Below are positions 1 through 64,000 of a stretch of 64,000 nucleotides of DNA, piece after piece. The stretch is from Paenibacillus sp. FSL R7-0204. GTDB lineage: Bacteria; Bacillota; Bacilli; Paenibacillales; Paenibacillaceae. The notes under the pieces were generated by a model, which saw nothing but the letters and a program-made list of their open reading frames with translations, was not told the DNA's origin and ran no database searches. The DNA lies in contig NZ_JBBOCA010000001.1 in NCBI RefSeq assembly GCF_038002225.1, positions 7,538,660 to 7,602,659 on the forward strand, written 5' to 3'. How positions within the stretch are numbered: the stretch's first letter is position 1; each line of letters starts with the position of its first letter. The position numbers were made by a program, and so were the translations under genes.

Positions 1-258
1 CAGTGGCAGGAGCAGGTCCCGGCAAGTGAATCGGTAACCTCCGAGCTAATGGCCTGTCTGACCACAGAGGAACGCCACATCCTGCTGCTTAAGGCGGTAG
101 AGCAGTACACCTTCGAAGAGATCAGCGGGATTATGGGGATCAAGGCCAACACAGTCCGCAAAAAATACGAACGGCTGCGCAAAAAGCTGCTGGAGCGTGC
201 CGGCCAAAAAGGAGCGAGGATGCATGGAACAATATCAGGTGCGAACAAGACATCCTGA
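1..258 (+). CDS. ECF-type RNA polymerase sigma factor, C-terminal end (partial)
   Basis: The reading frame is open from the first base of the window, so the N-terminus lies upstream. What remains is 85 residues with the look of sigma-70 region 4: an LTTEERHILLLKAVEQYTFEEIS stretch typed here only as LTTEERHILLLKAVEQY, then EISGIMGIKANTVRKKYER, a helix-turn-helix that would contact the -35 element. It ends in a basic tail (RLRKKLLERAG). The next gene, an anti-sigma-like membrane protein, starts inside its last codons (34-bp overlap, ribosome site AAGGAG). That is the usual sigma/anti-sigma arrangement and implies translational coupling. Assignment to the ECF group rests on region 4 and this neighbour only, since region 2 is not visible. 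Confidence 0.85.
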   Translation, partial: QWQEQVPASESVTSELMACLTTEERHILLLKAVEQYTFEEISGIMGIKANTVRKKYERLRKKLLERAGQKGARMHGTISGANKTS

Positions 259-1375
259 GATGGATGCCATTGAACAACAGATTCGGGAGTCCGTTAAGCC
301 AAGACCGGAATTAAGCAGGATCATTATGAATAAGATTGGAGAGATTGAAATGAGCAGCATCACAAGATCAAGAGGTTCTAAGACCAGACCGGGGTTCATC
401 AAAAAAACAGCTATCGCCGCCACCATCGCCGGGGTACTAGGCGCAGGCGTTCTGGGTGCAGGCTTCGTGTCACCGGCAATGGCAGATACGCTTAAGAAAA
501 TTCCGGGGATCGGCATCCTGTATCAGGGAACCAGCCCGCAGTCGGTGGAGCTGGCCATGAGTCAGGGGATCTTATCCCAGCCCGGACTGAGCGTTACCCA
601 TGACGGGGTTACCCTGAGGCTGACCGATCTGCTCTATGACGGAACGCGGCTGAGCTTCCAACTGGAGCATGAGGGTGGGCTGGATCTGTCCGGCGAAGCT
701 TCTATGGGGCAGTTGATTGAGCCGCCGGTCGTCTTGGCTGACGGGCAGAAGATTAAGTTCACTTCGGGAGGATTCGGTGATATTCCTTATCAGGATAATG
801 CCTATCTCGGAGAGCTGTCAGGTGATCTGAATCTGCCGGATGCCTTCACGCTGACAATTCAGGCCAAGGTCAAGCAGGTGAATGAAATCTTTGAATTCTC
901 GGCCCCGGTCAAAATCATGGATAACGCCCTGGTGCTTACTCCGAATATCACCAAAACCGAAGGCTCCTTCAGCTACACGGTGGAGCAATTGAAGGTCACC
1001 CCGGTATCCACCCGCCTGGTTCTGAGCAGCCAGGGTGAGGTTCCGCAATCCGCAGAGCAGACCGGCGACTATCATGCCAGCATGATGTACTATGAGCTTG
1101 TAGATGACCAGGGCAATTCGATTGACCCGAATCAATACGGATTCTATAACAGCAAGCCAAAGACGGAATATCATCTGAATGAGCTGTATCCTCCTTTTGC
1201 CGCCACGCCAAAGGCCATCACGATCAAGCCGTACACACTGACGGTGAAGAACGATGACTTCAGCATTGTCGGGCAGAAGCATGACAGTATAGGTAACTTC
1301 CTGCCGGGACGCGAGAGCAAGGGCACACGGACGTATCTGAAGAATCTGGAGACCACGATCACCCTCCAGCCTTAG
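224..1375 (+). CDS. Anti-sigma-factor-like membrane protein with DUF4179-type ectodomain
   Basis: A 383-residue protein. Start chosen at the ATG at 224 because AAGGAG lies 9-13 bases before it; an upstream ATG at 197 has no such site. About 60 cytoplasmic residues are followed by one hydrophobic segment (around residues 67-87, AIAATIAGVLGAGVLGAGF) and a large extracellular part rich in beta-strand sequence. The layout (short inside part, one membrane pass, big outside domain) and its position overlapping a sigma factor gene fit an anti-sigma factor that holds the sigma factor until a cell-envelope signal arrives. The ectodomain resembles DUF4179 proteins of Paenibacillus, which I recognise by general pattern rather than by a defining motif. 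The inducing signal is unknown. Confidence 0.75.
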   Translation: MEQYQVRTRHPEMDAIEQQIRESVKPRPELSRIIMNKIGEIEMSSITRSRGSKTRPGFIKKTAIAATIAGVLGAGVLGAGFVSPAMADTLKKIPGIGILYQGTSPQSVELAMSQGILSQPGLSVTHDGVTLRLTDLLYDGTRLSFQLEHEGGLDLSGEASMGQLIEPPVVLADGQKIKFTSGGFGDIPYQDNAYLGELSGDLNLPDAFTLTIQAKVKQVNEIFEFSAPVKIMDNALVLTPNITKTEGSFSYTVEQLKVTPVSTRLVLSSQGEVPQSAEQTGDYHASMMYYELVDDQGNSIDPNQYGFYNSKPKTEYHLNELYPPFAATPKAITIKPYTLTVKNDDFSIVGQKHDSIGNFLPGRESKGTRTYLKNLETTITLQP

Positions 1376-1412
1376 TACATTAGTTCCCGCCGTCAAGCTG
1401 TTCATTTTCTAA

Positions 1413-1471
1413 AAAAGCAAGGCTGTCCAGGTAGCCCTCATACGGCTGATCCTGGGCAGCCTTTTGCTTTT
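1413..1471. terminator. Bidirectional intrinsic terminator
   Basis: Inverted repeat: AAGGCTGTCCAGG (1419-1431) pairs with CCTGGGCAGCCTT (1451-1463) with one G-T mismatch. It is flanked by A-rich sequence on the left and T-rich on the right, and lies between two converging genes, so it can stop transcripts from both sides. Confidence 0.8.
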
Positions 1472-1485
1472 GGCGTATAAAAGAG

Positions 1486-2607
1486 CTACGACAGGCTGAC
1501 CACGTAGGTCAGAAACTGATAGATATTATCCTTCAGCACCGTAGCTGTCGCCAGCAGCTTCTTGCCGGACGGACTCCAGTGGAGAGGGTCAGCCAGATGA
1601 AAATCATTCAGCACAGGGGTCTGCTCTCCGGTCTCCACCTCGGTAATGAACAGGTCCTGCTGGTCATCCGTTGAACCGGCCGCCGTCACTGCATAAGCCA
1701 GCAGCTTGCCGTCCGGCGACCAGCTGGTGCCGAAGATCTGCTGCCCAGAAGCTAACTTAGACTGCTCATTGCCCTCGCTGTCACAGAGCTTCAGCGTCAT
1801 CTCTCCGCGTCCGATACGCTCGACAATCGCCATCTGACTTCCGTCCGGAGAAGGAACCGCCCAGATCACATTCTTTCGCAGCACCTTGGTCTGCTTCGTC
1901 GCTGTGTCATAGGTGCTAAGCTGGCTGTCTTCACCTGTAACATAGAGAATCCGGCTGCCGGTCTGAACCACCTCATGCACATACGGGATGCCCGTCTTCA
2001 CGATCGTCTCCTGCTCGCCGGTTAGATCTGCACTTAGAATATTGCCTTCCATATCAGGAAAAATTACATGCGTGTCATCCGCCCACTTTCCTTCCTCCAC
2101 CCGAAACTCTGCATCGCTTACCTTCACCGGTGCACCCCCGGACAGATCCATAATATAACCGAATCCTGTGATGTCATGCAGCTCCTTGAAGAAGACATGC
2201 GTCTTGTCCGGGGAGATTTGTGGTGCGCCAACATTCAGCTCTCCAACCTGGAGCGGAGCTTCCTCACCTGTGGACAGGGTATGCAGATAGAGATTCAGCG
2301 GATACCGTTCCTGTCCTTCAATCACCTGCGAGGGAAGACTACGGTTCTCCTTGGTCATTACCATTACATCCTCACCGGCAAAATCCGTCCCCCGCACACC
2401 CTCCACCTTCTGTATGCCCTCAAGCTTCAGCTTTGTGTAGACCGGTTCGCTGATATTGTCGAGGACTGTAATTTTGCGGCCTGCCTTCTCAACAACCTCA
2501 CGTGTATCTGTGTTCTCAGTACTACAGGCAGTAACCGATAGCAGAACAGCTCCGCAGAGCAGAATGCTCCAGATCTTGCCCCAGGCTCTTTGGCTCAAAT
2601 GATTCAT
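1486..2607 (-). CDS. Lipoprotein with TolB/WD40-like beta-propeller repeats
   Basis: A 373-residue protein starting with a lipoprotein signal peptide (hydrophobic stretch SILLCGAVLLSVTAC, lipobox ending at Cys28), so it is probably anchored on the outer face of the membrane. Repeated segments such as PDGSQMAIVE, SPDGKLLAYAV and SPSGKKLLATA are typical PD40/TolB beta-propeller blades. The ribosome site GGAGGG precedes the ATG. It is the third gene after a response regulator and histidine kinase on the same strand, with about 100 bp between kinase and this gene. This suggests an accessory or signal-sensing role for that two-component system, but the ligand is not evident. Confidence 0.75.
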   Translation of the reverse strand: MNHLSQRAWGKIWSILLCGAVLLSVTACSTENTDTREVVEKAGRKITVLDNISEPVYTKLKLEGIQKVEGVRGTDFAGEDVMVMTKENRSLPSQVIEGQERYPLNLYLHTLSTGEEAPLQVGELNVGAPQISPDKTHVFFKELHDITGFGYIMDLSGGAPVKVSDAEFRVEEGKWADDTHVIFPDMEGNILSADLTGEQETIVKTGIPYVHEVVQTGSRILYVTGEDSQLSTYDTATKQTKVLRKNVIWAVPSPDGSQMAIVERIGRGEMTLKLCDSEGNEQSKLASGQQIFGTSWSPDGKLLAYAVTAAGSTDDQQDLFITEVETGEQTPVLNDFHLADPLHWSPSGKKLLATATVLKDNIYQFLTYVVSLS

Positions 2608-2710
2608 TCAGGCTTCCCTCCAGCTCATCGCTCACGTTGCCTCTTCAGCATACCGGACGCTTATTTCCAGACCGCATCGCAAATATCTCCAACTTGTAAA
2701 CATTATCCCT

Positions 2711-4183
2711 TCAGGTCACCAGCGGAAAAGACAGCTCAAACGCCGCCCCTTCGCCTGAGCCTTCCAGCAAAACAATGGTTCCGCCCTGCTTCTCCACCAG
2801 ATTACGTACCAACGAGAGACCAAGCCCTGTGCCGCCCGAGGCTCTGGAACGGTCACGGTTGACCGTATAGAAGGCTTCGAAGATCTTCTCCCGTGACGCC
2901 TCCGGAATGCCGATGCCGGAATCCTGCACAGTAATCCATACCCGCTGCTCCCTGATCTCGCTGTGCAGATGAATACTCCCCTGCGGGACATTATATTTGA
3001 TCGCATTGTCCAGCAGATTGATGAAGATATGCATGAAGCTCTCCCGGTCAATCCAGATATGCGCGGGCTTAATGTCAAGCGTGACTGTGAGACCGTAGCG
3101 CTCCGCCTTGCCTTTCATCCGTCCGCAGATATCGCGCAGCGTACTCTCAACCTCCAGCAGCTCTGCCTGGGATTCAAAATCATACTTCTCCAGCGCCGTC
3201 AATTGCAGCACCTTCTCCACCATCTCGTACAGCCGCTCTGTCTCCTTGGCAATACTCAGCTTGGCATCATGCAGCAGCTTGGGGTCATCGTCATACATAT
3301 TCAGCAGATCAACATACGCCTTAATCGAGGTCAGCGGCGTCTTGAATTCATGGCTGATGTTCCCGATGTACTGCTTCTGCTGCTGCTCCAGCGCCTGAAG
3401 CTTCTCCACGGCCAGCTGGAGCTTGCGCCGTTCCTCATCCTTGGCGGCAATGCTGCGCTCGATCTCCCGGCTCATGAAGTAGATGCCCTCGGCCAGCTCC
3501 CCCAGCTCATCCTTACGCCGCACCGGCGGAGCCGTGATATAGTTGGCACCGCGGATATCCTCCGCCGCCTTCTTCAGCCGCCCGATGGAGGCAGCCGCAC
3601 GGTTGAAATACAGATACCCGAGGATGAAGCTGAACACCAGCACCGCGCCGCCTGTCGTCAGGAACAGATTCAGCAGTGTCTGCTGGAAGCTGCGGTCGCC
3701 CTCCAGGGAATACTGCAGCTGCACCACGCCCATCTGCCCCTCCGGCCCTTGCAGCGGGGCCAGGTAGAACAGCTTGTCGCCTTCACTCTGGTAGGCGACT
3801 TTATTGCGCAGCGCGTAGTCCAGCGCTGTGCTGAGATCCGGCTTGCCCGGACCCTGCCCAGGCTCGCCTTGCGCCGAGGTGCCCGCCTGCTGGCCCTGGC
3901 TGTCGTACAGGGTCACCTCCAGGCCGGTGAATCCGGCCAGCTCGGCAGCCAGCGCCTTGCCGCGCTGCTGCATGAAGACCTGCGGCGTAAGGCGCGCACC
4001 GGTATAGTAAGTCTGCTTCACGCGCAGATTGACTGTGTTGACATGCTGGGCCAGATTATGCTCTGTCTGGCCCTGCTCATTGCGCTCCACGCCGCGCAGA
4101 ACGAAGTAGCTCAGCACGCCGACGGCCAGAATCAGCAGCACCGCCAGAAACAGGCTGAACTTCAGCTTGATGCTGATTCTCAT
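2711..4183 (-). CDS. Sensor histidine kinase with HAMP domain
   Basis: A 490-residue membrane kinase. A transmembrane segment near residues 11-29, an extracytoplasmic sensor of about 130 residues, a second transmembrane segment near 163-183 and a HAMP linker precede the HisKA domain. The phospho-acceptor is His268 in the NISHEFKTPLTS motif. The ATPase domain shows the N box (LLDNAIKYN), G1 (DSGIGIP) and G2 (GTGLGLS). It would autophosphorylate in response to an envelope signal and pass phosphate to the response regulator encoded just upstream, with which it shares an ATGA start/stop overlap at 4180-4183. The inducing signal cannot be read from the sequence. The family call is secure. Confidence 0.95.
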   Translation of the reverse strand: MRISIKLKFSLFLAVLLILAVGVLSYFVLRGVERNEQGQTEHNLAQHVNTVNLRVKQTYYTGARLTPQVFMQQRGKALAAELAGFTGLEVTLYDSQGQQAGTSAQGEPGQGPGKPDLSTALDYALRNKVAYQSEGDKLFYLAPLQGPEGQMGVVQLQYSLEGDRSFQQTLLNLFLTTGGAVLVFSFILGYLYFNRAAASIGRLKKAAEDIRGANYITAPPVRRKDELGELAEGIYFMSREIERSIAAKDEERRKLQLAVEKLQALEQQQKQYIGNISHEFKTPLTSIKAYVDLLNMYDDDPKLLHDAKLSIAKETERLYEMVEKVLQLTALEKYDFESQAELLEVESTLRDICGRMKGKAERYGLTVTLDIKPAHIWIDRESFMHIFINLLDNAIKYNVPQGSIHLHSEIREQRVWITVQDSGIGIPEASREKIFEAFYTVNRDRSRASGGTGLGLSLVRNLVEKQGGTIVLLEGSGEGAAFELSFPLVT

Positions 4184-4872
4184 GAGTAGCTCCCCGCTGG
4201 CACTGCCTTATAGCCTACACCGTAGACGGTTTGCAGGATATTCTGATAGGGCTCGCCCAGCTTTTTGCGCAGCCGCTGGATATGAATATCTACGGTGCGC
4301 GTTCCCCCAGCATAGTCCATATCCCAGACCTGCTCCAGCAGTTCCTCGCGCATATACACCCGCTGCGGGTGCGAGAGCAGCAGATGCAGCAGATCGAATT
4401 CCTTCGGGGTCAGCTCCAGCGGCTCCCCGCCAAGCTCGGCGCTGCGCCGGTCCGGGTGAACCTGCAAGAGGCCGTATTCGATCAGCTCACTGCGGACCTC
4501 AGCCGTATTCTTCTCCAGCCGGCGCAGCAGCGCCTTCACCCGGGCCAGCAGCTCGCGAATCTCGAAGGGCTTGGTCATATAATCGTCTGCACCCAGCTCC
4601 AGACCGACAATTTTATCCACAATATCATTCTTGACAGTCAGCAGGATGATTCCAATATCATCCCGGTCCTCCAGCTTGCGGCAGACATCATAACCGCTCA
4701 GCTTCGGCATCATTACATCCAGCACCAGCACATTCGGACGGAAGGTATTCGCCTTGCTTAGCGCTTCCTCCCCGTCACCGGCAGTATCCACCTCATAGCC
4801 TTCACGCCGCAGCGCGTAGGCAATCGCACTCACAATGGCCGGTTCGTCATCGACGACCAGTATTTTTTTCAT
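4180..4872 (-). CDS. OmpR/PhoB-family response regulator
   Basis: 230 residues when started at the ATG at 4872, which begins the canonical MKKILVVDDEP and has AAGGAT upstream; a longer frame reaching 4923 lacks support. The receiver domain has the acidic pair Asp8/Asp9, phospho-acceptor Asp52 (LVLDVMMPK) and the conserved Lys in MTKPF. A winged-helix DNA-binding domain follows (ELTPKEFDLLHLL ... RTVDIHIQRLRKKL ... TVYGVGYK). It is the first gene of an operon with the kinase and the lipoprotein, and its stop overlaps the kinase start. A divergently transcribed secreted protein gene lies upstream and is a possible target. Confidence 0.95.
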   Translation of the reverse strand: MKKILVVDDEPAIVSAIAYALRREGYEVDTAGDGEEALSKANTFRPNVLVLDVMMPKLSGYDVCRKLEDRDDIGIILLTVKNDIVDKIVGLELGADDYMTKPFEIRELLARVKALLRRLEKNTAEVRSELIEYGLLQVHPDRRSAELGGEPLELTPKEFDLLHLLLSHPQRVYMREELLEQVWDMDYAGGTRTVDIHIQRLRKKLGEPYQNILQTVYGVGYKAVPAGSYS

Positions 4873-5109
4873 AGTCGGTTCATCCTTCCGCTCTCGCTTG
4901 TTCGGTCCGGTAATGCCCTTCAAGAATAACGCAGATGAAGAAGCCGGAGCAAGGAACCGGCAGAGCCAAGCAAAGTTTAGGTTATCTTTAAGAAGACTTA
5001 AGCTTCATTTCAGTATTATTGGGTAAACTGTACTTAGCTGAAGTTCACTAGCCGCCGTACATGATGAACCTTGATCCATATAACCAATTACGAAAAGAGG
5101 ATTATACAC

Positions 5110-5520
5110 ATGAATATAAAACATATGAATATTAAACGTGTAATGATTGTAGGAACCATGATTGTAGCCATGTCGTTCGGAGGAACGGCCTGGGGCAAGC
5201 CGGCTTTACATACCCTTCCTGTCGCCAAATGGTCCACCTCTGATGTGGCCGATACCGATGAGCTGCTGGATGCCCTGAACCTGAACCCTACCTCTGACGA
5301 AGAACTGTACGACGCCTTATATGAAGGCAAGTCCCTGCGTAACATCGCAGAAGAGAATGGCGGCAACGTGACCCAGGTCATCAACCTGCAGGTTAAGCAA
5401 CTGACCCAGCAGCTCGAAGCGAGACTCGCCAGCGGCAGCATCACCCCGCAGCAGTTCAACGAACAGAAGGCCGAGCTCAGGGAGATCGTGGCGCAGAGTG
5501 TCGAAACTTCGTTTGGGTGA
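5110..5520 (+). CDS. Small secreted protein of unknown function
   Basis: 136 residues from the ATG at 5110, which has AAGAGGA about 9 bases upstream; earlier in-frame ATGs lack one. An N-terminal signal peptide (KRVMIVGTMIVAMSFGGTAWG) is followed by a polar, mostly helical mature part. Its last third (QLTQQLEARLASGSITPQQF ... AELREIVAQSV) has the look of short helical repeats seen in other secreted Paenibacillus proteins. No enzyme motif or cysteine is visible. It is divergent from the two-component operon, so control by that regulator is possible but unproven. A strong terminator follows. Confidence 0.65.
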   Translation: MNIKHMNIKRVMIVGTMIVAMSFGGTAWGKPALHTLPVAKWSTSDVADTDELLDALNLNPTSDEELYDALYEGKSLRNIAEENGGNVTQVINLQVKQLTQQLEARLASGSITPQQFNEQKAELREIVAQSVETSFG

Positions 5521-5547
5521 GTGAAGCATTTGAAATAGCGAATATCC

Positions 5548-5594
5548 ACAAGAGCGGCACCCGGGCTATTGACTCGGGTGCCGCTCTTGTTATG
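5548..5594 (+). terminator. Intrinsic terminator
   Basis: A perfect 16-bp inverted repeat (5548-5563 with 5575-5590, arm ACAAGAGCGGCACCCG) with an 11-base loop lies just after the secreted protein gene. The downstream T-tract is short. Confidence 0.8.
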
Positions 5595-5628
5595 ATGAAT
5601 AGATATTCTTTAAAGAGGAGGATTAGCT

Positions 5629-6072
5629 ATGAATGATGCGCTAATGGAACGCTTGCAGCTTTTTTTGACAAAAGAGGGGAATCAGAGTCTGCTCGGCATA
5701 CCGGCAACCGAGGAACAAATCGCTGAGGCAGAGAAGCAGCTGGGTCTGAAGCTGGATCAGGATTATGTTCAATTCATCCGAAGCTTTGGCGGCGCCTATG
5801 CCGGACTATCCGTACACGCCTTCAGCAACGGTTCCTCCATCGGGCGGGAGAGTGTGACCGAGTTAACGTTGTCCTTCCGCGAGGATTACAAGGATACCCC
5901 TATGAGCGGGCTGCTTGCACGAAGCACAGTCTTCTCCATGGACGGCTCAGGCAACCCGATCCTGCTTGACCCCGAAGGCCGCGTACTGCTCATCGACCAT
6001 GATAACGGGGATTACGAGGTGATCGCAGAATCGTTTGCTGCGCTGATTGAAGAGAATTTTATGGAGTGGTAG
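5629..6072 (+). CDS. SMI1/KNR4 (SUKH) family protein
   Basis: 147 residues, preceded by AAAGAGGAGG. The N-terminal pattern IPATEEQIAEAEKQLGLKL followed by DYVQFIRSFGGA is the hallmark of the SUKH superfamily (SMI1/KNR4), whose bacterial members often act as immunity proteins against polymorphic toxins or as general protein-binding modules. No toxin gene is adjacent, so an orphan immunity or housekeeping role are both possible. The gene is flanked by a terminator upstream and an oppositely oriented regulator downstream and appears monocistronic. Confidence 0.8.
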   Translation: MNDALMERLQLFLTKEGNQSLLGIPATEEQIAEAEKQLGLKLDQDYVQFIRSFGGAYAGLSVHAFSNGSSIGRESVTELTLSFREDYKDTPMSGLLARSTVFSMDGSGNPILLDPEGRVLLIDHDNGDYEVIAESFAALIEENFMEW

Positions 6073-6182
6073 CTTTCCTTGCACCTAATTCAAATCCAGT
6101 GAATCAAACAGATAAATATGCTGACAGGCTGTTCATATACATGCCCACCAGGATGTATTGGCAAAACCCACCGGGCAGAAAC

Positions 6183-6707
6183 CTAATCCTTACGGTTGAT
6201 GTCCCACGCTCCCATAGAGCAGAACTCGACCTTAAGGCTGGATGTGCCTGTAATATCTTCGAGAATCGGTACAATCAAATTGGAATAGCGGTGATATAAC
6301 CATTCTGAAGCAAAACGGCTCGGACTGTAGACGCAGTAAGTCTCCCCCAACTGCTTCCCCTTCGTGCCCTTGAACCAGGTGTTGAAGCTGGGTGGTGAGA
6401 TGCGGCCTTGGATACGCTCCAAGGCCGCAGTCCAGACCTCATCCGGCAGCTCGATGGGAGGGCTTACAATTTTCTCAGAAGCTGAACCGCCGCCAACACT
6501 CCCCCCTAATAGAAGCTCCTCCACCGACACCCCGAAGACCTGTCCAAGCTTCAGCAACACCCCGATATCGGGCAGGCAGTCACCCTGCTCCCACTTGGAA
6601 ACCGCCTGATGGCTTACGCCAACTAAGCTGGACAGCTCTATTTGGGTCAGGGATAGCCCCTTCCTTAAGTTCAATATATTCTGCCCGGCTTTGTTATTAT
6701 CTATCAA
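6183..6707 (-). CDS. XRE-family regulator fused to a DnaA N-terminal-like domain
   Basis: 174 residues with a TTG start at 6707, supported by GGAGGTG upstream. Residues 1-65 are a Cro/CI helix-turn-helix (LRKGLSLTQIELSSLVGVSH, QAVSKWEQGDCLPDIGVLLK). Residues 90-165 match domain I of the replication initiator DnaA: EVWTAALERIQGRISPPSF, NTWFKGTK, FASEWLYHRYSNLI. In DnaA this domain binds partner proteins such as helicase loaders or SirA, not DNA. The protein lacks the AAA+ and DNA-binding domains of DnaA. It may therefore couple gene regulation to a DnaA-interaction network, but that is inference. No operon partner is seen. Confidence 0.85.
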   Translation of the reverse strand: MIDNNKAGQNILNLRKGLSLTQIELSSLVGVSHQAVSKWEQGDCLPDIGVLLKLGQVFGVSVEELLLGGSVGGGSASEKIVSPPIELPDEVWTAALERIQGRISPPSFNTWFKGTKGKQLGETYCVYSPSRFASEWLYHRYSNLIVPILEDITGTSSLKVEFCSMGAWDINRKD

Positions 6708-6816
6708 TGCGACGACACCTCCACTCTACTATCACTCAACACAGCCAATAGTAGCATAGAGGGGCAGATATCGAAATCGAGTGTAAGTTGAATAATGCTT
6801 CTCCCCCTCTGCAACC

Positions 6817-7944
6817 TTAGGTTGCAAAAGCTATACAATCATATCCCCCACCCCAGTTCTCTCTATCAGACCTGACACTGTATATTGACTTGAATTTGGA
6901 GTAATGATCCGCCCAGATCAAAAGCTGCTCACTTGTAATGAACTGATCCAGCGCACCCGGCATTTCAAGCTGCTGAAGTTCTTCGGGCAACGTAGCGAAT
7001 AGAGCATTCTCCAAATTGATATAAGCATAGGATTGTAAGCCTCTTGCGTAGAAAATGGAGGGTTGAAGCACAATATGATCCGTCAGCTTCATCGCGTTAT
7101 GTTGATTCACTAATTCCGTTAATACCTCTTCAATTTGCCCCACCGCCCTTGTAACAGAGGGTTCCAGCAAGATGGCTTCAAGCTGCTTGGTTTGCCTGCT
7201 GACCTCAGGGCTGATCTGCGCCAGCTCCCTGAACATCCATTTGTAGGTTCCAGGCCGGAGCCTTTTGTTATAGAGAAAAATCAATTGAACTGCCTGCTCC
7301 ACCATGCGGTTGATGAGCAACCTGGCCGACAACGGTTCGTTCCGGAGGTCTGCAAGTCCTGCCACATACAGCTGCCGGAATGAACTCCAGGCATATTTCA
7401 ATTTGTACCGCCATACCTCATCGGGCAGATAAGCCAGTCCTCTTCGCACTTCTGTCATTTCCCCAACGGAATCTGTAAACATCCTTCCCCTTGTCCACTC
7501 CAGCAATTTCTGCTCGGGAATGACTAACCATTCGTATAAGGATGGATATGGGGCTTGCAGTCCCAACTGGATGCGCATGTGCCGGGAGACGCTGGTAATT
7601 GCAATATGATGAAGGTTGTTGTGCCCATTGTAGGGTACAAGCACCTCATGAGATTCATCTACCGAAAACCGGGAGGGATACCCTTTGAACAAGGCTGGCA
7701 CCTCTTCATCGAATGCTTGGTCAAGGCCTACAGCATATTTATCGTAATCCGAGTCCAGCAGCCAAATGTAGCACCTCGCCCCCCATTCATGATCTCTGGA
7801 AAGAACGTCATCATAACCTAGAACATCCGAACCATATCCTATCAATCCGGCAGCATGCTTCTCCACTAGTTGCGGGTAACGTCTGGCTATCAGCGGCCTC
7901 ACAATCTCCCAATAGAACTTTTCACTCAAGTCTAAACCCTTCAT
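6817..7944 (-). CDS. DUF4037 nucleotidyltransferase-like protein
   Basis: 375 residues from the ATG at 7944, which has TGGAG spaced 7-8 bases before it; the frame extends to 8040 but that start has no ribosome site. Near the N-terminus, GLIGYGSDVLGYDDVLSRDHEW has the GS...D...D pattern of a nucleotidyltransferase fold, typical of DUF4037 proteins. The rest is helical without further motifs I can name. Substrate unknown. It lies downstream of a terminator that separates it from the degV operon, so it probably has its own promoter near 7990-8090. Confidence 0.7.
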   Translation of the reverse strand: MKGLDLSEKFYWEIVRPLIARRYPQLVEKHAAGLIGYGSDVLGYDDVLSRDHEWGARCYIWLLDSDYDKYAVGLDQAFDEEVPALFKGYPSRFSVDESHEVLVPYNGHNNLHHIAITSVSRHMRIQLGLQAPYPSLYEWLVIPEQKLLEWTRGRMFTDSVGEMTEVRRGLAYLPDEVWRYKLKYAWSSFRQLYVAGLADLRNEPLSARLLINRMVEQAVQLIFLYNKRLRPGTYKWMFRELAQISPEVSRQTKQLEAILLEPSVTRAVGQIEEVLTELVNQHNAMKLTDHIVLQPSIFYARGLQSYAYINLENALFATLPEELQQLEMPGALDQFITSEQLLIWADHYSKFKSIYSVRSDRENWGGGYDCIAFAT

Positions 7945-8093
7945 TTGCAGACTCCATTTCATGTAGCAGTGCGCACTCACATTTTGTTTTACCGGTAACC
8001 TTATGTTAACACTTCGCCCATAAATTACTAGACTATTCATTTGAATTCTGTTATCATTTAGATTGAAGTCTTGATAATAATACTATTCCATTA

Positions 8094-8132
8094 AAAAACG
8101 GCTGGTCAGGTTCCCCTGATCCAGCCGTTTTC
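8094..8132 (-). terminator. Intrinsic terminator after the degV operon
   Basis: An inverted repeat with arms AAAACGGCTGG-TCAGG and CCTGATCCAGCCGTTTT and a 3-4 base loop follows the stop codon of the gene at 8152. Confidence 0.75.
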
Positions 8133-8151
8133 TGGTTACTTCGATACTACA

Positions 8152-8709
8152 TTATCGGGCCCAGCTCCGCTCACTCAGATACCGGCTAACCGCCCCATCG
8201 CTCCAGACATGCGCTTCGACGTACCGCTCGGGACCGTATTTTCCGTCATTGTTCCAGTTCTGCGGTAACCCGTACTTGTCAATGATGCTCACAATCTCGG
8301 AATAGGTATACAGGGTGTGCCTGTACTCTTTGCCATCGTTAATCAGCGGGCTGAAGGTCGGCATGGAGTCTCCATAGGTAAAAGAAATCGTGTTCACATC
8401 AAATTCCTCAACCGGAATCTTGAGGAATGCGCCATTCTCGAACCATGTACTTAGCCACGGACTATGTTCAACTACCATATAGTGCGGGGAGGACCGCTGG
8501 ACAAGACCGCCTTTACGAATAAATTCCGCCCGGATGATGGTCTCGCAGTTCCGCCGATTGTCTATATACTTATCGTTTCTTTGAGCGCTCTGGGCCTTGG
8601 GCTTGGTCTGCTTAATCGTCTCCAGCACGGCCCTCGCCTGATCGCCCGGTAAATCGGATAGGCTGACAAACGGACCCACAGATGCATCATAATAATGATA
8701 TAAGAACAT
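8152..8709 (-). CDS. Conserved hypothetical protein, cotranscribed with degV
   Basis: 185 residues, ATG at 8709 with AAGGAGCGG upstream. No signal peptide or membrane segment. Rich in aromatic and charged residues (YHYYDASVGPF, WNNDGKYGPERYVEAHVW). I do not recognise a family. It begins 15 bases after the degV-family gene ends on the same strand and is followed by a terminator, so the two are very likely one transcript. No function is proposed. Confidence 0.7.
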   Translation of the reverse strand: MFLYHYYDASVGPFVSLSDLPGDQARAVLETIKQTKPKAQSAQRNDKYIDNRRNCETIIRAEFIRKGGLVQRSSPHYMVVEHSPWLSTWFENGAFLKIPVEEFDVNTISFTYGDSMPTFSPLINDGKEYRHTLYTYSEIVSIIDKYGLPQNWNNDGKYGPERYVEAHVWSDGAVSRYLSERSWAR

Positions 8710-8724
8710 CGTTCCGCTCCTTTT

Positions 8725-9609
8725 CTAGAGCACAGACTCCAGCACTTCATCCTCAGCCTCAATACTATTCAGGGCCGTACGGTTAATCCAAGACAGCGCC
8801 AGTGTTCCCTCGCCCATATGAGCACCTACCACCGGGACAAAGGTCATAATCTCTGTACGCACCGAAGGGGACATGGCCTTAATGGCCCACTCCAGGCTTA
8901 GCGCCTCTTCTTTATTGTTGGCGTGCATAATACATACATCCTGGAAGCGGCCGATTTCCTCCTGGATGGTCTCCAGCAGCTTTTGCTTCGTCTTCTTGAA
9001 GGTGCGAATTTTATCAACGACGACAATTTTGCCCTCATCGAACCGCAGAAGCAGATGAATCCGCATCAGTTGGCCCAGCAGGAACTGAGAGCCGGAGAGC
9101 CGTCCGCTGCGGTGCAGCTGGCTCAGGCTGGCCGGGATGATATAGAAGGACATTTCCTCGATGATATTATCAATTCTGTTCTTGATCTCCTGTGCAGAAC
9201 AGCCTGACTGCTGCCAGTGAATACCGCGCAGTAGCATCTCACGAATGGGGTATGCGCCTACTTTGGAATCGATACCAATTACGTTCACTCCAGCAATATC
9301 TGCCGCCTGCATCGAGGTGTTGAAGGTTCCGCTAAGCTCGGAGGAGCAGTGGATCGCAATAATCTCGTCATACTCTTCCTTCAGGCGCTCGTATAATTCC
9401 ACGAATTCGCCAATCGGCGGCTGGGAGCTGCCTACCTTGTCATGCTGACGCATTTTGTCATAGAACTGATCGGCGTTAATATCTATATTTTCTCTATAAC
9501 ATTCATTATTGACGATTAGACGGAGGGGGACGATATACACATGGTTATTCATAGCGAATTCAGTATCAATGGTGCTGGTGCTGTCAGTCACCCAGGCGAT
9601 GGATTTCAT
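8725..9609 (-). CDS. DegV family fatty-acid-binding protein
   Basis: 294 residues from the ATG at 9609 (MKSIAWVTDSTSTID); a GTG ten codons earlier is also open but the family normally begins at this methionine. The start motif TDSTSTID, the segment SSQPPIGEFVELYERL, HCSSELSGTFNTS and the DSKVGAYP loop are DegV signatures. Family members bind a fatty acid between two domains and present it for phosphorylation by the FakA kinase. No FakA gene is in the window. It is the first gene of a two-gene operon with the unknown gene at 8152-8709. Confidence 0.92.
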   Translation of the reverse strand: MKSIAWVTDSTSTIDTEFAMNNHVYIVPLRLIVNNECYRENIDINADQFYDKMRQHDKVGSSQPPIGEFVELYERLKEEYDEIIAIHCSSELSGTFNTSMQAADIAGVNVIGIDSKVGAYPIREMLLRGIHWQQSGCSAQEIKNRIDNIIEEMSFYIIPASLSQLHRSGRLSGSQFLLGQLMRIHLLLRFDEGKIVVVDKIRTFKKTKQKLLETIQEEIGRFQDVCIMHANNKEEALSLEWAIKAMSPSVRTEIMTFVPVVGAHMGEGTLALSWINRTALNSIEAEDEVLESVL

Positions 9610-9849
9610 AGTCACTACTCTCTTTCGTGAGGGATTCACTGCTCAGGAATCGGCAGCTATAGCTGTCTGTATATTCATAAATTATACAGGATGCCAAGCC
9701 ATTCGTAGAGCATTCCTTGAATAATCCCAGCACTTTTTTTCAACTAAATTCGACATAAATTCACATTATATATGACGAATATACCTGTTGTAGAGAGGTT
9801 TGATTATGGTATGAGAAGAGTGAAATTTAGAGTCAGTACAGGCAACATC

Positions 9850-10074
9850 CTAATATCCAACCAAGGTCCTTAACGTGTTCACATTCTCCTGCAGGAACGT
9901 TTGATTCTTGTCCACACCCCGGTTACGGCACCACACAATGGAGGCGAATGCATCGTATAGATCATATAACGGCAGGACTCTTTCCAGATCCAGTATAGGC
10001 CGGATTGATTGCACACCCTCTATATTTGAAACGTTCAACTTAAGCCTGTCTATAACGTGATGAATAACGCTCAT
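9850..10074 (-). CDS. Small hypothetical protein (74 aa)
   Basis: 74 residues, supported mainly by an excellent ribosome site (AGGAGGTAATCT directly before the ATG at 10074). The sequence is soluble and helical with one Cys. No motif is recognised. It stands between degV (same strand, 240 bp further) and the S66 peptidase gene (70 bp upstream, same strand), so it may be cotranscribed with the latter. Confidence 0.6.
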   Translation of the reverse strand: MSVIHHVIDRLKLNVSNIEGVQSIRPILDLERVLPLYDLYDAFASIVWCRNRGVDKNQTFLQENVNTLRTLVGY

Positions 10075-10144
10075 AGATTACCTCCTGAAGCTAGTTTGTC
10101 AGGCTGGCCTGACTTAGCGATCTCGCGGCTCCATAGAATATCCT

Positions 10145-11158
10145 CTAATCCCGGAAGTACTGCGTCACCGTTCCCTTGCCTGCCCCAACCTCTACCTCTG
10201 CAAAAGCGCCGTTCACCAAAGTAACCTGCGGCGGCAGATGTCCGCAGTCGATGTCGTAGGCGACCGGCAGGCCCAGCTCATCGGCCAGTTCCTGGTAGAC
10301 ATCCTCAACGGTGTACCCGTCCATAGGGCGGCCTGCCGCGCTGCGGCCGAACATCAGGCCGCTGCTATGCTCGAACCAGCCGGCCAGCTTCATCTGTACG
10401 AGAGAACGGCGCAGATCGACGACCGACAGCTCGCAATTCTCTAAGTACCACAGAATCGGCTCATTATGGATATAGTGCTGCTGGAAGTACCTCACCTCTC
10501 CATATGGCGTGCCGATCAGATGACGGATAACGTCAATACAGCCGCCCAGCAGTCTTCCCTGCATGGTGATGGGCTGATTCCCCACAGTCCTCCAGCTAGT
10601 AGCTTCTGTAAGGTTGAACACATGGGGCGACGGCTCGCCTCCCCATTCCAGCTGATATTGCTGTGAGGATTGCTGAAGTACAGCGCCGCCGCTTGGCGTA
10701 GACAATACCTTGTCCCACATGGCGGTTGTCGGGTCTGTCTCTTGTCCCCGGAGATCAATGAAGTTCGTGCCATGGGCAGTGGCAATCCCCGTCTTCAGAG
10801 TGACAGCCAGCAGCAGCACACTGATATCGGAATACCCGAGAATCCATTTACACTTCATCTTGCTGAAATCCACTTGCTCCAGCATCTCGATCAGCAGCTC
10901 CCCGCCCCAGGGAGGCACGACGAGTCCGATGGACTCATCGGCCATCATCGCGTTGAATTCAGCAGCACGTACAGCAGCCGGGGCCGATTTGGCCTTCTCC
11001 TGTGTCCACGCTGTGGGTCCGCAGACTACGCCGTATCCACTTTTTTGCAGACGTTCTATAGCCAGCTCAAGCAGTTCACGAAGCTCCTCTCCCACTCCTG
11101 ATGAGGGCGCGGTTACACCAATAACGGCTCCTGCTTCTAATTCCGGATATCTGATCAT
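10145..11158 (-). CDS. S66-family peptidase (LD-carboxypeptidase / MccF-like)
   Basis: 337 residues, ATG preceded by AGGAGGAATAACC. The N-terminal TAPSSG motif, the PPWGGELLIEML strand and the nucleophile Ser110 in ILGYSDIS match the S66 serine peptidases; the partner Glu lies in YLENCELS and the His in DCGHLPPQ near the C-terminus. Family members either cleave the L,D bond of murein tetrapeptides in the cytoplasm or, as MccF, inactivate microcin-C-type peptide nucleotides. The lack of a signal peptide fits either role. Neighbours do not discriminate. Confidence 0.88.
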   Translation of the reverse strand: MIRYPELEAGAVIGVTAPSSGVGEELRELLELAIERLQKSGYGVVCGPTAWTQEKAKSAPAAVRAAEFNAMMADESIGLVVPPWGGELLIEMLEQVDFSKMKCKWILGYSDISVLLLAVTLKTGIATAHGTNFIDLRGQETDPTTAMWDKVLSTPSGGAVLQQSSQQYQLEWGGEPSPHVFNLTEATSWRTVGNQPITMQGRLLGGCIDVIRHLIGTPYGEVRYFQQHYIHNEPILWYLENCELSVVDLRRSLVQMKLAGWFEHSSGLMFGRSAAGRPMDGYTVEDVYQELADELGLPVAYDIDCGHLPPQVTLVNGAFAEVEVGAGKGTVTQYFRD

Positions 11159-11258
11159 CTGGTTATTCCTCCTGTATCTTAATATAAAAAGGCGATACCC
11201 GAACCTTGAGCAGGTTGAATATCACCTATGCGTACTACAGTTTATATAATTGGCTGCA

Positions 11259-12293
11259 TCATTCCAGAGAAGGCTTATTATCCCGGCTGATATCCAGGAT
11301 ATCCAGGAAAAAGACAAAGATCGGAATCCCGAGAATCAGTCCCCATACCCCGATATAATGCTCGGAGAACAGCAGTACTACGAGCGTGTAGAACATCGGC
11401 AGATTCATTTTGGAGGACATCAGCTTCGGGTTCAGGAAGTAGCCTTCAATGACATGCAGAATGGCAATCATCACCAGAATGTTAATCGTCAGCACCAGTC
11501 CGCCCGTGTTATAGCCGATGATACACAGCGGAATCAGTGAAATGACAAAGCCGACGACCGGAATCAGGCTAAGCATGAAGATCATAATGGAGAGGGCGAA
11601 CAGATACGGGAATGGCTGGAAAAAGAAGCCAAGCACCCACAGCCCGACCACCGTAAACAAAGTATTGAACAGCGCAATCAGAATCTGCGCTTCAATGACC
11701 TTGCCGAAGGAGGAGATGAACTTTCTGCCGAAATACTCAAGCTCCACATAGAACCAGGAGATCTTGCTGTCTCTCAAACGGGAGGTGAAGCTGACGATCC
11801 GGTTCTTCTCCAGAATGAACACAAGGCTTAGAATCGTGGACAGGACGAAGGTGGTGCCCCAGTTGCTGATTTTGAAGACATATTCGATCCCCTGATTCAA
11901 ATAGCTCTGATAATTGAGCTCCTTGACCTTTCGGAACAAGTACTGCATAATTTCATTCTGCGGAATATCATCGGAGGTCAGCGTACCGAGAAAGGTGGTT
12001 AACTGCTTGATCTGCGAGAATACCTTGGGCATATATTTGACGAGTGCCATGACGATCATGCTGATCAGCGCCACATACAGTATAATGATGATGACCTTGC
12101 TGTTCACCTTCACGAATTTGCCGATCCGCTTGCTCAGCAGCACCTGAAAGCTATTCATTACATAAGCAATCAGGAAGGTCAGCAGCACCAGATTCAGCAT
12201 ATCCCTGATACTGTACAGCAGCAGTCCAATCAATCCCAGAATCAAGAAGCGCCGGACTGTTAAATTGGCGACATAACGCTTGAATACTTCCAT
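11259..12293 (-). CDS. AI-2E family (UPF0118) membrane permease
   Basis: 344 residues from the ATG at 12293 (MEVFKRYVANLTVRR), with purine-rich AAGGGAAC before it; the frame extends upstream to 12386 without a good site. Multiple hydrophobic helices, including FLILGLIGLLLYSIRDMLN, YVALISMIVMALV and the C-terminal GVWGLILGIPIFVFFLDI, follow the UPF0118 pattern. Members include Na+/H+ antiporters, putative AI-2 exporters and sporulation-associated YtvI-like proteins; the substrate here is not known. It is divergent from an SDR gene across about 235 bp. Confidence 0.85.
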   Translation of the reverse strand: MEVFKRYVANLTVRRFLILGLIGLLLYSIRDMLNLVLLTFLIAYVMNSFQVLLSKRIGKFVKVNSKVIIIILYVALISMIVMALVKYMPKVFSQIKQLTTFLGTLTSDDIPQNEIMQYLFRKVKELNYQSYLNQGIEYVFKISNWGTTFVLSTILSLVFILEKNRIVSFTSRLRDSKISWFYVELEYFGRKFISSFGKVIEAQILIALFNTLFTVVGLWVLGFFFQPFPYLFALSIMIFMLSLIPVVGFVISLIPLCIIGYNTGGLVLTINILVMIAILHVIEGYFLNPKLMSSKMNLPMFYTLVVLLFSEHYIGVWGLILGIPIFVFFLDILDISRDNKPSLE

Positions 12294-12439
12294 TGTTCCC
12301 TTGTTCCTCTCCATTCGCTGACAGATAAGATTTTTATTATAGTGTACCGTACTGAAAACAATTATAGCAACTTTGGCATCGCCCAATTCCCGCGAAATAA
12401 CAAACTTTATGTCGATTTACAGGAAGCTCTATTACTATA

Positions 12440-12448
12440 TGCTATAAT
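12440..12448 (+). promoter_or_regulatory. Extended -10 promoter element for the SDR gene
   Basis: TGC-TATAAT at 12440-12448 forms an extended -10 (TGN-TATAAT) about 80 bp before the SDR start codon. No good -35 is visible at 17 bp, which is normal for extended -10 promoters. Confidence 0.5.
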
Positions 12449-12528
12449 GTGGGCAAAATTGGAACATTTATACCTTTGGCAACAGGTCCAAATCAGTGAA
12501 GTTCAAACTAATGGAGGCGAAAGCTAGT

Positions 12529-13368
12529 ATGAAAAAAGTAATCTGTATCACCGGAGCATCCTCCGGCATCGGCCTTGCCACAGCACTGAAGTTCGCTCAT
12601 GAGGGCTGGACGGTCTACGCCGGAACACGCCATCTGAAGCGTGAACAGGAGCTGCACCAGAATGTAGAGGGTCTGCAGTTCGTAGAGCTGGAGGTGACAC
12701 AGCCGGAGAGTATTCAGCAGGTTATCGACCGGATAGAAGCGGAGCAAGGCAAGCTGGATCTATTATTCTGCAATGCCGGATTCGGCTACCTGAGAGCGCT
12801 TGGACAGGCACCGTTCCCTGAGATCGAGGATGTCTTCAATACCAACGTGTACGGGGTAATGCATACGATCCGGGCTGCACTGCCGCTGCTGCAAAAGACT
12901 GGCTATGCCCATATTGTGGCAACCTCCAGTGTCGGCGGACTGGTCGGGCAACCGATGAATGAGGTCTACTGTGCCAGCAAATTCGCAGTGGAAGGGCTCC
13001 TGGAGAGTCTGGCCACCTATTACAAGCCGCAGTTCAACATCGATATCACATTACTTGAGCCAGGGGCAATCGCTACAGAGTTCAATTCAACCGTAATGGG
13101 GCATGTCGCCAGCACAGGCGGCGTTCTGGAGGATGAGTACAAGCCGATTCTGGATGCTTACAGAGCGGCGTTCCTGGAGCGGAATGTGGAGCCGCAGAGT
13201 GCTGAATCCGTAGCGGAGGTTATGTGGGAGCTGATACAGCTTGAGACCAAGCCGCTGCGCCTGCGCACCTCGGAGCGCGCCGAAGCCTTTGTAGCCCGCA
13301 AGGTCAGCACCGACCCTACCGGACTGGAAGGCGTACTAAGCACGCGCAGAATCCAATTGAATATGTAA
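12529..13368 (+). CDS. Short-chain dehydrogenase/reductase (SDR)
   Basis: 279 residues from the ATG at 12529 with GGAGG upstream. The Rossmann motif TGASSGIG is at the N-terminus, NAG in LFCNAGFGYL, catalytic Ser in VATSSVGG and the YxxxK pair in YCASKFAVEG. These mark a classical SDR that moves hydride between NAD(P)H and a carbonyl or alcohol. The C-terminal part resembles the YDR/retinol-dehydrogenase-like oxidoreductases common in Bacillota. The substrate cannot be read from sequence. A strong terminator at 13376-13404 separates it from the converging next gene. Confidence 0.92.
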   Translation: MKKVICITGASSGIGLATALKFAHEGWTVYAGTRHLKREQELHQNVEGLQFVELEVTQPESIQQVIDRIEAEQGKLDLLFCNAGFGYLRALGQAPFPEIEDVFNTNVYGVMHTIRAALPLLQKTGYAHIVATSSVGGLVGQPMNEVYCASKFAVEGLLESLATYYKPQFNIDITLLEPGAIATEFNSTVMGHVASTGGVLEDEYKPILDAYRAAFLERNVEPQSAESVAEVMWELIQLETKPLRLRTSERAEAFVARKVSTDPTGLEGVLSTRRIQLNM

Positions 13369-13375
13369 AATGCAA

Positions 13376-13404
13376 GCAGCCGCTCCCATTCCTGGAGCGG
13401 CTGC
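13376..13404. terminator. Bidirectional intrinsic terminator
   Basis: A perfect 11-bp inverted repeat (GCAGCCGCTCC / GGAGCGGCTGC) with a 7-base loop lies between the SDR gene and the converging gene at 13428-13874. Confidence 0.75.
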
Positions 13405-13427
13405 CTGTGGCTTTCCCTTATCCGATT

Positions 13428-13874
13428 CTAGCGCTGAATCGGCTCAATCCGGTACGTTCCGGTACTGCCGTCTCCGGCAGGCACGCCTGTGACCGCCCAG
13501 CCGTAAGACAACACTTCCTCCAGCCGTCCGCGCTCTGCCTCCGTTAATTCCGCTTCTACCGCTTCCTGCCCCTCTTCCAGCTCCAGCTTCGCTTCAATAC
13601 CCAGCGCAACCTCTAGCCAGCTGCGGATTCCGCGGATGGTGTTGTATTTAATCTGGTAGCCTTCGAGAACGGCCTGCCGGAATCCCTCCGGCTGTTCCTC
13701 TGCAAGGACAGACAACTGCCCGTAATCGAACTCGTATTTACTCTCATCGGCCGGCAGATCCCCTTCGCTGACTCTGCGCAGCAGCTCTTCGTCAGACCCG
13801 GACAGCGCACGCAGCGCTTCCAGCAGAAGGGCATCCCATTGTGATAATTTGACCTTGCTAGTCGGTATTGTCAT
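13428..13874 (-). CDS. Hypothetical acidic protein (148 aa)
   Basis: 148 residues, ATG preceded by AAGGAGGAGATACA. Strongly acidic and helical (DEELLRRVSEGDLPADESKY, EAELTEAERGRLEEV); no membrane segment or known motif. The gene sits 20-50 bp downstream of the oligopeptide transporter cluster on the same strand and could be its last cotranscribed member. Function not recognised. Confidence 0.65.
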   Translation of the reverse strand: MTIPTSKVKLSQWDALLLEALRALSGSDEELLRRVSEGDLPADESKYEFDYGQLSVLAEEQPEGFRQAVLEGYQIKYNTIRGIRSWLEVALGIEAKLELEEGQEAVEAELTEAERGRLEEVLSYGWAVTGVPAGDGSTGTYRIEPIQR

Positions 13875-13927
13875 TGTATCTCCTCCTTGATTCGCAGATG
13901 TGTATCTCCTGAGATTCGTTCATAGCA

Positions 13928-14845
13928 TTAGTCTGCATATTCCCCGGCCACATAATGCCCGGGACTCACTTCCCGCAGTGCAGCGGCTTCCTCTGTCCCG
14001 CTCGTAGCCGGGTAAGCCTCGAGCTGGATTCTGCGGCTGGCCTTCATCGGGTCTGTCTCCAGAATGGAGGACAGCAGCGCTCTGGTGTAGGGGTGGAGCG
14101 GATTATCATACAGCTCATCACTTGGAGCCACCTCCACCAGCCGGCCGCCGTACATCACGCCGATCCGGTCAGCAATATGGCGGACCATCGACAGATCATG
14201 GGCGATGAACAGATAGGTCAGCCCGAACTCAGCTTGCAGATCCTCCAGCATATTAACGACCTGTGCCTGGACAGAGACATCCAGCGCAGAGATGGGCTCA
14301 TCGCAGACAACGAACTGGGGCCGGACCGACAGCGCCCGTGCGATGGAGATCCGCTGGCGTTGCCCGCCGCTGAATTCATGGGGGAACCGGTACAGATGCT
14401 CCCGCTTCAGCCCCACCTTCTCCAGCAGCTCTGCCACCGCTTCCTTGCGCTCTTCGCCCGGGTAGAGACCGTGAATCCGCATCGGCTCACTGATCAGCTC
14501 CAGTACGTTCAGGCTTGGATTAAGTGAAGAATACGGGTCCTGGAAAATCGATTGAATCCGCCTGCGGAAGGGCTTCAGCCCTTTCTCGCCCAGCTTGCCA
14601 AGCGGCTTCCCGTCGTAGAACACCTCGCCGTCCGTATAATCATACAGACGGAGCAGACAGCGTCCGACCGTGGACTTACCGCTTCCGGATTCGCCAACCA
14701 GTCCGAAGGTCTCGCCCTGACGAATCTGGAAGCTGACCCCATCCACAGCCTTAAGTACACCCTTATCCCGTCCGCGCAAATCCTTGCCCTTCGGGAAATG
14801 CTTCTTCAGATTGCTGACCTCCACAAGCACCTTGCGCTCACTCAA
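13928..14845 (-). CDS. oppF: Oligopeptide ABC transporter ATP-binding protein (OppF-type)
   Basis: 305 residues from a TTG at 14845, chosen because GGGAGGGA lies 6-7 bases upstream and the TTG overlaps the TGA of the preceding gene; the frame itself is open further. Walker A GLVGESGSGKSTVGR, Q-loop QDPYSSLNP, signature SGGQRQRISIARAL, Walker B FVVCDEPISALD and the H-loop (IAHDLS) are intact. The C-terminal oligopeptide/dipeptide extension (HPYTRALLSSI) is present. It would pair with the OppD-type ATPase to power peptide uptake. Fifth gene of the cluster. Confidence 0.95.
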   Translation of the reverse strand: MSERKVLVEVSNLKKHFPKGKDLRGRDKGVLKAVDGVSFQIRQGETFGLVGESGSGKSTVGRCLLRLYDYTDGEVFYDGKPLGKLGEKGLKPFRRRIQSIFQDPYSSLNPSLNVLELISEPMRIHGLYPGEERKEAVAELLEKVGLKREHLYRFPHEFSGGQRQRISIARALSVRPQFVVCDEPISALDVSVQAQVVNMLEDLQAEFGLTYLFIAHDLSMVRHIADRIGVMYGGRLVEVAPSDELYDNPLHPYTRALLSSILETDPMKASRRIQLEAYPATSGTEEAAALREVSPGHYVAGEYAD

Positions 14846-15852
14846 GTGAAATCCCTCCCCGCTGTAACTGCCGTCTTCTCTTCTGTACCTTCGGTCAGCC
14901 AGCACATCGAGCGGTGCCCCGGTGCAAACTCAACTACCGGAGGACGTTCACTGCAGCGGGCGAAGGCATGCGGACAACGGTCCATGAACGGGCAGCCGGG
15001 CGGGGGATTCAGCAGATCGGGCGGTGTGCCCTCGATCGGAATCAGCCGCTCACGTTCACCGCCGCCGCGCTTCGGTATGGAACGCAGCAAGCCCTGCGTA
15101 TACGGATGCTGAGGCCGGTAGAAGATATCCTGCACCGTCCCCTCCTCCATAACCAGTCCGCCGTACATGACAATGACACGCGTGCAGACCTGGGCTACCA
15201 CTCCCAGATCATGGGTTATAAGCGCAACTGCTGTATCTCTCCGTTCCTTCAGCTCTTTGAACAGATCAAGGATCTGCGCCTGGATGGTCGCATCCAGCGC
15301 GGTGGTAGGCTCATCGGCAATCAGCAGCTCCGGGCGGCAGGAGAGCGCCATCGCGATCATCACCCGCTGGCGCATCCCTCCGCTGAATTCATGCGGATAT
15401 TGCTTCAGCCGCTGCTCCGGATCACGGATGCCGACCTGGCGGAGAAGCTCCGCCGCTTCGGTATATGCCGCCGCTTTATCCAGTCCCCGGTGTCTGCGGA
15501 TAACCTCTGTTAATTGCTGGCCGATTCGCTTGACCGGATTCAGCGAGGTCATCGGGTCCTGGAAGACCATTGCAATCCGGTTACCGCGTAAGGACCGCCA
15601 CTGCTTCTCCGTAAGCCCCTTCAGGCTCTTGCCGCGGAATTCCAGCTTCCCGGCAGTCATATGCCCCGGCGGTGTGATCAGGGACATGACCGCCTTGGCT
15701 GTAACGCTTTTACCACTGCCGGATTCCCCGACAATGCCTACGGTCTCTCCCGCATCAATATGGAAGCTAACGCCACGGACGGCCTGATTCTCCCCGTCCC
15801 GGGTAGTGAAAGAAACTTGTAAATTCTCAACAGTCAGCAGCCGTTCAGTCAT
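14842..15852 (-). CDS. oppD: Oligopeptide ABC transporter ATP-binding protein (OppD-type)
   Basis: 336 residues, ATG at 15852 with AGGAGAG upstream. Walker A GIVGESGSGKSVTAKAV, Q-loop QDPMTSLNP, signature SGGMRQRVMIAMAL, Walker B LLIADEPTTALD and H-loop LITHDLGVV are present. Near the C-terminus, CPFMDRCPHAFARC supplies the cysteine cluster seen in OppD/DppD proteins, which in some members binds an Fe-S cluster. It overlaps the next ATPase gene by four bases. With OppF it forms the heterodimeric ATPase of the importer. Confidence 0.95.
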   Translation of the reverse strand: MTERLLTVENLQVSFTTRDGENQAVRGVSFHIDAGETVGIVGESGSGKSVTAKAVMSLITPPGHMTAGKLEFRGKSLKGLTEKQWRSLRGNRIAMVFQDPMTSLNPVKRIGQQLTEVIRRHRGLDKAAAYTEAAELLRQVGIRDPEQRLKQYPHEFSGGMRQRVMIAMALSCRPELLIADEPTTALDATIQAQILDLFKELKERRDTAVALITHDLGVVAQVCTRVIVMYGGLVMEEGTVQDIFYRPQHPYTQGLLRSIPKRGGGERERLIPIEGTPPDLLNPPPGCPFMDRCPHAFARCSERPPVVEFAPGHRSMCWLTEGTEEKTAVTAGRDFT

Positions 15853-15866
15853 GATGTTCCACTCTC

Positions 15867-16712
15867 CTATCTCCGGATCAGCTTGGGTTCAAAACCGACC
15901 CGCAAAATATCTCCCAGCACATTGAAGCTCAGCACAGTAAACAGGATCATCAGCCCGGGGAACAGCGCCAGATAAGGCGCCTGAGCAATATACCCCTGTG
16001 CGCTGTTCAGCATACTCCCCCATGTGGCATTCGGCGGCTGCACCCCGAAGCCGAGGAAGCTGAGCGACGATTCCATCATAATGGCCGAGGCAATATTATT
16101 CGTCGCCCCTACAATAATTACCGGGATCAGCCCTGGAAGGATATGCCGCCAGATCATGCCGAAGGCACTCTGCCCGGAGGCTCTGGCGTACAGCACGTAT
16201 TCCCGTTCCTTAATCGTCAGGGTCTCCGCGCGGACGACACGGGCCACATTCATCCACATCAAGAGAGCAATAATAATGATCAGATTGCCGATGCTCGGCT
16301 TCAGATAGACGCTAAGCAGCAGCAGGATCAGGAAGGACGGGATCGACATGATAATATCCAGCATCCGCATCAGCAGATTATCGATCCAGCCGCCGAAATA
16401 ACCGCTGATGACCCCAACCACTACCCCGACTAAGGTTGCCACAATCATGGAGGCGAATCCGACCAACAGTGAAACCCGTCCTCCGTATAAGGCTCTGGAC
16501 AGATAGTCGCGGCCATAATCATCGGTGCCGAACAGATGCCCGGCACCGGGCTTCGTCAGGCGGGCCATGGCATCCATGGCATTCGGATCATAACCGGACA
16601 GGAAGGCAAAGACCGCTCCCAGTGTAAACACCGTCAATATGACAAGAGCAGCGACACCCAGACCGTTCGTAAACAGCTCGGACTGCAAGTTTTTCCATTT
16701 ACTGCGATTCAT
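15867..16712 (-). CDS. oppC: Oligopeptide ABC transporter permease (OppC-type)
   Basis: 281 residues, ATG with AAGGGGTGACC before it. The N-terminal segment around GLGVAALVILTVFTLGAVFA is a membrane helix, followed by GTDDYGRDYLSRALYGGR, a signature of DppC/OppC permeases, and the EAA loop LRAETLTIKEREYVLYARASG typed in part as ETLTIKEREYVLYARASG, which couples to the ATPases. Four bases separate it from the OppB gene. It is one half of the membrane channel. Confidence 0.95.
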   Translation of the reverse strand: MNRSKWKNLQSELFTNGLGVAALVILTVFTLGAVFAFLSGYDPNAMDAMARLTKPGAGHLFGTDDYGRDYLSRALYGGRVSLLVGFASMIVATLVGVVVGVISGYFGGWIDNLLMRMLDIIMSIPSFLILLLLSVYLKPSIGNLIIIIALLMWMNVARVVRAETLTIKEREYVLYARASGQSAFGMIWRHILPGLIPVIIVGATNNIASAIMMESSLSFLGFGVQPPNATWGSMLNSAQGYIAQAPYLALFPGLMILFTVLSFNVLGDILRVGFEPKLIRR

Positions 16713-16716
16713 GAGG

Positions 16717-17667
16717 TCACCCCTTCAGTTTGATTCTTGGATCAACAACGCTGTAGAGAATATCTGCCACCAGGTTACCGAAGATCAGCATTAAGGAAGA
16801 GAACAGGGTAATCCCCATAATGACAGGATAATCCATCCCCTTCACCGCCGTCATTCCCAGGGAGCCGATCCCCGGCCAGGAGAACACCGTCTCCGTAACA
16901 ATCGCCCCGGCCACCAGATCTCCCATCGACATACCGATCAGAGTGATGACCGGCAGCAGTACATGCTTCAGCACATGGCGGAACAGAATGGTGGATTTCT
17001 TCGAGCCAAAAGCGTACTGGATCTGCACATACTCCTCCTTAAGCTGTCCGATGGTGCTGGAGCGGATATAGCGCACATACCCGGACAGGAAACTGAAGGC
17101 CAGCACCGTACAAGGTAATATCCCGTGCTTCAGCACATCAAGCGGCGATTCCACACCAATCGTGCGCATACCCATGCTCGGAAGCAGATGCAGCTTGATT
17201 GCAAACAGATACATCAGCAGGATCGCCAGCCAGAATAAGGGGATGGAGATGCCGATATAAGCGATAAAATTGATTAGCTTGTCTACCCAGCGGTTACGGT
17301 TCGCACCGGCCACGAGGCCTAGCGGAATTGCCAGGATTACCGCCAGCGCGATGGCGCTGCCCATTAGGCCCGCTGTCGCAGGCAGACGTTCCAGGATCTG
17401 GCCCAGCACAGGCTGGTGATTGACTAGTGAATAGCCGAAATTACCCTGGACCATTTCCTTGATCCAGATGAAATATTGTATATAAGCAGGTTTATCCAGC
17501 CCCAGATTATGGCGGATACGCTCAATATCATCGGCGTGCATATTGGGCGTCACAAAAGACAGCACCGGATCTCCCGGGGCCAGCTTAATCATGGTAAAAC
17601 AGACCACCGATACAAAAAACAGCATCGGCAATGTTTGCAGCAACCTTCGGACGATGAGTTGTCTCAT
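16717..17667 (-). CDS. oppB: Oligopeptide ABC transporter permease (OppB-type)
   Basis: 316 residues from the ATG at 17667 (MRQLIVRRLLQTLPM), which has AGGGAG 9 bases upstream. The segment PGDPVLSFV and the loop around YVRYIRSSTIGQLKEEYVQI are typical of DppB/OppB channel subunits, with six predicted membrane helices. It follows the binding-protein gene after a hairpin that may lower expression of the membrane and ATPase subunits relative to the binding protein. Confidence 0.95.
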   Translation of the reverse strand: MRQLIVRRLLQTLPMLFFVSVVCFTMIKLAPGDPVLSFVTPNMHADDIERIRHNLGLDKPAYIQYFIWIKEMVQGNFGYSLVNHQPVLGQILERLPATAGLMGSAIALAVILAIPLGLVAGANRNRWVDKLINFIAYIGISIPLFWLAILLMYLFAIKLHLLPSMGMRTIGVESPLDVLKHGILPCTVLAFSFLSGYVRYIRSSTIGQLKEEYVQIQYAFGSKKSTILFRHVLKHVLLPVITLIGMSMGDLVAGAIVTETVFSWPGIGSLGMTAVKGMDYPVIMGITLFSSLMLIFGNLVADILYSVVDPRIKLKG

Positions 17668-17695
17668 ACGCAGCTTCTCCCTGCTCTTAACAGGC

Positions 17696-17726
17696 AAAAA
17701 TAAGCTGGGGGAACCAGCTTATTTTT
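17696..17726 (-). terminator. Internal hairpin between oppA and oppB (partial terminator)
   Basis: AAAAATAAGCTGG and CCAGCTTATTTTT form a stem of up to 13 bp with a 5-base loop. On the minus strand it ends in a T-run. It sits directly between the binding-protein gene and the permease gene, a common place for leaky terminators that set subunit ratios. Confidence 0.7.
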
Positions 17727-17752
17727 TTGCCTTGCTTATTTTGTGAGGCGGA

Positions 17753-19366
17753 TTATTTCTTGTAAATCTTTGACAGGTCTTCGAAGATGACGACCGGCTT
17801 CAGGACAGCCTCATCAACTCCGCCGTAATTCTTAGAGACAGCTACAACAGTCTTCGTATAAGCGATAGGATAGATCGGTGCATCCTCGGCTACCAGTTCC
17901 TGCGCTTTCTTGTAGATCTCTGCACGCTTAGCCGGATCTGCTTCGCCTGCACCGTCATTCATCAGCTTATCGACTTCACTGTTGGAATAATGCGAGTAGT
18001 TGGACGAGCTGTCAGTAGTGAACAGGATACGATACGCATCCGGATCATAGCCCATGATATAGCCGGTCAGAGCCAGTTCATAGTCGGTCGCCTTCAGATC
18101 AATGAATTTCTGCACCCAGGCCGAGGAATCCATGTTCTGCAATTCAACCTCTACGCCGATTGCCTTCAGCTTCTGCTGCACATACAGCGAGATGGCTTCC
18201 TGCGCCTTGTTACCGCTCTGTACGATATACCGGAGCTTCAGGTTGCTCTCACCGGCAGTGGCCAGCAGTTCCTTCGCCTTGGCAGCATCATTGTCAAAGG
18301 TAGGGACATCGTTCGTGAAGTACAGTGCATCCGGCGTCAGGAAGGACTTTGCCGGATCAGCATATTCGCTGGAAGTGTACGCCGTCTGAATCAGCTCGTC
18401 GCGGCTGAGGGCCAAAGACAGGGCTTGCCGGACTTCTTTTTTGGCGAGGGCACCGGTATCGCTGTTCGCATTGAACATCAGATAGGCGAGGCGGCCTTCG
18501 CTATACGGGAGAATCTCAAAATTATTCGTCGCTTGAATGGTGGCTACATCCTTCGGATCAAGATATTGTACGTTGATCTCACCGTTCTGCAGAGCCAGAT
18601 TCGCAGCATTGGTATCCTTGGCAATCCGGTAGGTGACCGAATCCAGATGCGGCTTGCCGCCAAAGTAGTTGTCGAAGCGTTCCAGCGTCAGATACTCGCC
18701 GGCCTTGTATTCCTTGAATTTGAAGGGACCGGAGCCGACAGGAGAAGCGTTCTTCGTGCTCTTCTCAATGTTGGTCTCATTCTCGTAAATGTGCTTCGGA
18801 ATCGGGAATACCTGTACCAGCGTGGCTTCAAAAGCCGGGCTGACCTGCGGCAGCTTGAACTCCACAGTCAGGTCATCGACCTTGACAGCCTTAATCGCTT
18901 TGTCGCCAATCAGGAAGTTGGCCCGCAGGAAGCTGTTCTGCTTCTCGTCAAGAATGCTGTCGATGGTGAACACAACGTCATCTGCCGTCAGCTTCTCTCC
19001 ATCATGCCAAGTCAATCCATCCTTAAGCTTCAATGTATACGTCAGATTATCGCTTGACGGTGTCAGGCTGTCTGCCAGATAGAAGGTCTTCTTGCCGTTG
19101 TTCACCTGGAACAGCGGAGCGTACAGCGCCTGGTCAATGGTTAAACTGACACGGTCACCCGCATAGTTCGGATTCAGCACTACCGGATCGGAAGCGACCC
19201 CTATAATCAGACTGCCTCCATCCTTCGGTTCGCCGGCAGCAGGCTCTTGTGATGCAGCCGGTGTCTGTGCGGCATTGGTAGATGAAGCGTTATTCCCATT
19301 GGAGCATGCACTGATCATCAGTGTTAATAATAGTAGAATAGCAACCCCTGTTATCCCTTTACGCAT
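17753..19366 (-). CDS. oppA: Oligopeptide-binding lipoprotein (SBP family 5, OppA-type)
   Basis: 537 residues from the ATG at 19366 with GGAGGAAGAG upstream. A lipoprotein signal (GITGVAILLLLTLMISACSNG, Cys about position 21) anchors it to the membrane. Family-5 signatures include LKLKDGLTWHDGEKLTADDV, SPVGSGPFKFKEY and the C-terminal AEIYKKAQELVAEDAPIYP. It would capture peptides outside the cell and deliver them to OppBC. First gene of the minus-strand cluster. Peptide versus other solutes (nickel, heme) is not decided by sequence alone. Confidence 0.93.
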   Translation of the reverse strand: MRKGITGVAILLLLTLMISACSNGNNASSTNAAQTPAASQEPAAGEPKDGGSLIIGVASDPVVLNPNYAGDRVSLTIDQALYAPLFQVNNGKKTFYLADSLTPSSDNLTYTLKLKDGLTWHDGEKLTADDVVFTIDSILDEKQNSFLRANFLIGDKAIKAVKVDDLTVEFKLPQVSPAFEATLVQVFPIPKHIYENETNIEKSTKNASPVGSGPFKFKEYKAGEYLTLERFDNYFGGKPHLDSVTYRIAKDTNAANLALQNGEINVQYLDPKDVATIQATNNFEILPYSEGRLAYLMFNANSDTGALAKKEVRQALSLALSRDELIQTAYTSSEYADPAKSFLTPDALYFTNDVPTFDNDAAKAKELLATAGESNLKLRYIVQSGNKAQEAISLYVQQKLKAIGVEVELQNMDSSAWVQKFIDLKATDYELALTGYIMGYDPDAYRILFTTDSSSNYSHYSNSEVDKLMNDGAGEADPAKRAEIYKKAQELVAEDAPIYPIAYTKTVVAVSKNYGGVDEAVLKPVVIFEDLSKIYKK

Positions 19367-19462
19367 TGTCTCTTCCTCCATGTCTATGAGCATTCCCACT
19401 CGTTGTTGAGTCATTATATATCGGAATACTAGGAATTACAATGTATGAATTTACCATGGGCT

Positions 19463-19888
19463 TTACCAGACGCGGACCTCCTGCATGACCGCTCCGCGCC
19501 GCAGGGCATCGACATGCTCCATTCCTTCCGTAACCCTGCCGAATACCGTATGCCAGCCGTCCAGATAATCGAACGTATCATAACAGATAAAAAACTGGCA
19601 GGACCCCGTGCCTGGTCCAAAATGCGCCATAGACAGCGCCCCGCGCACATGCTTATGGGGATTCCCCTTCGTCTCACAGGGAATGGGATCTGTGCCGCCT
19701 CTGCCGTTGCGCTCCGGGCAGCCGCCCTGGGCAACAAAGCCGCGTACCACACGCTGAAAGGCCAGACCGTTGTAAAAGCCGCTGTTCGCAAGCTTTTCAA
19801 AATTGGCTACGGTTCCCGGCGCTTCCTGATCGAACAGCTCCAGCCGAACCTCCGGTCCCTGCTCCAGACGGATCAGAGCCTGTCTCAT
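19463..19888 (-). CDS. Cyclophilin-type peptidyl-prolyl cis-trans isomerase
   Basis: 141 residues, ATG preceded by GAGGAGGAGGCGCC. The segments TVANFEKLANSGFYNGLAF, QRVVRGFVAQGG (catalytic Arg) and SMAHFGPGTGSCQFFIC fit bacterial cyclophilins of the small cytoplasmic PpiB type; the last is a variant of the usual MA...NTNGSQFFI. The enzyme catalyses proline isomerisation in protein folding. Its start overlaps the stop of the preceding small gene by four bases, so the two are translationally coupled. Confidence 0.9.
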   Translation of the reverse strand: MRQALIRLEQGPEVRLELFDQEAPGTVANFEKLANSGFYNGLAFQRVVRGFVAQGGCPERNGRGGTDPIPCETKGNPHKHVRGALSMAHFGPGTGSCQFFICYDTFDYLDGWHTVFGRVTEGMEHVDALRRGAVMQEVRVW

Positions 19889-20103
19889 GGCGCCTCCTCC
19901 TCTACACGGGCTGCAGTGTCTGCCGGTACACCGATATAGACGGCCGTCTTGGCAGCATGCAGCGGCGCATAAATCTCCTCGATATCCTCGTCCACGAGCG
20001 GCCTAAGCTCTCCGCCCTCCATATGCAGGAACACCTCAGCGCGCGGATTCATCGCCAGGAGGACATTGATCAATTGCTGTACTTTTAACGTTGGCTTGTC
20101 CAT
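19885..20103 (-). CDS. Small hypothetical protein coupled to cyclophilin gene
   Basis: 72 residues from the ATG at 20103 (MDKPTLKVQQLINVL), with GCAGGAGTG upstream; the open frame reaches 20160. Acidic, soluble, with a beta-alpha-like pattern (AEVFLHMEGGELRPLVDEDI). No family recognised. Its stop overlaps the cyclophilin start (ATGA-type), so it is the first gene of a two-gene operon. Confidence 0.65.
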   Translation of the reverse strand: MDKPTLKVQQLINVLLAMNPRAEVFLHMEGGELRPLVDEDIEEIYAPLHAAKTAVYIGVPADTAARVEEEAP

Positions 20104-20334
20104 CCTCTCACTCCTGCCAGCCCTCTTCCGGGGAATATATATATTAGCGGTATTGTACAATAGCTCAGGGCAAACGGCAATACGGCTCTCTTCTATACAT
20201 GCAGGTGATTATTTCGGGAAAATGGGGAAAGTCCGGTACTTCTCTAAAAATATCGAATACATATAATTTATATCAACTATTTGCGAATCCAAGGGGATGT
20301 TCTATCATGTTGACCTTATTCTGGAGTGGCTGCT

Positions 20335-22188
20335 ATGAATCCGAATAGAACCCGGGTGCTGCTGGGCAGCCCGATCCATCAAAAACCGGCGATCCTGGAG
20401 CAATTCCTGAACTCTCTGCTGCGTCTGAACCTGAAGGATATCGATCTTGATTTCTATCTGATTGACGATAACCCGGATGAAGCCGCAAGCCAGCTGCTGC
20501 AGCAGTTCGCCCGGAACGGCAGATCCGTCTTCCTGCAATCCTCCGGCTACCATGATGACTATATCCGAGATGAGCATACGCATGTCTGGCATTCCAATCT
20601 GGTCTGGAAGGTGGCCGGATTCAAGAATCTGATGATCCGGCGGGCGGAGGCCTTCGGCTATGACTACCTGTTCCTGATTGATTCGGACCTCATTCTGCAC
20701 CCGGATACGTTGCTGCATCTGATCGGTACAGGCAAGGATATTATCTCCGAGATTTTCTGGACACAGTGGCAGCCGAATACACTGCTGCAACCGCAGGTAT
20801 GGATGCATGACGAATACAACCAGTGGGAGATTCATCCGGGAGAGCAGCTCTCGCCGGAGGAGATTCAGCGCCGTTTCTATGCTTTTTTGCTGAAGATGCA
20901 GCAGCCTGGAATCTATGAGGTTGGCGGACTTGGCGCCTGCACGCTGATCAGCAGCTCAGCCCTCAGCTCCGGGATCAGCTACGACCGGGTCCGTAATATC
21001 TCCTACTGGGGAGAGGACCGTCATTTCTGCATCCGCGCAGCGGCCCTCGGCTTTCCGCTCTTCGTGGATACCCACTTCCCTGCGCTGCACCTCTACAGAG
21101 ACAGTGATCTTGATCTGGTGGCGGAGTTCATCCGGCACACCCGGGGCGCGGAAGCAGAGCCTGATGCCTCACACGAAGCAGTAATCATTGAAGACAGCGT
21201 TACAACCTCTGCTGATGATCTGCCAGATTGCGCAGAGACGGCTCAGCCCCCCGCTGACAAAAGAGTGCAGGAGGCAGCAGCGCAGTGGGAGGTGCTGTGG
21301 ACCGAAGCCGAAGCCCGGCAGCACTTGTCCAAGGAGCCTCTGCCCGCTGACGCAGGCGGTGACGCTACCGGAGCGGAGAAGAATAGTCCGGCAGCAGGCA
21401 CCAGCACCGTCAGGGACGGAAACGCAGACTTGATAAGGTCTCAAGGGGCTTATGCAGCGTCCCCCGTCCCCCCGGCAGCTCCTGCTTCCCGCCGGCCCAA
21501 GCTGACTCTCACCATGATCGTCAAGAATGAAGGCACCAGGTTCCTGCGCCAGGTGCTGCAAGAGCACCGTAAGTACATCGATGAGGCCGTCATTATCGAC
21601 GATGCAAGCACAGATAATACAGCCGATATCTGCCGCGAGGCCCTTGAGGGGATTCCGCTCCACCTGATACAGAATCCTGTCTCCCGCTTCCATAATGAAT
21701 CAGAGCTGCGCAAGCAGCAGTGGGAGGCGGTGGTTAGGGCCCGGCCCGAGTGGATTCTTAATCTGGACGGGGATGAGCTGTTCGAGTCATGTTTTCCAGA
21801 AGAGGTTGATTCCCTGCTGCGGACAACGGATTGCGACTTATTCTGCTTCCGGCTCTACGACTTCTGGGATGAGGCCAGCTACCGCGAGGACAGCTACTGG
21901 CAGGCTCACCAGAGCTACCGCCCGTTCCTGCTCCGTTACCGGGAAGACTTCACCTATGCCTGGAATGATCTGCCGCAGCACTGCGGGCGGCTGCCGGAGA
22001 ATATCTTCGAGCTGTCCCATCAGTTAAGCAACCTGCGCCTGAAGCATCTCGGCTGGTCGAAGCCGGAATTCCGGCTGGAGAAGTATCTGCGTTATATGCT
22101 GCTGGACCCGGACGCCCAGTACGGCTGGAAGGAGCAGTATCAATCCATCCTTGACCCTCATCCCCGGCTGGTGCCTTGGAGCGAATAA
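20335..22188 (+). CDS. Two-domain glycosyltransferase
   Basis: 617 residues from the ATG at 20335, with TGGAG 8 bases upstream. Residues about 1-275 look like one nucleotide-sugar transferase (VLLGSPIHQKP, a DSDL metal-binding motif in YLFLIDSDLILHP, then YWGEDRHFCIRA). Residues about 280-385 are a low-complexity Ala/Pro/Glu-rich linker. From about 388 a GT-A family-2 domain begins (LTMIVKNEGTRFLRQVL, VIIDDASTDNTADIC, LNLDGDELFE as the acidic motif). Two glycosyltransferase modules in one chain suggest addition of two sugars or a disaccharide unit. The acceptor is unknown. No membrane segment, so it acts in the cytoplasm. Confidence 0.85.
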   Translation: MNPNRTRVLLGSPIHQKPAILEQFLNSLLRLNLKDIDLDFYLIDDNPDEAASQLLQQFARNGRSVFLQSSGYHDDYIRDEHTHVWHSNLVWKVAGFKNLMIRRAEAFGYDYLFLIDSDLILHPDTLLHLIGTGKDIISEIFWTQWQPNTLLQPQVWMHDEYNQWEIHPGEQLSPEEIQRRFYAFLLKMQQPGIYEVGGLGACTLISSSALSSGISYDRVRNISYWGEDRHFCIRAAALGFPLFVDTHFPALHLYRDSDLDLVAEFIRHTRGAEAEPDASHEAVIIEDSVTTSADDLPDCAETAQPPADKRVQEAAAQWEVLWTEAEARQHLSKEPLPADAGGDATGAEKNSPAAGTSTVRDGNADLIRSQGAYAASPVPPAAPASRRPKLTLTMIVKNEGTRFLRQVLQEHRKYIDEAVIIDDASTDNTADICREALEGIPLHLIQNPVSRFHNESELRKQQWEAVVRARPEWILNLDGDELFESCFPEEVDSLLRTTDCDLFCFRLYDFWDEASYREDSYWQAHQSYRPFLLRYREDFTYAWNDLPQHCGRLPENIFELSHQLSNLRLKHLGWSKPEFRLEKYLRYMLLDPDAQYGWKEQYQSILDPHPRLVPWSE

Positions 22189-22495
22189 GGCGGAATATTC
22201 GTCACATGTAGAAACGACTTCGCCGTCCTTTTAAAGGGCGGTACCGTTTCAGCGAGAAATAGAAGGATAAGTTATCGTGTGAAACATATAAATTTTTATA
22301 TTTTAAGAAGAGAGAAAGAAGCTCCCTATCGGGGCTTCTTCTTTTTTTGCGAATAAGCCCCAGGAAATAAATCACTATAGGTGTGCAGGCAAATATGCTA
22401 AAATAACAGAACATAAGTTCGTATTTTAGTTGTAAAATATAACCTAATATTTCCCTATTATTAGAAAGATATATAGAAGAGGAGGCGTAACGGCA
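22189..22495. other. AT-rich intergenic region
   Basis: About 300 bp between the glycosyltransferase and the sigma-like gene. It holds one terminator (22316-22348) and an AT-rich stretch (22370-22480) that should contain the promoter of the downstream gene; no SigA consensus pair stands out. A minus-strand open frame at 22202-22507 has no ribosome site and crosses the terminator, so it is not called. Confidence 0.5.
22316..22348 (+). terminator. Intrinsic terminator
   Basis: A 10-bp stem (AAGAAGCTCC with GGGGCTTCTT), loop CTATC, followed by seven T residues. It serves the glycosyltransferase gene. Confidence 0.85.
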
Positions 22496-22837
22496 ATGGA
22501 ACAGCAAATGATACAGCGTTACCGGCAGGAAATCTATCGAATCGGCTGGCGCTTACAATACCGTAGCAAGCGAACCCGCCGGCATGAATGTAGCTTCATG
22601 GATATCCGCCCGGCTCAGCGGGATGAAACGGAGGAGATGATTAACCGGTTGTCCGTTGAGCAGCTATTAGATACACTTCCAACCAAAGGAAAGGTGATTC
22701 TGCAGAAGATTTATCTGCAGGAAATGACAGAGGCTGAGGTCGCGGCACAGCTGCACATGAGTCAACAGGGGGTTAATAAATGGAAGCAAAAAATGCTCCA
22801 TCAGCTATCACAGACAGCGAATTCACAGACCTTCTGA
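22496..22837 (+). CDS. Sigma-70 region-4-like protein (SigO-type large subunit)
   Basis: 113 residues, ATG with GAGGAGG 10 bases upstream. The C-terminal half (LDTLPTKGKVILQKIYLQE, MTEAEVAAQLHMSQQGVNKWKQKML) is a region-4 helix-turn-helix of the sigma-70 type. No region 2 is present in the chain. The next gene overlaps by 58 bp and encodes a small region-2-like protein. This matches the architecture of the two-subunit SigO/RsoA sigma factor of Bacillus subtilis, although SigO is longer. The alternative is a small phage-like transcription activator. What it controls is unknown. Confidence 0.7.
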   Translation: MEQQMIQRYRQEIYRIGWRLQYRSKRTRRHECSFMDIRPAQRDETEEMINRLSVEQLLDTLPTKGKVILQKIYLQEMTEAEVAAQLHMSQQGVNKWKQKMLHQLSQTANSQTF

Positions 22838-23001
22838 CCGGCGTCCGTCAGAAACAGCCGGAGGCCATGCTCCAGATCATTGAGCTATTTCAGGAGGACA
22901 TCGAAATGGTCAGTCAATGCATTCTTCTCCCGCGGGAGGATGCCATTTCTCATATTGTGACGGAGATTCTTAACTTCATACAGTCCGGGGACAGCACATG
23001 A
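22780..23001 (+). CDS. RsoA-like region-2 subunit (HTH_16-type)
   Basis: 73 residues. The ATG lies inside the preceding gene in another frame and has its own site (GGGGG, 7 bases before the ATG). The pattern FTDLLTGVRQKQPEAMLQII followed by ELFQEDIEMVS and the acidic-hydrophobic end (HIVTEILNFIQS) fits the small HTH_16 proteins found in conjugative elements and in RsoA, the co-sigma factor that supplies region 2 to SigO. The 58-bp overlap implies tight coexpression in roughly equal amounts. The family call is from pattern recognition and should be tested by profile search. Confidence 0.6.
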   Translation: MEAKNAPSAITDSEFTDLLTGVRQKQPEAMLQIIELFQEDIEMVSQCILLPREDAISHIVTEILNFIQSGDST

Positions 23002-23034
23002 CAAAGCGGGCAAACGCCACCCTGCCCGCTTGTC
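22999..23034 (+). terminator. Intrinsic terminator-like hairpin
   Basis: TGACAA-AGCGGGCA pairs with TGCCCGCT-TGTCA around a 10-base loop. It begins at the stop codon of the small sigma-like gene. The T-tract is weak. Confidence 0.6.
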
Positions 23035-23088
23035 ATTCAATTAGGAATAGCTAATCTATCAGGCTAGACCAACATTCATGCCGGCTGC

Positions 23089-23129
23089 ACCCTAGGTATT
23101 GACATTCCTGCTAGGGTAAGGTTTATGGT
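23089..23129 (+). promoter_or_regulatory. MerR-type promoter with 19-bp spacer and flanking inverted repeat
   Basis: TTGACA (23099-23104) and TATGGT (23124-23129) are separated by 19 bp, the over-long spacing typical of promoters activated by MerR proteins. A perfect inverted repeat ACCCTAG (23089-23095) / CTAGGGT (23111-23117) covers the -35 box. The next gene encodes a MerR regulator, so this is probably an autoregulated promoter. Confidence 0.65.
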
Positions 23130-23178
23130 TACTATAAGAAGTTCCGGCCGGAATAACTTATGAAAGGGTGTTCATGCG

Positions 23179-24069
23179 TTGAAGATCGGAGAGTTCGCAG
23201 AACTGAATAAGGTGACCACCAAAATGCTCCGGCACTACGACGAGATCGGTCTGCTTCATCCCGCAGCGATCGATCCCGGGACAGGCTACCGCTTCTATAC
23301 CCCGGAGCAATCACATCCTCTGAACTGGATCATGATTCTGAAGAGCCTCGATTTCACTCTGGGTGAAATCAGGGAGCTCTTAAGCGGACCTGTGGACAGC
23401 CTGCTCCTCATCCGCCAGCTGGTACGCAAGCGCATCGGGATTACGTCGGCTTTAAATGAACAAATCCAGAAGAAACTGGCCATAGACCGGCTGATCACCC
23501 TCATTGAGAAGGAAGGGTTCGAAATGAATAAGACCATCCATTTGCAGACGGTAGGGCTAACAGATATACATGAAATCAAAAAGAACATGCCCAATATGGA
23601 AATGTTCCTCGAAAATGCAGCCGGTATTGCAGCAGAATCTGCGGGCGGTGATATCCACTCGGTGATCCGCTTCGATATCAGCCACTTCAAACAAGTGAAT
23701 GACGACTTCGGCTTCGACGTAGGAGATAAAGTCATTGTCGCCTGCTATCAATTAATTGAATCGGCCGTCCATAAGCATCTGGGTCATGCTACGATTGGAC
23801 GCGCGCACGGGGATGAATTCATTGTGTTCGCCATAGCGGACAAGGATAGGGCCAGCTTGGCTGCCCAAAGCATCATAAACGAGATGAAAAGCTTCGACTT
23901 CACCGCCATCGGCTGCTTGAGGCCTATGGGATGTTACATCGGAGGTCTGGTCGGACCGTTCGGAGCCAGCACAGATATCCGCATCATTATCGAGGCTTCC
24001 ATCGAGACTTTAGACCGGGCACGGAGAAATGGGGTAAACTCATTAAATATTGAATCGTACATTGTATAA
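23179..24069 (+). CDS. MerR-family regulator fused to a GGDEF-like domain
   Basis: 296 residues with a TTG start at 23179 and AAAGGGTG upstream. Residues 1-70 are a MerR winged helix (KIGEFAELNKVTTKMLRHYD, EIGLLHPA, GYRFYTPEQ). A coiled-coil linker follows to about residue 110. Residues 155-296 align with the diguanylate cyclase fold: FDISHFKQVNDDFGFDVGDK keeps the metal-binding Asp166, and the signature reads RAHGDEF at 208-214 instead of R.GGDEF. Loss of the first Gly of the motif may reduce or remove cyclase activity, so the domain could be a nucleotide sensor. Its promoter has the MerR-type 19-bp spacer. Confidence 0.88.
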   Translation: MKIGEFAELNKVTTKMLRHYDEIGLLHPAAIDPGTGYRFYTPEQSHPLNWIMILKSLDFTLGEIRELLSGPVDSLLLIRQLVRKRIGITSALNEQIQKKLAIDRLITLIEKEGFEMNKTIHLQTVGLTDIHEIKKNMPNMEMFLENAAGIAAESAGGDIHSVIRFDISHFKQVNDDFGFDVGDKVIVACYQLIESAVHKHLGHATIGRAHGDEFIVFAIADKDRASLAAQSIINEMKSFDFTAIGCLRPMGCYIGGLVGPFGASTDIRIIIEASIETLDRARRNGVNSLNIESYIV

Positions 24070-24102
24070 CTCGGATACCACAAGAAGGGGTTGAACCCAT
24101 CC

Positions 24103-24807
24103 ATGGAACTCTACGCCGTAAAATTTGGTGAATCTTCATTTCGCTTAAGCAACGTATACCGCGATATGCATCATTCGGAGGAATTAGTCCAGATTGCGTG
24201 GTCATTTTATATTGCCAAGCATAATAATAAAACAATCTTTATCGATACAGGCTTTCGCGATGAGAATGTGGCACAGCAATGGGGAATTACACTAACAGAC
24301 GTAGCAGACGAGTTAAGAGGCGTCATTGGCCATCTAAGCTCCGTAGATACAGTCATCATTACGCATAGTCACTTTGACCATATTGAGAATCTTGACTTGT
24401 TTGATAAGCCTGAAATCATTATTTCAAAAACCGACTATGAAACTGCGCTACAGCAATGCTCGCCGGCCGTCAAGGAGAAGCTGCTTCAAAGCCAGGTTGT
24501 CACCGTAGACAACGAATATATTTATGACAACCAGTTCAGATTCAAGGTGATCGGCGGGCATAGCCCTGGTTCATCGGTGGTTTACTTTGAATCGGTTCAT
24601 ACCAACTATATAATCACCGGCGATGAATGCTACTGGTGCGATAATTTGCTAAGCAATCGGCCGAACGGGGTTTTTTCGAGTACAGAAAATAACGAACGGT
24701 TTCTAAATGAGGCTCATCACAGCGGATTCATTCCGCTCCCATTCCATGATCTGCAAATATTCGAACACTATCCGGCCGTTTCTAACAATATAGTGAGAAT
24801 CCTTTAG
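24103..24807 (+). CDS. Metallo-beta-lactamase-fold hydrolase
   Basis: 234 residues from the ATG at 24103, with AAGGGG 12 bases upstream; a TTG four codons earlier is less likely because it abuts that site. The zinc motif HSHFDH (ITHSHFDHIEN), a further His in GGHSPGSSVVYF and Asp in TGDECYW fit the MBL fold, closest in layout to N-acyl homoserine lactonases and related lactonases. The last His of the standard set (often GHT) appears as PLPFHD near the end. It follows the MerR-GGDEF gene by 33 bp on the same strand and may be in its operon. Substrate unknown; a quorum-quenching role is possible only. Confidence 0.85.
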   Translation: MELYAVKFGESSFRLSNVYRDMHHSEELVQIAWSFYIAKHNNKTIFIDTGFRDENVAQQWGITLTDVADELRGVIGHLSSVDTVIITHSHFDHIENLDLFDKPEIIISKTDYETALQQCSPAVKEKLLQSQVVTVDNEYIYDNQFRFKVIGGHSPGSSVVYFESVHTNYIITGDECYWCDNLLSNRPNGVFSSTENNERFLNEAHHSGFIPLPFHDLQIFEHYPAVSNNIVRIL

Positions 24808-24923
24808 ATTTTGGATAATGCCAACATGACTTGGATTACTTCTACTAATAACAAACGCGCTCAAAGCTTCTTTGAAAACATGAACGCGGTCAAAGGGAAG
24901 GATTGGGTTCACTACTCCCTTAT

Positions 24924-25304
24924 CTAAATCAACGCATCAAAATGACCTTCTGCGTCTACCGTCGCTGTCCGGGGATCGGTCAGACCGATGCCCTTAAAGC
25001 CTCCCTTTCCCTCAATCCCCAAGGGCGGAGTATGATCCTGAAGCGGGGGAGCCGGTACAAATGAAGCCGAAGCGGTACTCCCGCTTTTCTGCACCAGATG
25101 GGCCTCCAGCTGCCGTATTTGCCGCTGTAGCTGCTCCCGGCGATAAGGAGTCTGCATCTCTCCGCCCTGCGCCGCATTCACCTTGTCCAGCTCCATCAGC
25201 AGCCGGTTGCGCTGCTTCTCCAGAGAACTGACATCACTCTGTGTGCTGCCGTAAGCTGTAGTGGCCTGTACCGGGCTGATACCGGATACCGTCTGTGCCG
25301 CCAT
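24924..25304 (-). CDS. FlxA-like coiled-coil protein
   Basis: 126 residues, ATG with GGAGTG 9 bases before it. The central part (SSLEKQRNRLLMELDKVNAA ... YRREQLQRQIRQLEAHLVQK) is a coiled coil of the FlxA type; the C-terminal part is Pro/Gly-rich and probably disordered. FlxA-like proteins occur near flagellar genes in some bacteria, but there is no flagellar gene here. It is monocistronic. Function unknown. Confidence 0.65.
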   Translation of the reverse strand: MAAQTVSGISPVQATTAYGSTQSDVSSLEKQRNRLLMELDKVNAAQGGEMQTPYRREQLQRQIRQLEAHLVQKSGSTASASFVPAPPLQDHTPPLGIEGKGGFKGIGLTDPRTATVDAEGHFDALI

Positions 25305-25640
25305 GATCTTTCACTCCGTTTCCTTGGCTTCTGCTTCAAATCCCGCCATATTCGAAAGTTCTAATTATTTCTATTACCCGGCACCCTCCGCCATGACAAC
25401 ATTTCAACCACATATTTACAAAAAATCGTCGCATAGTCTCAGTCAGATGCTGATTGGACTATACCAAAGACCTAGCCGGGAGGCCTGTAAAAGCGCCAAA
25501 GGCCCATACTAGCGTTGCCCCGCACCGCTTCCAACGGCAGTTCCAGTCCATATTTATATCATCTACAAATACAAAGATATGCTTTTGTCGCTTTCTAACG
25601 AACCTTATTTTGTTATTTGGGGGCATTTGGCTTAGCGTAA
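25305..25640. other. Intergenic stretch without genes
   Basis: Upstream of the FlxA-like gene; it should contain that gene's promoter. No clear -35/-10 pair, RNA gene or coding frame was seen. It runs into the repeat array at 25641. Confidence 0.4.
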
Positions 25641-25817
25641 CGGACTGAGGTGCTCTTATCCGGGAAGAAAGTCATCACTTGGGCGATTAGCGGACCGCAT
25701 GGACCTTATCCCCTGCCATTCAGCTCCAAAACGTCTCGCAGAAAGACGATAAGGTCCACTGAGTCCGTTACGCTGCAAAAGGTGGCGTTCTCGTGGGGAT
25801 AAGGTCTCTTCGGTCCG
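25641..25817. repeat. Four-unit array, forward-forward-reverse-reverse, 50-bp spacing
   Basis: Unit consensus CGGACY-N4/5-GACCTTATC. Forward copies start at 25641 and 25691, reverse copies at 25748 and 25797/25798. Like-oriented copies are exactly 50 bp apart. The outer flanks extend the symmetry: AGCGTAACGGACT at 25634-25646 is the exact reverse complement of AGTCCGTTACGCT at 25760-25772. The array lies just after the 3' end of clpB. Confidence 0.85.
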
Positions 25818-25858
25818 TTGACACTGTACTAGGAGGTGACGCCGTGGCCCATTACATT

Positions 25859-28501
25859 TCACATCGATCCTACTGTCTTCGCAGACTCTGATTTCGCTAT
25901 TGCAACAGTCAGCTCGCCGTCCGCTTCATCGACCGTCATCACTGAGCCTTCCTCCGCTTCTCCGGCGATCAGCGCACGCGCTACCCGGGTCTCCAGGCTG
26001 CGCTGGATGAACCGCTTCAGCGGTCTGGCGCCATAGACGGAGTCGAAGCCTTCCTCGGCAATGAAGCGCACCGCCCGGCCGCTCAGCATGAGACCGATGT
26101 TCCGATCAGCCAGGCGCAAGCGCAGGCCATCGACCAGCTTAACTACAATTCTTTGGGTATCGCCCAGTGTCAGCGGCTTGAACATTACAATATCATCTAC
26201 CCGGTTGAGGAACTCTGGACGGAAGTGCCCGCTCAGCTCCTTCATGACCCGGTCCTTCACGGCTTCGGTCAGCTCGCCGTTGTCATCCGTGCCCTGAATC
26301 AGATGCGGTGAGCCGATATTGGAGGTCATGATGATAATGGTATTCTTGAAGTCGACCATCCGGCCCTGTGAGTCGGTCAGCCGGCCGTCATCCAGCAACT
26401 GCAGAAGGATGTTGAATACATCCGGGTGCGCCTTTTCCACCTCATCCAGCAGGACTACCGTATACGGCTGGCGGCGTACCGCTTCGGTCAATTGTCCCCC
26501 TTCTTCATAGCCGACATATCCGGGAGGAGCGCCTACGAGACGGGAGACACTATGCTTCTCCATGTATTCCGACATATCGATACGGATCATACCGTCCTCG
26601 CGGTCGAACAGCGATACCGCCAGTGCTTTGGCCAGCTCTGTCTTCCCGACCCCGGTCGGTCCAAGGAACAGGAACGAGCCGATCGGACGGTTGGGGTCCT
26701 TGATGCCGGCTCTTGCCCGGAGTACGGCATCAGCTACCAGCCGGACCGCCTCATCCTGCCCGACTACCCGTTCATGCAGCGTATCCTCCAGCCGCAGCAG
26801 CTTATCCCGCTCTCCTTCCACCAGTCTGCTTACGGGAACACCCGTCCAGCGCGAGACAATATCGGCGATTTCCTCCTCTGTCACGGCTTCACGCAGCAGC
26901 CGGGTCTCCTGATCCTGCTGCGCCGCTTCCTCCGCCGCCTTAAGCTGCCGCTCCAGATCAGGAATAATGCCATAACTCAATTCAGCCGACTTATTGAGAT
27001 CATAGATCTCCTGCGCATCGACCAGATCCTTGCGGGCCTGCTCCAGCCGCTTCTTCAGGTCACGGATGCCCTGAATGGCCGATTTCTCCTTCTCCCAGCG
27101 GGCTGTCATTCCCAGATGCTTCTCCTTGAGGTCAGCCAGCTCCCGCTGGAGGTTCTCCAGACGGCGCGCACTGGCGTCATCAGTTTCTTTTTTGAGCGCA
27201 GCTTCCTCTATCTCCATCTGCATCAGGCGGCGGGTCACCTCATCCATCTCGCCGGGCATGGAGTCAATCTCCGTGCGGATCATCGCGCAGGCTTCATCGA
27301 CCAGGTCAATCGCCTTATCCGGCAGGAAGCGGTCGGTAATATAACGGTTAGACAGCACACCGGCTGCGACCAGGGCACTATCATAGATTTTGACCCCGTG
27401 ATGCACCTCGAAGCGTTCCTTCAAGCCGCGTAGAATCGAAACGGTATCCTCGACATCCGGCTCGCTGACCAGCACCTGCTGGAAGCGGCGTTCGAGCGCC
27501 GGGTCCTTCTCAATATATTTGCGGTACTCATCCAGCGTGGTTGCCCCGATACAGTGCAGCTCACCCCGGGCCAGCATCGGCTTCAGCATGTTCCCCGCAT
27601 CCATGGCCCCCTCAGTCTTACCCGCACCTACAATCGTATGCAGCTCGTCTATGAACAGAACAATCCGTCCGTCACTCTCGCGGATCTCCTTCAGCACCGC
27701 CTGCAGCCGCTCCTCAAATTCCCCGCGGTATTTCGCACCGGCAATCAGCGCACTCATATCCAACGAGAAAATCGTCTTGTCCTTCAGTCCCTCCGGCACA
27801 TCCCGGCGGACAATCCGGTGGGCCAGCCCTTCGACAATCGCTGTCTTCCCGACACCCGGCTCCCCGATCAGGACAGGGTTATTCTTGGTCTTGCGGGAGA
27901 GGATGCGGATCACCCGGCGAATCTCGGCATCCCGGCCGATGACCGGATCGATCTTGCCTGCCCGTACCTCGGCTACGAGATCGCGGCCGTACTTCTCCAG
28001 CACCTCATAGGTGGCCTCCGGCTCCCGGCTGGTCACCCGCTGGTGTCCGCGAATCTCCGCTAACACTCCAAGCAGCTTCTCCCGGGTAATCCCGCGGGTA
28101 ACGAATAATGCGCGCAGCTCGCGGTTCCCGCTGCTTGCATCCGAGACCATCGCCAGGACAGCATGCTCCACCGCGACGAATTCGTCCTGCATCTTGGCCG
28201 CTTCCTGCTCCGCCTGCTCCAGCATGGCAATCAGCGCAGGCGAGGCATAGCGCCGCATGGTGCCTGCTCCGCTCCCGCTTACGCTGGGTTTGCGGTGAAG
28301 CAGCGCCTCTGTTCCCTGCAGCAGCTCGGCTGCGGGAACATTCATCTTCTGCAGCAGACGGGGCAACAGGCCCTCATGCTGCTGGAGCAGTGCCTTCAGC
28401 AGATGAAGATTGTCAATCTCCTGATGCCCGCCGGAAGCCGCCAGCGACTGCGCCTCTGCCACTGCTTCCTGCAGCTTCTGGGTAAGCTTATTGAAATCCA
28501 T
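25859..28501 (-). CDS. clpB: ATP-dependent disaggregase ClpB
   Basis: 880 residues, the usual length. Clp N domain (residues 1-145), first AAA+ module with Walker [14 protein letters not shown] and Walker B LFIDELHT, the coiled-coil M domain (about 405-525, including [19 protein letters not shown]) that contacts DnaK, and second AAA+ module with [14 protein letters not shown] and [11 protein letters not shown]. The D2-small domain ends with [14 protein letters not shown]. ClpB works with the DnaK system to pull proteins out of aggregates. It is the last gene of the hsp20/J-protein/clpB set, 77 bp after the J-protein gene. AAAGG lies 11 bases before the ATG. Confidence 0.97.
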
Positions 28502-28578
28502 ACAATCATCGCCTTTCTAAATGTATAGGTTAATCAACCGGATGCCCGGCTGTTATATATGCTGAACTTGAATATTCT

Positions 28579-29574
28579 TTACCGTGTTGCCGCTCTTCGC
28601 CGCTGTGCTCCGCCTGTGGTACTCCGTTTCGCGCCGGCCTGGAAGCTGCCGGACTCCGCTAGCTGACGGTACAGCTTCTTCTCTGCCTCGGTCGTTCCGG
28701 CCGGAATGACCATCTCCATCCGGAACAGGATGTCACCATTCGTTCCGTCCGGACGTCTCAGCCCCTTGCCGGAGAGGCGCAGCGTTCCGCCGCTGGCTAT
28801 CCCGGCAGGGATCTTCAGCTTCACGCTGCTGCCATCCGGCAGCGCCACCTTGGCTTCCCCGCCAAGCACAGCCTGCCAGGGGGCGATCTCAACCGTGCCG
28901 AGCAGATCCCCGCCGTCCGGCTCATAGATCTCATGCGGCAGGAGATGCAGCGAGATCAGCAGCTCGCCGCCCTGGCCCGCTCCGCTTCCGCCGCCGGGTA
29001 CCCGGATGAGCGTCCCTTCCGCCGAGCGTGCCGGAATCTGTACATTCAGGTCCTTGCCTGCCGCCTGAACGCTGATATTACCGCCTCTATAAGCCTGCTC
29101 CAGCGTAATCTCAAGCTGGGCCTGCATCGTACTGAACTCATCCCCCCACGGGCTTCCGCCTGGACGGGCGCCACTGCTGCCGGAGAAGAAGCCGGCGCGG
29201 TCAGCCGCGCCCCGGCTGCCGAAGAACATCCCGAACAGATCCTCTTCGGGTATACCACCGGAAGAGGCGGCTCCGCTGCTCCAGCCCGCGCCAAACGGCG
29301 ATTCCCATGACGCAGAGGAGGCTGATCCGTAGCTGCGCTGGCCCCGTGAGCCTGCTTCGGCTCCATAGCGGAGCTCCTCATCATAGATTTTGCGCTTCGC
29401 TTCATCGCCCAGCACCTCATATGCCTCGGCTGCTTCCTTGAATTTCGCCTCTGCCTCCGGCGCCTTGTTGACATCGGGGTGCCATTTTTTGGCCAGCTTC
29501 TGATAGGCCTTCTTAATCTCCTGCTTCGAGGCCTTCGGTTCTACCCCAAGACGCTCATAATAATTTGCCGCCAC
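28579..29574 (-). CDS. J-domain co-chaperone (CbpA/DnaJ class B type)
   Basis: 331 residues with a GTG start, AAAGGAGGAGG upstream. The J domain at residues 4-70 has the HPD tripeptide ([14 protein letters not shown]). A Gly/Ser-rich linker (about 75-145) follows, then two DnaJ C-terminal substrate-binding domains ([41 protein letters not shown]). The zinc-finger Cys repeats of DnaJ are absent, so it is the CbpA class. It stimulates Hsp70 ATPase activity and brings substrates to DnaK. Its place between hsp20 and clpB makes a disaggregation operon. Confidence 0.93.
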
Positions 29575-29821
29575 CGGGACCTCCTCCTTTCGTGTAATGG
29601 GAACCTTCTGCCTTCCTCCGGGAAAAGACGCATTATAGCTGGAACCCCCACTACAATGCGTCTAATATGAAGTGCTATATGAAAAGCCCGGTGAAATCCT
29701 GCTGCCGCCCGGTGAACCGGATAGGCCAGCGGCTACAGCCGCTAAGCCCGGAGCTCCTGCGGAAGCGGCAGCTTCAGCCCGACTTGGAAGTCCATCTGCC
29801 TCTTAAGGCTGCCCCTTCAGC

Positions 29822-30301
29822 TTACTGCTGAAGCTCTTTCCGTTCTGAAGCATCGCCGCCGCCATCCTGAATTTCGATCCGTTTGCCCTGGGACTTCTGC
29901 CGTTTCGGCACCTCCAGACTCAGCACACCGTCTTTCAGAGAAGCAAGAATGTCTTCCTCTGCAATATCCTGCACGTAGAACCGGCGTACATATTCACCAT
30001 ACCGCCGTTCGCGGCGCACCATCTGATGCCCCTTGTTCTCCTCATTGCTCTCTTCAGTGCGAACCGCCTTGATCGTCAAGTAAGGGCTGGAATAATCAAT
30101 GTCGATTTCTTCTTTGCGGAAGCCCGGAAGCTCGGCCTCGATCAGATATGCCCCTTCACTCTCCCGGATGTCGGTCCGGAAAGACAGCGCGTTACTTGTC
30201 AGCGGTGCGAAGAAATCATCATTAAACACTTCGTTCAGCGACTTCGCCAGCACACCAAAAGCATCATCTCTGCGTTTACCAAAAGGAACCAAATCAAACA
30301 T
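29822..30301 (-). CDS. Small heat-shock protein (Hsp20/alpha-crystallin)
   Basis: 159 residues, ATG with GAGAGGAG upstream. The alpha-crystallin domain runs from about residue 42 to 140 (FRTDIRESEGAYLIEAELPG, the ELPG motif, then ASLKDGVLSLEVPK with the GVL motif). The C-terminal tail is rich in Gly, Asp and Lys. Small Hsps hold unfolding proteins for later rescue by DnaK and ClpB, whose gene is in the same cluster. A SigA promoter and a CtsR-type operator lie 55-110 bp upstream. Confidence 0.95.
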   Translation of the reverse strand: MFDLVPFGKRRDDAFGVLAKSLNEVFNDDFFAPLTSNALSFRTDIRESEGAYLIEAELPGFRKEEIDIDYSSPYLTIKAVRTEESNEENKGHQMVRRERRYGEYVRRFYVQDIAEEDILASLKDGVLSLEVPKRQKSQGKRIEIQDGGGDASERKELQQ

Positions 30302-30356
30302 CTTTCATTCTCCTCTCATTTGACTTTTGATTTTTTGAATTCGGTCTTGCTAAGAC

Positions 30357-30373
30357 TTTGACTTTGTCTGACC
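30357..30373 (-). promoter_or_regulatory. CtsR operator overlapping the hsp20 start region
   Basis: On the minus strand GGTCAGA-CAA-AGTCAAA matches the CtsR consensus GGTCAAA-N3-GGTCAAA with one mismatch in each heptad. It lies just downstream of the -10 box, where a bound repressor would block transcription. Confidence 0.75.
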
Positions 30374-30382
30374 TATGGCTTT

Positions 30383-30411
30383 ATTATAGCCTGCACCCCC
30401 GGAGAAAACAA
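30383..30411 (-). promoter_or_regulatory. SigA-type promoter of the hsp20-clpB operon
   Basis: On the minus strand TTGTTT (30411-30406), a 17-bp spacer and TATAAT (30388-30383). The start point would fall about 75 bp before the hsp20 ATG, inside or next to the CtsR box. Confidence 0.8.
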
Positions 30412-30489
30412 AACCGGTATAAGCCGAAAATCCGGGAAAATCCGGCGTTTCGGCTCTTTTTTTATAATAAATTTTAACATTATTAAGGA

Positions 30490-30506
30490 TTTGACCTTAT
30501 TTGACC
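30490..30506 (-). promoter_or_regulatory. Perfect CtsR operator
   Basis: On the minus strand GGTCAAA-TAA-GGTCAAA, a perfect match to the CtsR heptad repeat. It sits just after the stop codon of the acetyltransferase gene and about 80 bp upstream of the hsp20 -35 box, so it may serve a second promoter or cooperate with the proximal box. Confidence 0.85.
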
Positions 30507-30514
30507 TTCCTGCT

Positions 30515-31069
30515 CTACTTCAAATAACGCTCCCGGTATTCACTCTCCAGCATGCCCATCATTATCACATCATGATACTCATGGTTATAAAACAGCGTCT
30601 GACGCCGCACCCCCTCCTGCACGAACCCGATGGACTCATATACATGCGCAGCACGGGCATTATAACTGTAGACCTCCAGCTCAATCCTGTGCAGATTCAG
30701 AATGCCGAAGCCATAATCCAGCATCAGCAGCAGCGCTTCACGCCCATATCCTTGTCCCTGATGCCGCTCGTCCCCGATGGCGATCCGCAGATTGGCATTC
30801 CGGTTATCCCCATCGATGTCCTGAATAGCGATGTCGCCGATAACCTCATCGTTCTCCTTCAGCGCGATGAGCAGCAGCACCGTGCTGTCATCTCCGGATT
30901 TACGCGCGATATAATTCTCAATCTGCTCTTTGGTGATATGCTTCTTCGTTCCTGTAAGCCTGCGGACTTCCGTGCCGTAGAACATATGGTAATACATTTC
31001 GGCATCTTCCCCGTTGAGCGGGCGCAGATATACCTTTTCCCCTGTTACAAGTTCTGAATGCCTGTTCAT
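30515..31069 (-). CDS. GNAT acetyltransferase (RimJ/RimL-like)
   Basis: 184 residues from the ATG at 31069, which has GGGAG 9 bases before it; an ATG three codons earlier touches that site and is less likely. The fold shows VYLRPLNGEDAEMYYHMF at the start, ANLRIAIGDERHQGQGYGRE (the acetyl-CoA pyrophosphate loop Q-G-Q-G-Y-G) and LNLHRIELEVYSYNARAAHV near the end, the usual pattern of RimL-type enzymes that acetylate N-termini or small molecules. The substrate is not determinable. Cotranscription into hsp20 is possible but the latter has its own promoter. Confidence 0.88.
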   Translation of the reverse strand: MNRHSELVTGEKVYLRPLNGEDAEMYYHMFYGTEVRRLTGTKKHITKEQIENYIARKSGDDSTVLLLIALKENDEVIGDIAIQDIDGDNRNANLRIAIGDERHQGQGYGREALLLMLDYGFGILNLHRIELEVYSYNARAAHVYESIGFVQEGVRRQTLFYNHEYHDVIMMGMLESEYRERYLK

Positions 31070-31175
31070 TCCCGTCATCTCCCACCTGTTGTTATAGCTC
31101 TTATGGTAATGCAGTGCTGCATACTATAAAATATACAAAAACGTCTAATTTCAAAGGACAGATTGAAGGTGAAGG

Positions 31176-32633
31176 ATGCTGCTTGTCCCTGATCTGAATG
31201 AACACAGCGAGGTCCCGTACTACATACAGCTCTATAATTATCTGGCAAAAGCAATCCTGGGCGGCACCCTCCAGAGCGGGACGCGCCTGCCCTCTATCCG
31301 CCGCCTGGCGGCGTTATGCGGAATCAGCGCCACTCCGGTGGAGCTTGCATACCAGCAGCTTCTGGCAGAGGGCTTCATCGCCAGCAAGCCGCGCAGCGGC
31401 TACTATATTCTGCCCGTTCACCGGGAAGGCAGCCCTGCTGCCGCCGGGGAACGGCCCAGTCCGGCACCCCGCCCGATCACGCCCCGTGATTCACGGCACT
31501 ACGCGTATGATTTCCATATGTCGCGCAATGATTTCTCCCTGTTCCCGCACAAAATATGGCGCAGCCTCTACCAGGAGCAGCTCGCGAATCCAGACCTGCT
31601 CCAGTACGGCGATCCCCAGGGGGAGCCGGCCCTCCGCGAGAGCATCGCCGCCCATCTGCGGCAATTCCGCGGGCTGCGCTGCACGGAGAAGCAGATTGTA
31701 GTCGGCGGCGACCAGTATACGCTGTGTTCTTTGCTGTGTCTGCTGCTGAAAGGACGGGTGAGCGGGCTGGGTATCGAAGATCCGGGGTACCACCTGCTGC
31801 CTGCGGCATTCCGGCGCAGCGGATATAGCATTCTGCCCATTCCGCTGGAGGAGGATGGATTGCAGATAGACAAGCTGTACAGCAGCGGGGCAGATGCTGT
31901 GTACATCTCGCCGTCCCACCAGTTTCCCCGGGGGATGACCATGCCAATCACCAAACGCCTCGCATTGCTGGAGTGGGCCCGGTCCACAGGCGGATATATA
32001 ATCGAGGACGATTATGACGGGGAATTCCGCTATCACGGGCGGCCGATCCCCGCGCTGCAAGGGCTTGCTGAGGGCAGTCCGGTGATCTATATGTGCAGCT
32101 TCGCCCAGTCGGTAACCCCTGCGTTGTGTATTCACTATATGGTGCTGCCGGAGGAGCTGCTGCCAGACTATCACAGCCTGAGAAGCGAGCTGTACCTGGA
32201 GCATTCGGCCTCACGGCTTCATCAGATTGCGCTGCATTACTTTATGGAGCGGGGACATTTCGAGAAGCACCTGCGGCGGATGCGTCTGCTCTATCAGCGC
32301 AAGCATGACCTGCTGCTGCGCTCGGTCAGGCAGCATTTCGGCGATGCCGCAGTGCTCAGCGGAACGGATGCCGGATTTCATCTGCTGCTGACCTTTAAGC
32401 CGCCCGCAGCAGAAGTTGGCTCCAGCGTTAGCAACAGAGTTAGCAATAGCACCAGCGCCAGGGAGCTTGCTGCCGTAGCGGAAGCCGAGGGCATTCGCGT
32501 TACCCCCATGTCCTATACCTGGTGGTCCAAGCCGGACTACGATGAACCCGAATTCATCCTGGGCTTCGGCGGGATCGCCGAGGACCTGATCGATGAGGGC
32601 ATCCGCAGATTGGCGGGGGCATGGCTGGGCTAG
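31176..32633 (+). CDS. MocR/PdxR-type GntR regulator with aminotransferase-like domain lacking the PLP lysine
   Basis: 485 residues, ATG with GAAGGTGAAGG before it. Residues 8-80 are a GntR winged helix (YYIQLYNYLAKAILGGTLQS, LPSIRRLAALCGIS). Residues about 110-485 are a fold-type-I aminotransferase domain. It keeps the pyridine-binding Asp in IIEDDYDGEFRYHG. The segment that normally reads GTFSK...P.LR.GY is here MCSFAQSVTPALCIHYMV: the lysine that should bind pyridoxal phosphate is Gln311 (codon CAG at 32106-32108) and the Arg is Cys. The regulator may therefore bind another ligand or bind PLP non-covalently. Target gene not evident. Confidence 0.88.
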   Translation: MLLVPDLNEHSEVPYYIQLYNYLAKAILGGTLQSGTRLPSIRRLAALCGISATPVELAYQQLLAEGFIASKPRSGYYILPVHREGSPAAAGERPSPAPRPITPRDSRHYAYDFHMSRNDFSLFPHKIWRSLYQEQLANPDLLQYGDPQGEPALRESIAAHLRQFRGLRCTEKQIVVGGDQYTLCSLLCLLLKGRVSGLGIEDPGYHLLPAAFRRSGYSILPIPLEEDGLQIDKLYSSGADAVYISPSHQFPRGMTMPITKRLALLEWARSTGGYIIEDDYDGEFRYHGRPIPALQGLAEGSPVIYMCSFAQSVTPALCIHYMVLPEELLPDYHSLRSELYLEHSASRLHQIALHYFMERGHFEKHLRRMRLLYQRKHDLLLRSVRQHFGDAAVLSGTDAGFHLLLTFKPPAAEVGSSVSNRVSNSTSARELAAVAEAEGIRVTPMSYTWWSKPDYDEPEFILGFGGIAEDLIDEGIRRLAGAWLG

Positions 32634-32702
32634 TAGATCATCAGATTTAAACCTCATTCTCGCGTATTCATTCGGATACTATAGGCGCTGGAACACCAGT
32701 TA

Positions 32703-32883
32703 CTGCATTCTGTACAATGGAATGATGTCAAAACAGCTTCCAAATAGATTCTATTGTATTCGGTACAATTGATTGTTGAACAAAGGCTATTTTTCGCCCA
32801 AAATGCCATGTTCCAATGTACGAAATACAATAGAATATTATTTCACGGTCAAATATAAGCTTTCTATTGCAGGAAATACAATC
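32703..32883. repeat. Four-unit array, forward-forward-reverse-reverse, 51-bp spacing
   Basis: Unit consensus about ATTGTATTTCGTACAAT, itself a near-palindrome. Forward copies start near 32703 and 32754, reverse copies near 32813 and 32864; both like-oriented pairs are 51 bp apart. The array fills the AT-rich gap between the converging MocR and WYL regulator genes, so it lies downstream of both. Confidence 0.8.
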
Positions 32884-32898
32884 AGCCAGGCTTTTAGA

Positions 32899-33861
32899 TC
32901 AACTATACTTCTTCAGCATATCCGCAAGCGTCCGCCTCACCTCGGCCACCAGCTCCGGCGGCTCCTGCACCGTTGCCTCGCTGCACAGGCCAATCACAAA
33001 CCGCGCGAAGAAGCCCAGATCGCTTCCCGGAATCTCACCCTCCAGCCAGCCTGTGCCGTCGGCACGGATATGCAGCAGCACCGGGGACCATACCTCCCCT
33101 TCGCAGGCCTGAACCCCCTCACTCCCCAGATCCACGTATAGCCGGATAAGGATCGGTTCCGCCTGCTGCGGCGGCGGGCTGCCGTATTCCTCCGTATTGT
33201 CCAAGTGGATATGACGCAGATCAAGCGCGGCCGGTCCCGCTTCATCATACCCGGCTGACTGAATCCGGTCACAGCGGAAGATACGGATGCCGCCCCGCAG
33301 GAAGCAATACGCCGGACAATACCACAGGCCGTTACTGGCATAGATGCCGACGGGCTGAATCCACCTTTGCTGCCGGCGGCCCTTCGACTGGTAATCGATC
33401 AGCAGCACTTTTTGCCCGGTGGCCGCTTCCAGCAGTTGGGGCAGATAAGGGAATTCCGCCTGCCGCGCCGGGGTCAGGAAATCAATTCTGTTCTTCATCT
33501 CGTCAATCCGGTCGCGGACATCGCCAGACATGTAGTTGTAGAACTTGTGCAGGGCGGATAAGGATTCTTCCTTGAAGGGAAGATATTTATAATGGCGCAG
33601 GGCATGGCTGGCAAAAAAAATCGCCACCGCCTCTTCCTCCATGAACGCAATCGGCGGCAGGATTCTCTCGCTTAGCACCTGATACCCTCCATGCGGCCCC
33701 ACTTCGGAATAGAGCGGTACGCCCAGCTCCCCCAGCTCCTGCAAATCCCTGAGGATTGTGCGTGAAGAAACATGGAATTCGTCAGCCAGCTCCCTGACAG
33801 TAAATTTGCGCTTGCGGTTGACGGTCATCATCAGGTCCAGCAGCCTTTTGGATTTCGACAC
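32899..33861 (-). CDS. WYL-domain transcriptional regulator (YafY type)
   Basis: 320 residues from a GTG at 33861, which has GGAG 8 bases upstream; a GTG three codons earlier overlaps that site. Residues 1-60 are an HTH_11 winged helix (RELADEFHVSSRTILRDLQE). The central part holds the WYL region (LLIDYQSKGRRQQRWIQPVG, then YASNGLWYCPAYC), and a WCX-like C-terminus follows. WYL regulators sense ligands or nucleic-acid breaks. It is divergent from a VOC-family gene with a 15-bp palindrome between them, so it probably controls that gene. Confidence 0.88.
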   Translation of the reverse strand: MSKSKRLLDLMMTVNRKRKFTVRELADEFHVSSRTILRDLQELGELGVPLYSEVGPHGGYQVLSERILPPIAFMEEEAVAIFFASHALRHYKYLPFKEESLSALHKFYNYMSGDVRDRIDEMKNRIDFLTPARQAEFPYLPQLLEAATGQKVLLIDYQSKGRRQQRWIQPVGIYASNGLWYCPAYCFLRGGIRIFRCDRIQSAGYDEAGPAALDLRHIHLDNTEEYGSPPPQQAEPILIRLYVDLGSEGVQACEGEVWSPVLLHIRADGTGWLEGEIPGSDLGFFARFVIGLCSEATVQEPPELVAEVRRTLADMLKKYS

Positions 33862-33889
33862 AGGGTTCACTCCATTTATATTTTAACTA

Positions 33890-33904
33890 TGACAAGACCT
33901 GTCA
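33890..33904. promoter_or_regulatory. Palindromic operator candidate between WYL regulator and VOC gene
   Basis: TGACA-AGACC-TGTCA: 5-bp perfect arms with a 5-base centre, placed in the 114-bp divergent intergenic region. It is the most symmetrical sequence there and a likely regulator binding site. Confidence 0.5.
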
Positions 33905-33975
33905 CTATTACAGTCTACACTATAACCATAGCCGGTTAGTACAGGCAAATATACCTTCCAAGGAGCGAACAAGAC

Positions 33976-34401
33976 ATGAAACTGCAAATGAACCCTTATA
34001 TTCTGGTGGACGGATCTGCCCAGGAGGCGATAGCTTTTTATCAGGAGGCGCTTGGCGCTGTGGTGCTGTTCAAGCAAACAATGGGCGAAGGCCCGCAGAA
34101 CCCGGACGCCCCGATGACGGAGCAGGAGAAGGCACAGATTGCCCATGCGGTGCTGCTGGCGGGAGAGACGAAGTTTTTTGTGGCGGATTATGAGCCGGGT
34201 ATGCCGCGCAGCCGGGGCAACAGCATCAACATTTGTCTCACGGTGGAGACCGCGGCTGAAGCACAGCAGTTATTCAACTCACTGAAGGCAGGCGGCACCG
34301 TCGACATCGAGCTGGCCCCGGCCTATTACAGTCCCGCTTACGGCATGGTGACCGATAAGTTCGGCGTATGCTTCCAGATCTTCACGATGAAGGGGCGGTG
34401 A
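33976..34401 (+). CDS. VOC-superfamily (PhnB/glyoxalase-like) protein
   Basis: 141 residues, ATG with CAAGGAGCG upstream. MNPYILVDGSAQEAIAFYQE followed by ALGAVVLFKQTMGEGP, AHAVLLAGETKFFVADYEP and the end YGMVTDKFGVCFQIFT match the PhnB-like VOC family, which forms paired beta-alpha-beta-beta-beta modules around a metal or drug-binding cavity. Members act in antibiotic or aldehyde handling but many have no known substrate. It is divergent from a WYL regulator, a pairing common in Bacillota. Confidence 0.9.
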   Translation: MKLQMNPYILVDGSAQEAIAFYQEALGAVVLFKQTMGEGPQNPDAPMTEQEKAQIAHAVLLAGETKFFVADYEPGMPRSRGNSINICLTVETAAEAQQLFNSLKAGGTVDIELAPAYYSPAYGMVTDKFGVCFQIFTMKGR

Positions 34402-34491
34402 GGCCGGGAAGGCTGAGGTAACCTCGGGCCGATGGGCATTGCGGCAAATGCAATATGCTCCACAGACCTAGGCATCTTCGCGCGGGTCCAA

Positions 34492-34615
34492 TGTAATCGG
34501 TTTTTCGATTACAATCGGCCCAGTAGCCATCGCGCCGTCCAATGTAATCGGTTTTTCGATTACATTGGGTCTACGTGGCGTGCATAGTCCAATTGTGGTC
34601 GGTTTTTCGACCACA
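34492..34615. repeat. Three perfect hairpins at exact 51-bp spacing
   Basis: Three hairpins with loop GTTTTT and 8-bp perfect stems: TGTAATCG/CGATTACA starting at 34492 and 34543, and TGTGGTCG/CGACCACA at 34594. Starts are 51 bp apart each time. In the second the stem extends to 12 bp (CCAATGTAATCG). The third differs by two bases in each arm, and the changes compensate each other, which keeps the pairing. The array lies between the converging VOC and alkA genes. Confidence 0.9.
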
Positions 34616-34691
34616 TCCGCATTGGGCAGATCAGCCGCAACAACGTAAACAAAGCAGGGTCCCGCCATACTTAAGGGGACCTTGCTTTGTT

Positions 34692-35591
34692 CTAATATAA
34701 CGCCCGCCACAAGTAAAAGGTGGCGTATGCTTCCCAGCCTTGCCAGGGCCGGGCCAGCTCCAGCAGCTCCGCCGGTGTCGGCTTGCGGTCCATGGCGGTA
34801 AGGAACTTGATTACATTTTGCAGGCCGACATCGCCTACAGGGAACGAGGACGCATCGCGCAGGCAGCGCATACGGACGTATTGCGAGGTCCACGGGCCGA
34901 TCCCGCGGATCTGCAGCAGCCGCTGCTCAGCGGCGGCCGGAGACGGAAGCGCCAGCAGCTCCTCCCGGCTTAGCTCCCCGCTTGTGATCAGCGAGGCTAC
35001 GGTAAGCACTGTCTGTGCTTTGCTGCGGGTTAGCTGCAAGGCGCATAACTCCTCTACCTGCACCTCAGTGAACACCTCAGGGCCAGGGAACCGGTAGTAG
35101 TTCTGCCCCTCCCATTCCAGCGCTTCCCCGTATTCAGCGGTCAGCCGCTGCTTCAGCCTGTAGGCAAAAGCCAGATTCACCTGCTGCCCCAGAATCGCCC
35201 AGCATAACGCCTCGAACAGATCAGGGATCCCGATGATCCGCAGCCCCCGGTGCTCGCTGGCCAGCGGCCCGAGCAGCGGGTCCGCTGCCGCCAGCCTGTA
35301 GAACGGGGCAAGGTCACGGTCCAGATCAAACCATTCCACAATATAGCGGGCCAACACCTCCTGCTCCAGTGCACCGGGTATCGCCCCATGCAGCCGGGTT
35401 ACACTCAGCTTGTGATCCTCGGACACACTGAGCCGCACCAGCAGCGGGCCGCCCTCTATCCTGAACATCCGGCTGACGCCTGCCTCATCCGTGCGGAACA
35501 GGCATTCCAGCGGCGAGCGGTTCATGTACTCCAGACAGGCCCCCAGGTCGAAGTCCTCCGGCAGCGGCAGCTCAAAAAGCAAATCGTTCAT
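34692..35591 (-). CDS. alkA: DNA-3-methyladenine glycosylase II (AlkA-like)
   Basis: 299 residues. An N-terminal domain of about 110 residues precedes the HhH-GPD fold: DLFEALCWAILGQQVNLAFA, the helix-hairpin-helix LLQIRGIGPWTSQYVRMRCL and the catalytic Asp in SSFPVGDVGLQN. The enzyme removes alkylated bases such as 3-methyladenine. It is the third gene of an alkylation-repair operon; its ATG overlaps the ogt gene by 20 bp. AAAGGCGG lies upstream of the start. Confidence 0.93.
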   Translation of the reverse strand: MNDLLFELPLPEDFDLGACLEYMNRSPLECLFRTDEAGVSRMFRIEGGPLLVRLSVSEDHKLSVTRLHGAIPGALEQEVLARYIVEWFDLDRDLAPFYRLAAADPLLGPLASEHRGLRIIGIPDLFEALCWAILGQQVNLAFAYRLKQRLTAEYGEALEWEGQNYYRFPGPEVFTEVQVEELCALQLTRSKAQTVLTVASLITSGELSREELLALPSPAAAEQRLLQIRGIGPWTSQYVRMRCLRDASSFPVGDVGLQNVIKFLTAMDRKPTPAELLELARPWQGWEAYATFYLWRALY

Positions 35592-36156
35592 GACCAGCCG
35601 CCTTTACATTCAGAATCCCCTCCAGCCGGAGCAGCTCCTGCTTCATCTGGAGTCCGCCCCGGAAGCCGGTTAAGGTACCGTTCGCGCCAATCACCCGGTG
35701 GCAGGGTACAATGACCGGCACGGGGTTCTGCCCGTTGGCCGCACCGACAGCGCGAACCGCCAACGGTCTGCCGATCCGCTCAGCCAATTGCTTGTAGCTG
35801 GCCGTCTCACCATGCGGGATGGTAAGCAGCCCCCGCCACACCTCCTGCTGAAACGGTGTGCCCCACAGATCCAGCTGAACACTACTGAAATCTACCGGCT
35901 CTCCGGCAAAATACCGCTCCAGCAGCGTGATCAACCCAAGCTGCTCAAATCTTCCGGCATCCTCCATCAGCTCATGGGCAGGCGCATACATTTTCAACCA
36001 GGAGGCGGGTAATTGCCCTTCGTCCTGCGGGAAGGATACGCGGATCAGGCCTTTATCGCTGGCCCACAGGGTCCACTCCCCGTTTCCGGGATTCAGGGTA
36101 TGACGATAAATCGTGATCGTATTTGTACTCCGGCTGTTATTCCGGCTTGGGTTCAT
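35572..36156 (-). CDS. ogt: O6-methylguanine-DNA methyltransferase (Ogt/AdaB)
   Basis: 194 residues, ATG with CGAAGGAGG upstream. The active-site Cys is in PVPVIVPCHRVIGANGTLTG; the DNA-binding helix-turn-helix region is TPFQQEVWRGLLTIPHGETA followed by SYKQLAERIG and the Asn hinge AANGQNPVP. The protein transfers the methyl group of O6-methylguanine to its own Cys in a suicide reaction. It overlaps ada (upstream) and alkA (downstream) by 20 bp each. Confidence 0.95.
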   Translation of the reverse strand: MNPSRNNSRSTNTITIYRHTLNPGNGEWTLWASDKGLIRVSFPQDEGQLPASWLKMYAPAHELMEDAGRFEQLGLITLLERYFAGEPVDFSSVQLDLWGTPFQQEVWRGLLTIPHGETASYKQLAERIGRPLAVRAVGAANGQNPVPVIVPCHRVIGANGTLTGFRGGLQMKQELLRLEGILNVKAAGHERFAF

Positions 36157-36727
36157 GTTGGTTTCCTCCTTCGTTATGCTTGCTGCGGTACTCTGTAGGG
36201 GACAGCCCCGTCTTCTTCACGAACCAGGCGGCAAAATGAGAGGGCGTACGGAACCCCACAGCCCCGCCGACTTCAGCCATCCCAGCTGCGGTCTGTGTCA
36301 GCAGCCTGCAGGCTTCTTCTGCGCGCAACGTGTCCAGTCTGGCAGCAGGTGACAGGCCAGTAACCCGCTTATAGGTGCGCTGCAGGTGGAACGGGCTGAC
36401 CTTCAGCTCTTCAGCCATCGACTTCAAGGTAAGCTTGCTGCCGAACCGTCCGTCCATAATGGCGTCCGCCTGCGCCGCCAGGACTGCGTCCGGACGGAGG
36501 GTGCCGCCTTCCTCAGGACGGCATCTTTTGCAGGGACGGAAGCCTGCCGATATAGCCTCCTGCAAGGAGCCATAGAATACAACATTCGCTGCCTTCGGCG
36601 TTCTCGCCCGGCAGGACGGACGGCAGACAATATGGGTCGTCAGCACCGCCGTATAGTAGATCCCGTCATAGGTCGGCTCACGCCGCACCACCGTTTCATA
36701 GATATGCTCGAACAATTGCAGGTCCAT
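36137..36727 (-). CDS. adaA: Methylphosphotriester-DNA methyltransferase and AraC activator (AdaA-like)
   Basis: 196 residues from the ATG at 36727, with AGAGGTG upstream; two earlier ATGs lie on top of that site. The Ada zinc domain has Cys pairs in IVCRPSCRARTP and FRPCKRCRPEE, the first Cys being the methyl acceptor. Residues about 95-195 are an AraC helix-turn-helix (LKSMAEELKVSPFHLQRTYK, VGGAVGFRTPSHFAAWFVKK). The methylated form turns on the repair operon. As in Bacillus AdaA, the O6-methyltransferase is a separate protein, encoded next in the operon. Confidence 0.95.
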   Translation of the reverse strand: MDLQLFEHIYETVVRREPTYDGIYYTAVLTTHIVCRPSCRARTPKAANVVFYGSLQEAISAGFRPCKRCRPEEGGTLRPDAVLAAQADAIMDGRFGSKLTLKSMAEELKVSPFHLQRTYKRVTGLSPAARLDTLRAEEACRLLTQTAAGMAEVGGAVGFRTPSHFAAWFVKKTGLSPTEYRSKHNEGGNQHEPKPE

Positions 36728-37118
36728 CCCCATCACCTCTTACCGCCAGTATAAACGATTCGTTTTGATATATGCAGCTATTGCAATAGGAGAGCAAGAT
36801 TACGACAGTGATGCTGGGGGTTTCCCGCCAAGCACAACTAGAGTAGAAATCAATGAAATCGCGGATCTATAGTCCGTCGGATAGAGGAATCTCCCCCTGC
36901 AACAAACAATTGGATAAACGTCTTATCTAGCGGATTTTCGGGCAATGTGCGCAAGCAAGTGGAAAAACACCAGCTATTAATGCTAGTATTGGCTACTTGG
37001 GTTAGAATGGAACCTTTTAAGTGTTGTTTTTACAACTGTTGTTCCAAAAGGGGCGATTCGCTCATCAGCAAGTGTACGATATCCAACTACTCTCTTTATT
37101 CGGAGGACTAAGAACCCA
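36728..37118. other. Divergent intergenic region upstream of ada
   Basis: About 390 AT-rich bases between ada (minus) and a GNAT gene (plus). Just upstream of ada is a perfect 6-bp inverted repeat AAACGA-T-TCGTTT (36753-36765) overlapping a TATACT -10-like hexamer on the minus strand, a candidate Ada control site although it does not match the known B. subtilis ada box well. The rest shows no gene or RNA. Confidence 0.4.
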
Positions 37119-37970
37119 ATGAAACTATCAGACATCCGCTGCGAACGCCTAAGCAAGAAGGATTCTCTCGCAGCCGCAAAACTATTAAGCCTGGACGCGG
37201 ATACTGGCCCTGACCTCCTGCAGGTGCTGGAAGAGGAGCCGGAGCTGTTTATCGCCGCTTATGTAGGTGAGACGCTTATTGCGTTAGTCCAAATGGAAGC
37301 GTCCGCACCCCAGTCTCATCTAAATGTATTCGTCGCCCCGCAATCTCGCCGACAAGGCATTGGCAGGGCGTTAATGCAGGTGGCAGAAGCTCAATTACAG
37401 GCAGGCGGGACCCAAAAGATCAGTACTTCTGTCCGGTCCGGGGTATCCTCTTCCCTTGCGTTTGCCCGCAGCCTTAGCTATACCCCATACTATTCACTTA
37501 TTTATATGGAACGGACCGGAGGTTCTTTTCCTCAGGAAACGGCTTCTGCAAGATTGTATAGAGATGAGGACTTTGCGGCCGCCCATTCGCTGTATGCTAC
37601 TGCTTTTCATGAAATGCGGATGCGTGTCGGCTGCTTTCCCGATTCTGTTGTTGCAGAGCCTAATGAAGGCAGACGAAATGCCTGGGCAGCGGATGCACAG
37701 GACCGGCTGGTCTATGAGCTTGACGGAGAAATTGCGGCTTACAGCCATATCCACGGGAATGAAATTAGCAGTGTTAGTGTACGTTCTGACCTTCAGGGAC
37801 GCGGAATCGGACGAACCTTCGTGAAGTACTTGTGTGGTGAGATCCACCAGCGCGGCTATACAAGCGTTATCCTATCCTGCGTCGTTGGGAATGAAGCCAT
37901 ACATTTGTATAACAGCCTTGGATTTCAGGAAACGCATCGAATGGAGTATATGATAAAACAGGATGGTTGA
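37119..37970 (+). CDS. Tandem GNAT acetyltransferase
   Basis: 283 residues, ATG with CGGAGGA 11 bases upstream. Two GNAT modules lie in one chain. The first (1-135) has the acetyl-CoA loop SRRQGIGRALMQVAEAQL; the second (145-283) has LQGRGIGRTFVKYLCGEIHQ and ends with VGNEAIHLYNSLGFQETHRM. Tandem GNATs of this kind include mycothiol-synthase-like and drug-modifying enzymes. Substrate unknown. A decayed phosphotransferase gene lies 170 bp downstream. Confidence 0.88.
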   Translation: MKLSDIRCERLSKKDSLAAAKLLSLDADTGPDLLQVLEEEPELFIAAYVGETLIALVQMEASAPQSHLNVFVAPQSRRQGIGRALMQVAEAQLQAGGTQKISTSVRSGVSSSLAFARSLSYTPYYSLIYMERTGGSFPQETASARLYRDEDFAAAHSLYATAFHEMRMRVGCFPDSVVAEPNEGRRNAWAADAQDRLVYELDGEIAAYSHIHGNEISSVSVRSDLQGRGIGRTFVKYLCGEIHQRGYTSVILSCVVGNEAIHLYNSLGFQETHRMEYMIKQDG

Positions 37971-38141
37971 AGCGGGATCCCTGCGTCCGCAGAGAAAATC
38001 TGGAACAGCGGATGATGAGCACGATGAATGTATTTGCGGGGTATGGATTCCTGTAACGAAGAAATAAAATGATTTGGACTTAAGTCTTAGTATATTTGAC
38101 AGGAAACTATAAGTCTATATTTCAGCGGGAAATGCTGTTAG

Positions 38142-38679
38142 TCTGAGGATGACCGGTTTGTCAAAAACAGCCAGCCGCATATCCTAAGAATGTCAGCGAA
38201 ACCTGCGGCATATGTGAAACAAATACAAGTATACGGACAGCAGGAGCAGTGTTATATTGCTACAGCTTTTCATATGGCACCCGGACGTTTTTTTGACAAA
38301 AGTGATCCGCAATTGTGGGGTGTTCGATTTCGATGACAGCATCTATGGCTGGTACGCTCTTGATATAGCAATCGCAGCCGTCCATGCTGTCTGGTGGGGT
38401 TCCCCCGGGAAAGACCGGCAGTCCAAGAATAATTTTGCTGCTCACTTTCTGAATGAGTTTCTGACCGGATACTCTTTGTATCATGTGTTATCCGCTTACT
38501 GGATTCAGCAGATCCCTATGCTCATGGACTACCGGAATATCTGCTCCTATTTCTGGTGGCTGGATGATTGGAACGGCGATGAATCCGGACTGTCTGAATT
38601 TCAACAAGCTGCTATTGCTCATGCAGTGATGCTAATTTCTAAGGGGCAGTGCTTTGAGGGTTGTGACTTTACCTTATAG
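38142..38679 (+). pseudogene. Decayed aminoglycoside/choline phosphotransferase (APH) gene
   Basis: Two pieces in different frames. Piece one (frame of 38142-38336) reads ...RFVKNSQPHILRMSAKPAAY and QCYIATAFHMAPGRFFDKSD, which fits the N-lobe of APH-family kinases. Piece two (frame of 38257-38679) carries the C-lobe: GVFDFDDSIYGWYALDIAIA with the metal-binding DFD motif, then a helical end. The usual stretch between them, including the catalytic HGDLH.GN motif, is missing. So there was an internal deletion plus a frame change, and the N-lobe start is also lost. No plausible intact start codon with a ribosome site exists. Confidence 0.75.
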
Positions 38680-38718
38680 CTGTCAGGATTCTTCGGTGAT
38701 CCGTACCCTATCCTAACA

Positions 38719-38758
38719 AGCCTTCCCTAAGCCCTAACGGGGTCTGAAAGGCTTTTTT
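38719..38758 (+). terminator. Intrinsic terminator
   Basis: AAGCCTT (38719-38725) pairs with AAGGCTT (38748-38754), followed by a run of T. It lies between the pseudogene and the stalk-domain gene. Confidence 0.65.
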
Positions 38759-38774
38759 TCATCTGCCCGCAATC

Positions 38775-38803
38775 TTAACATCCTGTTAACCTCACGTTAT
38801 AAT
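38775..38803 (+). promoter_or_regulatory. SigA-type promoter for the stalk-domain protein gene
   Basis: TTAACA (38775-38780), 17-bp spacer, TATAAT (38798-38803). The ATG of the next gene is 38 bp downstream. Confidence 0.75.
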
Positions 38804-38840
38804 CAAAAGATATACATTACTTGGAAGGAATGAGCTGCCA

Positions 38841-39746
38841 ATGCCTATACTGAAAAGGTTAGTTCCGTTCTGTCTGATCCTCTTATTCTTATTTGCCGGC
38901 ATTAGCTCCACCACTGCTGCTTCCAGCCCGGCCCGGTCAACCACAAGACCTATACAGGTTAACATCAATGGTGCTTTTATCTCTGCTGATAGCAGTCCTT
39001 TTATACAGTCTGGCCGAACGATGATTCCCATCCGCACGCTTGCTTCCCTGGGGCTCCACTATTCTTGGGACGCTATCCGCCATACGGTAACGATCACGAA
39101 TTCCTCTAATGACCACTTTGAAATGACTCAGGGGCAATCTGTGGCTTACAAGAATGGCGAGCCTGTACAGATGGATAGTGAAGCCAATAATTACAACGGA
39201 CGACTCATGGTTCCCGCAAAGTTTGTCAGTGAGGCATTTGGATACACTGTGTACTATGAAAAGATAAGGGAAATCATCTTCATTCAGTCCAAGAATTTTA
39301 CTCCTGATGCCCAAGCCATCCATTCAGCAGATCTTAAGCAGGCCCGCCTGGCGGCCATTACGTTGCCGGTGCACTACACTTTTAAACCCGGTACAAGTCT
39401 GCAAAGTGATCAATCCCAATACTTCACCTACTCCTTTGCTTCAAAGGACGCCACACGCTATGCCTACAGCAATGGAGCAATAACCACAGTGGTTGAGATT
39501 GCAGGCACAACGGCCACAGCCATATGGCAGGCTTCGGAGGCAGCTATCCCCGGTTATCCGGCAACTACGTTCGGCGGTGTGCAGCCAGCGTATATTTCCG
39601 ATCTGTTTCAGGATTCTTTTAGCTACGACAACGGAGTGTATAGCGGGTATCACAGGCTTAGCGACGGCACTGTAACAACAGCTAAATTCCCAGGTAAACA
39701 CCCGGGTCTTACTGACGCTGATCTGATCCGGGCCATCCCGGAGTAG
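38841..39746 (+). CDS. Secreted protein with copper-amine-oxidase-like (stalk) domain
   Basis: 301 residues, ATG with TTGGAAGGAA upstream. Signal peptide at 1-27 (FCLILLFLFAGISSTTAA). Residues about 35-155 form a Cu_amine_oxidN1/stalk domain (VNINGAFISADSSPFIQSGR ... MIPIRTLASLGLHYSWD, then RLMVPAKFVSEAFGY), a beta-rich envelope domain very common in Paenibacillus. The C-terminal 140 residues are specific and of unknown function. Converges with another stalk-domain gene six bases away, so the two may be related by duplication of the module. Confidence 0.8.
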   Translation: MPILKRLVPFCLILLFLFAGISSTTAASSPARSTTRPIQVNINGAFISADSSPFIQSGRTMIPIRTLASLGLHYSWDAIRHTVTITNSSNDHFEMTQGQSVAYKNGEPVQMDSEANNYNGRLMVPAKFVSEAFGYTVYYEKIREIIFIQSKNFTPDAQAIHSADLKQARLAAITLPVHYTFKPGTSLQSDQSQYFTYSFASKDATRYAYSNGAITTVVEIAGTTATAIWQASEAAIPGYPATTFGGVQPAYISDLFQDSFSYDNGVYSGYHRLSDGTVTTAKFPGKHPGLTDADLIRAIPE

Positions 39747-39751
39747 AGAAC

Positions 39752-40384
39752 CTATATGCCGAAGTTAGCTCCCGGGAAAAGGGTGTACCGGTCCAAATAT
39801 TTTGCAGTGTCCGGTACCCTGTTCACGGACTTGATTTTCCCCTGCCCAAAAACAAAATTCCACCGTTCCACTTTCACCTTATACTCATCTTCAGCAGTTA
39901 CTCTCTGCACAATCCGCACGGTTAAGCTGCTATCTGTACTGGCAACAGGCTTCATATCAATAATTGTTCCCATATTATACGTTCCCGCAGGGAAGCTTTC
40001 GTTATAAATGTCCGTCTTGAAATTAGGCGTAACTGTATCGAGAACTCCTTGATAATCCCGTTCGTCATACGCCATAATCCATCTGTATGCCAGGTTCCGG
40101 TCCGCTACATAAGCCACGCTGCTGCGCTCCATTCCGAAATTCGGATCAGAATCCACATACACGGTTTTACTTTTGTTATCCCACTGGATACTGGCGTCAA
40201 ACCCTTCTGAAACGGCCCGAATCGGGACATATACCGTACCATTAATTATCTTAGGCGGCGTCTGAGTTTTCACTTGGTTACCATTTACGATTATTTTTGG
40301 AGCGACTGTAGCCGCAAAGGCTCCTGCACTAAACACTAGGGTCAAAGCCAGTCCTGATATGCCTATTTTCATTATTTTTTTCAT
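39752..40384 (-). CDS. Secreted stalk-domain protein
   Basis: 210 residues, ATG with AGGAGAGAG upstream. Signal peptide MKKIMKIGISGLALTLVFSA ending in AFA. A single short stalk domain follows (IIVNGNQVKTQTPPKIINGT, VYVPIRAVSEGFDASIQWD), then a C-terminal domain of about 120 residues (YRWIMAYDERDYQGVLDTVT) resembling small SnoaL/NTF2-like or DUF-type folds, which is inference. Probably extracellular. Role unknown. Confidence 0.75.
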   Translation of the reverse strand: MKKIMKIGISGLALTLVFSAGAFAATVAPKIIVNGNQVKTQTPPKIINGTVYVPIRAVSEGFDASIQWDNKSKTVYVDSDPNFGMERSSVAYVADRNLAYRWIMAYDERDYQGVLDTVTPNFKTDIYNESFPAGTYNMGTIIDMKPVASTDSSLTVRIVQRVTAEDEYKVKVERWNFVFGQGKIKSVNRVPDTAKYLDRYTLFPGANFGI

Positions 40385-40538
40385 TTTTCACTCTCTCCTA
40401 GGATGATAGATTTCTATCTTAGACGCCACTCAAGCATATTTGTTTCTATAAAATCAATATTATGTAATTGTTCAGCCCGCCTATCTCTCTTCAATTCCGA
40501 GTGTTTTCTCTCACCGGCCGGTTGCTTGGAGGCGCATT

Positions 40539-40612
40539 GTTGCATTTTTTGCAGGATTCTTCTAAAAAATCTTATGGGCTACGGCACATTGTTGCATAAT
40601 TTGCAGGAAATT
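40539..40612 (+). repeat. GTTGCA array, left part (units 1-2), cut by the IS element
   Basis: Two units of the form GTTGCA-N5/6-TGCAGGA start at 40539 and 40591 (52 bp apart). The array resumes after the IS256 element at 42064. Removing the element and one 8-bp duplication restores a 52-bp step to unit 3. The upstream flank (CTCACCGGCCG at about 40510) also recurs at the two other loci of this family. Confidence 0.85.
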
Positions 40613-40634
40613 CAGTGTTTAGAGCAAGTTCGCG

Positions 40635-42047
40635 GATGGCGTAAAGTAAGTTGTGTACCAAGATTTGGAGCCTAGTCAGGCACCAAAAAAGTAGGGTATC
40701 CTCGGGATTGCGAAACCACCAAGGAGGAACCCTACCAATGAATATTTTACCCGAAAGTTCGCTGAATAATCTATTTGAAAAACTTGTTAAAGATTTTGTG
40801 AAAGACAACATGGAACGCCTGTTGCGCGCCGAAATCCAGGGGTTTATGGAGAGTGAAGAAGCCGGCGCCAGCAATAGTCGCAATGGCTACTATACGCGAG
40901 ACTTACACACGAAATATGGCCATATCGAGGATCTTCAGGTGCCCCGGGACCGCCAAAGCCTTTTCCAGACGCAGTTGTTTGAGCCGTACCAGCGGCGGGA
41001 CGGATGGTTAGAAGAGGCCGTCATCCAAATGTATAAATCGGGCATGGGTACGCGGGATGTGGCCCGGTTCATTGAAAGTATGTTTGGTAGCCACTACTCC
41101 CCAACCACGGTCAGCAATATTACGGCTACAGTGCTGGACGATATCCACCAGTGGCAAAAGCGGCCACTGAGCAAACGGTATTCTGTGATCTATTTAGATG
41201 GGCTGTACGTGAAGCTGAAACGGGGCACGGTTCGTGGTGAAGTGGTCTACTTTGCGATGGGAATTGACGAGGAGGGACAGCGTCAAATTCTCGGGTTCTA
41301 CGTGGGTGGCCAAGAGAGTTCGAATGGCTGGCGGGAGGTACTCAAAGACCTGTACGACCGCGGAGCGCAGGAAGTCCTGCTGGGTGTGTTTGACGGGCTA
41401 CCGGGACTGGATGCGGCGTTTAAAGAGACCTATCCTCAGGCGGATGTACAGCATTGCGTAGTGCACAAAGTGCGGGCCACGTTTCATAAAATTCGGGTGG
41501 AGCACAAAACCGATGTCATGGAGGCGTTGAAAACCGTATATACAGCACCGGATGAAGTGGTAGCCCGGGCTAACTTTGATACGGTCAAAGCGAAGTGGAA
41601 CAAGCTGTATCCGAAGGAAATGAGGTCCTGGGAGGAACAGTTATCCACACTCCTGACGTTCTACAACTATCCGCTGTCGATCCGTAAAGCGATCTACACG
41701 TCGAACCCCATCGAGCGGATGAACAAGGAAATCCGCAAGCGTCTGAAACCGATGAACAGTCTGACAAACATGGATGCCGCAGAGAAAATCGTGTACCTGG
41801 AGATGCTGGAATACAATGAACGTCATGCAGGGCGGGTCGCCCAAGGCTTTGGAGTGGATGCCGTTAAAAAGAAGCTAAAAGAGCTATTCGAAACACGCTA
41901 CCCCTCTTTGCCCACACCGGAAGAGGCGTAGCAGATAAATCCAGTTTCTGGGAGTCGGGGTTCCCCCTCCCCCCAGAAACACTACATCCCAACCCGTAAC
42001 CCGGGGGAGGCACTTCTACTCTTTTACACAAACTTCTTGACGCTACC
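40635..42047 (+). mobile_element. IS256-family insertion sequence, complete
   Basis: 1413 bp. The ends GATGGCGTAAAG (left, 40635 on) and CTTGACGCTACC (right, ending 42047) are imperfect inverted repeats of about 24-26 bp, sharing GCGT.AAG and TTGTGTA. It is bounded by an 8-bp direct repeat AGTTCGCG at 40627-40634 and 42048-42055, the target duplication usual for IS256. It carries one intact transposase gene. The target was an intergenic GTTGCA repeat array. The clean ends and intact gene suggest a fairly recent insertion. Confidence 0.93.
40738..41931 (+). CDS. IS256-family (mutator-type) transposase
   Basis: 397 residues from the ATG at 40738 with AAGGAGGAACC upstream. Typical segments: EIQGFMESEEAGASNSRNGY near the N-terminus, first catalytic Asp in VIYLDGLYVKLKRG, second in LLGVFDGLPGLDAAF, the Cys/His region DVQHCVVHKVRATFHKI, and catalytic Glu in YTSNPIERMNKEIRKR. 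This is the DDE set of the IS256/MuDR group. The gene looks intact, so the element may still be active. Confidence 0.95.
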   Translation: MNILPESSLNNLFEKLVKDFVKDNMERLLRAEIQGFMESEEAGASNSRNGYYTRDLHTKYGHIEDLQVPRDRQSLFQTQLFEPYQRRDGWLEEAVIQMYKSGMGTRDVARFIESMFGSHYSPTTVSNITATVLDDIHQWQKRPLSKRYSVIYLDGLYVKLKRGTVRGEVVYFAMGIDEEGQRQILGFYVGGQESSNGWREVLKDLYDRGAQEVLLGVFDGLPGLDAAFKETYPQADVQHCVVHKVRATFHKIRVEHKTDVMEALKTVYTAPDEVVARANFDTVKAKWNKLYPKEMRSWEEQLSTLLTFYNYPLSIRKAIYTSNPIERMNKEIRKRLKPMNSLTNMDAAEKIVYLEMLEYNERHAGRVAQGFGVDAVKKKLKELFETRYPSLPTPEEA

Positions 42048-42063
42048 AGTTCGCGCTGACTAT

Positions 42064-42135
42064 ATTGCATTTTGTGCAGGATTTCAGCATCGGGCGCTTC
42101 TATTGGACAGTATTGCTGCACATTTTGCAGGATTT
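42064..42135 (+). repeat. GTTGCA array, right part (units 3-4)
   Basis: Units start at 42064 (ATTGCA variant) and 42115 (GCTGCA variant), 51 bp apart, each followed by TGCAGGATTTC. They complete the four-unit array interrupted by the IS256 element. The array lies upstream of the SWIM-domain gene. Confidence 0.85.
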
Positions 42136-42279
42136 CTCTACAATGTACGAGCATGGCCCCCCTCTGGCCGTCAGCCATATCATACCTGCCAGGATTTCAG
42201 ACATTTCCGGGATACGCTATACAAAAATGATATAATGGAACGATGGATTCACCCAATCTGCTACAGGAGAACGATAGCG

Positions 42280-43917
42280 ATGCAGTCAAACTATATGATG
42301 GATGCTGCCGGGTGGGATAAGCTCATCTCGGAGGTTGCCCATTCTTTCGATGATCTGACCCTGAAACGGGGATTTCAATATTATAAGCAGCAGCGCGTGC
42401 AGGTCTTCAGGATGATCACGCCGCACAGAATTATGTCGCTGGTCGAAGGCCGGGAGGATTATGCGGTCTCCATCGACCTGGACGATCTGCAGGAGAGCCA
42501 TTGCGATTGCCCCGTACCCGGGATGTGCAAGCATATGGCGGCTGTGCTGATGCAATACGCCGAGGAGCAGGACAAGCCTGTGCATTCCATCGCGAACGCC
42601 AAGGCGCTGGTCAACCAGCCTAAGATTCATTCTGCTACGGCGTCCGCTGTCCCGGGACGGCGCGGGGAACAATTGAAGAAGCTGGCCACCCTGATTCCTG
42701 AGGCAACGGTGCAGCAGTGGCGTGAATATATGGCGCTGCTGGTGGAACCGCTTGCCCATACGGTGCGCAACCCGCAGTATGCTGACCGGGCGCTCGCCGC
42801 CATTACCGGGGGCCAGCCCAAGCTGCCTGCCGCTGCTGCACAACTGTTCAAGTTACACGCTCATCTCTGTGTGCTGGAGAGTATCCTCCGGCCTGGCGGG
42901 ACATCTCTCACGGCGAACCCCTTGTCCCTTGGTTATTCCGTGGGCTACTACACCTCTATTGCGATTTCCGAGCTGCAAAAGCATGTCACAGACATGATGA
43001 AGCGGGGTCTGCCGCTGGCAGAAGCCCCTGAGGAGTGGCCGAGAGTCTACGATACGATTGCCTATCTGCGGACCGAGATGCTGAACGAAACGCGTGACCG
43101 CGCCAGAGAACAGCCTTATTTCTCTGCTTGTTACAGCCTGCTGTGGATCAACTGGATTACCCCGAATCTAAGCGGACCGGAGCTGTACACCAAGGAGCTG
43201 GCGGAGCTGCAAAAGGCCGGAGAAAAGCTAAGCGCCGCTGCTCCCCGCCATGCCCTGCTGCTGGCCGAGAGCCGGATGCATGCGCTGCTCCATGAGGATG
43301 CGGCTGCTATTGAGAAGCTGGACGCCGCGTCCGAACGGCCCGGGCTGCACCCGGAGGAGCTGATGAGCTTCCTGCCTCCGCTGGCCGAAGCCGGCCAGTG
43401 GAGACGCCTGACCCTGTGGCTGGCCGCGCTCGGCCCGCTGCTGAACAGCCGAATGTACAATCTGCTGGATTATGCAGGCTACTGGGATGAGGCGGTCCGG
43501 CACCTGCCCGAAGAAGAGCCCCTGATGTGGGAGACGCTGTCAGGGATGCTGCCGCTGTCACGCGAGATCTATGAAGTCCAGCTGCTTGCCTACGGCAAAT
43601 GGCAGGATTGGATGGATATGCAGATTGCCTCCGGCCATCGGCCTGCCGACTTCCGGGTGAGCGACCTGCAGCCGATCGAGAAGAATGCGCCGGAGCTGCT
43701 TCTGCCGTTCTACCATCAGGCGGTGGAACGCTTCGTGCTGGACAAGAACCGGCACAGCTACAAAGCGGCCGTGAAGCTGCTGAAACGGCTAGCCAAGCTG
43801 TACAAAAAACTGAAACGCGAAGCACGCTGGGAAGTGTTCCTGGACGGCTTCACGGATAGGCATAGCCGCCTGCGCGCCCTTCAGGAAGAGCTGCGGAAAG
43901 GAAAACTGATTCCATGA
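42280..43917 (+). CDS. SWIM zinc-finger protein
   Basis: 545 residues from the ATG at 42280 with CAGGAGAACG upstream; the frame is open from 42037 but the extra part runs through repeat sequence. The SWIM motif CxC...CxH is in SHCDCPVPGMCKHMAAVLMQ near residue 70. The rest is a long alpha-helical region without named motifs. SWIM domains bind nucleic acid or protein and are often found next to or inside SWI2/SNF2 ATPases, as here: its TGA overlaps the start of the next gene (ATGA). The two probably form a complex. Confidence 0.9.
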   Translation: MQSNYMMDAAGWDKLISEVAHSFDDLTLKRGFQYYKQQRVQVFRMITPHRIMSLVEGREDYAVSIDLDDLQESHCDCPVPGMCKHMAAVLMQYAEEQDKPVHSIANAKALVNQPKIHSATASAVPGRRGEQLKKLATLIPEATVQQWREYMALLVEPLAHTVRNPQYADRALAAITGGQPKLPAAAAQLFKLHAHLCVLESILRPGGTSLTANPLSLGYSVGYYTSIAISELQKHVTDMMKRGLPLAEAPEEWPRVYDTIAYLRTEMLNETRDRAREQPYFSACYSLLWINWITPNLSGPELYTKELAELQKAGEKLSAAAPRHALLLAESRMHALLHEDAAAIEKLDAASERPGLHPEELMSFLPPLAEAGQWRRLTLWLAALGPLLNSRMYNLLDYAGYWDEAVRHLPEEEPLMWETLSGMLPLSREIYEVQLLAYGKWQDWMDMQIASGHRPADFRVSDLQPIEKNAPELLLPFYHQAVERFVLDKNRHSYKAAVKLLKRLAKLYKKLKREARWEVFLDGFTDRHSRLRALQEELRKGKLIP

Positions 43918-46900
43918 ATATGAAGATGCGCAATATTACCGTCCAGCTCGCCCTTACCCAGTATGGGGATGCGCTGATCTATGGTGTGGATGACCGCGAT
44001 GATTATATGCCCGGTGTCCAGCTCAAGCAAATGCTGTTCGCCTGGCATGAGGAATCCTTCTACGGCACGGAGCTTAGCACCTCGAAGGCCGATGAGGTCG
44101 AGCTGGTGGTGCTGCCTGCCGAGCAGGTCCTGCCGTTCTTTGCGGACCTGCGGCTGCTCCGGCATGTCGGCTGGAGCTGGCAGGGCGATGCCCAGCTGTT
44201 AACCCGGCTGGCCCCGCTGCTGGCCCGAATGCTGGAGGCCCGGCAGTATGCCCCGAGCTTCGCAGCCTACCGTGAAGGCCAGCTCCGCTGGGCCTGGACA
44301 GAACAAGTGCTGGCGGAAGCCGCCGAGGCAGACTGGGACGATGCGGCCGCGCTGCATCGTCTTCAGGAGCGCAGCGGGTTCGCCGAAGGGCTGCAGGCCG
44401 CCTTCTCGGCGGCGGTCTTCCAGCGGCACTACAGCACCGAGGCGCAGGCCGGTGATCTGCGCAGTGAATTCCCGCTGCTGTTCAGCGCAGGCGGGAGAAG
44501 CGCAGCCGGTATGGACGAGGACAGCTGGCTGATGTCCATCGGCTGGAAGGCAGACACCGCGCCGTTCCGGCCGGTGCTGCAGCTGCTTGAGCCTGACGAT
44601 GAGCTGCCGCACTGGCGGCTCCAGCTGCTCCTCCAGGACAAGCGCGACGAGTCCGCGCTTGTGCCGCTGCGGCTCACCGGGGACGGCGAGCCGCATGGCA
44701 CTTGGCCCGCAGCGTGGACAGCGCATGTCCACGAGCGCGCGGGCGGGTGGCTGTCACGGCTGCGTGACAGCCTTCCGGAGCACATCGGGCGCGGCGCCGA
44801 TGTGCTGGCAGAGCCGCTCGGCGACGAGGTCGCGTGGCGGTTCCTTACGGCCGACAGCCGCGCTCTGCTGGAGGCGGGCTGGCAGGTGCTGCTGCCGGCA
44901 TGGTGGGAAGCCGCCAGCCGCAGGAAGCCGCGCCTGCGCGCGAAGATCAGCTCCGGCACGGCTGAGGGCAGCCGCGGGCAGTCGCTGTTCGGCCTGGATG
45001 CGCTCGTCGATTTCGACTGGCGCATCTCCATCGGCGACGCCGACCTGACCGAGGCGGAGTTCGCCGACCTCGTAGCGCGCGGGGAACGCCTCGTCCAGTT
45101 CCGCGGCAAGTGGATTCCGCTGGACCCTGCGCTACTGGCGCAGATTCAGCGGGCCATGGCCGGGATGGACAAGTCGCGCGGCTTGTCCTTCCAGGATGTG
45201 TTGCAGCTGCACCTGCTGAACGAAGGTGCAGACGGCGATTCGGAGGAAGCGGAAGCGCAGCGCGCCGAGGAAGAAGCGGTTCGCGTAAGGCTGGAGGTCG
45301 AACTGAACGAGCACCTCTTGAAGCTGATCGGACAGCTCGGGCAGCGTAGCCAGTGGCCGAAGCCGGAGGTGCCGGCCGGTCTGCATGCCGAGCTTCGAAG
45401 CTACCAGCATGAGGGCTTCGCCTGGCTGGTCTTCCTCCGCCGCTTCGGGCTGGGCGCTTGCCTGGCCGATGACATGGGGCTTGGCAAGACGGTGCAGCTG
45501 ATCTCCTACCTGCTCCATCTGAAGGAGCAGGAGGAGGAAGCCGCAGCTTCCGGCGCACCCGTGGCCCGGCGGCAGACCGAGCCGGCCGGCTGGCCTTCGC
45601 TGATCATCTGTCCGACCTCCGTGCTGGGCAACTGGCAGAAGGAGCTGCAGCGCTTCGCGCCTTCCCTGAATGTGATGCTTCATTACGGAAGCCGGCGGCT
45701 GGATGCCGGATATTTCTACGGCGCGGCTTCGCAGGCGGATGTTGTGCTTACCTCTTACGCTACCGCTGCACTGGACCAGGAGCTGCTGAAGCAGTTCACC
45801 TGGGCAACCGTATGCCTGGATGAAGCACAGAATATCAAAAACGCCGGAACGAAGCAGTCCGCCGCCGTGCGCAGCTTCCCGGCCTTGCACCGGATCGCCC
45901 TGACTGGTACGCCGATTGAGAACAGGCTGTCCGAGCTGTGGTCGATCTACGATTTCATCACACCGGGTTATCTCGGCAGCCCGAAGGGGTTCCAGGACCG
46001 GTTCGCAAATGCCATTGAGAAGGAGCGCAATTCCGAGCGGACCGCTGATTTGCAGCGGCTGGTCAAGCCGTTCATGCTGCGCCGCAAGAAGAAGGACCCG
46101 GCGATCCAGCTTGATCTCCCGGATAAAAATGAGATGAAGACCTACATTAACCTGACGGCCGAGCAGGCCGCACTCTACGATCAGAACGTGAACAGCCTGC
46201 TTGAACGGATGCAGAAGCTGGAGGGCATCGAACGCAAGGGGGCCATTCTCGCCGCCTTGACCAGCCTGAAGCAGCTCTGTGACCATCCGATGCTGCTAAC
46301 CAAGGAGGCACTGCCTGAGCCGGAAGACGGCAGCGCTCTGGACACCACCTCCTTGATCGAACGCTCCGCCAAGCTGGAACGGCTGCTCGCGATGGTGCGC
46401 GAGCTGCGCGAGGAGAACGAGCGCTGCCTGATCTTCACCCAGTATGTAGGCATGGGTAAAATGCTCCAGGCCGTACTTCAGCAGGAGCTTCAGGAACCGG
46501 TGCTGTACCTGAACGGCAGCACGCCGAAGAGCACGCGCGACCGCATGATTGAGCGGTTCCAGGCTCCCCCGCTGCCTGCGGGCGAAGCCGCTGCAGATGG
46601 AGCCGCTGGAGCGCAGACGTCCGATCAGCCGAATGTATTCATCCTCTCGCTCAAAGCGGGCGGAGTCGGCCTCAACCTGACGGCCGCCAACCATGTGTTC
46701 CATTTCGACCGCTGGTGGAATCCGGCGGTGGAGAACCAGGCCACAGACCGTGCTTACCGCATGGGCCAGACCCGGGATGTACAGGTGCATAAGTTCATCT
46801 CGCTCGGCACGCTGGAGGAGAAGATTGACGAGATGCTGGAGAGCAAGCAGCAGCTCAGCGACGACGTCATCTCCGGCTCCGAGGGCTGGATCACCGAGCT

Positions 46901-46955
46901 CTCCACAGACGCGCTGAAGGATCTGTTCACGCTGCGCCGGGAATGGGTGGGATAA
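43914..46955 (+). CDS. SWI2/SNF2 family ATPase (DEAD/DEAH-box helicase-like)
   Basis: 1013 residues. N-terminal about 470 residues are the SNF2-associated region; the ATPase core follows: motif I ADDMGLGKTVQLISYL, Ia ICPTSVLGNWQKEL, II VCLDEAQNIKN (DEAQ), III ALTGTPIENRLSELW, IV CLIFTQYVGMGK, V LSLKAGGVGLNLTAAN, VI TDRAYRMGQTRDVQVHKFI. Such enzymes translocate on duplex DNA and remodel protein-DNA complexes; they do not unwind strands. It is coupled to the SWIM gene by an ATGA overlap. A role in transcription recycling, repair or phage defence is open. Confidence 0.95.
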   Translation: MNMKMRNITVQLALTQYGDALIYGVDDRDDYMPGVQLKQMLFAWHEESFYGTELSTSKADEVELVVLPAEQVLPFFADLRLLRHVGWSWQGDAQLLTRLAPLLARMLEARQYAPSFAAYREGQLRWAWTEQVLAEAAEADWDDAAALHRLQERSGFAEGLQAAFSAAVFQRHYSTEAQAGDLRSEFPLLFSAGGRSAAGMDEDSWLMSIGWKADTAPFRPVLQLLEPDDELPHWRLQLLLQDKRDESALVPLRLTGDGEPHGTWPAAWTAHVHERAGGWLSRLRDSLPEHIGRGADVLAEPLGDEVAWRFLTADSRALLEAGWQVLLPAWWEAASRRKPRLRAKISSGTAEGSRGQSLFGLDALVDFDWRISIGDADLTEAEFADLVARGERLVQFRGKWIPLDPALLAQIQRAMAGMDKSRGLSFQDVLQLHLLNEGADGDSEEAEAQRAEEEAVRVRLEVELNEHLLKLIGQLGQRSQWPKPEVPAGLHAELRSYQHEGFAWLVFLRRFGLGACLADDMGLGKTVQLISYLLHLKEQEEEAAASGAPVARRQTEPAGWPSLIICPTSVLGNWQKELQRFAPSLNVMLHYGSRRLDAGYFYGAASQADVVLTSYATAALDQELLKQFTWATVCLDEAQNIKNAGTKQSAAVRSFPALHRIALTGTPIENRLSELWSIYDFITPGYLGSPKGFQDRFANAIEKERNSERTADLQRLVKPFMLRRKKKDPAIQLDLPDKNEMKTYINLTAEQAALYDQNVNSLLERMQKLEGIERKGAILAALTSLKQLCDHPMLLTKEALPEPEDGSALDTTSLIERSAKLERLLAMVRELREENERCLIFTQYVGMGKMLQAVLQQELQEPVLYLNGSTPKSTRDRMIERFQAPPLPAGEAAADGAAGAQTSDQPNVFILSLKAGGVGLNLTAANHVFHFDRWWNPAVENQATDRAYRMGQTRDVQVHKFISLGTLEEKIDEMLESKQQLSDDVISGSEGWITELSTDALKDLFTLRREWVG

Positions 46956-47089
46956 CCCGCCACTGTGGATACCGCCTGTTCCGGCTATCTTTTATCTGCT
47001 ACAGGTCTGGCATCAGTCTGGCATGAGTCTGTCATCGGTCTATTACCTGTCAGCCAGCGTGGCATTACTGGACCTTCACCCTTCGGCCT

Positions 47090-47884
47090 TCACCATTGCT
47101 CGGACATTCTGAAGGTAGCCGCCACATTGTCCTCACCGGCAAGCGAGCTGACCACCAGCGTGACCGGCACTTGCTGAAGATCGTAGGCGAGCCGCTGATT
47201 CAGCAGATTCACCGCCACATTCTGGTAGGCTCCGGATATGCCGGAGCCGATGCCTTGAGTCAGCACCCGTCCGCCGGTGACTGTTGTACAGGTATAGTTC
47301 ACCAGCAGCGCTGTTTCAGTGACTGGAATAGCCGTAGTCGGCGTAGGGTAATTCACAAAAGCTCCATTCACGGTCCCCCCGGCTATCACCTTATAGCGGA
47401 TAGGGGTAGAGGCCAGAATCTCCAGCCCGTCTGGAACGATCTCGGCGGCCACTGCTTCAGGAACCGCGATCGTAGTGCTTCTGCGGAAGCTGATGGCTGC
47501 GGTGTCGCTGCTCGTTACGGGGATATTGTTACGAAACTCTGAGGTAATCCGGCTAAGCGCCACGGGCTGCAGGGTAACGGGACTCCAGAGCCCGCTGCTG
47601 TCCACAAGGAAGATCCGCACCCGTACCTGCTCCTGGGAGTAGGAGATATTGAATTGGAAAAAATTCTGCGTAATATTATACGTTTTGGTCACAACCTCCC
47701 GATAGTTCGACTCGAACAACTCCTGCGCGAACAGCGTGGAGGGACTTACATCGTTGTTGTAACCCGTCAAATAGACCGATCCCTGGGCCATCCCATTGTT
47801 TACTACCTTCACTACTGCCTGACTGATGAGTCCTGCTCCCGGGGTAGGGTTCTTTGTTAGCATATTGGTTGTCAGTATAGGCAT
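47090..47884 (-). CDS. Hypothetical protein, beta-rich (264 aa)
   Basis: 264 residues from the ATG at 47884 with CGGAGGGTG upstream. The sequence is rich in Val, Thr, Asn and Ser with alternating hydrophobic residues (QFNISYSQEQVRVRIFLVDS, VTLVVSSLAGEDNVAATF), which suggests a beta-sandwich surface or structural protein. No signal peptide, membrane segment or known motif. A spore-coat or exosporium role would fit the composition but has no direct support. Converges with the SNF2 gene. Confidence 0.65.
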   Translation of the reverse strand: MPILTTNMLTKNPTPGAGLISQAVVKVVNNGMAQGSVYLTGYNNDVSPSTLFAQELFESNYREVVTKTYNITQNFFQFNISYSQEQVRVRIFLVDSSGLWSPVTLQPVALSRITSEFRNNIPVTSSDTAAISFRRSTTIAVPEAVAAEIVPDGLEILASTPIRYKVIAGGTVNGAFVNYPTPTTAIPVTETALLVNYTCTTVTGGRVLTQGIGSGISGAYQNVAVNLLNQRLAYDLQQVPVTLVVSSLAGEDNVAATFRMSEQW

Positions 47885-47968
47885 AGTTATCACCCTCCGT
47901 TAGAGCTGTATTCAATAGGATATGCAGATGATAATGGAAGTTTCTGGTCGGTTGACAGGCCGTGGCAG

Positions 47969-47997
47969 TTGTCAGTTCACAGACACTGTGCTAAAAT
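47969..47997 (+). promoter_or_regulatory. Promoter of the hflX leader transcript
   Basis: TTGTCA (47969-47974), 17-bp spacer, TAAAAT (47992-47997), with an extended -10 TG one base before the hexamer. The predicted start near 48004 gives a leader of about 450 nt before hflX. Confidence 0.8.
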
Positions 47998-48029
47998 CAA
48001 TGTAACTTTTTTAGAACGGAGGGTTGCGT

Positions 48030-48068
48030 GTGATAGACTATATCCGGATTCGCACTTTGCGCGGCTAA
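48030..48068 (+). CDS. Putative 12-codon leader peptide upstream of hflX
   Basis: GTG start at 48030 with GGAGGG 6 bases before it, encoding MIDYIRIRTLRG and a TAA stop. It begins about 25 nt after the predicted transcription start. Its last codons overlap a possible stem (GCGCGGCTA with TAGCGCG at 48080-48086). A ribosome stalled here would open that stem. Leader peptides ending in basic residues precede several antibiotic-responsive genes, including hflX homologues in Listeria. Confidence 0.6.
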   Translation: MIDYIRIRTLRG

Positions 48069-48090
48069 TTATTTTCCCATAGCGCGAAAG

Positions 48091-48421
48091 CTCTGCCCTG
48101 TGCAGAGGACTCAGGATAAGTCTGTCCATAACACGTAACCCATAGCATACACCTGTTAATCCGCAACCCGTACGCTGATTCCCGGAACCGGTACACTGTG
48201 CCCATAGTGCATGTATCCGCTCCGCCAGAATCTGTGTTTGCCGGGAGGATTAGCTTTATATCTTTTTAAGTTGCCGGGACCCTTGTCCCTGCCGCTTGAA
48301 CCTTCATGGTGTCTATGGCAAGCATGGCCGTATAGCTGCTCCCGCGCAGCGGGCTATACCAGACCTTATTCTGTTGTTCCTCCACCTACTGTTAGCACAG
48401 GCAGACTGCCTGTGCTTTTTT
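48091..48421 (+). promoter_or_regulatory. Leader RNA with attenuator in front of hflX
   Basis: A small hairpin CTCTGC-CCTGT-GCAGAG (48091-48107) contains CTGCCCTGTGC, which can also pair, with one bulge, to the left arm GCACAGGCAG of the terminator at 48394-48421. That would be an alternative antiterminator. Between them lie about 280 nt with no gene; a plus-strand open frame at 48211-48423 has no ribosome site. The switching model is inference. Confidence 0.5.
48394..48421 (+). terminator. Strong intrinsic terminator just before hflX
   Basis: AGCACAGGCAG (48394-48404) and CTGCCTGTGCT (48406-48416) form a perfect stem followed by five to six T. It lies within the leader, 35 bp before the hflX start and after the only visible promoter, so it must be read through for hflX to be made. 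Confidence 0.85.
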
Positions 48422-48456
48422 GATGCCCAAATTACACTATGGAGGTTGATCTATAT

Positions 48457-49728
48457 ATGGAACCCGTACAACAGAAAGCCGTTATCGTCGGCATGCAGCT
48501 GCAGAACGACACGAACTTCGCTTATTCGATGGAGGAGCTGCGCAATCTGGCAGCCGCCTGCGAGATTGAGGTCGTGGCTGAGCTTAGCCAGAAATCCAGC
48601 CGGGTGAACCCGTCGCATTACATCGGGACCGGCAAAATTCAGGAGCTGGCGCTGCTGATGGAGCAGCATGAAGCAAAGGTCGTTATTTTCAACGATGAGC
48701 TGTCTCCCTCCCAGATCCGCAATCTGGAGTCATCGCTGGACCGCCAGGTCATTGACCGGACCATTCTGATTCTGAATATCTTCGCCTCGCGGGCGAAGAC
48801 CAAGGAAGCCCAGCTTCAGGTAGAGGTCGCACAGCTGCAATATATGCTGCCCCGCCTGAGCGGACTGCGTGAGTCTCTCGGCAGACAGGGCGGCGGGGCC
48901 GGCCTGAAGAACCGGGGAGCCGGGGAAACGAAGCTGGAGCTGGACCGCAGACGGATTGAAGAGCGAATCTCCGCATTGCAGTTAGAGCTGCAGACGCAGG
49001 TCGCAAGGCGCCAGATCCAGCGTAAGCAGCGGCACAAGAATGAGGTACCTGTGGTCTGTCTGGTCGGCTACACCAACACCGGCAAGTCCAGCTTAATGAA
49101 CACTCTGGTGGAGACCTATCATCCCGGTTCGGGCAAAGGCGTGCTCGCCAAGGATATGCTGTTCGCTACGCTGGAGACCTCGGTGCGCAGCATCGTGCTG
49201 CCTGATCACAAAACCTTCCTGCTAACCGACACCGTAGGCTTCGTCAGCCAGCTGCCCCATCATCTGGTGAAGGCGTTCCGCTCGACCCTGGAGGAGGTAA
49301 CAGAGGCCGATCTGCTGATTCATGTCGTCGATATTGCCGATCCGCAGCATGAGCAGCATATGGCTGTAACGAATGAGACCCTGAAGGCGCTGGGCGCTGA
49401 CGGGATTCCTACCCTGTACGCCTACAACAAGGCTGATCTTAGGGAGGAGCCTTACCCGCAAGTGGAAGAAGACTCTGTAACCCTGTCTGCTAAGAAAAAC
49501 CTCGGGATCGCCGAGCTGGTCACTCTGATCCGCAACTGCATCTTCACCGACTATGTACAGTGTGAAATCCTGGTCCCGTTCGACCGGGGCAGCATTGTCT
49601 CCTACTTCAATGAACATGCCGATGTGCAGTCCGTCAGCTACGAAGAGCAGGGCACGCGCCTGAAGCTGGAATGCCGGGCGGCCGATTATGAGCGGTTCAG
49701 AGATGATTTTGTAGAGCTGCCGCAATAA
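48457..49728 (+). CDS. hflX: Ribosome-associated GTPase HflX
   Basis: 423 residues from the ATG at 48457, with GGAGG 11 bases upstream. The HflX N-terminal domain (NPSHYIGTGKIQELALLMEQ, FNDELSPSQIRNLE, DRTILILNIFASRAKTKEA) and the Gly-rich linker SGLRESLGRQGGGAGLKNRG precede the GTPase: G1 VGYTNTGKSS, G3 DTVGFVSQLPH, G4 YNKADL. HflX splits stalled 70S ribosomes and rescues translation under antibiotic or heat stress. A leader peptide and terminator upstream suggest induction by translation inhibitors. Confidence 0.96.
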   Translation: MEPVQQKAVIVGMQLQNDTNFAYSMEELRNLAAACEIEVVAELSQKSSRVNPSHYIGTGKIQELALLMEQHEAKVVIFNDELSPSQIRNLESSLDRQVIDRTILILNIFASRAKTKEAQLQVEVAQLQYMLPRLSGLRESLGRQGGGAGLKNRGAGETKLELDRRRIEERISALQLELQTQVARRQIQRKQRHKNEVPVVCLVGYTNTGKSSLMNTLVETYHPGSGKGVLAKDMLFATLETSVRSIVLPDHKTFLLTDTVGFVSQLPHHLVKAFRSTLEEVTEADLLIHVVDIADPQHEQHMAVTNETLKALGADGIPTLYAYNKADLREEPYPQVEEDSVTLSAKKNLGIAELVTLIRNCIFTDYVQCEILVPFDRGSIVSYFNEHADVQSVSYEEQGTRLKLECRAADYERFRDDFVELPQ

Positions 49729-49744
49729 AATCGCTGGATATCAC

Positions 49745-49779
49745 AGGAGCTGGTCCCCGCATTACTGGGCCAGCTCCTT
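49745..49779 (+). terminator. Intrinsic terminator after hflX
   Basis: AGGAGCTGGTCC pairs with GGGCCAGCTCCT over 12 bp (one G-T pair), loop of about 10 bases. The trailing T-tract is weak. Confidence 0.65.
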
Positions 49780-49890
49780 ATGTTGTCTATGAAGCTCTAG
49801 AAGCAAATCACTCTGCGGGTAAACGATGCTGGTTCCTCATCGCTTTCTGGAGACAAACCTCCAACCCATATGCCGTTTTGGCCACACACA

Positions 49891-49915
49891 TTGTAGCCGG
49901 TTTTCGCATGCGTTC
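49891..49915. repeat. Isolated hairpin-family unit (TGTAGCCGGTTTTCGCATGC)
   Basis: A degenerate copy of the T-rich-loop hairpin family seen at 34.5 kb and 50.2-50.4 kb, located 117 bp before the first GTTGCA unit at 50008. Confidence 0.5.
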
Positions 49916-50007
49916 TGAAGGGGCTTCTTCCTTTCCTGGCGGTGCTCCGCCTATCTCTTGCCCATTCTGAGCGTGTTATCTCACCGACCGCTTGCATGGA
50001 TCGCATT

Positions 50008-50185
50008 GTTGCACATCTTGCAGGATTTCTCTAAAAATGTTACTGCCCACGGTACATTGTTGCATCATTTGCAGGAATTCCGTTGTTTAGTACAACTTAG
50101 CGTTGGCTTTGTTGCATTTCATGCAGGATTTCAGCAGAAGCCGCTTCTATTGGGCAATATTGCTGCACTTCTTGCAGGATTTCTC
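50008..50185 (+). repeat. GTTGCA array, four uninterrupted units
   Basis: Units GTTGCA-N5/6-TGCAGGAWTTC start at 50008, 50059, 50111 and 50162, i.e. steps of 51, 52 and 51 bp, all in the same orientation. The sequence between units is also partly shared with the loci at 40.5/42.1 kb and 63.1-63.3 kb, so the whole block is one repeat family. It lies between hflX and the converging sugar operon. Confidence 0.9.
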
Positions 50186-50240
50186 TACGATGTTACGGGC
50201 TGCGGAGCATGGGTCCATCCCTCATCGCAGCAGCACCGAT

Positions 50241-50372
50241 TGTGTTCAGTTTTCGCATACATTTGGTCCGTCGGCCATCGCAGCGTGTAATGTGTTCGGT
50301 TTTTCGACTACATTCGGCTTCGCGCACTTGTACCTGCCTATGATGTTCGGTATTTCGCATACGTTCAGCCTT
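50241..50372. repeat. Three hairpin-family units at 50-51-bp spacing
   Basis: Units TGTGTTCGGTTTTTCG-like start at 50241, 50291 and 50342. Their stems are less perfect than at 34.5 kb, but the core CGGTTTTTCG and the spacing are the same. They directly follow the GTTGCA array. Confidence 0.75.
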
Positions 50373-50384
50373 TGAGCAGGTATG

Positions 50385-52508
50385 TTATGGCTCTCCCGGA
50401 GCGGGCCGCAGGTTAAGTACGAACCCGCCCCTCATGCTATTGATGTTACTCATGTTATTCATGCTGTTCACGACTCTTACACCCCGCTCTCCCTTCTCAA
50501 CATTCGTTTTATTCATTTCATTCGCTCCCTTCTCATCATTCCATTCGTTGACCCTCTTCGCTCCCGCCGCCTTCCCTCCTGCAATTCCCTGCGCTCTGTC
50601 CTCTTCGTACTCTATCCCACTGCGAACCCGCAGCCCGCCCTCATCCGTCAGCTCCAGAAGCGGGGCAGAGTTCAATCTCCCCTCCTCCCCAGCCGCCAGA
50701 GAGTACACCAGCGCTGCCTGCTGCATGGAGGTGAAATTGAGGGTCCTGCGCGGACCGGCGCAGAGAATCATATCGATATTTATGCGGCTGTCTGTCCTAT
50801 GAATTTCCCATGCCAAGCGGTTCTCTGCATCAGCTGGTCCGCTGAATACCGCGAACCAGGTAGTCAGGCCAAACTCCGTCCCTCCGATGCTGATCACCGC
50901 ACCTTCCTCTGTTAATCCGGCTGTAACTCCCTCCAGTGCGCCGCCAACCTCCAGCCGCAGCCGCAGGTCCGAGGCTGCAATCACACCGCCGGTCCGGTCC
51001 AGATTCGGATGGGTATCCCCGCCATCTGTCATGAAATCGATCCCGAACAGCACATGGCCTGCTTCCTGCAGCGATTGGAAGCGTGCGGAGCAGTAGTCAT
51101 AGCCGTCATGCAGGCAGCGGAGCCGGAGATATGAGGGCTGTCCGTTATTATTGGCATAGATCAGCAGCGGCCGTCTTTGGTTCCACAGATCACTATGGGT
51201 GAAGGAGCCCATGCTCCACTGCGGAGTCATATAAGTGACCGCCCACTTGCCGTCATACCCCTGATTCTGATTTTGCACCTGACCCTGACCTTGCTCCTGA
51301 TCCCGACCTTGCACCTGCCCCTGCCCCTGACCCTGACCCTGATCCCGCCCTTGCACCTGACCCTGACCTTGCTCCTGATCCCGACCTTGCTCCCGATTCC
51401 GCTCCTGATCCCATTCCTGATCCCGCCCTTGTTCCTGGCCCAACTCCCGCTTCCGCTCTTTCCCTGTCCCCTGCTCCTGCCCTTTCTCCTCCCCTTCCAA
51501 GCGTTGCCTTATCTCCTTCGTCTCAGGAACCTTGAAGCCCTTCAGATAGGCAGGGGGACAATGAATGCCGCTCATATACCATTCCTCTTCGTAGGGCAGC
51601 TCCTCCCATGGGAAGAACATCACGGCTCCTCCTGTCGCCAGTTGCAGAAACGCCTTGCTCTGGTCCTCCAGCAGCACTCCGTAACAGCGGGAATGCGGGC
51701 CGGACCACTGGGCCGTGGCGGGGTGATAATACCCGGCCACGGTCCTCCAGGTCAGCTCTAGCAGTTCTCTGGTCCATGCCTTAACCCTGCTGTCCGAGGT
51801 CTCGGACTGAAGCTTCGACAGCTCCAGAATGGCAATGTAGGTGTAGACAGGGCTGTTAAATTCCTGAAAAGCCCCATGCTTCAGGGTATGAGCATGCAGC
51901 CTCCTGAGCCGCTCCAGCCCATAGTCCGCATAATCCTTACGCCCCAGCTTCTCCCCGGCAATTCTGGTCACGAACGCGCCAATAATCGCAATATTGGTAT
52001 AATCCGGTCCGACATTGCGCCGGATAATGGCTTCGCAGGCACACTCTATGGACAAGACGGCTGCTTCCCGCAGATCGTGCGGGAAACGGTGGCCGTGGCG
52101 CGAAAGGGCCTGCACCAGTCGGCTGCCGCAGAAGTCCGCCCAATTCCAGTCCGGCGGAGCCATCTGGTCCAGCGGCTCCTCATAGAACCAGGACCAGATG
52201 CCGAAGGTATCATGCGCCGGGTCCGTATCCTGCAAGGAGATGACCTGCCGGATAATATCGAATGCCCGCTCTTCATAACAGGCCAGCTCCGTGTCGAGCA
52301 GTCCAAGCGCATAGCTGAGCGAGTCTCTGGTGGAGTGGATGAACTCCGCCTGCTTCAGCGTCGTATGATACCCCGGGCTGCTGAACGGGGAGCGCAGCAT
52401 GCAAATGTCCGAGTCATAGCGGGATTCCAGTCCGGTCACCTTATGAATCAGCCGTTGCCGCTGATCTAGGCCTCCACCCGCAGCTTCTGCGTTATCCTTC
52501 ACCGTCAT
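50385..52508 (-). CDS. Putative carbohydrate-degradation protein with Gln/Gly-rich repeat insertion
   Basis: 707 residues, ATG with GGGGAGG upstream; the start overlaps the GH88/105 gene stop (ATGA). Residues 1-330 are helical with many aromatics (GIWSWFYEEPLDQMAPPDWN, YTNIAIIGAFVTRIAGEKLG) and look like an alpha/alpha-toroid; residues 425-640 are beta-rich (TYMTPQWSMGSFTHSDLW), as in polysaccharide-lyase or heparinase-like proteins. Between them, about 335-420 is a run of Gln, Gly, Asp, Arg and Glu in short repeats (RDQEQGQGQVQ). No signal peptide, so cytoplasmic. Enzyme class not certain; the locus supports a role in sugar breakdown. Confidence 0.7.
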   Translation of the reverse strand: MTVKDNAEAAGGGLDQRQRLIHKVTGLESRYDSDICMLRSPFSSPGYHTTLKQAEFIHSTRDSLSYALGLLDTELACYEERAFDIIRQVISLQDTDPAHDTFGIWSWFYEEPLDQMAPPDWNWADFCGSRLVQALSRHGHRFPHDLREAAVLSIECACEAIIRRNVGPDYTNIAIIGAFVTRIAGEKLGRKDYADYGLERLRRLHAHTLKHGAFQEFNSPVYTYIAILELSKLQSETSDSRVKAWTRELLELTWRTVAGYYHPATAQWSGPHSRCYGVLLEDQSKAFLQLATGGAVMFFPWEELPYEEEWYMSGIHCPPAYLKGFKVPETKEIRQRLEGEEKGQEQGTGKERKRELGQEQGRDQEWDQERNREQGRDQEQGQGQVQGRDQGQGQGQGQVQGRDQEQGQGQVQNQNQGYDGKWAVTYMTPQWSMGSFTHSDLWNQRRPLLIYANNNGQPSYLRLRCLHDGYDYCSARFQSLQEAGHVLFGIDFMTDGGDTHPNLDRTGGVIAASDLRLRLEVGGALEGVTAGLTEEGAVISIGGTEFGLTTWFAVFSGPADAENRLAWEIHRTDSRINIDMILCAGPRRTLNFTSMQQAALVYSLAAGEEGRLNSAPLLELTDEGGLRVRSGIEYEEDRAQGIAGGKAAGAKRVNEWNDEKGANEMNKTNVEKGERGVRVVNSMNNMSNINSMRGGFVLNLRPAPGEP
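51268..51485 (-). repeat. Low-complexity tandem repeats inside the 707-residue protein gene
   Basis: Repeats of CCTGACCCTGA-like hexamers encode the Gln/Gly/Asp/Arg-rich insertion. Unit lengths vary around 12-14 codons (QGRDQEQGQGQV). Slippage-prone. Confidence 0.85.
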
Positions 52509-53845
52509 CCCCCTGCCTCCCCTTCAACATTTAATGAACCTATCCCCTCGGATTGCTCCTGACGTCGCTGACCCCCTTGACGCTCTGGATGTTCTTCACG
52601 CCCTTGGTCCTCTTGTCCTCCCTGACGCTCCTCATGTTCTTCACGCCCTTGGTCCTCTTGTCGTCCCTGGCGCTCCTCACGTTCTTCACGCCCCTGGCCC
52701 TCTTGTCGTCCCTGGTGCTCCTGACGCTCCTCATGCTCTTGCCTCTCAAGCCGATGCTTCATTTCCCCCAGATCCAATGCCTCTGTCAGCAGTTGCATCA
52801 CCAGCCCTTGCCCATACAGTGCCGGATATCTCTCAATGGTGTTATAGGCCGCTATCGACGGCATGACCGGAGTGCCTCCCGAGACCCCCTGCACCTCACC
52901 GTCTTCGCGGATGAGCGGAAGAATCCCCGCAAGTGCCGCCTCCGCGCTCTCCAGATAGGCATCCTCCAGCAGTCCGCTCTTCACCGCCTTCAGGAAGCCG
53001 CAGGCAATACCGGCGCTGGCCGAGGTCTCCTCGTAATAATCCCGCCGGTCGAGCACCGTATGCCACAAGCCGCCGGCCCCCTGCGCCTGCCGCAGGGCAG
53101 AAGCAAGCCTGCGGTAGCGGCTGTACAGCTCCTGTGGAATAGCAGTCAGGCTTCCGGTCCCGGACACAATCTCGGGGACCGCAAGTGCCACCCAGGCATT
53201 GGCCCGGGCCCAGCGGGCTGCCGACATATGGCTGCCTGCCCGGCTGTTCCAGCCATGGAATAGCAGCCCCGTCGACGGGTCCTGGAGCAGACGAAGGTGC
53301 AGCAGGGTCTGGTGCATGGCGGCGGCAGCAAGCTCCTGGTCGCCGGTCAGACCGGCAAGCCGGGCCAGGAACAGCACGGCCATATACACCGTATCGGCCC
53401 ATACCTGTTCAGGGAATTCCACGGCCTCTGTCACGGTATGCTCCAGCGCGCCTTCCCGGGTCCGGGGGGCAGTATCCAGCATCCACGCGGCAACCTCCTG
53501 CGCCCGGCTGAGAAACCACGGGTCCCCGGTCAGCCGGTACAGCTCAGGAAAGACCGCGTAGGGAGCCAGGGAATTGATAACCCGAACCCCTTCGGCCTTC
53601 TGCTTATTCCGGTTCACCCAGTGCAGCAGGTAATCCGTCACCTCATCCTGACCAGTCCCTGTGCCATATTCAAGCATAGAGATGACCCCGACACCGGGCA
53701 CCCAGTCCCAGTGGTTAATATCCATTCCCCAATTCCCTTGATGCCGTTCAAGACGCATATATTCAAAGATCTGGCGCAGCTTCGCCTCCAGTTCCCGCTG
53801 CCTGCCCGCTGCCCGTTTTGCCTCTGATTCCTGTTTCGCACTCAA
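52505..53845 (-). CDS. Glycoside hydrolase family 88/105 (unsaturated glycuronyl hydrolase-like)
   Basis: 446 residues from a TTG at 53845, which has GGGAGG 11 bases upstream; a TTG at 53884 overlapping the GH3 stop (TTGA) is the alternative start. The (alpha/alpha)6-barrel pattern includes WGMDINHWDWVPGVG, FPEQVWADTVYMAVLFLARL (catalytic Asp region), GWNSRAGSHMSAARWARANA and SASAGIACGFLKAV. These enzymes hydrolyse unsaturated sugar acids released by polysaccharide lyases, such as rhamnogalacturonan fragments. The last 85 residues are a charged repeat tail (three 15-residue repeats). No signal peptide. Confidence 0.9.
   Translation of the reverse strand: MSAKQESEAKRAAGRQRELEAKLRQIFEYMRLERHQGNWGMDINHWDWVPGVGVISMLEYGTGTGQDEVTDYLLHWVNRNKQKAEGVRVINSLAPYAVFPELYRLTGDPWFLSRAQEVAAWMLDTAPRTREGALEHTVTEAVEFPEQVWADTVYMAVLFLARLAGLTGDQELAAAAMHQTLLHLRLLQDPSTGLLFHGWNSRAGSHMSAARWARANAWVALAVPEIVSGTGSLTAIPQELYSRYRRLASALRQAQGAGGLWHTVLDRRDYYEETSASAGIACGFLKAVKSGLLEDAYLESAEAALAGILPLIREDGEVQGVSGGTPVMPSIAAYNTIERYPALYGQGLVMQLLTEALDLGEMKHRLERQEHEERQEHQGRQEGQGREEREERQGRQEDQGREEHEERQGGQEDQGREEHPERQGGQRRQEQSEGIGSLNVEGEAGG
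52591..52730 (-). repeat. 45-bp tandem repeats in the GH88/105 gene tail
   Basis: Units start at 52591, 52636 and 52681, an exact 45-bp period, giving 15-residue repeats of the type QGREEHEERQGGQED. They form the C-terminal tail beyond the catalytic barrel. Confidence 0.9.
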
Positions 53846-53880
53846 GACGTCTGAAGCCTCCCTGAACCGTAATCGCCCTC

Positions 53881-55572
53881 TCAAATCTCCGCTTTCACCG
53901 GGGAGCTTCCCTGAAACGGAATCTCTCCGAACAGCGCCTTAACCGTCAGCTCTACTGTATCTTCATGCAGAGAATACGCATTCACCAGGGTATCTAAGAA
54001 GGGAATGTCCTGCAGCAGATATGGCGTAGCGAACGAAATACCGATCGGCCGGACTGTCTCCGCATGCTGCATGGCCCAGATGGCCTTGGCCGCTTCACCC
54101 ACAGGACGGGCGGTGTTCATCATTCCGTGCAGCGGAAGGAAATAAGGGGCGAAGGCAGCATCCCAGCGGACCCCCGACTGCTCCCATTGCCGCAGTGTCG
54201 TCAGCGGCTCGAATTCATCCAGAATATCCACCTCTAGCCCCCTGGCCTTAAGCTGCTCCACAAAAAGATTCATCCGCTCATATCTGCGCCCCTCCGTCAC
54301 CTTGTTCATCATGATGACCAGCACCCGGCGGACCTCCTGCGGATTCAGCGGCAGCTGGCCGGTGCGGTTGCGCACCAGGGTAATGCAGCGCCCGGCCAGC
54401 TCGCGGCTGAATTGTCTGACCTGCCGATCGAGACCAGGCGGCAGCTTGTCGTCCAGCAGCGCCTGGGCCTTTGCGTCCTCTCTCCCATCGCAGGCAGCAT
54501 GCACACCAAGCCGTGCCTTCAGCTCCAGAATCCGCCGGACACTGGCCTTCAGCCGTTCCCGGCTGACGCGTCCGTCCTCCACCGCCTGCTCCATCACTGC
54601 GAAGTACCGTACTCCCGGCCAGAGCAGCACATCCGTACCGCAATTGAAGCAGTCTATGATGCGCTGTGTATAGTCTCCCCAGGATAAGAATCCGCCCATA
54701 TCCAGCGCATCCGACAACACCACTCCGTCGAAGCCAAGCCGCTCCCGCAGCAGTCCTGTTGTAATCCGCTCCGAGACGGTTGCCGGGACCGGCCCCGATC
54801 CAGCACCGCCTGCCTCGTCTTCGATCCAGGGAAGGGCAATATGTCCGGTCATATAGGACATGACCCCCTGGCTGATCATCTCCCCGGCCACCTGCCCGTA
54901 GGTGGAGAACCATTCCTCTTCAGATAAGCTGTTCACCGTAGTAATGATATGCTGATCCCTGTAATCGACCCCGTCACCGGGAAAATGCTTGGCGCAGGCC
55001 GCAAGGCCATGCTCCTGCATGCCCCGCATAACAGCGGCAGCCAGACGCGCCGCCCGTCCCGCCTCATCGCCGAGACAACGGGTCGTAATAACGGGATTCA
55101 TCCAGTTCAGCAGCAGATCGGTACCCGGGGCCAGCGCCCAGGTGAACCCCGCCGCCCGGCCTTCCAGCGCGGTATATTTGCCGTATTCATAAGCCAGGGC
55201 TTCATCATCGGCGGCAGCAAGCGCAAGGAGCGGCGGGAAGGCCGTGAGACTCCTCACGGCCGAGCCTGCCCCGAATTCCAGATCACCGGAGAACAGCAGC
55301 GGGAACCTGCTGATGCCCTGCAGCATTCCCGCCCAGTCCCGGTAATCCTCCGCTTTGCCCTCAGCCTTCTGAATAACCTCCCCGCCGATGAAGAAGCTGC
55401 CCACCGGATACTGCTCCAGATACTTGCGGAGACTTTCCTCATCATCTCCCTTGAACGGCAGTCTGCCCGCGTGGTCTTGCATCGTCTGCCCGACCAGCTC
55501 ACGGAGGCTCATCGCTTCAAGCGTACCCTCTACCCATTCCTGCTCTTCCTTGCTTAACGGCTTCTGCATCAT
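53881..55572 (-). CDS. Glycoside hydrolase family 3 protein
   Basis: 563 residues, ATG with GGAGG upstream. GH3 signatures: CAKHFPGDGVDYRDQH (catalytic dyad/His region) and LGFDGVVLSDALDMGG with the nucleophile Asp. A C-terminal domain of about 190 residues (LVRNRTGQLPLNPQEVRRVL) completes it, as in beta-N-acetylglucosaminidase-like GH3 enzymes. No signal peptide, so it acts on imported oligosaccharides. First gene of the GH3 - GH88/105 - 707-aa operon; a conserved 28-bp element lies 71 bp upstream. Confidence 0.93.
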   Translation of the reverse strand: MMQKPLSKEEQEWVEGTLEAMSLRELVGQTMQDHAGRLPFKGDDEESLRKYLEQYPVGSFFIGGEVIQKAEGKAEDYRDWAGMLQGISRFPLLFSGDLEFGAGSAVRSLTAFPPLLALAAADDEALAYEYGKYTALEGRAAGFTWALAPGTDLLLNWMNPVITTRCLGDEAGRAARLAAAVMRGMQEHGLAACAKHFPGDGVDYRDQHIITTVNSLSEEEWFSTYGQVAGEMISQGVMSYMTGHIALPWIEDEAGGAGSGPVPATVSERITTGLLRERLGFDGVVLSDALDMGGFLSWGDYTQRIIDCFNCGTDVLLWPGVRYFAVMEQAVEDGRVSRERLKASVRRILELKARLGVHAACDGREDAKAQALLDDKLPPGLDRQVRQFSRELAGRCITLVRNRTGQLPLNPQEVRRVLVIMMNKVTEGRRYERMNLFVEQLKARGLEVDILDEFEPLTTLRQWEQSGVRWDAAFAPYFLPLHGMMNTARPVGEAAKAIWAMQHAETVRPIGISFATPYLLQDIPFLDTLVNAYSLHEDTVELTVKALFGEIPFQGSSPVKAEI

Positions 55573-55642
55573 TTAAGGCTCCTCCCGGCAGGTTCTGTTC
55601 TAAATCCAGTGTACCGGATCACGAAGCTGCTCTACATACAGC

Positions 55643-55670
55643 CAGCTATAATTTAAGTTCAATATTCTAC
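55643..55670 (-). promoter_or_regulatory. Conserved promoter-proximal element upstream of the GH3 operon
   Basis: 28-bp sequence identical at 23 positions to the one at 62931-62958. On the minus strand it contains GTAGAATATTGAACTT followed by ATTATAGC, where TATAGC may be the -10. See the twin element at 62931. Confidence 0.65.
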
Positions 55671-55710
55671 AAACTGCTTGCGCGGATATCCCCAGCGGCT
55701 GATTAGCCGG

Positions 55711-58700
55711 TCAGGGCAGGCTGATCTCCAGCGCCCGTGCCCGCTTGTTATTCTCCTTGTTCATCTCTGCATACCGCCAGATATCATTCACAAAAAAGCT
55801 GACCGTAAACTCGCCGATGGTCGGCACCGTCCACCGGGGGGTGCCCTGCGCACTGGCGTTAGCCGTCAATGTAATCTCTTCGCCCGGCTGAATCACACTG
55901 GTATTCGTGTCTGTCCACGAGACTACCCCGCCGTTGACTGAGAAGGCGCCGCCGGTAATCTGCCCGAGTCCGGTCGAAGCATTCAGCGGTGTGGGACGGA
56001 CGCCGATGTTCTTCACTTTGGCCCAGAAGATCAGGGAGTCGCCCAACTGCGGTGTGCTGTGCGCGGATGGGCTTCCGTCACTGTTCACAATATGCCAGCC
56101 GATATCCGTCACTGTCAGATCCGGTCCCGGTGCGGGCAGTACAGACTCGTAGCTCTCATACTCCAGCCCGCTGACCATCACCTTTCCGCCGTTGCCTACA
56201 ATCTCTATCCGGTGCAGCCCGTAATCCAGTCCCGTCAGCTTGTAGACAATTTTATGATCGCCCTCCAGCCCTGCCTGCGGAATGACTACAGTCTCCTTAT
56301 ACTCGCCATCGACGTAGACATCCGCACTGCCCATATCGCTCTTGATATCTGATCTCCAGCGGACACCGATGCCATTGAAGCTGAAGGCGGCTGTGGCATC
56401 CTCCCCGTAGGTCACATGGGAGACTCCATTGGGTGCAGTCGTGAATCCGGCATAATCAATGTAAGGATGATCATGTGCGGCCGGATACCAGTGAGAGAGG
56501 GGAACATACAGCCCTTCCTCCAGCTTGAAATAATCGAGATTTGCCCCCTTACCGGCGGAGGTGAAGCTGATCATGTTATAGCCCGGCTGGAGGGTAATCC
56601 CATACTGCCGTGCGGTCAGATTCGCGGTCCAGCTGCCCGTTGAAGGCAGGGTTATTGTGGACTGTTTCACGCCGTTCACGAGAATATTTTTCTTCGATTC
56701 CTCATTGGAAGCGTATACAATTGTTAAGGTGTAGCTGCCACCATTCTCGGAATGGAAGCCTTGGATCGTTAAGCCTCCGCTATGCGTCTGCTCCACGACC
56801 TTGCCGCCCGAGGCGCTGCTGTTATTGCCGGTCTTCAGTGGCAAGGCAAAGGCGGTAGCTTCGGCCTCGAACTTGGCCGGATCTCCTGCGGCATGCGGTG
56901 TAATCGGCATGACCGGTGTAGTCGCTGATACGGCTGTGCTAAGAGGCGATGCATTGCCGGAGTCATCCACGGCCTGCACTGTGTAGCTGTAAGTGGTCTG
57001 CGGCGCTACGGTATAGTCATCCCAGAAGGTCAGCCGTCCCGGAATATTCATCACCGGAGCCGCTCCGCCGTCACGGTAGACGTTATAACTGACGACAGCA
57101 GCGTTGTCTGTGGAAGCCGTCCAGGTTAGCCGGATCTGCTCATGGCTTAATGCTGTTGCCGCAGGATTGCCCGGAGAAGCAGGCAGCGTGTTGTCCTGCT
57201 CATCAAGGATATACTGGACCGTCTCCCCCGCTTCCAGTGCCACTGTAAGGGTAAGGTAGGGATCTGCCGTTAGCTCCACCCGGGAGTAGGCGGCGGCGTA
57301 CGTCTCCCCTGGACCGAACCGCTCCCCGGAATACACCCCGCTGGACGGCATAGCAACCCGGACCTGCATCGTGACCGGCGTCTTCTCGAAATTCACGAAG
57401 TTCAGCAGGATTTTATCGGACGAAGCCCCGATGGCTGTAGTCCCCAGCGCCGAGGTATCCACTGCGCGGAAATACGCCTTCAGCCCGGTCAGTTCAGCTG
57501 CATTCAGTACCTCGTAGCCCAGCGGGCTTCCATGGGTGGCGTAAGCGGCGGCCAATCTGCGGAACGTCTTCAGCCGGGTCTCCCCGGATTCATTGATATT
57601 AGCCGGTACCGCTGCTGTATCCTCATAACGGTGTGTGTTCCAGTTGATCGCTGAATTGAACAGGCCAAACTCCGTCCCGTCATTGAAGAAGGCCGCGTGC
57701 TGCATAATATGGTCAGCATAACCGATATTCCCCCGCAGCTCCCGGTCAAAAGCAGAAGCGAACCTGTAAGCATACGTCCCGTATTTCGTATTGTCGGAAT
57801 GATTGTCGTTGCTGCCGGTCTCGCTCATGGCCATCTCTTTGCCGAAGCCTTCCTCTGAATCACTGTACACCCGCAGATTCTCATACAGGCTTCCGCCCGG
57901 CAACGGCTGGACGCCGGTCCCGCCATAGCTGTGTCCGTTGGTCACATCCGACAGCGCTTCAATCGGCGCACGCTGGGCAGCATCCCGTTCCCAGCCGTCT
58001 GGGGCGCCGTTATACGGCCAGTAGGCCCACCCGGGAGCAACAATTTTCAAGTAAGGCTGGCTGTTCGTCTGCCTCTCCTCGTCCATCATTTCATGAAGCG
58101 CCAGCACTGCCTTCTGTGCCCAGCCGAACAATCCCGGCTCATTGCCTGTCTCGGCATACTGGTACAGATCACCGAATTTGCTGACAAATCCGCTGTAATA
58201 GCTCCTCAGCGCAGAGCTGATCGTCCCTGCCGCCAGCTCGCTGTTAGTCTTCCAGTTGCCGCCGATGATATTAACCATGGGCGCAAGGTTGAGGTCGCGC
58301 AGCGTCTCCAGGTACTTCCGCCCCTGCGGGTCCCAGCCTGCGCTGGTATCGGACCAGAAGGAGGTGCGCATCCAGTTGCCGCTGTAGGCAATGCCCAGCC
58401 ACTTAGCCATCGGGGCCAGATGGCGGATCGCATGCTCGTCATACCGGAAGGTTGAGGCGGCAATCGTGCTTCCCAGGTGGACATACCGTCCGTGAATAGG
58501 CTCAGCGGCCGGCTCAGTTAATACACTCAGCCTGAGATAATCCCATTCAAACCACAGATACTTGTCACCGTCATATCCGGGCGACAGCGGATCAGCGTAT
58601 AGCCCGCGGTCCACGGTCAGCTTCAGCTCATTGCTGCCGGTCTTCAGCTGTTCTGAGGGAATATAGAGTCTATAGGTTTCTTTCCATGTGTTCGTAAGGG

Positions 58701-59178
58701 GGGTCTCTCCGTCGTTCAGCCCGGTAATCTGAATCAGCCCGCTGAAGCTGCCATTGGTGAATACGGCCAGCTGCGGAATAGCGGTGCTTGCATCCAGTAC
58801 CTTGAAGCTGAACTCCACACCATAGAGGGGGACTTCCGTAAGATCGAAGCTTAGCTCCATCGCCGCATTGCGGTCCAGCTTCATGCCGCGGGAGATCGTA
58901 TTCCAGTTCAGGGGATTGACGGGGAGGGTAATATTCTCACTGTACACATCCTGATACACTGTAAATTCTGCGGAGCTGTTATCCTGCTCACCCACCTGCC
59001 AGAGCAGCGGAGACGGCTGGTAGGTATCCTCTGTGACCGTACTGTTATTTGAGTTTACTTCCACAACCGCCTGTGCAGGCGGCATTTCGGCGGAGCTGAT
59101 CTGTGCTCCGGGCAGTGAAGCGGACATCCATACTAGAGCTGCAATGAGCAATTTGCCTGTGATTCTCTGAATTCGCAT
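55711..59178 (-). CDS. Large secreted glycoside-hydrolase-like protein with FnIII, CBM-like and CARDB domains
   Basis: 1155 residues, ATG with GAGAGGGTG upstream. Signal peptide at 1-30. Residues about 60-215 form a beta-sandwich (LWFEWDYLRL); 225-600 a TIM-barrel-like catalytic part with YAETGNEPGLFGWAQ (candidate acid/base Glu) and EMAMSETGSNDNH (candidate nucleophile Glu), as in clan GH-A. Then a fibronectin type III domain (LSHEQIRLTWTASTDNAAVV), a carbohydrate-binding-like beta domain (KFEAEATAFALPL), a second beta domain and a C-terminal CARDB domain (LTVTDIGWHIVNSDG). Extracellular; it probably attacks the polymer whose fragments the ABC system imports. Specificity unknown. Confidence 0.75.
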   Translation of the reverse strand: MRIQRITGKLLIAALVWMSASLPGAQISSAEMPPAQAVVEVNSNNSTVTEDTYQPSPLLWQVGEQDNSSAEFTVYQDVYSENITLPVNPLNWNTISRGMKLDRNAAMELSFDLTEVPLYGVEFSFKVLDASTAIPQLAVFTNGSFSGLIQITGLNDGETPLTNTWKETYRLYIPSEQLKTGSNELKLTVDRGLYADPLSPGYDGDKYLWFEWDYLRLSVLTEPAAEPIHGRYVHLGSTIAASTFRYDEHAIRHLAPMAKWLGIAYSGNWMRTSFWSDTSAGWDPQGRKYLETLRDLNLAPMVNIIGGNWKTNSELAAGTISSALRSYYSGFVSKFGDLYQYAETGNEPGLFGWAQKAVLALHEMMDEERQTNSQPYLKIVAPGWAYWPYNGAPDGWERDAAQRAPIEALSDVTNGHSYGGTGVQPLPGGSLYENLRVYSDSEEGFGKEMAMSETGSNDNHSDNTKYGTYAYRFASAFDRELRGNIGYADHIMQHAAFFNDGTEFGLFNSAINWNTHRYEDTAAVPANINESGETRLKTFRRLAAAYATHGSPLGYEVLNAAELTGLKAYFRAVDTSALGTTAIGASSDKILLNFVNFEKTPVTMQVRVAMPSSGVYSGERFGPGETYAAAYSRVELTADPYLTLTVALEAGETVQYILDEQDNTLPASPGNPAATALSHEQIRLTWTASTDNAAVVSYNVYRDGGAAPVMNIPGRLTFWDDYTVAPQTTYSYTVQAVDDSGNASPLSTAVSATTPVMPITPHAAGDPAKFEAEATAFALPLKTGNNSSASGGKVVEQTHSGGLTIQGFHSENGGSYTLTIVYASNEESKKNILVNGVKQSTITLPSTGSWTANLTARQYGITLQPGYNMISFTSAGKGANLDYFKLEEGLYVPLSHWYPAAHDHPYIDYAGFTTAPNGVSHVTYGEDATAAFSFNGIGVRWRSDIKSDMGSADVYVDGEYKETVVIPQAGLEGDHKIVYKLTGLDYGLHRIEIVGNGGKVMVSGLEYESYESVLPAPGPDLTVTDIGWHIVNSDGSPSAHSTPQLGDSLIFWAKVKNIGVRPTPLNASTGLGQITGGAFSVNGGVVSWTDTNTSVIQPGEEITLTANASAQGTPRWTVPTIGEFTVSFFVNDIWRYAEMNKENNKRARALEISLP

Positions 59179-59239
59179 AGTAACACCCTCTCTTGATCAG
59201 ATAGGGGCTCCCCAAAGGCTGGATTAGCGAAAGAGAATA

Positions 59240-59290
59240 CCCGGTACCTGCCGCAGGCGGCCGCGTGACTGCTTGCTGCCGGGTACCGGG
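59240..59290 (-). terminator. Hairpin between the binding-protein gene and the secreted hydrolase gene
   Basis: CCCGGTACC (59240-59248) and GGTACCGGG (59282-59290) form a perfect outer 9-bp stem; inner GC-rich bases extend it. The T-tract is weak, so it may work as a partial terminator or stabiliser of the upstream transporter message. Confidence 0.65.
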
Positions 59291-59310
59291 CGTGCTATGG
59301 CCTCTACTGC

Positions 59311-60864
59311 TTATTTGGCGGCCAGAAAAGCGTCGAGCTGACTCTGAATTTCCGTAATCACAGCGTCCAGGCCTGCGGCCTTCAGCTTGCTGTTCATCTC
59401 CTTCAGGACCGGCTCAGGGTCCTTTTCTCCGGAGAACAGGGTATTCTTATACTGCTTCGTGATGTTGATCAGCGCCCCGATCTGCGACTGCACCTTAGTT
59501 GAATCGAACACAAACCCGATGACCGGTGAAATATTCGAATTCTTATTCCAGTCTGTATAGAGCTGCACGCGCTTCGGATCTTCATCCTTATTTAGGTAGT
59601 TCAACAGCACATTGCCGATCATCCAGGAGGATACGGAGTTATAGCCGCTGTCCGCAATGAACTCTACGGTATTGTTCTCCAGCTTCTTGTAGTGCTTGCC
59701 CTCAATGCCGAAGGTCAGCAGGTTGTAGAGCACCGGATCGGTGTGAATCAGGTTCATGAACATCATGGCCCGCTCGGGGTTCTTCGAGGTTCTGGAGATG
59801 GCGAGCATCGAGCCCTGCAGACTCTTGGTGCTGACCTGAACAGGCAGCAGCGTCTTGATGATCATCGGCTTCTCGGCGAGCCGGGTCCAGTCATTGGTGG
59901 AGGTCGGATTCATGTTGCCGTAGACGAACCAGGCTTTGCCGCTTTTGACCGCATCCTTCAGCTCGGTCTTGTCTGTAGCTCCGTTCTTGTTGATATAGCC
60001 CGCTTCATACCAGCTGCGGATCAGCTTCAGCCGCTGCGTCATGGCCGGCGTGTCATATTCGTTGAACACCTTCATGGTCTTGTAATCCAGCAGGGTCGGG
60101 ATATCATTGCTGCCGTCTAAGTCCTCGCTGTCAGGATACGCAGTGAACCAGTGCAGGCTGTCGGTATGGTTCATGAACAGCGGAGAGAGGGCCGGCTCCT
60201 TCTCCTTAATCGTCTTCAGCATCGGTTCAATATCCTCCAGCTTCTGGAGGCTGTTCACATCGAAGCCGTATTTATCCACAATCGCCTTGTCAAAAGCGAA
60301 CCCGACCGACTGCCCCAGCTCCTTCTCGGTTGGAACCGCATACAAATGTCCGTTGACGGTAGCTGCCTGCAGGTAAGCGGGATTGATCTGTGCCTTCGTC
60401 TCCTTGGCATAGGTGTCCAGCAGCTCCTCCAGCGGCAGATACGCCCCCTTCGCGGCGTTGGTCATGAAGTTCCAGGTATAGACCATATCGAACACCTCGC
60501 CGGACTGGATCATCAGGTTGACCTTGTCAGCCGGTTTATCCCAGCTCAGCTGGTTAATCTTGATTGTGGCATTGATTTTGTCCTTCAGATAAGCATTGAT
60601 CTCCTGCTCCACGGACGCCACGTCCTTATCCGGCCCGCCGGGCAGATACAGGGACAGCTCCACCGGCTCAAGCGCATCCGGCGCTTTGGTCCCGGGCGCT
60701 TCCGTTGCTGTAGCTTCCTTCGTTGCTGCCGGAGCTGTGGTACTCTCTCCCGTTTTCTCTGTAGGCGCAGCCGTATTGTTGTTATTGCCGGAGCATCCGG
60801 CCAGGGTGAACCCCGCCATAAGCACAAATGACAGCAGCAGACCTGTGACTTTTTTACTTGCCAT
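59311..60864 (-). CDS. Carbohydrate ABC transporter substrate-binding lipoprotein
   Basis: 517 residues, ATG with GGGGAGGAAAA upstream. Lipoprotein signal GLLLSFVLMAGFTLAGCSGN with lipobox Cys at about 24, then a Thr/Ala/Glu-rich linker. Belongs to the large solute-binding family 1 (LplA-like) of Paenibacillus, usually for oligosaccharides. It follows the two permease genes on the same strand. There is no ATPase gene nearby, as is usual for this class, which shares an MsmX-type ATPase. Confidence 0.92.
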   Translation of the reverse strand: MASKKVTGLLLSFVLMAGFTLAGCSGNNNNTAAPTEKTGESTTAPAATKEATATEAPGTKAPDALEPVELSLYLPGGPDKDVASVEQEINAYLKDKINATIKINQLSWDKPADKVNLMIQSGEVFDMVYTWNFMTNAAKGAYLPLEELLDTYAKETKAQINPAYLQAATVNGHLYAVPTEKELGQSVGFAFDKAIVDKYGFDVNSLQKLEDIEPMLKTIKEKEPALSPLFMNHTDSLHWFTAYPDSEDLDGSNDIPTLLDYKTMKVFNEYDTPAMTQRLKLIRSWYEAGYINKNGATDKTELKDAVKSGKAWFVYGNMNPTSTNDWTRLAEKPMIIKTLLPVQVSTKSLQGSMLAISRTSKNPERAMMFMNLIHTDPVLYNLLTFGIEGKHYKKLENNTVEFIADSGYNSVSSWMIGNVLLNYLNKDEDPKRVQLYTDWNKNSNISPVIGFVFDSTKVQSQIGALINITKQYKNTLFSGEKDPEPVLKEMNSKLKAAGLDAVITEIQSQLDAFLAAK

Positions 60865-60916
60865 ACTTTTTCCTCCCCTTGATGGACAAATATATGCTAA
60901 TCGGTAGGTTCCGAGG

Positions 60917-61810
60917 TTAGCCTTTGATAGAGCCGAGCGTCAGTCCTTTGATGAAATACCGCTGGAAGAACGGATAGGCCAGTACAATCGGCCCGATGCC
61001 GATCAGCGCCATTGCCATACGGATCGTTTCCCCCGGTAATTTGGCCAGCTCGGTGGCCGAGCCTTGAATGAGTGCCCCGTTGCGGCTCAGGTAGTCTGCC
61101 TGGGAGATCATTTTGTACATGAGATATTGGAGGGAATAGAGGTCTGTGTCGGTAATGAAAATCATGCTGTTAAACCAGTCATTCCAGTAATGCAGCGTGT
61201 TAAAGAGCCCAATGGTCGCGAAGACCGGCAGAGACAGCGGGAAAACAATCCGGAAGAACGTCCTTAGCTCCCCCGCTCCGTCAATGGTAGAGGCTTCAAT
61301 CAGCGCGGGCGGCACGCTCATCTGGAAGTATGTCTTCATGATCAGCACATTGAATGGGGACAGCAGCATCGGCACTACCAGCGCCCAGATGGAGTTCTTG
61401 AGGTCCAGCACCTGAGTGTAGACCATATACCACGGCACCAGCCCGCCGCCGAACAGCATGGTGAAAAAGATCAGAAAAGCGAACACCCCCCGGTACCGGA
61501 AATCCGCCCGCGATATCGGATACGCATACAGGGAAGAGAGGAACACACTGGCCAGCGTTCCGGTGATCGTGACGAAGAACGAGATGCCATAGGCCCGCAG
61601 CACCACACTGTAATCCTTGAATATATAGGTGTAAGCCTCCAGGCTAAGCTTCTCCGGAAAGAACTGATAGCCATTACGGACGATGTAATCGTAATCAGTT
61701 ATGGAGATCATGAACACAAGTACAATCGGCAGCAGGCAGGCCAGGGACAGGATGATAAAAATAATATGGAGGAGAACGTTAGTAAATCGGGATATTTCGT
61801 TATTAGCCAC
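60917..61810 (-). CDS. Carbohydrate ABC transporter permease (LplC/YtcP-type)
   Basis: 297 residues with a GTG start, AAGGAGTGG upstream. Six hydrophobic helices; the coupling loop EASTIDGAGELRTFFRIVFP is the EAA motif of MalG-type permeases. It pairs with the upstream permease to make the sugar channel. Fifty-two bases separate it from the binding-protein gene. Confidence 0.93.
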   Translation of the reverse strand: MANNEISRFTNVLLHIIFIILSLACLLPIVLVFMISITDYDYIVRNGYQFFPEKLSLEAYTYIFKDYSVVLRAYGISFFVTITGTLASVFLSSLYAYPISRADFRYRGVFAFLIFFTMLFGGGLVPWYMVYTQVLDLKNSIWALVVPMLLSPFNVLIMKTYFQMSVPPALIEASTIDGAGELRTFFRIVFPLSLPVFATIGLFNTLHYWNDWFNSMIFITDTDLYSLQYLMYKMISQADYLSRNGALIQGSATELAKLPGETIRMAMALIGIGPIVLAYPFFQRYFIKGLTLGSIKG

Positions 61811-61856
61811 GGATTTCCACTCCTTCTACAGGGTACGTGCGCCGCCTGACTTTTAG

Positions 61857-62846
61857 CTAGAAAACCGCCTGATCCTTATCAACCTTGCGCACGATCCAGT
61901 TCGAGCCGAGGACCAGGAAAAAGCCGACCACCGATTGGTATAATCCGGCTGCTGCGGACATCCCCAGGTTACCCATATTAATCAGCGCGTTATAGACGTA
62001 GGTGTCGATGACCAGTGTGGTCGGGTACAGCGCCCCGGAGTTCAGTGTCGTCTGGTAGAACAGCCCGAAGTCGGAACGGAAGATGCCCCCGATCGCCAGA
62101 ATCGTTGTAATAATAATGACCGGCCGGATGAGCGGAATCGTGATGTGCAGAATCTGCTTCCACTTGCTGGCACCGTCGATCAGAGCCGCTTCATAGTACT
62201 CGTTGTCAATGCCGATGATCGCCGCCAGATAGATGACACAGCCATAGCCCACCCCTTTCCAGAGATTAATCAGCGGCAGAATGAACGGCCAATACTTCGG
62301 CTCCGAATACCAGCTGAGCTCATCCAGCCCGAACAGGGCGAAGACCCCTTTATTGATGAAACCGTATTCAACATTCAGAAAAGCGAATACCAGATAGCTC
62401 ACCACCACCATCGACAGGAAGTAGGGGAAGAACATGATGCTCTGATAGAATTTGGCGGCCAGCTTGTTCCTCAGCTCATTCAGGGCCACCGCGATGGATA
62501 CGGCGAAGAGCAGATTGAGCACAATGAACACGAAGTTGTAGAGCACCGTATTGCGTGTGATAATCCAGGCATCCGAGGTGGCGAACAGGAATTTGAAGTT
62601 ATCCAGCCCCACCCACGGACTGCCGAGAATCCCGTCTACATAGTTGATGTTCTTGAACGCAATCACAATTCCGAACATCGGCAGATAGTTGTTGATCAGT
62701 AAAAATACTACGCCCGGCAGCAGCATCAGCAGCAGTATCTTATGCTTCAGCAGATGCTTCAGCCTGTGTCTCTTCTGCGTGTTCCGGCCTACAGGCAAGC
62801 TGCTGCCACCTGTACCCGCCACACTTCTCTTCGTCTTCATAACCAT
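61857..62846 (-). CDS. Carbohydrate ABC transporter permease (LplB/YteP-type)
   Basis: 329 residues from the ATG at 62846 with GGGAGGCGG upstream; the frame extends to 62933 without support. A basic N-terminal tail of about 40 residues precedes the first helix (KILLLMLLPGVVFLLI). The EAA loop is EAALIDGASKWKQILHITIP. First gene of the transporter operon. A conserved 28-bp element lies 85 bp upstream. Confidence 0.93.
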   Translation of the reverse strand: MVMKTKRSVAGTGGSSLPVGRNTQKRHRLKHLLKHKILLLMLLPGVVFLLINNYLPMFGIVIAFKNINYVDGILGSPWVGLDNFKFLFATSDAWIITRNTVLYNFVFIVLNLLFAVSIAVALNELRNKLAAKFYQSIMFFPYFLSMVVVSYLVFAFLNVEYGFINKGVFALFGLDELSWYSEPKYWPFILPLINLWKGVGYGCVIYLAAIIGIDNEYYEAALIDGASKWKQILHITIPLIRPVIIITTILAIGGIFRSDFGLFYQTTLNSGALYPTTLVIDTYVYNALINMGNLGMSAAAGLYQSVVGFFLVLGSNWIVRKVDKDQAVF

Positions 62847-62930
62847 TGTCTTCCGCCTCCCGGTTCCTTCAGCAGTCCCTCTCTTCCCTGACTTCAGTGT
62901 ACCCGCAGGAGGCCCCATGCTAAATAAGGC

Positions 62931-62958
62931 CATCTATAATAAAAGTTCAAAATCCTAC
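62931..62958 (-). promoter_or_regulatory. Conserved promoter-proximal element upstream of the transporter operon
   Basis: Twin of the element at 55643-55670 (23 of 28 identical). On the minus strand GTAGGATTTTGAACTT is followed by ATTATAGA, with TATAGA as a possible -10 and no good -35, which suggests an activator-dependent promoter (AraC-type activators are common partners). Confidence 0.65.
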
Positions 62959-63071
62959 GGAGTTTGGAAGGGCCTCGCTTCTGCTTCTGGACATCTGCGA
63001 ATTCAGGGGCAGTAATGCTCCCCGTGCTCCCTTCTAGATTGCATCCCGCCCACGCATCTTCGCGGCAACGC

Positions 63072-63096
63072 ATTGTGCTCGGTTTTTCACATACAT
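63072..63096. repeat. Hairpin-family unit
   Basis: TTGTGCTCGGTTTTTCACATAC resembles the units at 50241-50372 (core CGGTTTTTC), placed 70 bp before the GTTGCA array as part of a composite repeat block. Confidence 0.5.
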
Positions 63097-63141
63097 TTTG
63101 TCCACTCGCCTTCTCACCGGCCGCTTTTAAGGAGCAGTAAT

Positions 63142-63320
63142 GTTGCACTTGTGGCAGGATTCACCTATACCTTTTACTGGTTGCAAGTACAATGTTGCAT
63201 TATTTGCACAAATTTCGGTGCTTCGAGCAAGTTAGCACTGAATTTGTTGCAGTTCGTGCAGGATTTCAGCATTGACCGCTTCTTTGGGGCAGTATTTGTT
63301 GCACTTATTGCAGGATTCCT
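63142..63320 (+). repeat. GTTGCA array, four units
   Basis: Units start at 63142, 63194, 63246 and 63298, three steps of exactly 52 bp. Orientation is the same as at 50.0 kb; the flank CTCACCGGCCGC and the sequence between units 2 and 3 (GAGCAAGTTAGC) are shared with the other loci. It lies between the transporter operon and the collagen-like gene. Confidence 0.9.
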
Positions 63321-63364
63321 CTTAAAATGTTACTGCCGAAAATCATAATTTCCTAAACAGCAAC

Positions 63365-63404
63365 AAAAAAGGCGCTCCACAATGATTGCTGTGGAACGCT
63401 CTTT
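63365..63404 (-). terminator. Intrinsic terminator of the collagen-like gene
   Basis: On the minus strand GCG-T-TCCACA pairs with TGTGGA-GCGC around an 8-base loop, followed by six T. Confidence 0.8.
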
Positions 63405-63438
63405 TGGCTGAGCTGATGGGTCTATCCGCCTGCCGGGA

Positions 63439-64000
63439 CTAGGTCAGTCTGTGAACAGACCATACGACCCCCGACGAGGAGCCGCCAAGATCAAGCGGAA
63501 TAGTTAATCCGTCTGCTACATAGAACAGTCCGATTACATCGCCTGCTGTCAGTTCAACTTCACCTGCCAATGTTACCGTACCATTACCAAGGATTGTTCG
63601 CAGAGACAGCAGAAGCGCAATGTTAACATTCAGCAGCGGGAACAATCCGGTTACCAGATCTGTCACTGTCGGGGATGTTCTCCGCACTACAAAAGCCGGA
63701 TCAATTCCCGCTCCCAATGCAACGGAGATGGCAGCCGTAGTGCTGTAGTTAATGGTTGCTTCAAACGAATATCTGCCGGATACCGGTATCGTGTAGTTGC
63801 CCGTAGTCTCATTAAATGTCGCACTATCATAGTACGGCGTAGTCACAGTCCAGCCTGTAAGCTGCGTACTGGCCGAGGCGGAGAACGTTGGCAGGAAGGC
63901 GGAGAATCCTTCTGTTGCAATATTCGGGCCGGTTGCTCCGGTCACTCCTACTCCCGTTGCCCCAGTCGCCCCGGTCACTCCTACTCCCGTTGCTCCAGTC
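63439..64000 (-). CDS. Collagen-like surface protein, C-terminal part (partial)
   Basis: The frame is still open at the window edge, so the N-terminus lies beyond it. The visible part has Gly-X-Thr collagen-like triplets (GATGVGVTGATG) followed by a C-terminal domain of about 150 residues (NYTIPVSGRYSFEATINYST ... GLFYVADGLTIPLDLGG) with the BclA/C1q-like jelly-roll look. Such proteins form trimeric filaments on spores or cells of Bacillota. A terminator follows at 63365-63404. Confidence 0.85.
   Translation of the reverse strand, partial: TGATGVGVTGATGATGVGVTGATGPNIATEGFSAFLPTFSASASTQLTGWTVTTPYYDSATFNETTGNYTIPVSGRYSFEATINYSTTAAISVALGAGIDPAFVVRRTSPTVTDLVTGLFPLLNVNIALLLSLRTILGNGTVTLAGEVELTAGDVIGLFYVADGLTIPLDLGGSSSGVVWSVHRLT

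Follow-up and report, generated by a model that had tools for sequence, protein, structure and literature searches.

Intergenic regions of Paenibacillus sp. FSL R7-0204 and its relatives carry arrays of short motifs that differ in sequence from family to family but keep a nearly fixed spacing, which suggests a common putative protein machine measuring distance along the double helix. Two plans recur. The H family forms tandem arrays at 51 bp; P and several other families form a dyad in which two forward sites are followed by two reversed ones, with centres about 51, 62 and 51 bp apart. Small intergenic repeats are usually classed by sequence, and a geometry common to unrelated sequences escapes sequence clustering. 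If a protein complex reads this geometry, the arrays would lead directly to a factor for the nucleoid, for recombination or for mobility in a large soil genus, and would serve to test whether helical phasing can be read from genome sequence alone.

Motif families and their spacing

The window is the whole stretch of 64,000 nt that was analysed. The four motif families described in an earlier note are all present where that note placed them. Arrays and associated features in the window are as follows.

25639..25819, C family (CGGACY..CCTTATC), four-site dyad: forward 25639-25660 and 25689-25710, reversed 25748-25769 and 25798-25819; 50-63-50 by palindrome centre
32702..32883, P family (ATTGTATTTCGTACAAT), four-site dyad: forward at about 32702-32718 and at 32750-32772, reversed 32811-32835 and 32862-32883
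34486..34620, + strand, H family (GTTTTT-loop hairpins, AATGTAATCGGTTTTTCGATTACATT), tandem array of three sites at 51 bp
36908..37088, T family, dyad: forward (TTGGATAAAC..), forward (GTGGAAAAAC..), then two reversed
40531..40608, + strand, Q family (GTTGCA..TGCAGG), units A and B, 52 bp apart
40635..42047, + strand, IS256-type insertion sequence within a Q element (ORF 40651-41931, Transposase_mut)
42066..42136, + strand, Q family, units C and D, 51 bp apart
50000..50183, + strand, Q family, units A-B-C-D at 51-52-51 bp
50242..50371, + strand, three hairpin units resembling H, at steps of about 51 bp, adjoining the Q element (read by eye)
63072..63319, + strand, one H-like unit (63072), then a Q element (63134-63319) at 52 bp

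The Q units ending at 40608 and starting at 42066 are separated because the IS256-type sequence entered a single four-unit element. Flanking the insertion is a duplicated 8-bp target, AGTTCGCG (40627-40634 and 42048-42055), and both P. silagei (L146) and P. piscarius (L149) have the site without the insertion. The T dyad was absent from the earlier inventory; its last three sites match a pattern, and the first, read by eye, is about 2 nt short. A single extra H-like unit was also seen by eye near 49885.

We scanned the 36 gaps of the window (7,755 nt) for 20-nt segments matching at 15 or more of 20 positions. Matches fall at 51 bp (n = 61) and 52 bp (n = 27), and also at 102, 156, 104, 155 and 50 bp; the only remaining distances are 125 bp (8), 49 bp (1) and 29 bp (1). 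Across 60 evenly spaced 20-kb stretches of the genome, the 162,443 non-ORF bases give 483 matches at 51 bp, 17 at 50 bp, 4 at 52 bp and none at 49 or 53 bp, compared with 26 in shuffled sequence with all distances summed. The 51-bp signal is carried by 12 of the 60 stretches, or 18 with another ORF mask. On the "coding" side of the same mask there are 1,066 matches at 51 bp and a maximum of 1,763 at 225 bp; the 51-bp component probably arises mainly because 51 bp is 17 codons, so that spurious frames stay open through arrays. Masking only ORFs of at least 450 nt reduces this component to 333 and brings the count in gaps up to 1,239. In intergenic direct repeats 51 bp is the top distance, and it is not the top distance in genes or in 200 kb of E. 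coli.

Per-array counts agree with this picture. Gaps of this genome give 20 counts at 51 bp, 4 at 52, 2 at 50 and 2 at 53 among 99 events. For 80 related loci, mostly from Paenibacillaceae, the counts are 22 at 51 bp, 13 at 50, 10 at 52 and one each at 49 and 53 among 182, the distances of 50, 51 and 52 bp together making up 45. Seven per-array counts lie at 61-63 bp, of which three are other repeats as judged by eye. The earlier note had claimed a 50-52-bp period shared by unlike motifs and proposed a distance scan of the genome and its relatives. That scan bears the claim out: 51 bp leads in the window, in the gaps of the genome sample and in the 80 related loci, and shared spacing without shared sequence extends beyond the window to sequence-unrelated families of other species.

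The four-site dyad and its second distance

The P family has the exact spacing 51-62-51 in 25 of the 27 four-site loci examined. A first set contributed 15 of 17, using one unconstrained scan and a second look limited to 6 nt around the expected places, and a further set contributed 10 of 10, along with three loci that have three sites at 51-62. The 62-bp distance is based on palindrome centres. Measured in the same way, the T family gives 51-63-51 (once in L154, twice in L155), the N family 51-63-52 (L170) and the CAGGAATTACTCCAG family 51-61-51 (L224). The clusters listed from a loose-pattern scan for T are mostly due to chance, and the regularly spaced ones alone were used; their 51-56-51 by pattern start converts to an inner 62 by centre. 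The C family gives 50-63-50 or 51 (window, L052, L067, L197) and 50-64-50 (L187), but is weakly palindromic, so that its inner distance of 63-64 bp becomes 65-66 bp with another anchor. One array, L176, has 17 sites with steps mostly of 52 and 62 bp in alternation. Tandem families lack a 62-bp step.

We tried 25 site sets from other families, in arrays preselected by repeats at 49-53 bp, so that their first distance is partly a product of selection. A step of 61-66 bp is present in 12 sets and a 113-bp step in 2 more; 4 show only 51 bp with at least three sites, 5 contain no more than two sites, and neither plan fits the remaining 2 (L224 with 67 and 50; L147 with 51 and 53). The scan for dyads in these families admitted outer distances of 46-56 bp, inner distances of 40-90 bp and up to 8 mismatches of 23 per site; what selection does not prescribe there is the presence of an inverted pair and the size of the inner distance. 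An unbiased four-site scan gives mainly 51 bp for the first distance, and a shift of anchor trades against the second.

The distances of 51 and 61-63 bp differ by about one helical turn. With the three three-site P loci counted as full dyads and L187 left out, the pooled means of 51.0 and 62.3 bp correspond to 4.90-4.95 and 5.99-6.05 turns at 10.3-10.4 bp per turn, and at 10.5 bp per turn they fall short of whole turns by 0.14 and 0.07; the gene fraction of 0.78 used in the pooled figures was judged by eye. The earlier suggestion that the sites must lie on the same face of the helix gains support from a second distance about one turn longer, found in P and in other families.

Conservation, gene context and competing explanations

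We give an even chance to the reading that the units are platforms for putative dimeric DNA-binding proteins that need 5- and 6-turn phasing. Each unit, an imperfect palindrome, would be the binding site of a dimeric protein; paired sites would lie 5 turns (50-52 bp) apart, and in the dyads two such pairs would be oriented towards one another, with 6 turns (61-63 bp) between them at the centre. Four dimers, all on roughly the same face of a duplex of about 190 bp, could then form one wrapped or bridged complex. Spacing would be conserved because the machine measures distance, and families would differ because their letters drift with protein specificity. Candidate outputs are chromosome architecture, supercoil handling between convergent genes, or recombination. 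Protein binding, the dimeric state and a single kind of machine for all families are what we infer; what the sequences show is the two spacings, the dyad arrangement, the way both recur in different families and species, and four further observations detailed below: the orthologous P spacing, the lack of covariation in P, the preference for convergent gaps and the strand bias of H.

Among 16 P copies, identity is 66-75% in sites, 35-38% in linkers and 25-27% outside, and the spacing is nearly invariant. In orthologous P1 elements of three species, 82 of 92, 81 of 92 and 71 of 81 site positions are identical, compared with 65, 56 and 52 of 90 linker positions; a second orthologous locus, at 1.158 Mb, gives 84 of 92 and 70 of 90. 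Linkers have no gaps at either locus, and their letters are conserved no better than flanks. At the second locus the left flank, too, is nearly free of gaps (2 gap cells), and the fourth P1 site of P. phytohabitans is partly lost (11 gap cells).

Arrays favour convergent gaps (15 of 34, versus 45 of 270 background gaps) and avoid divergent ones (2 of 34 versus 64 of 270), in keeping with the earlier placement of the motifs near 3' ends. A terminator scan found no excess (16 versus 17.7 in shuffled sequence). The H family lies opposite to the leading strand in 95 of the 100 matches listed, 74 of 79 being on the − strand from 0.25 to 3.71 Mb and 21 of 21 on the + strand beyond; in genome G087, all 40 listed matches, from 0.10 to 3.22 Mb, are on the − strand. 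The earlier idea of a common machine is upheld in part by the shared spacing. A nucleoid or condensation factor would be one candidate for it; no partner protein recurs by eye among the genes beside large arrays in four relatives.

The dyads may instead be mobile elements that are non-autonomous, in which each end consists of two transposase sites spaced by 51 bp and the two ends lie back to back, with families differing as their transposases do, geometry kept by the synapse and tandem families arising by slippage. We regard this main alternative as rather unlikely. Copies of about 190 bp are widely dispersed, and signatures specific to a unit recur in different copies (units A-D of Q, the third unit of T). 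Occupancy of equivalent gaps varies: the P dyad at 32702..32883 was not seen by eye in the equivalent gap of L147, L148 or L149, and the gap of the H array at 34486..34620 holds an array in P. piscarius, a variant in P. silagei and none in L147 or L148. Some relatives have partly deleted copies with unclean borders. One gap can also hold different families, C in the window versus P/Q-like units in P. phytohabitans, and P in this genome versus H in P. silagei. Against mobility, inspection by eye of 18 P copies revealed no duplicated flanks, and no autonomous copy was found among the P and T places examined, where the sole transposase gene (between C1:1198435 and 1200262, a DDE transposase that we take to be IS1182-like) lies inside a P element and does not make that element autonomous. 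Idle relics would not be expected to keep linker length and orthologous spacing, yet linkers near background identity are unchanged in length and two orthologous elements keep their spacing. The mobile units with conserved architecture proposed in the earlier note may account for the dispersal and the variable presence.

The units could also act as hairpins in single strands, either as RNA or as DNA exposed on one replication strand, like REP or IS200/IS605 ends. The almost complete restriction of H to one replication strand fits this, as does covariation at one varying H stem position (108 of 178 paired, 59.3 expected); at another stem position, G.T (78) and A.C (6) follow column make-up (80.3 and 7.7 predicted). 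P sites behave otherwise. They are paired in 416 of 612 cells versus 434.6 ± 6.6 in shuffles, have 58 G.T and 61 A.C, and do not covary either locally or when units 1/4 and 2/3 are compared, which suits a protein site on duplex DNA better than a hairpin. With no Rfam match within the 64-kb window either, we rejected an RNA or hairpin model for P. Moreover, the orientation of H is contrary to that of the leading strand and, in each of the 3 tandem gaps, also to that of the genes. The REP transposase RAYT (NF047646) exceeds the cut-off in none of 100 genomes of the genus, with weaker matches in 31 (4 in this genome) and one of 14 control genomes above it; 8 of 13 H-rich genomes lack even a weak match. 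The Y1 transposase genes of this genome are IS200/IS605-like or broken, several presumably with TnpB-like neighbours. At locus L031, about 100 bp separate the left end of one copy from an H array. We therefore rejected RAYT/IS200 machinery as a general cause, and a single-strand role for the units is improbable. Far more so is functionless multiplication of a 51-bp unit by replication slippage. Near-identical H linkers, with 14 copies in one array, fit recent tandem duplication, and slippage may explain H copy number; it does not account for inverted pairs some 62 bp apart, for the geometry common to unrelated motifs or for orthologous linkers without gaps.

Returning to the dimer platforms, we tentatively propose, at a little below even likelihood, a new class of DNA element in Paenibacillaceae and perhaps further afield, in which geometry is inherited and sequence is not. 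Four dimer sites at 5-6-5 turns would serve a fast-evolving family of binding proteins that assemble one kind of nucleoprotein complex within 3' gaps, and a polar tandem form would follow the replication strands.

Relation to known systems

No description of such arrays in Paenibacillus was found in titles and abstract openings of the open-access literature, to which the search was confined. Their repeats are unlike those of CRISPR arrays, as they diverge in most arrays, dyads are inverted and H linkers repeat too. Resolvase res sites and multi-site transposon ends (Tn552, Mu, Tn7) contain several dimer sites at helically constrained distances, as proposed here, but are recombination sites beside their own enzyme gene, whereas the Paenibacillus sites lie at many dispersed places without one.

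The STAR elements of staphylococci are likewise short intergenic motifs at regular spacing, with 40-44 bp spacers at one locus and tandem repeats of about 50 nt; their positions are stable and their function is unknown, purifying selection being suspected by their authors (PMC3532100). STAR is one GC-rich direct motif of 14 bp, and the accessible part of that report describes no dyad, second spacing class or set of unrelated motifs with common geometry. By eye, none of the unit families compared matches its T(G/A/T)TGTTG(G/T)GGCCC(C/A).

The units are palindromic extragenic repeats of 20-40 bp, as REP sequences are; those of C and T are only weakly palindromic. REP, BIME and REPIN sequences are small, dispersed extragenic palindromes that occur singly, paired, clustered or sometimes in tandem (PMC3733652, PMC3116915). 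In the available text, REP families are marked at the end by GTAG or CGTC and their pairs are mostly 20-100 bp apart (PMC3733652), unlike the fixed spacing in Paenibacillus, a genus in which 100 genomes lack RAYT above cut-off. MITEs such as bcr1, RUP and ERIC (PMC3733652) are also dispersed and non-coding, and the forward-forward-reverse-reverse dyad does form terminal inverted repeats without coding capacity. No target duplication was seen by eye in the 18 P copies and no parent transposon found for the dyads, and they are built from four spaced sites, in contrast to the one terminal inverted repeat of 15-30 bp of MITEs.

Spacing of the motif families

The window comes from the end of contig C1 in a genome of 7.71 Mb. 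The earlier note had described four unrelated families of intergenic motifs that share a 50–52-bp period; all four, the palindromic site types H, Q, P and C, are present in the window with the spacing claimed. A fifth family, T, had been missed. Direct 20-nt similarity in the window's gaps (n = 36) clusters at 51 bp, at 52 bp and at multiples of the two.

Features of the window
32702–32883: P element (the 32.7 kb element)
32899: WYL-domain gene; protein 95% identical to its Paenibacillus silagei counterpart
36908–37088: family T
40635–42047: IS256-type insertion sequence splitting a four-unit Q element, with an 8-bp duplication (AGTTCGCG)
51273–51437 and 52578–52722: two adjacent ORFs whose coding sequence has tandem repeats (18/78 and 45 bp), unrelated to the arrays

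The genome was scanned in 60 evenly spaced 20-kb stretches, with gaps defined by an ORF-300 or ORF-450 mask. The anticipated peak within 48–54 bp was found: 51 bp accounts for 483 window pairs, against 17 at 50, 4 at 52 and none at 49 or 53, and a shuffled control gave 26 over all distances together. The next distance after multiples of 51 is 14 bp (88 window pairs). The signal appears in 12 of the 60 stretches under the ORF-300 mask and in 18 under ORF-450. On the coding side the 51-bp count fell from 1,066 to 333 once short ORFs no longer counted as coding; we think that 51 bp also appears there mainly because 17-codon arrays hold false frames open. At L031:860–1300, in one of the loci sampled, 51-bp arrays read as 17-residue repeats within false ORFs, and such arrays may figure in databases as hypothetical proteins.

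When every distance was scored once per array, gaps of this genome gave 20 events at 51 bp, 4 at 52, 2 at 50 and 2 at 53 (99 in all). Gaps of 80 related loci gave 22 at 51, 13 at 50, 10 at 52 and one each at 49 and 53 (182 events; 27 of the 80 loci), a count that retains arrays, such as those of L187, L210 and L220, that may be ordinary repeats. Coding sequence of the same loci gave 7, 0 and 3 events at 51, 50 and 52 bp, with 48 and 108 bp leading. Applied to 200 kb of E. coli K-12 (44 kb non-ORF), this count placed none of its 9 events at 49–53 bp, where the rate in our genome (26 in 230 kb) predicts about 5. Spacing of 50–52 bp with other letters is present in further relatives.

Tandem and dyad plans

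Two plans recur. In the tandem plan, 39 of the 43 pairs of H sites (AATGTAATCGGTTTTTCGATTACATT, with a GTTTTT loop) that neighbour each other within 130 bp are spaced at 51 bp, and one H array has 14 copies. Q (ATTGTTGCACATTTTGCAGGATTTC) forms in the window a four-unit element, A-B-C-D, with steps of 51–52 bp and unit-specific linkers that align from copy to copy; both P. silagei and P. piscarius carry the Q element of 40.5 kb without the interruption. Across the loci scanned, Q steps were 51 (19), 52 (12), 53, 54 and 74 (once each) and 103–104 bp (eight times). A further type, S (GAGCAAATCAGGAGCACAAGTGCACCTGAT), forms tandem pairs with 51-bp spacing at L048:16704–16791 and L060:10680–10771.

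The dyad plan, four sites ordered forward-forward-reverse-reverse, is found in P, C, T and further families. P was examined in stretches selected from its 78 places. The first 20, read by one free scan and one search allowing 6 nt around each expected place, have four sites in 17, spaced exactly 51-62-51 in 15 of these and 51-61-51 and 52-62-51 in the others; 13 new stretches (L271–L283) have four sites in 10, all 51-62-51, and three sites (51-62) in 3. Among the three remaining stretches of the first 20, L126 and L127 are two halves of one P element, whole in L269, that encloses a DDE transposase gene (L269:2233–3648), which we take to be IS1182-like; this is the second insertion sequence within these elements. 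The third, L132 (wider, L270), has a single P site. By palindrome centre, the non-P families repeat the dyad plan with quite different letters.

Non-P site sets (distances between palindrome centres, bp; steps for the last)
T dyad, L154 and L155 (twice): 51-63-51
C dyad (CGGACY..CCTTATC), window, L052, L067 and L197: 50-63-50 or 51
C dyad, L187: 50-64-50
TTGGATTTCATCCAA dyad, L170: 51-63-52
CAGGAATTACTCCAG dyad, L224: 51-61-51
TTGGAAATATCCAA sites, L196: 52-61-49, mixed orientation
TGTAACGATG..CATCGTTACA, L176: 17 sites, steps mostly 52, 62, 52, 62

These sets, matched with up to 8 of 23 mismatches, came from arrays detected through 49–53-bp repeats, one scan taking outer distances of 46–56 bp only, so the free result here is the inverted pair and the inner distance. 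Among 25 site sets, 12 have a 61–66-bp step, and another 2 step by 113 bp, the sum of 51 and 62; 4 with at least three sites have 51 alone, 5 consist of one or two sites, and L224 (67 and 50) and L147 (51 and 53) lie outside both plans. Direct-repeat counts place 4 of 182 events at 53–60 bp jointly and 7 at 61–63 bp; 4 of these 7 events come from such site families, and 3 are, judged by eye, other repeats. Palindrome-centre distances and direct-repeat counts thus give two spacing classes that differ by roughly one helical turn; at 10.3–10.4 bp per turn, 51.0 and 62.3 bp come, by calculation, close to 5 and 6 turns.

Genomic setting and conservation

The proposed enrichment near 3' ends gains support. 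Arrays with callable neighbours lie in convergent gaps in 15 of 34 cases, tandem in 17 and divergent in 2, against 45, 161 and 64 of 270 background gaps of at least 200 bp (Fisher p = 0.0008 convergent, 0.015 divergent), using simple ORF calls, leaving out ORF-overrun arrays and including some arrays from stretches chosen for P sites. H sites are oriented against the leading strand. By GC skew, replication starts near 0.2 Mb and terminates near 3.75 Mb; among 100 listed of the 180 exact genome-wide H matches, 74 of 79 at 0.25–3.71 Mb are on the minus strand and 21 of 21 beyond on the plus strand, while the other 80 comprise 78 plus and 2 minus. In the gap-type set, 8 of 9 H arrays (the exception a tie call) and 6 of 6 Q arrays oppose the leading strand. 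A second genus genome, G087, has 24 plus and 52 minus H matches, all minus among the 40 listed (0.10–3.22 Mb). The bias of P is slight (47 vs 31).

Of 100 genus genomes, 16 match a relaxed H pattern, 13 of them more than 30 times; a stricter pattern matched none of 23 genomes from the same order outside the genus. Q occurs in 41 of the 100 and is dense in mostly the same genomes as H, except that H-rich G109 has one Q match and G117 none.

Sixteen P copies of one genome have linkers 35–38% identical, only a little above the 25–27% for unrelated flanks, and yet nearly invariant spacing. The element P1 is retained at orthologous loci of P. piscarius, P. tritici and P. phytohabitans (fourth site partly lost in the last), and its sites are conserved more than its linkers (identical letters 82/92 vs 65/90, 81/92 vs 56/90 and 71/81 vs 52/90). 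Its linkers have zero gaps, against 16 to 153 gap cells per flank, and their letters are no better conserved than aligned flanks (P. piscarius, 54/73 left and 75/89 right). A second P element, kept in P. piscarius, also has gap-free linkers (sites 84/92, linkers 70/90), with 2 and 78 gap cells in its flanks.

Of 612 cells scored across 68 P units, 416 are paired, below the 434.6 ± 6.6 obtained with right arms re-dealt; the counts of G.T (58) and A.C (61) nearly match, and within an element units 1/4 and 2/3 resemble each other no more closely than they do across elements. These data tell against selective maintenance of a single-strand fold, and a palindromic duplex site fits them. The question is less clear for H: covariation is strong at one stem position, where 108 of 178 are paired and 59.3 would be expected, and at another G.T far exceeds A.C, as column make-up predicts.

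Interpretation and known systems

Most likely the arrays form a family of platforms that bind protein and are read through the distance between sites, an interpretation to which we give an even chance. A protein would occupy the sites, it would probably be dimeric, and one machine may serve all families. The main rival, which we consider rather unlikely, is a mobile element whose geometry is fixed by paired transposase sites. Elements other than the conserved P copies do come and go between species: the 32.7 kb P element was not seen in three relatives; that of L226 (~15870) has an internal deletion in P. tritici and was not seen in three others; and the gap holding C has a P/Q-like array in P. 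phytohabitans, with no array seen in P. tritici or P. piscarius. Both readings can hold in the history of the arrays, because a domesticated element would combine conserved spacing with scattered presence. Two more dispersed repeats, L226:16113–16263 (~145 bp, close to a P element) and L226:6587–6693 (~105 bp), have many matches in four relatives.

Membership of the REP/RAYT systems was rejected on the gene test, with no RAYT above the NF047646 cut-off in 100 genus genomes. The nearest described Firmicutes pattern that we encountered is that of the STAR elements (PMC3532100). In the parts of that description consulted, they are without a dyad and without a geometry common to several families.
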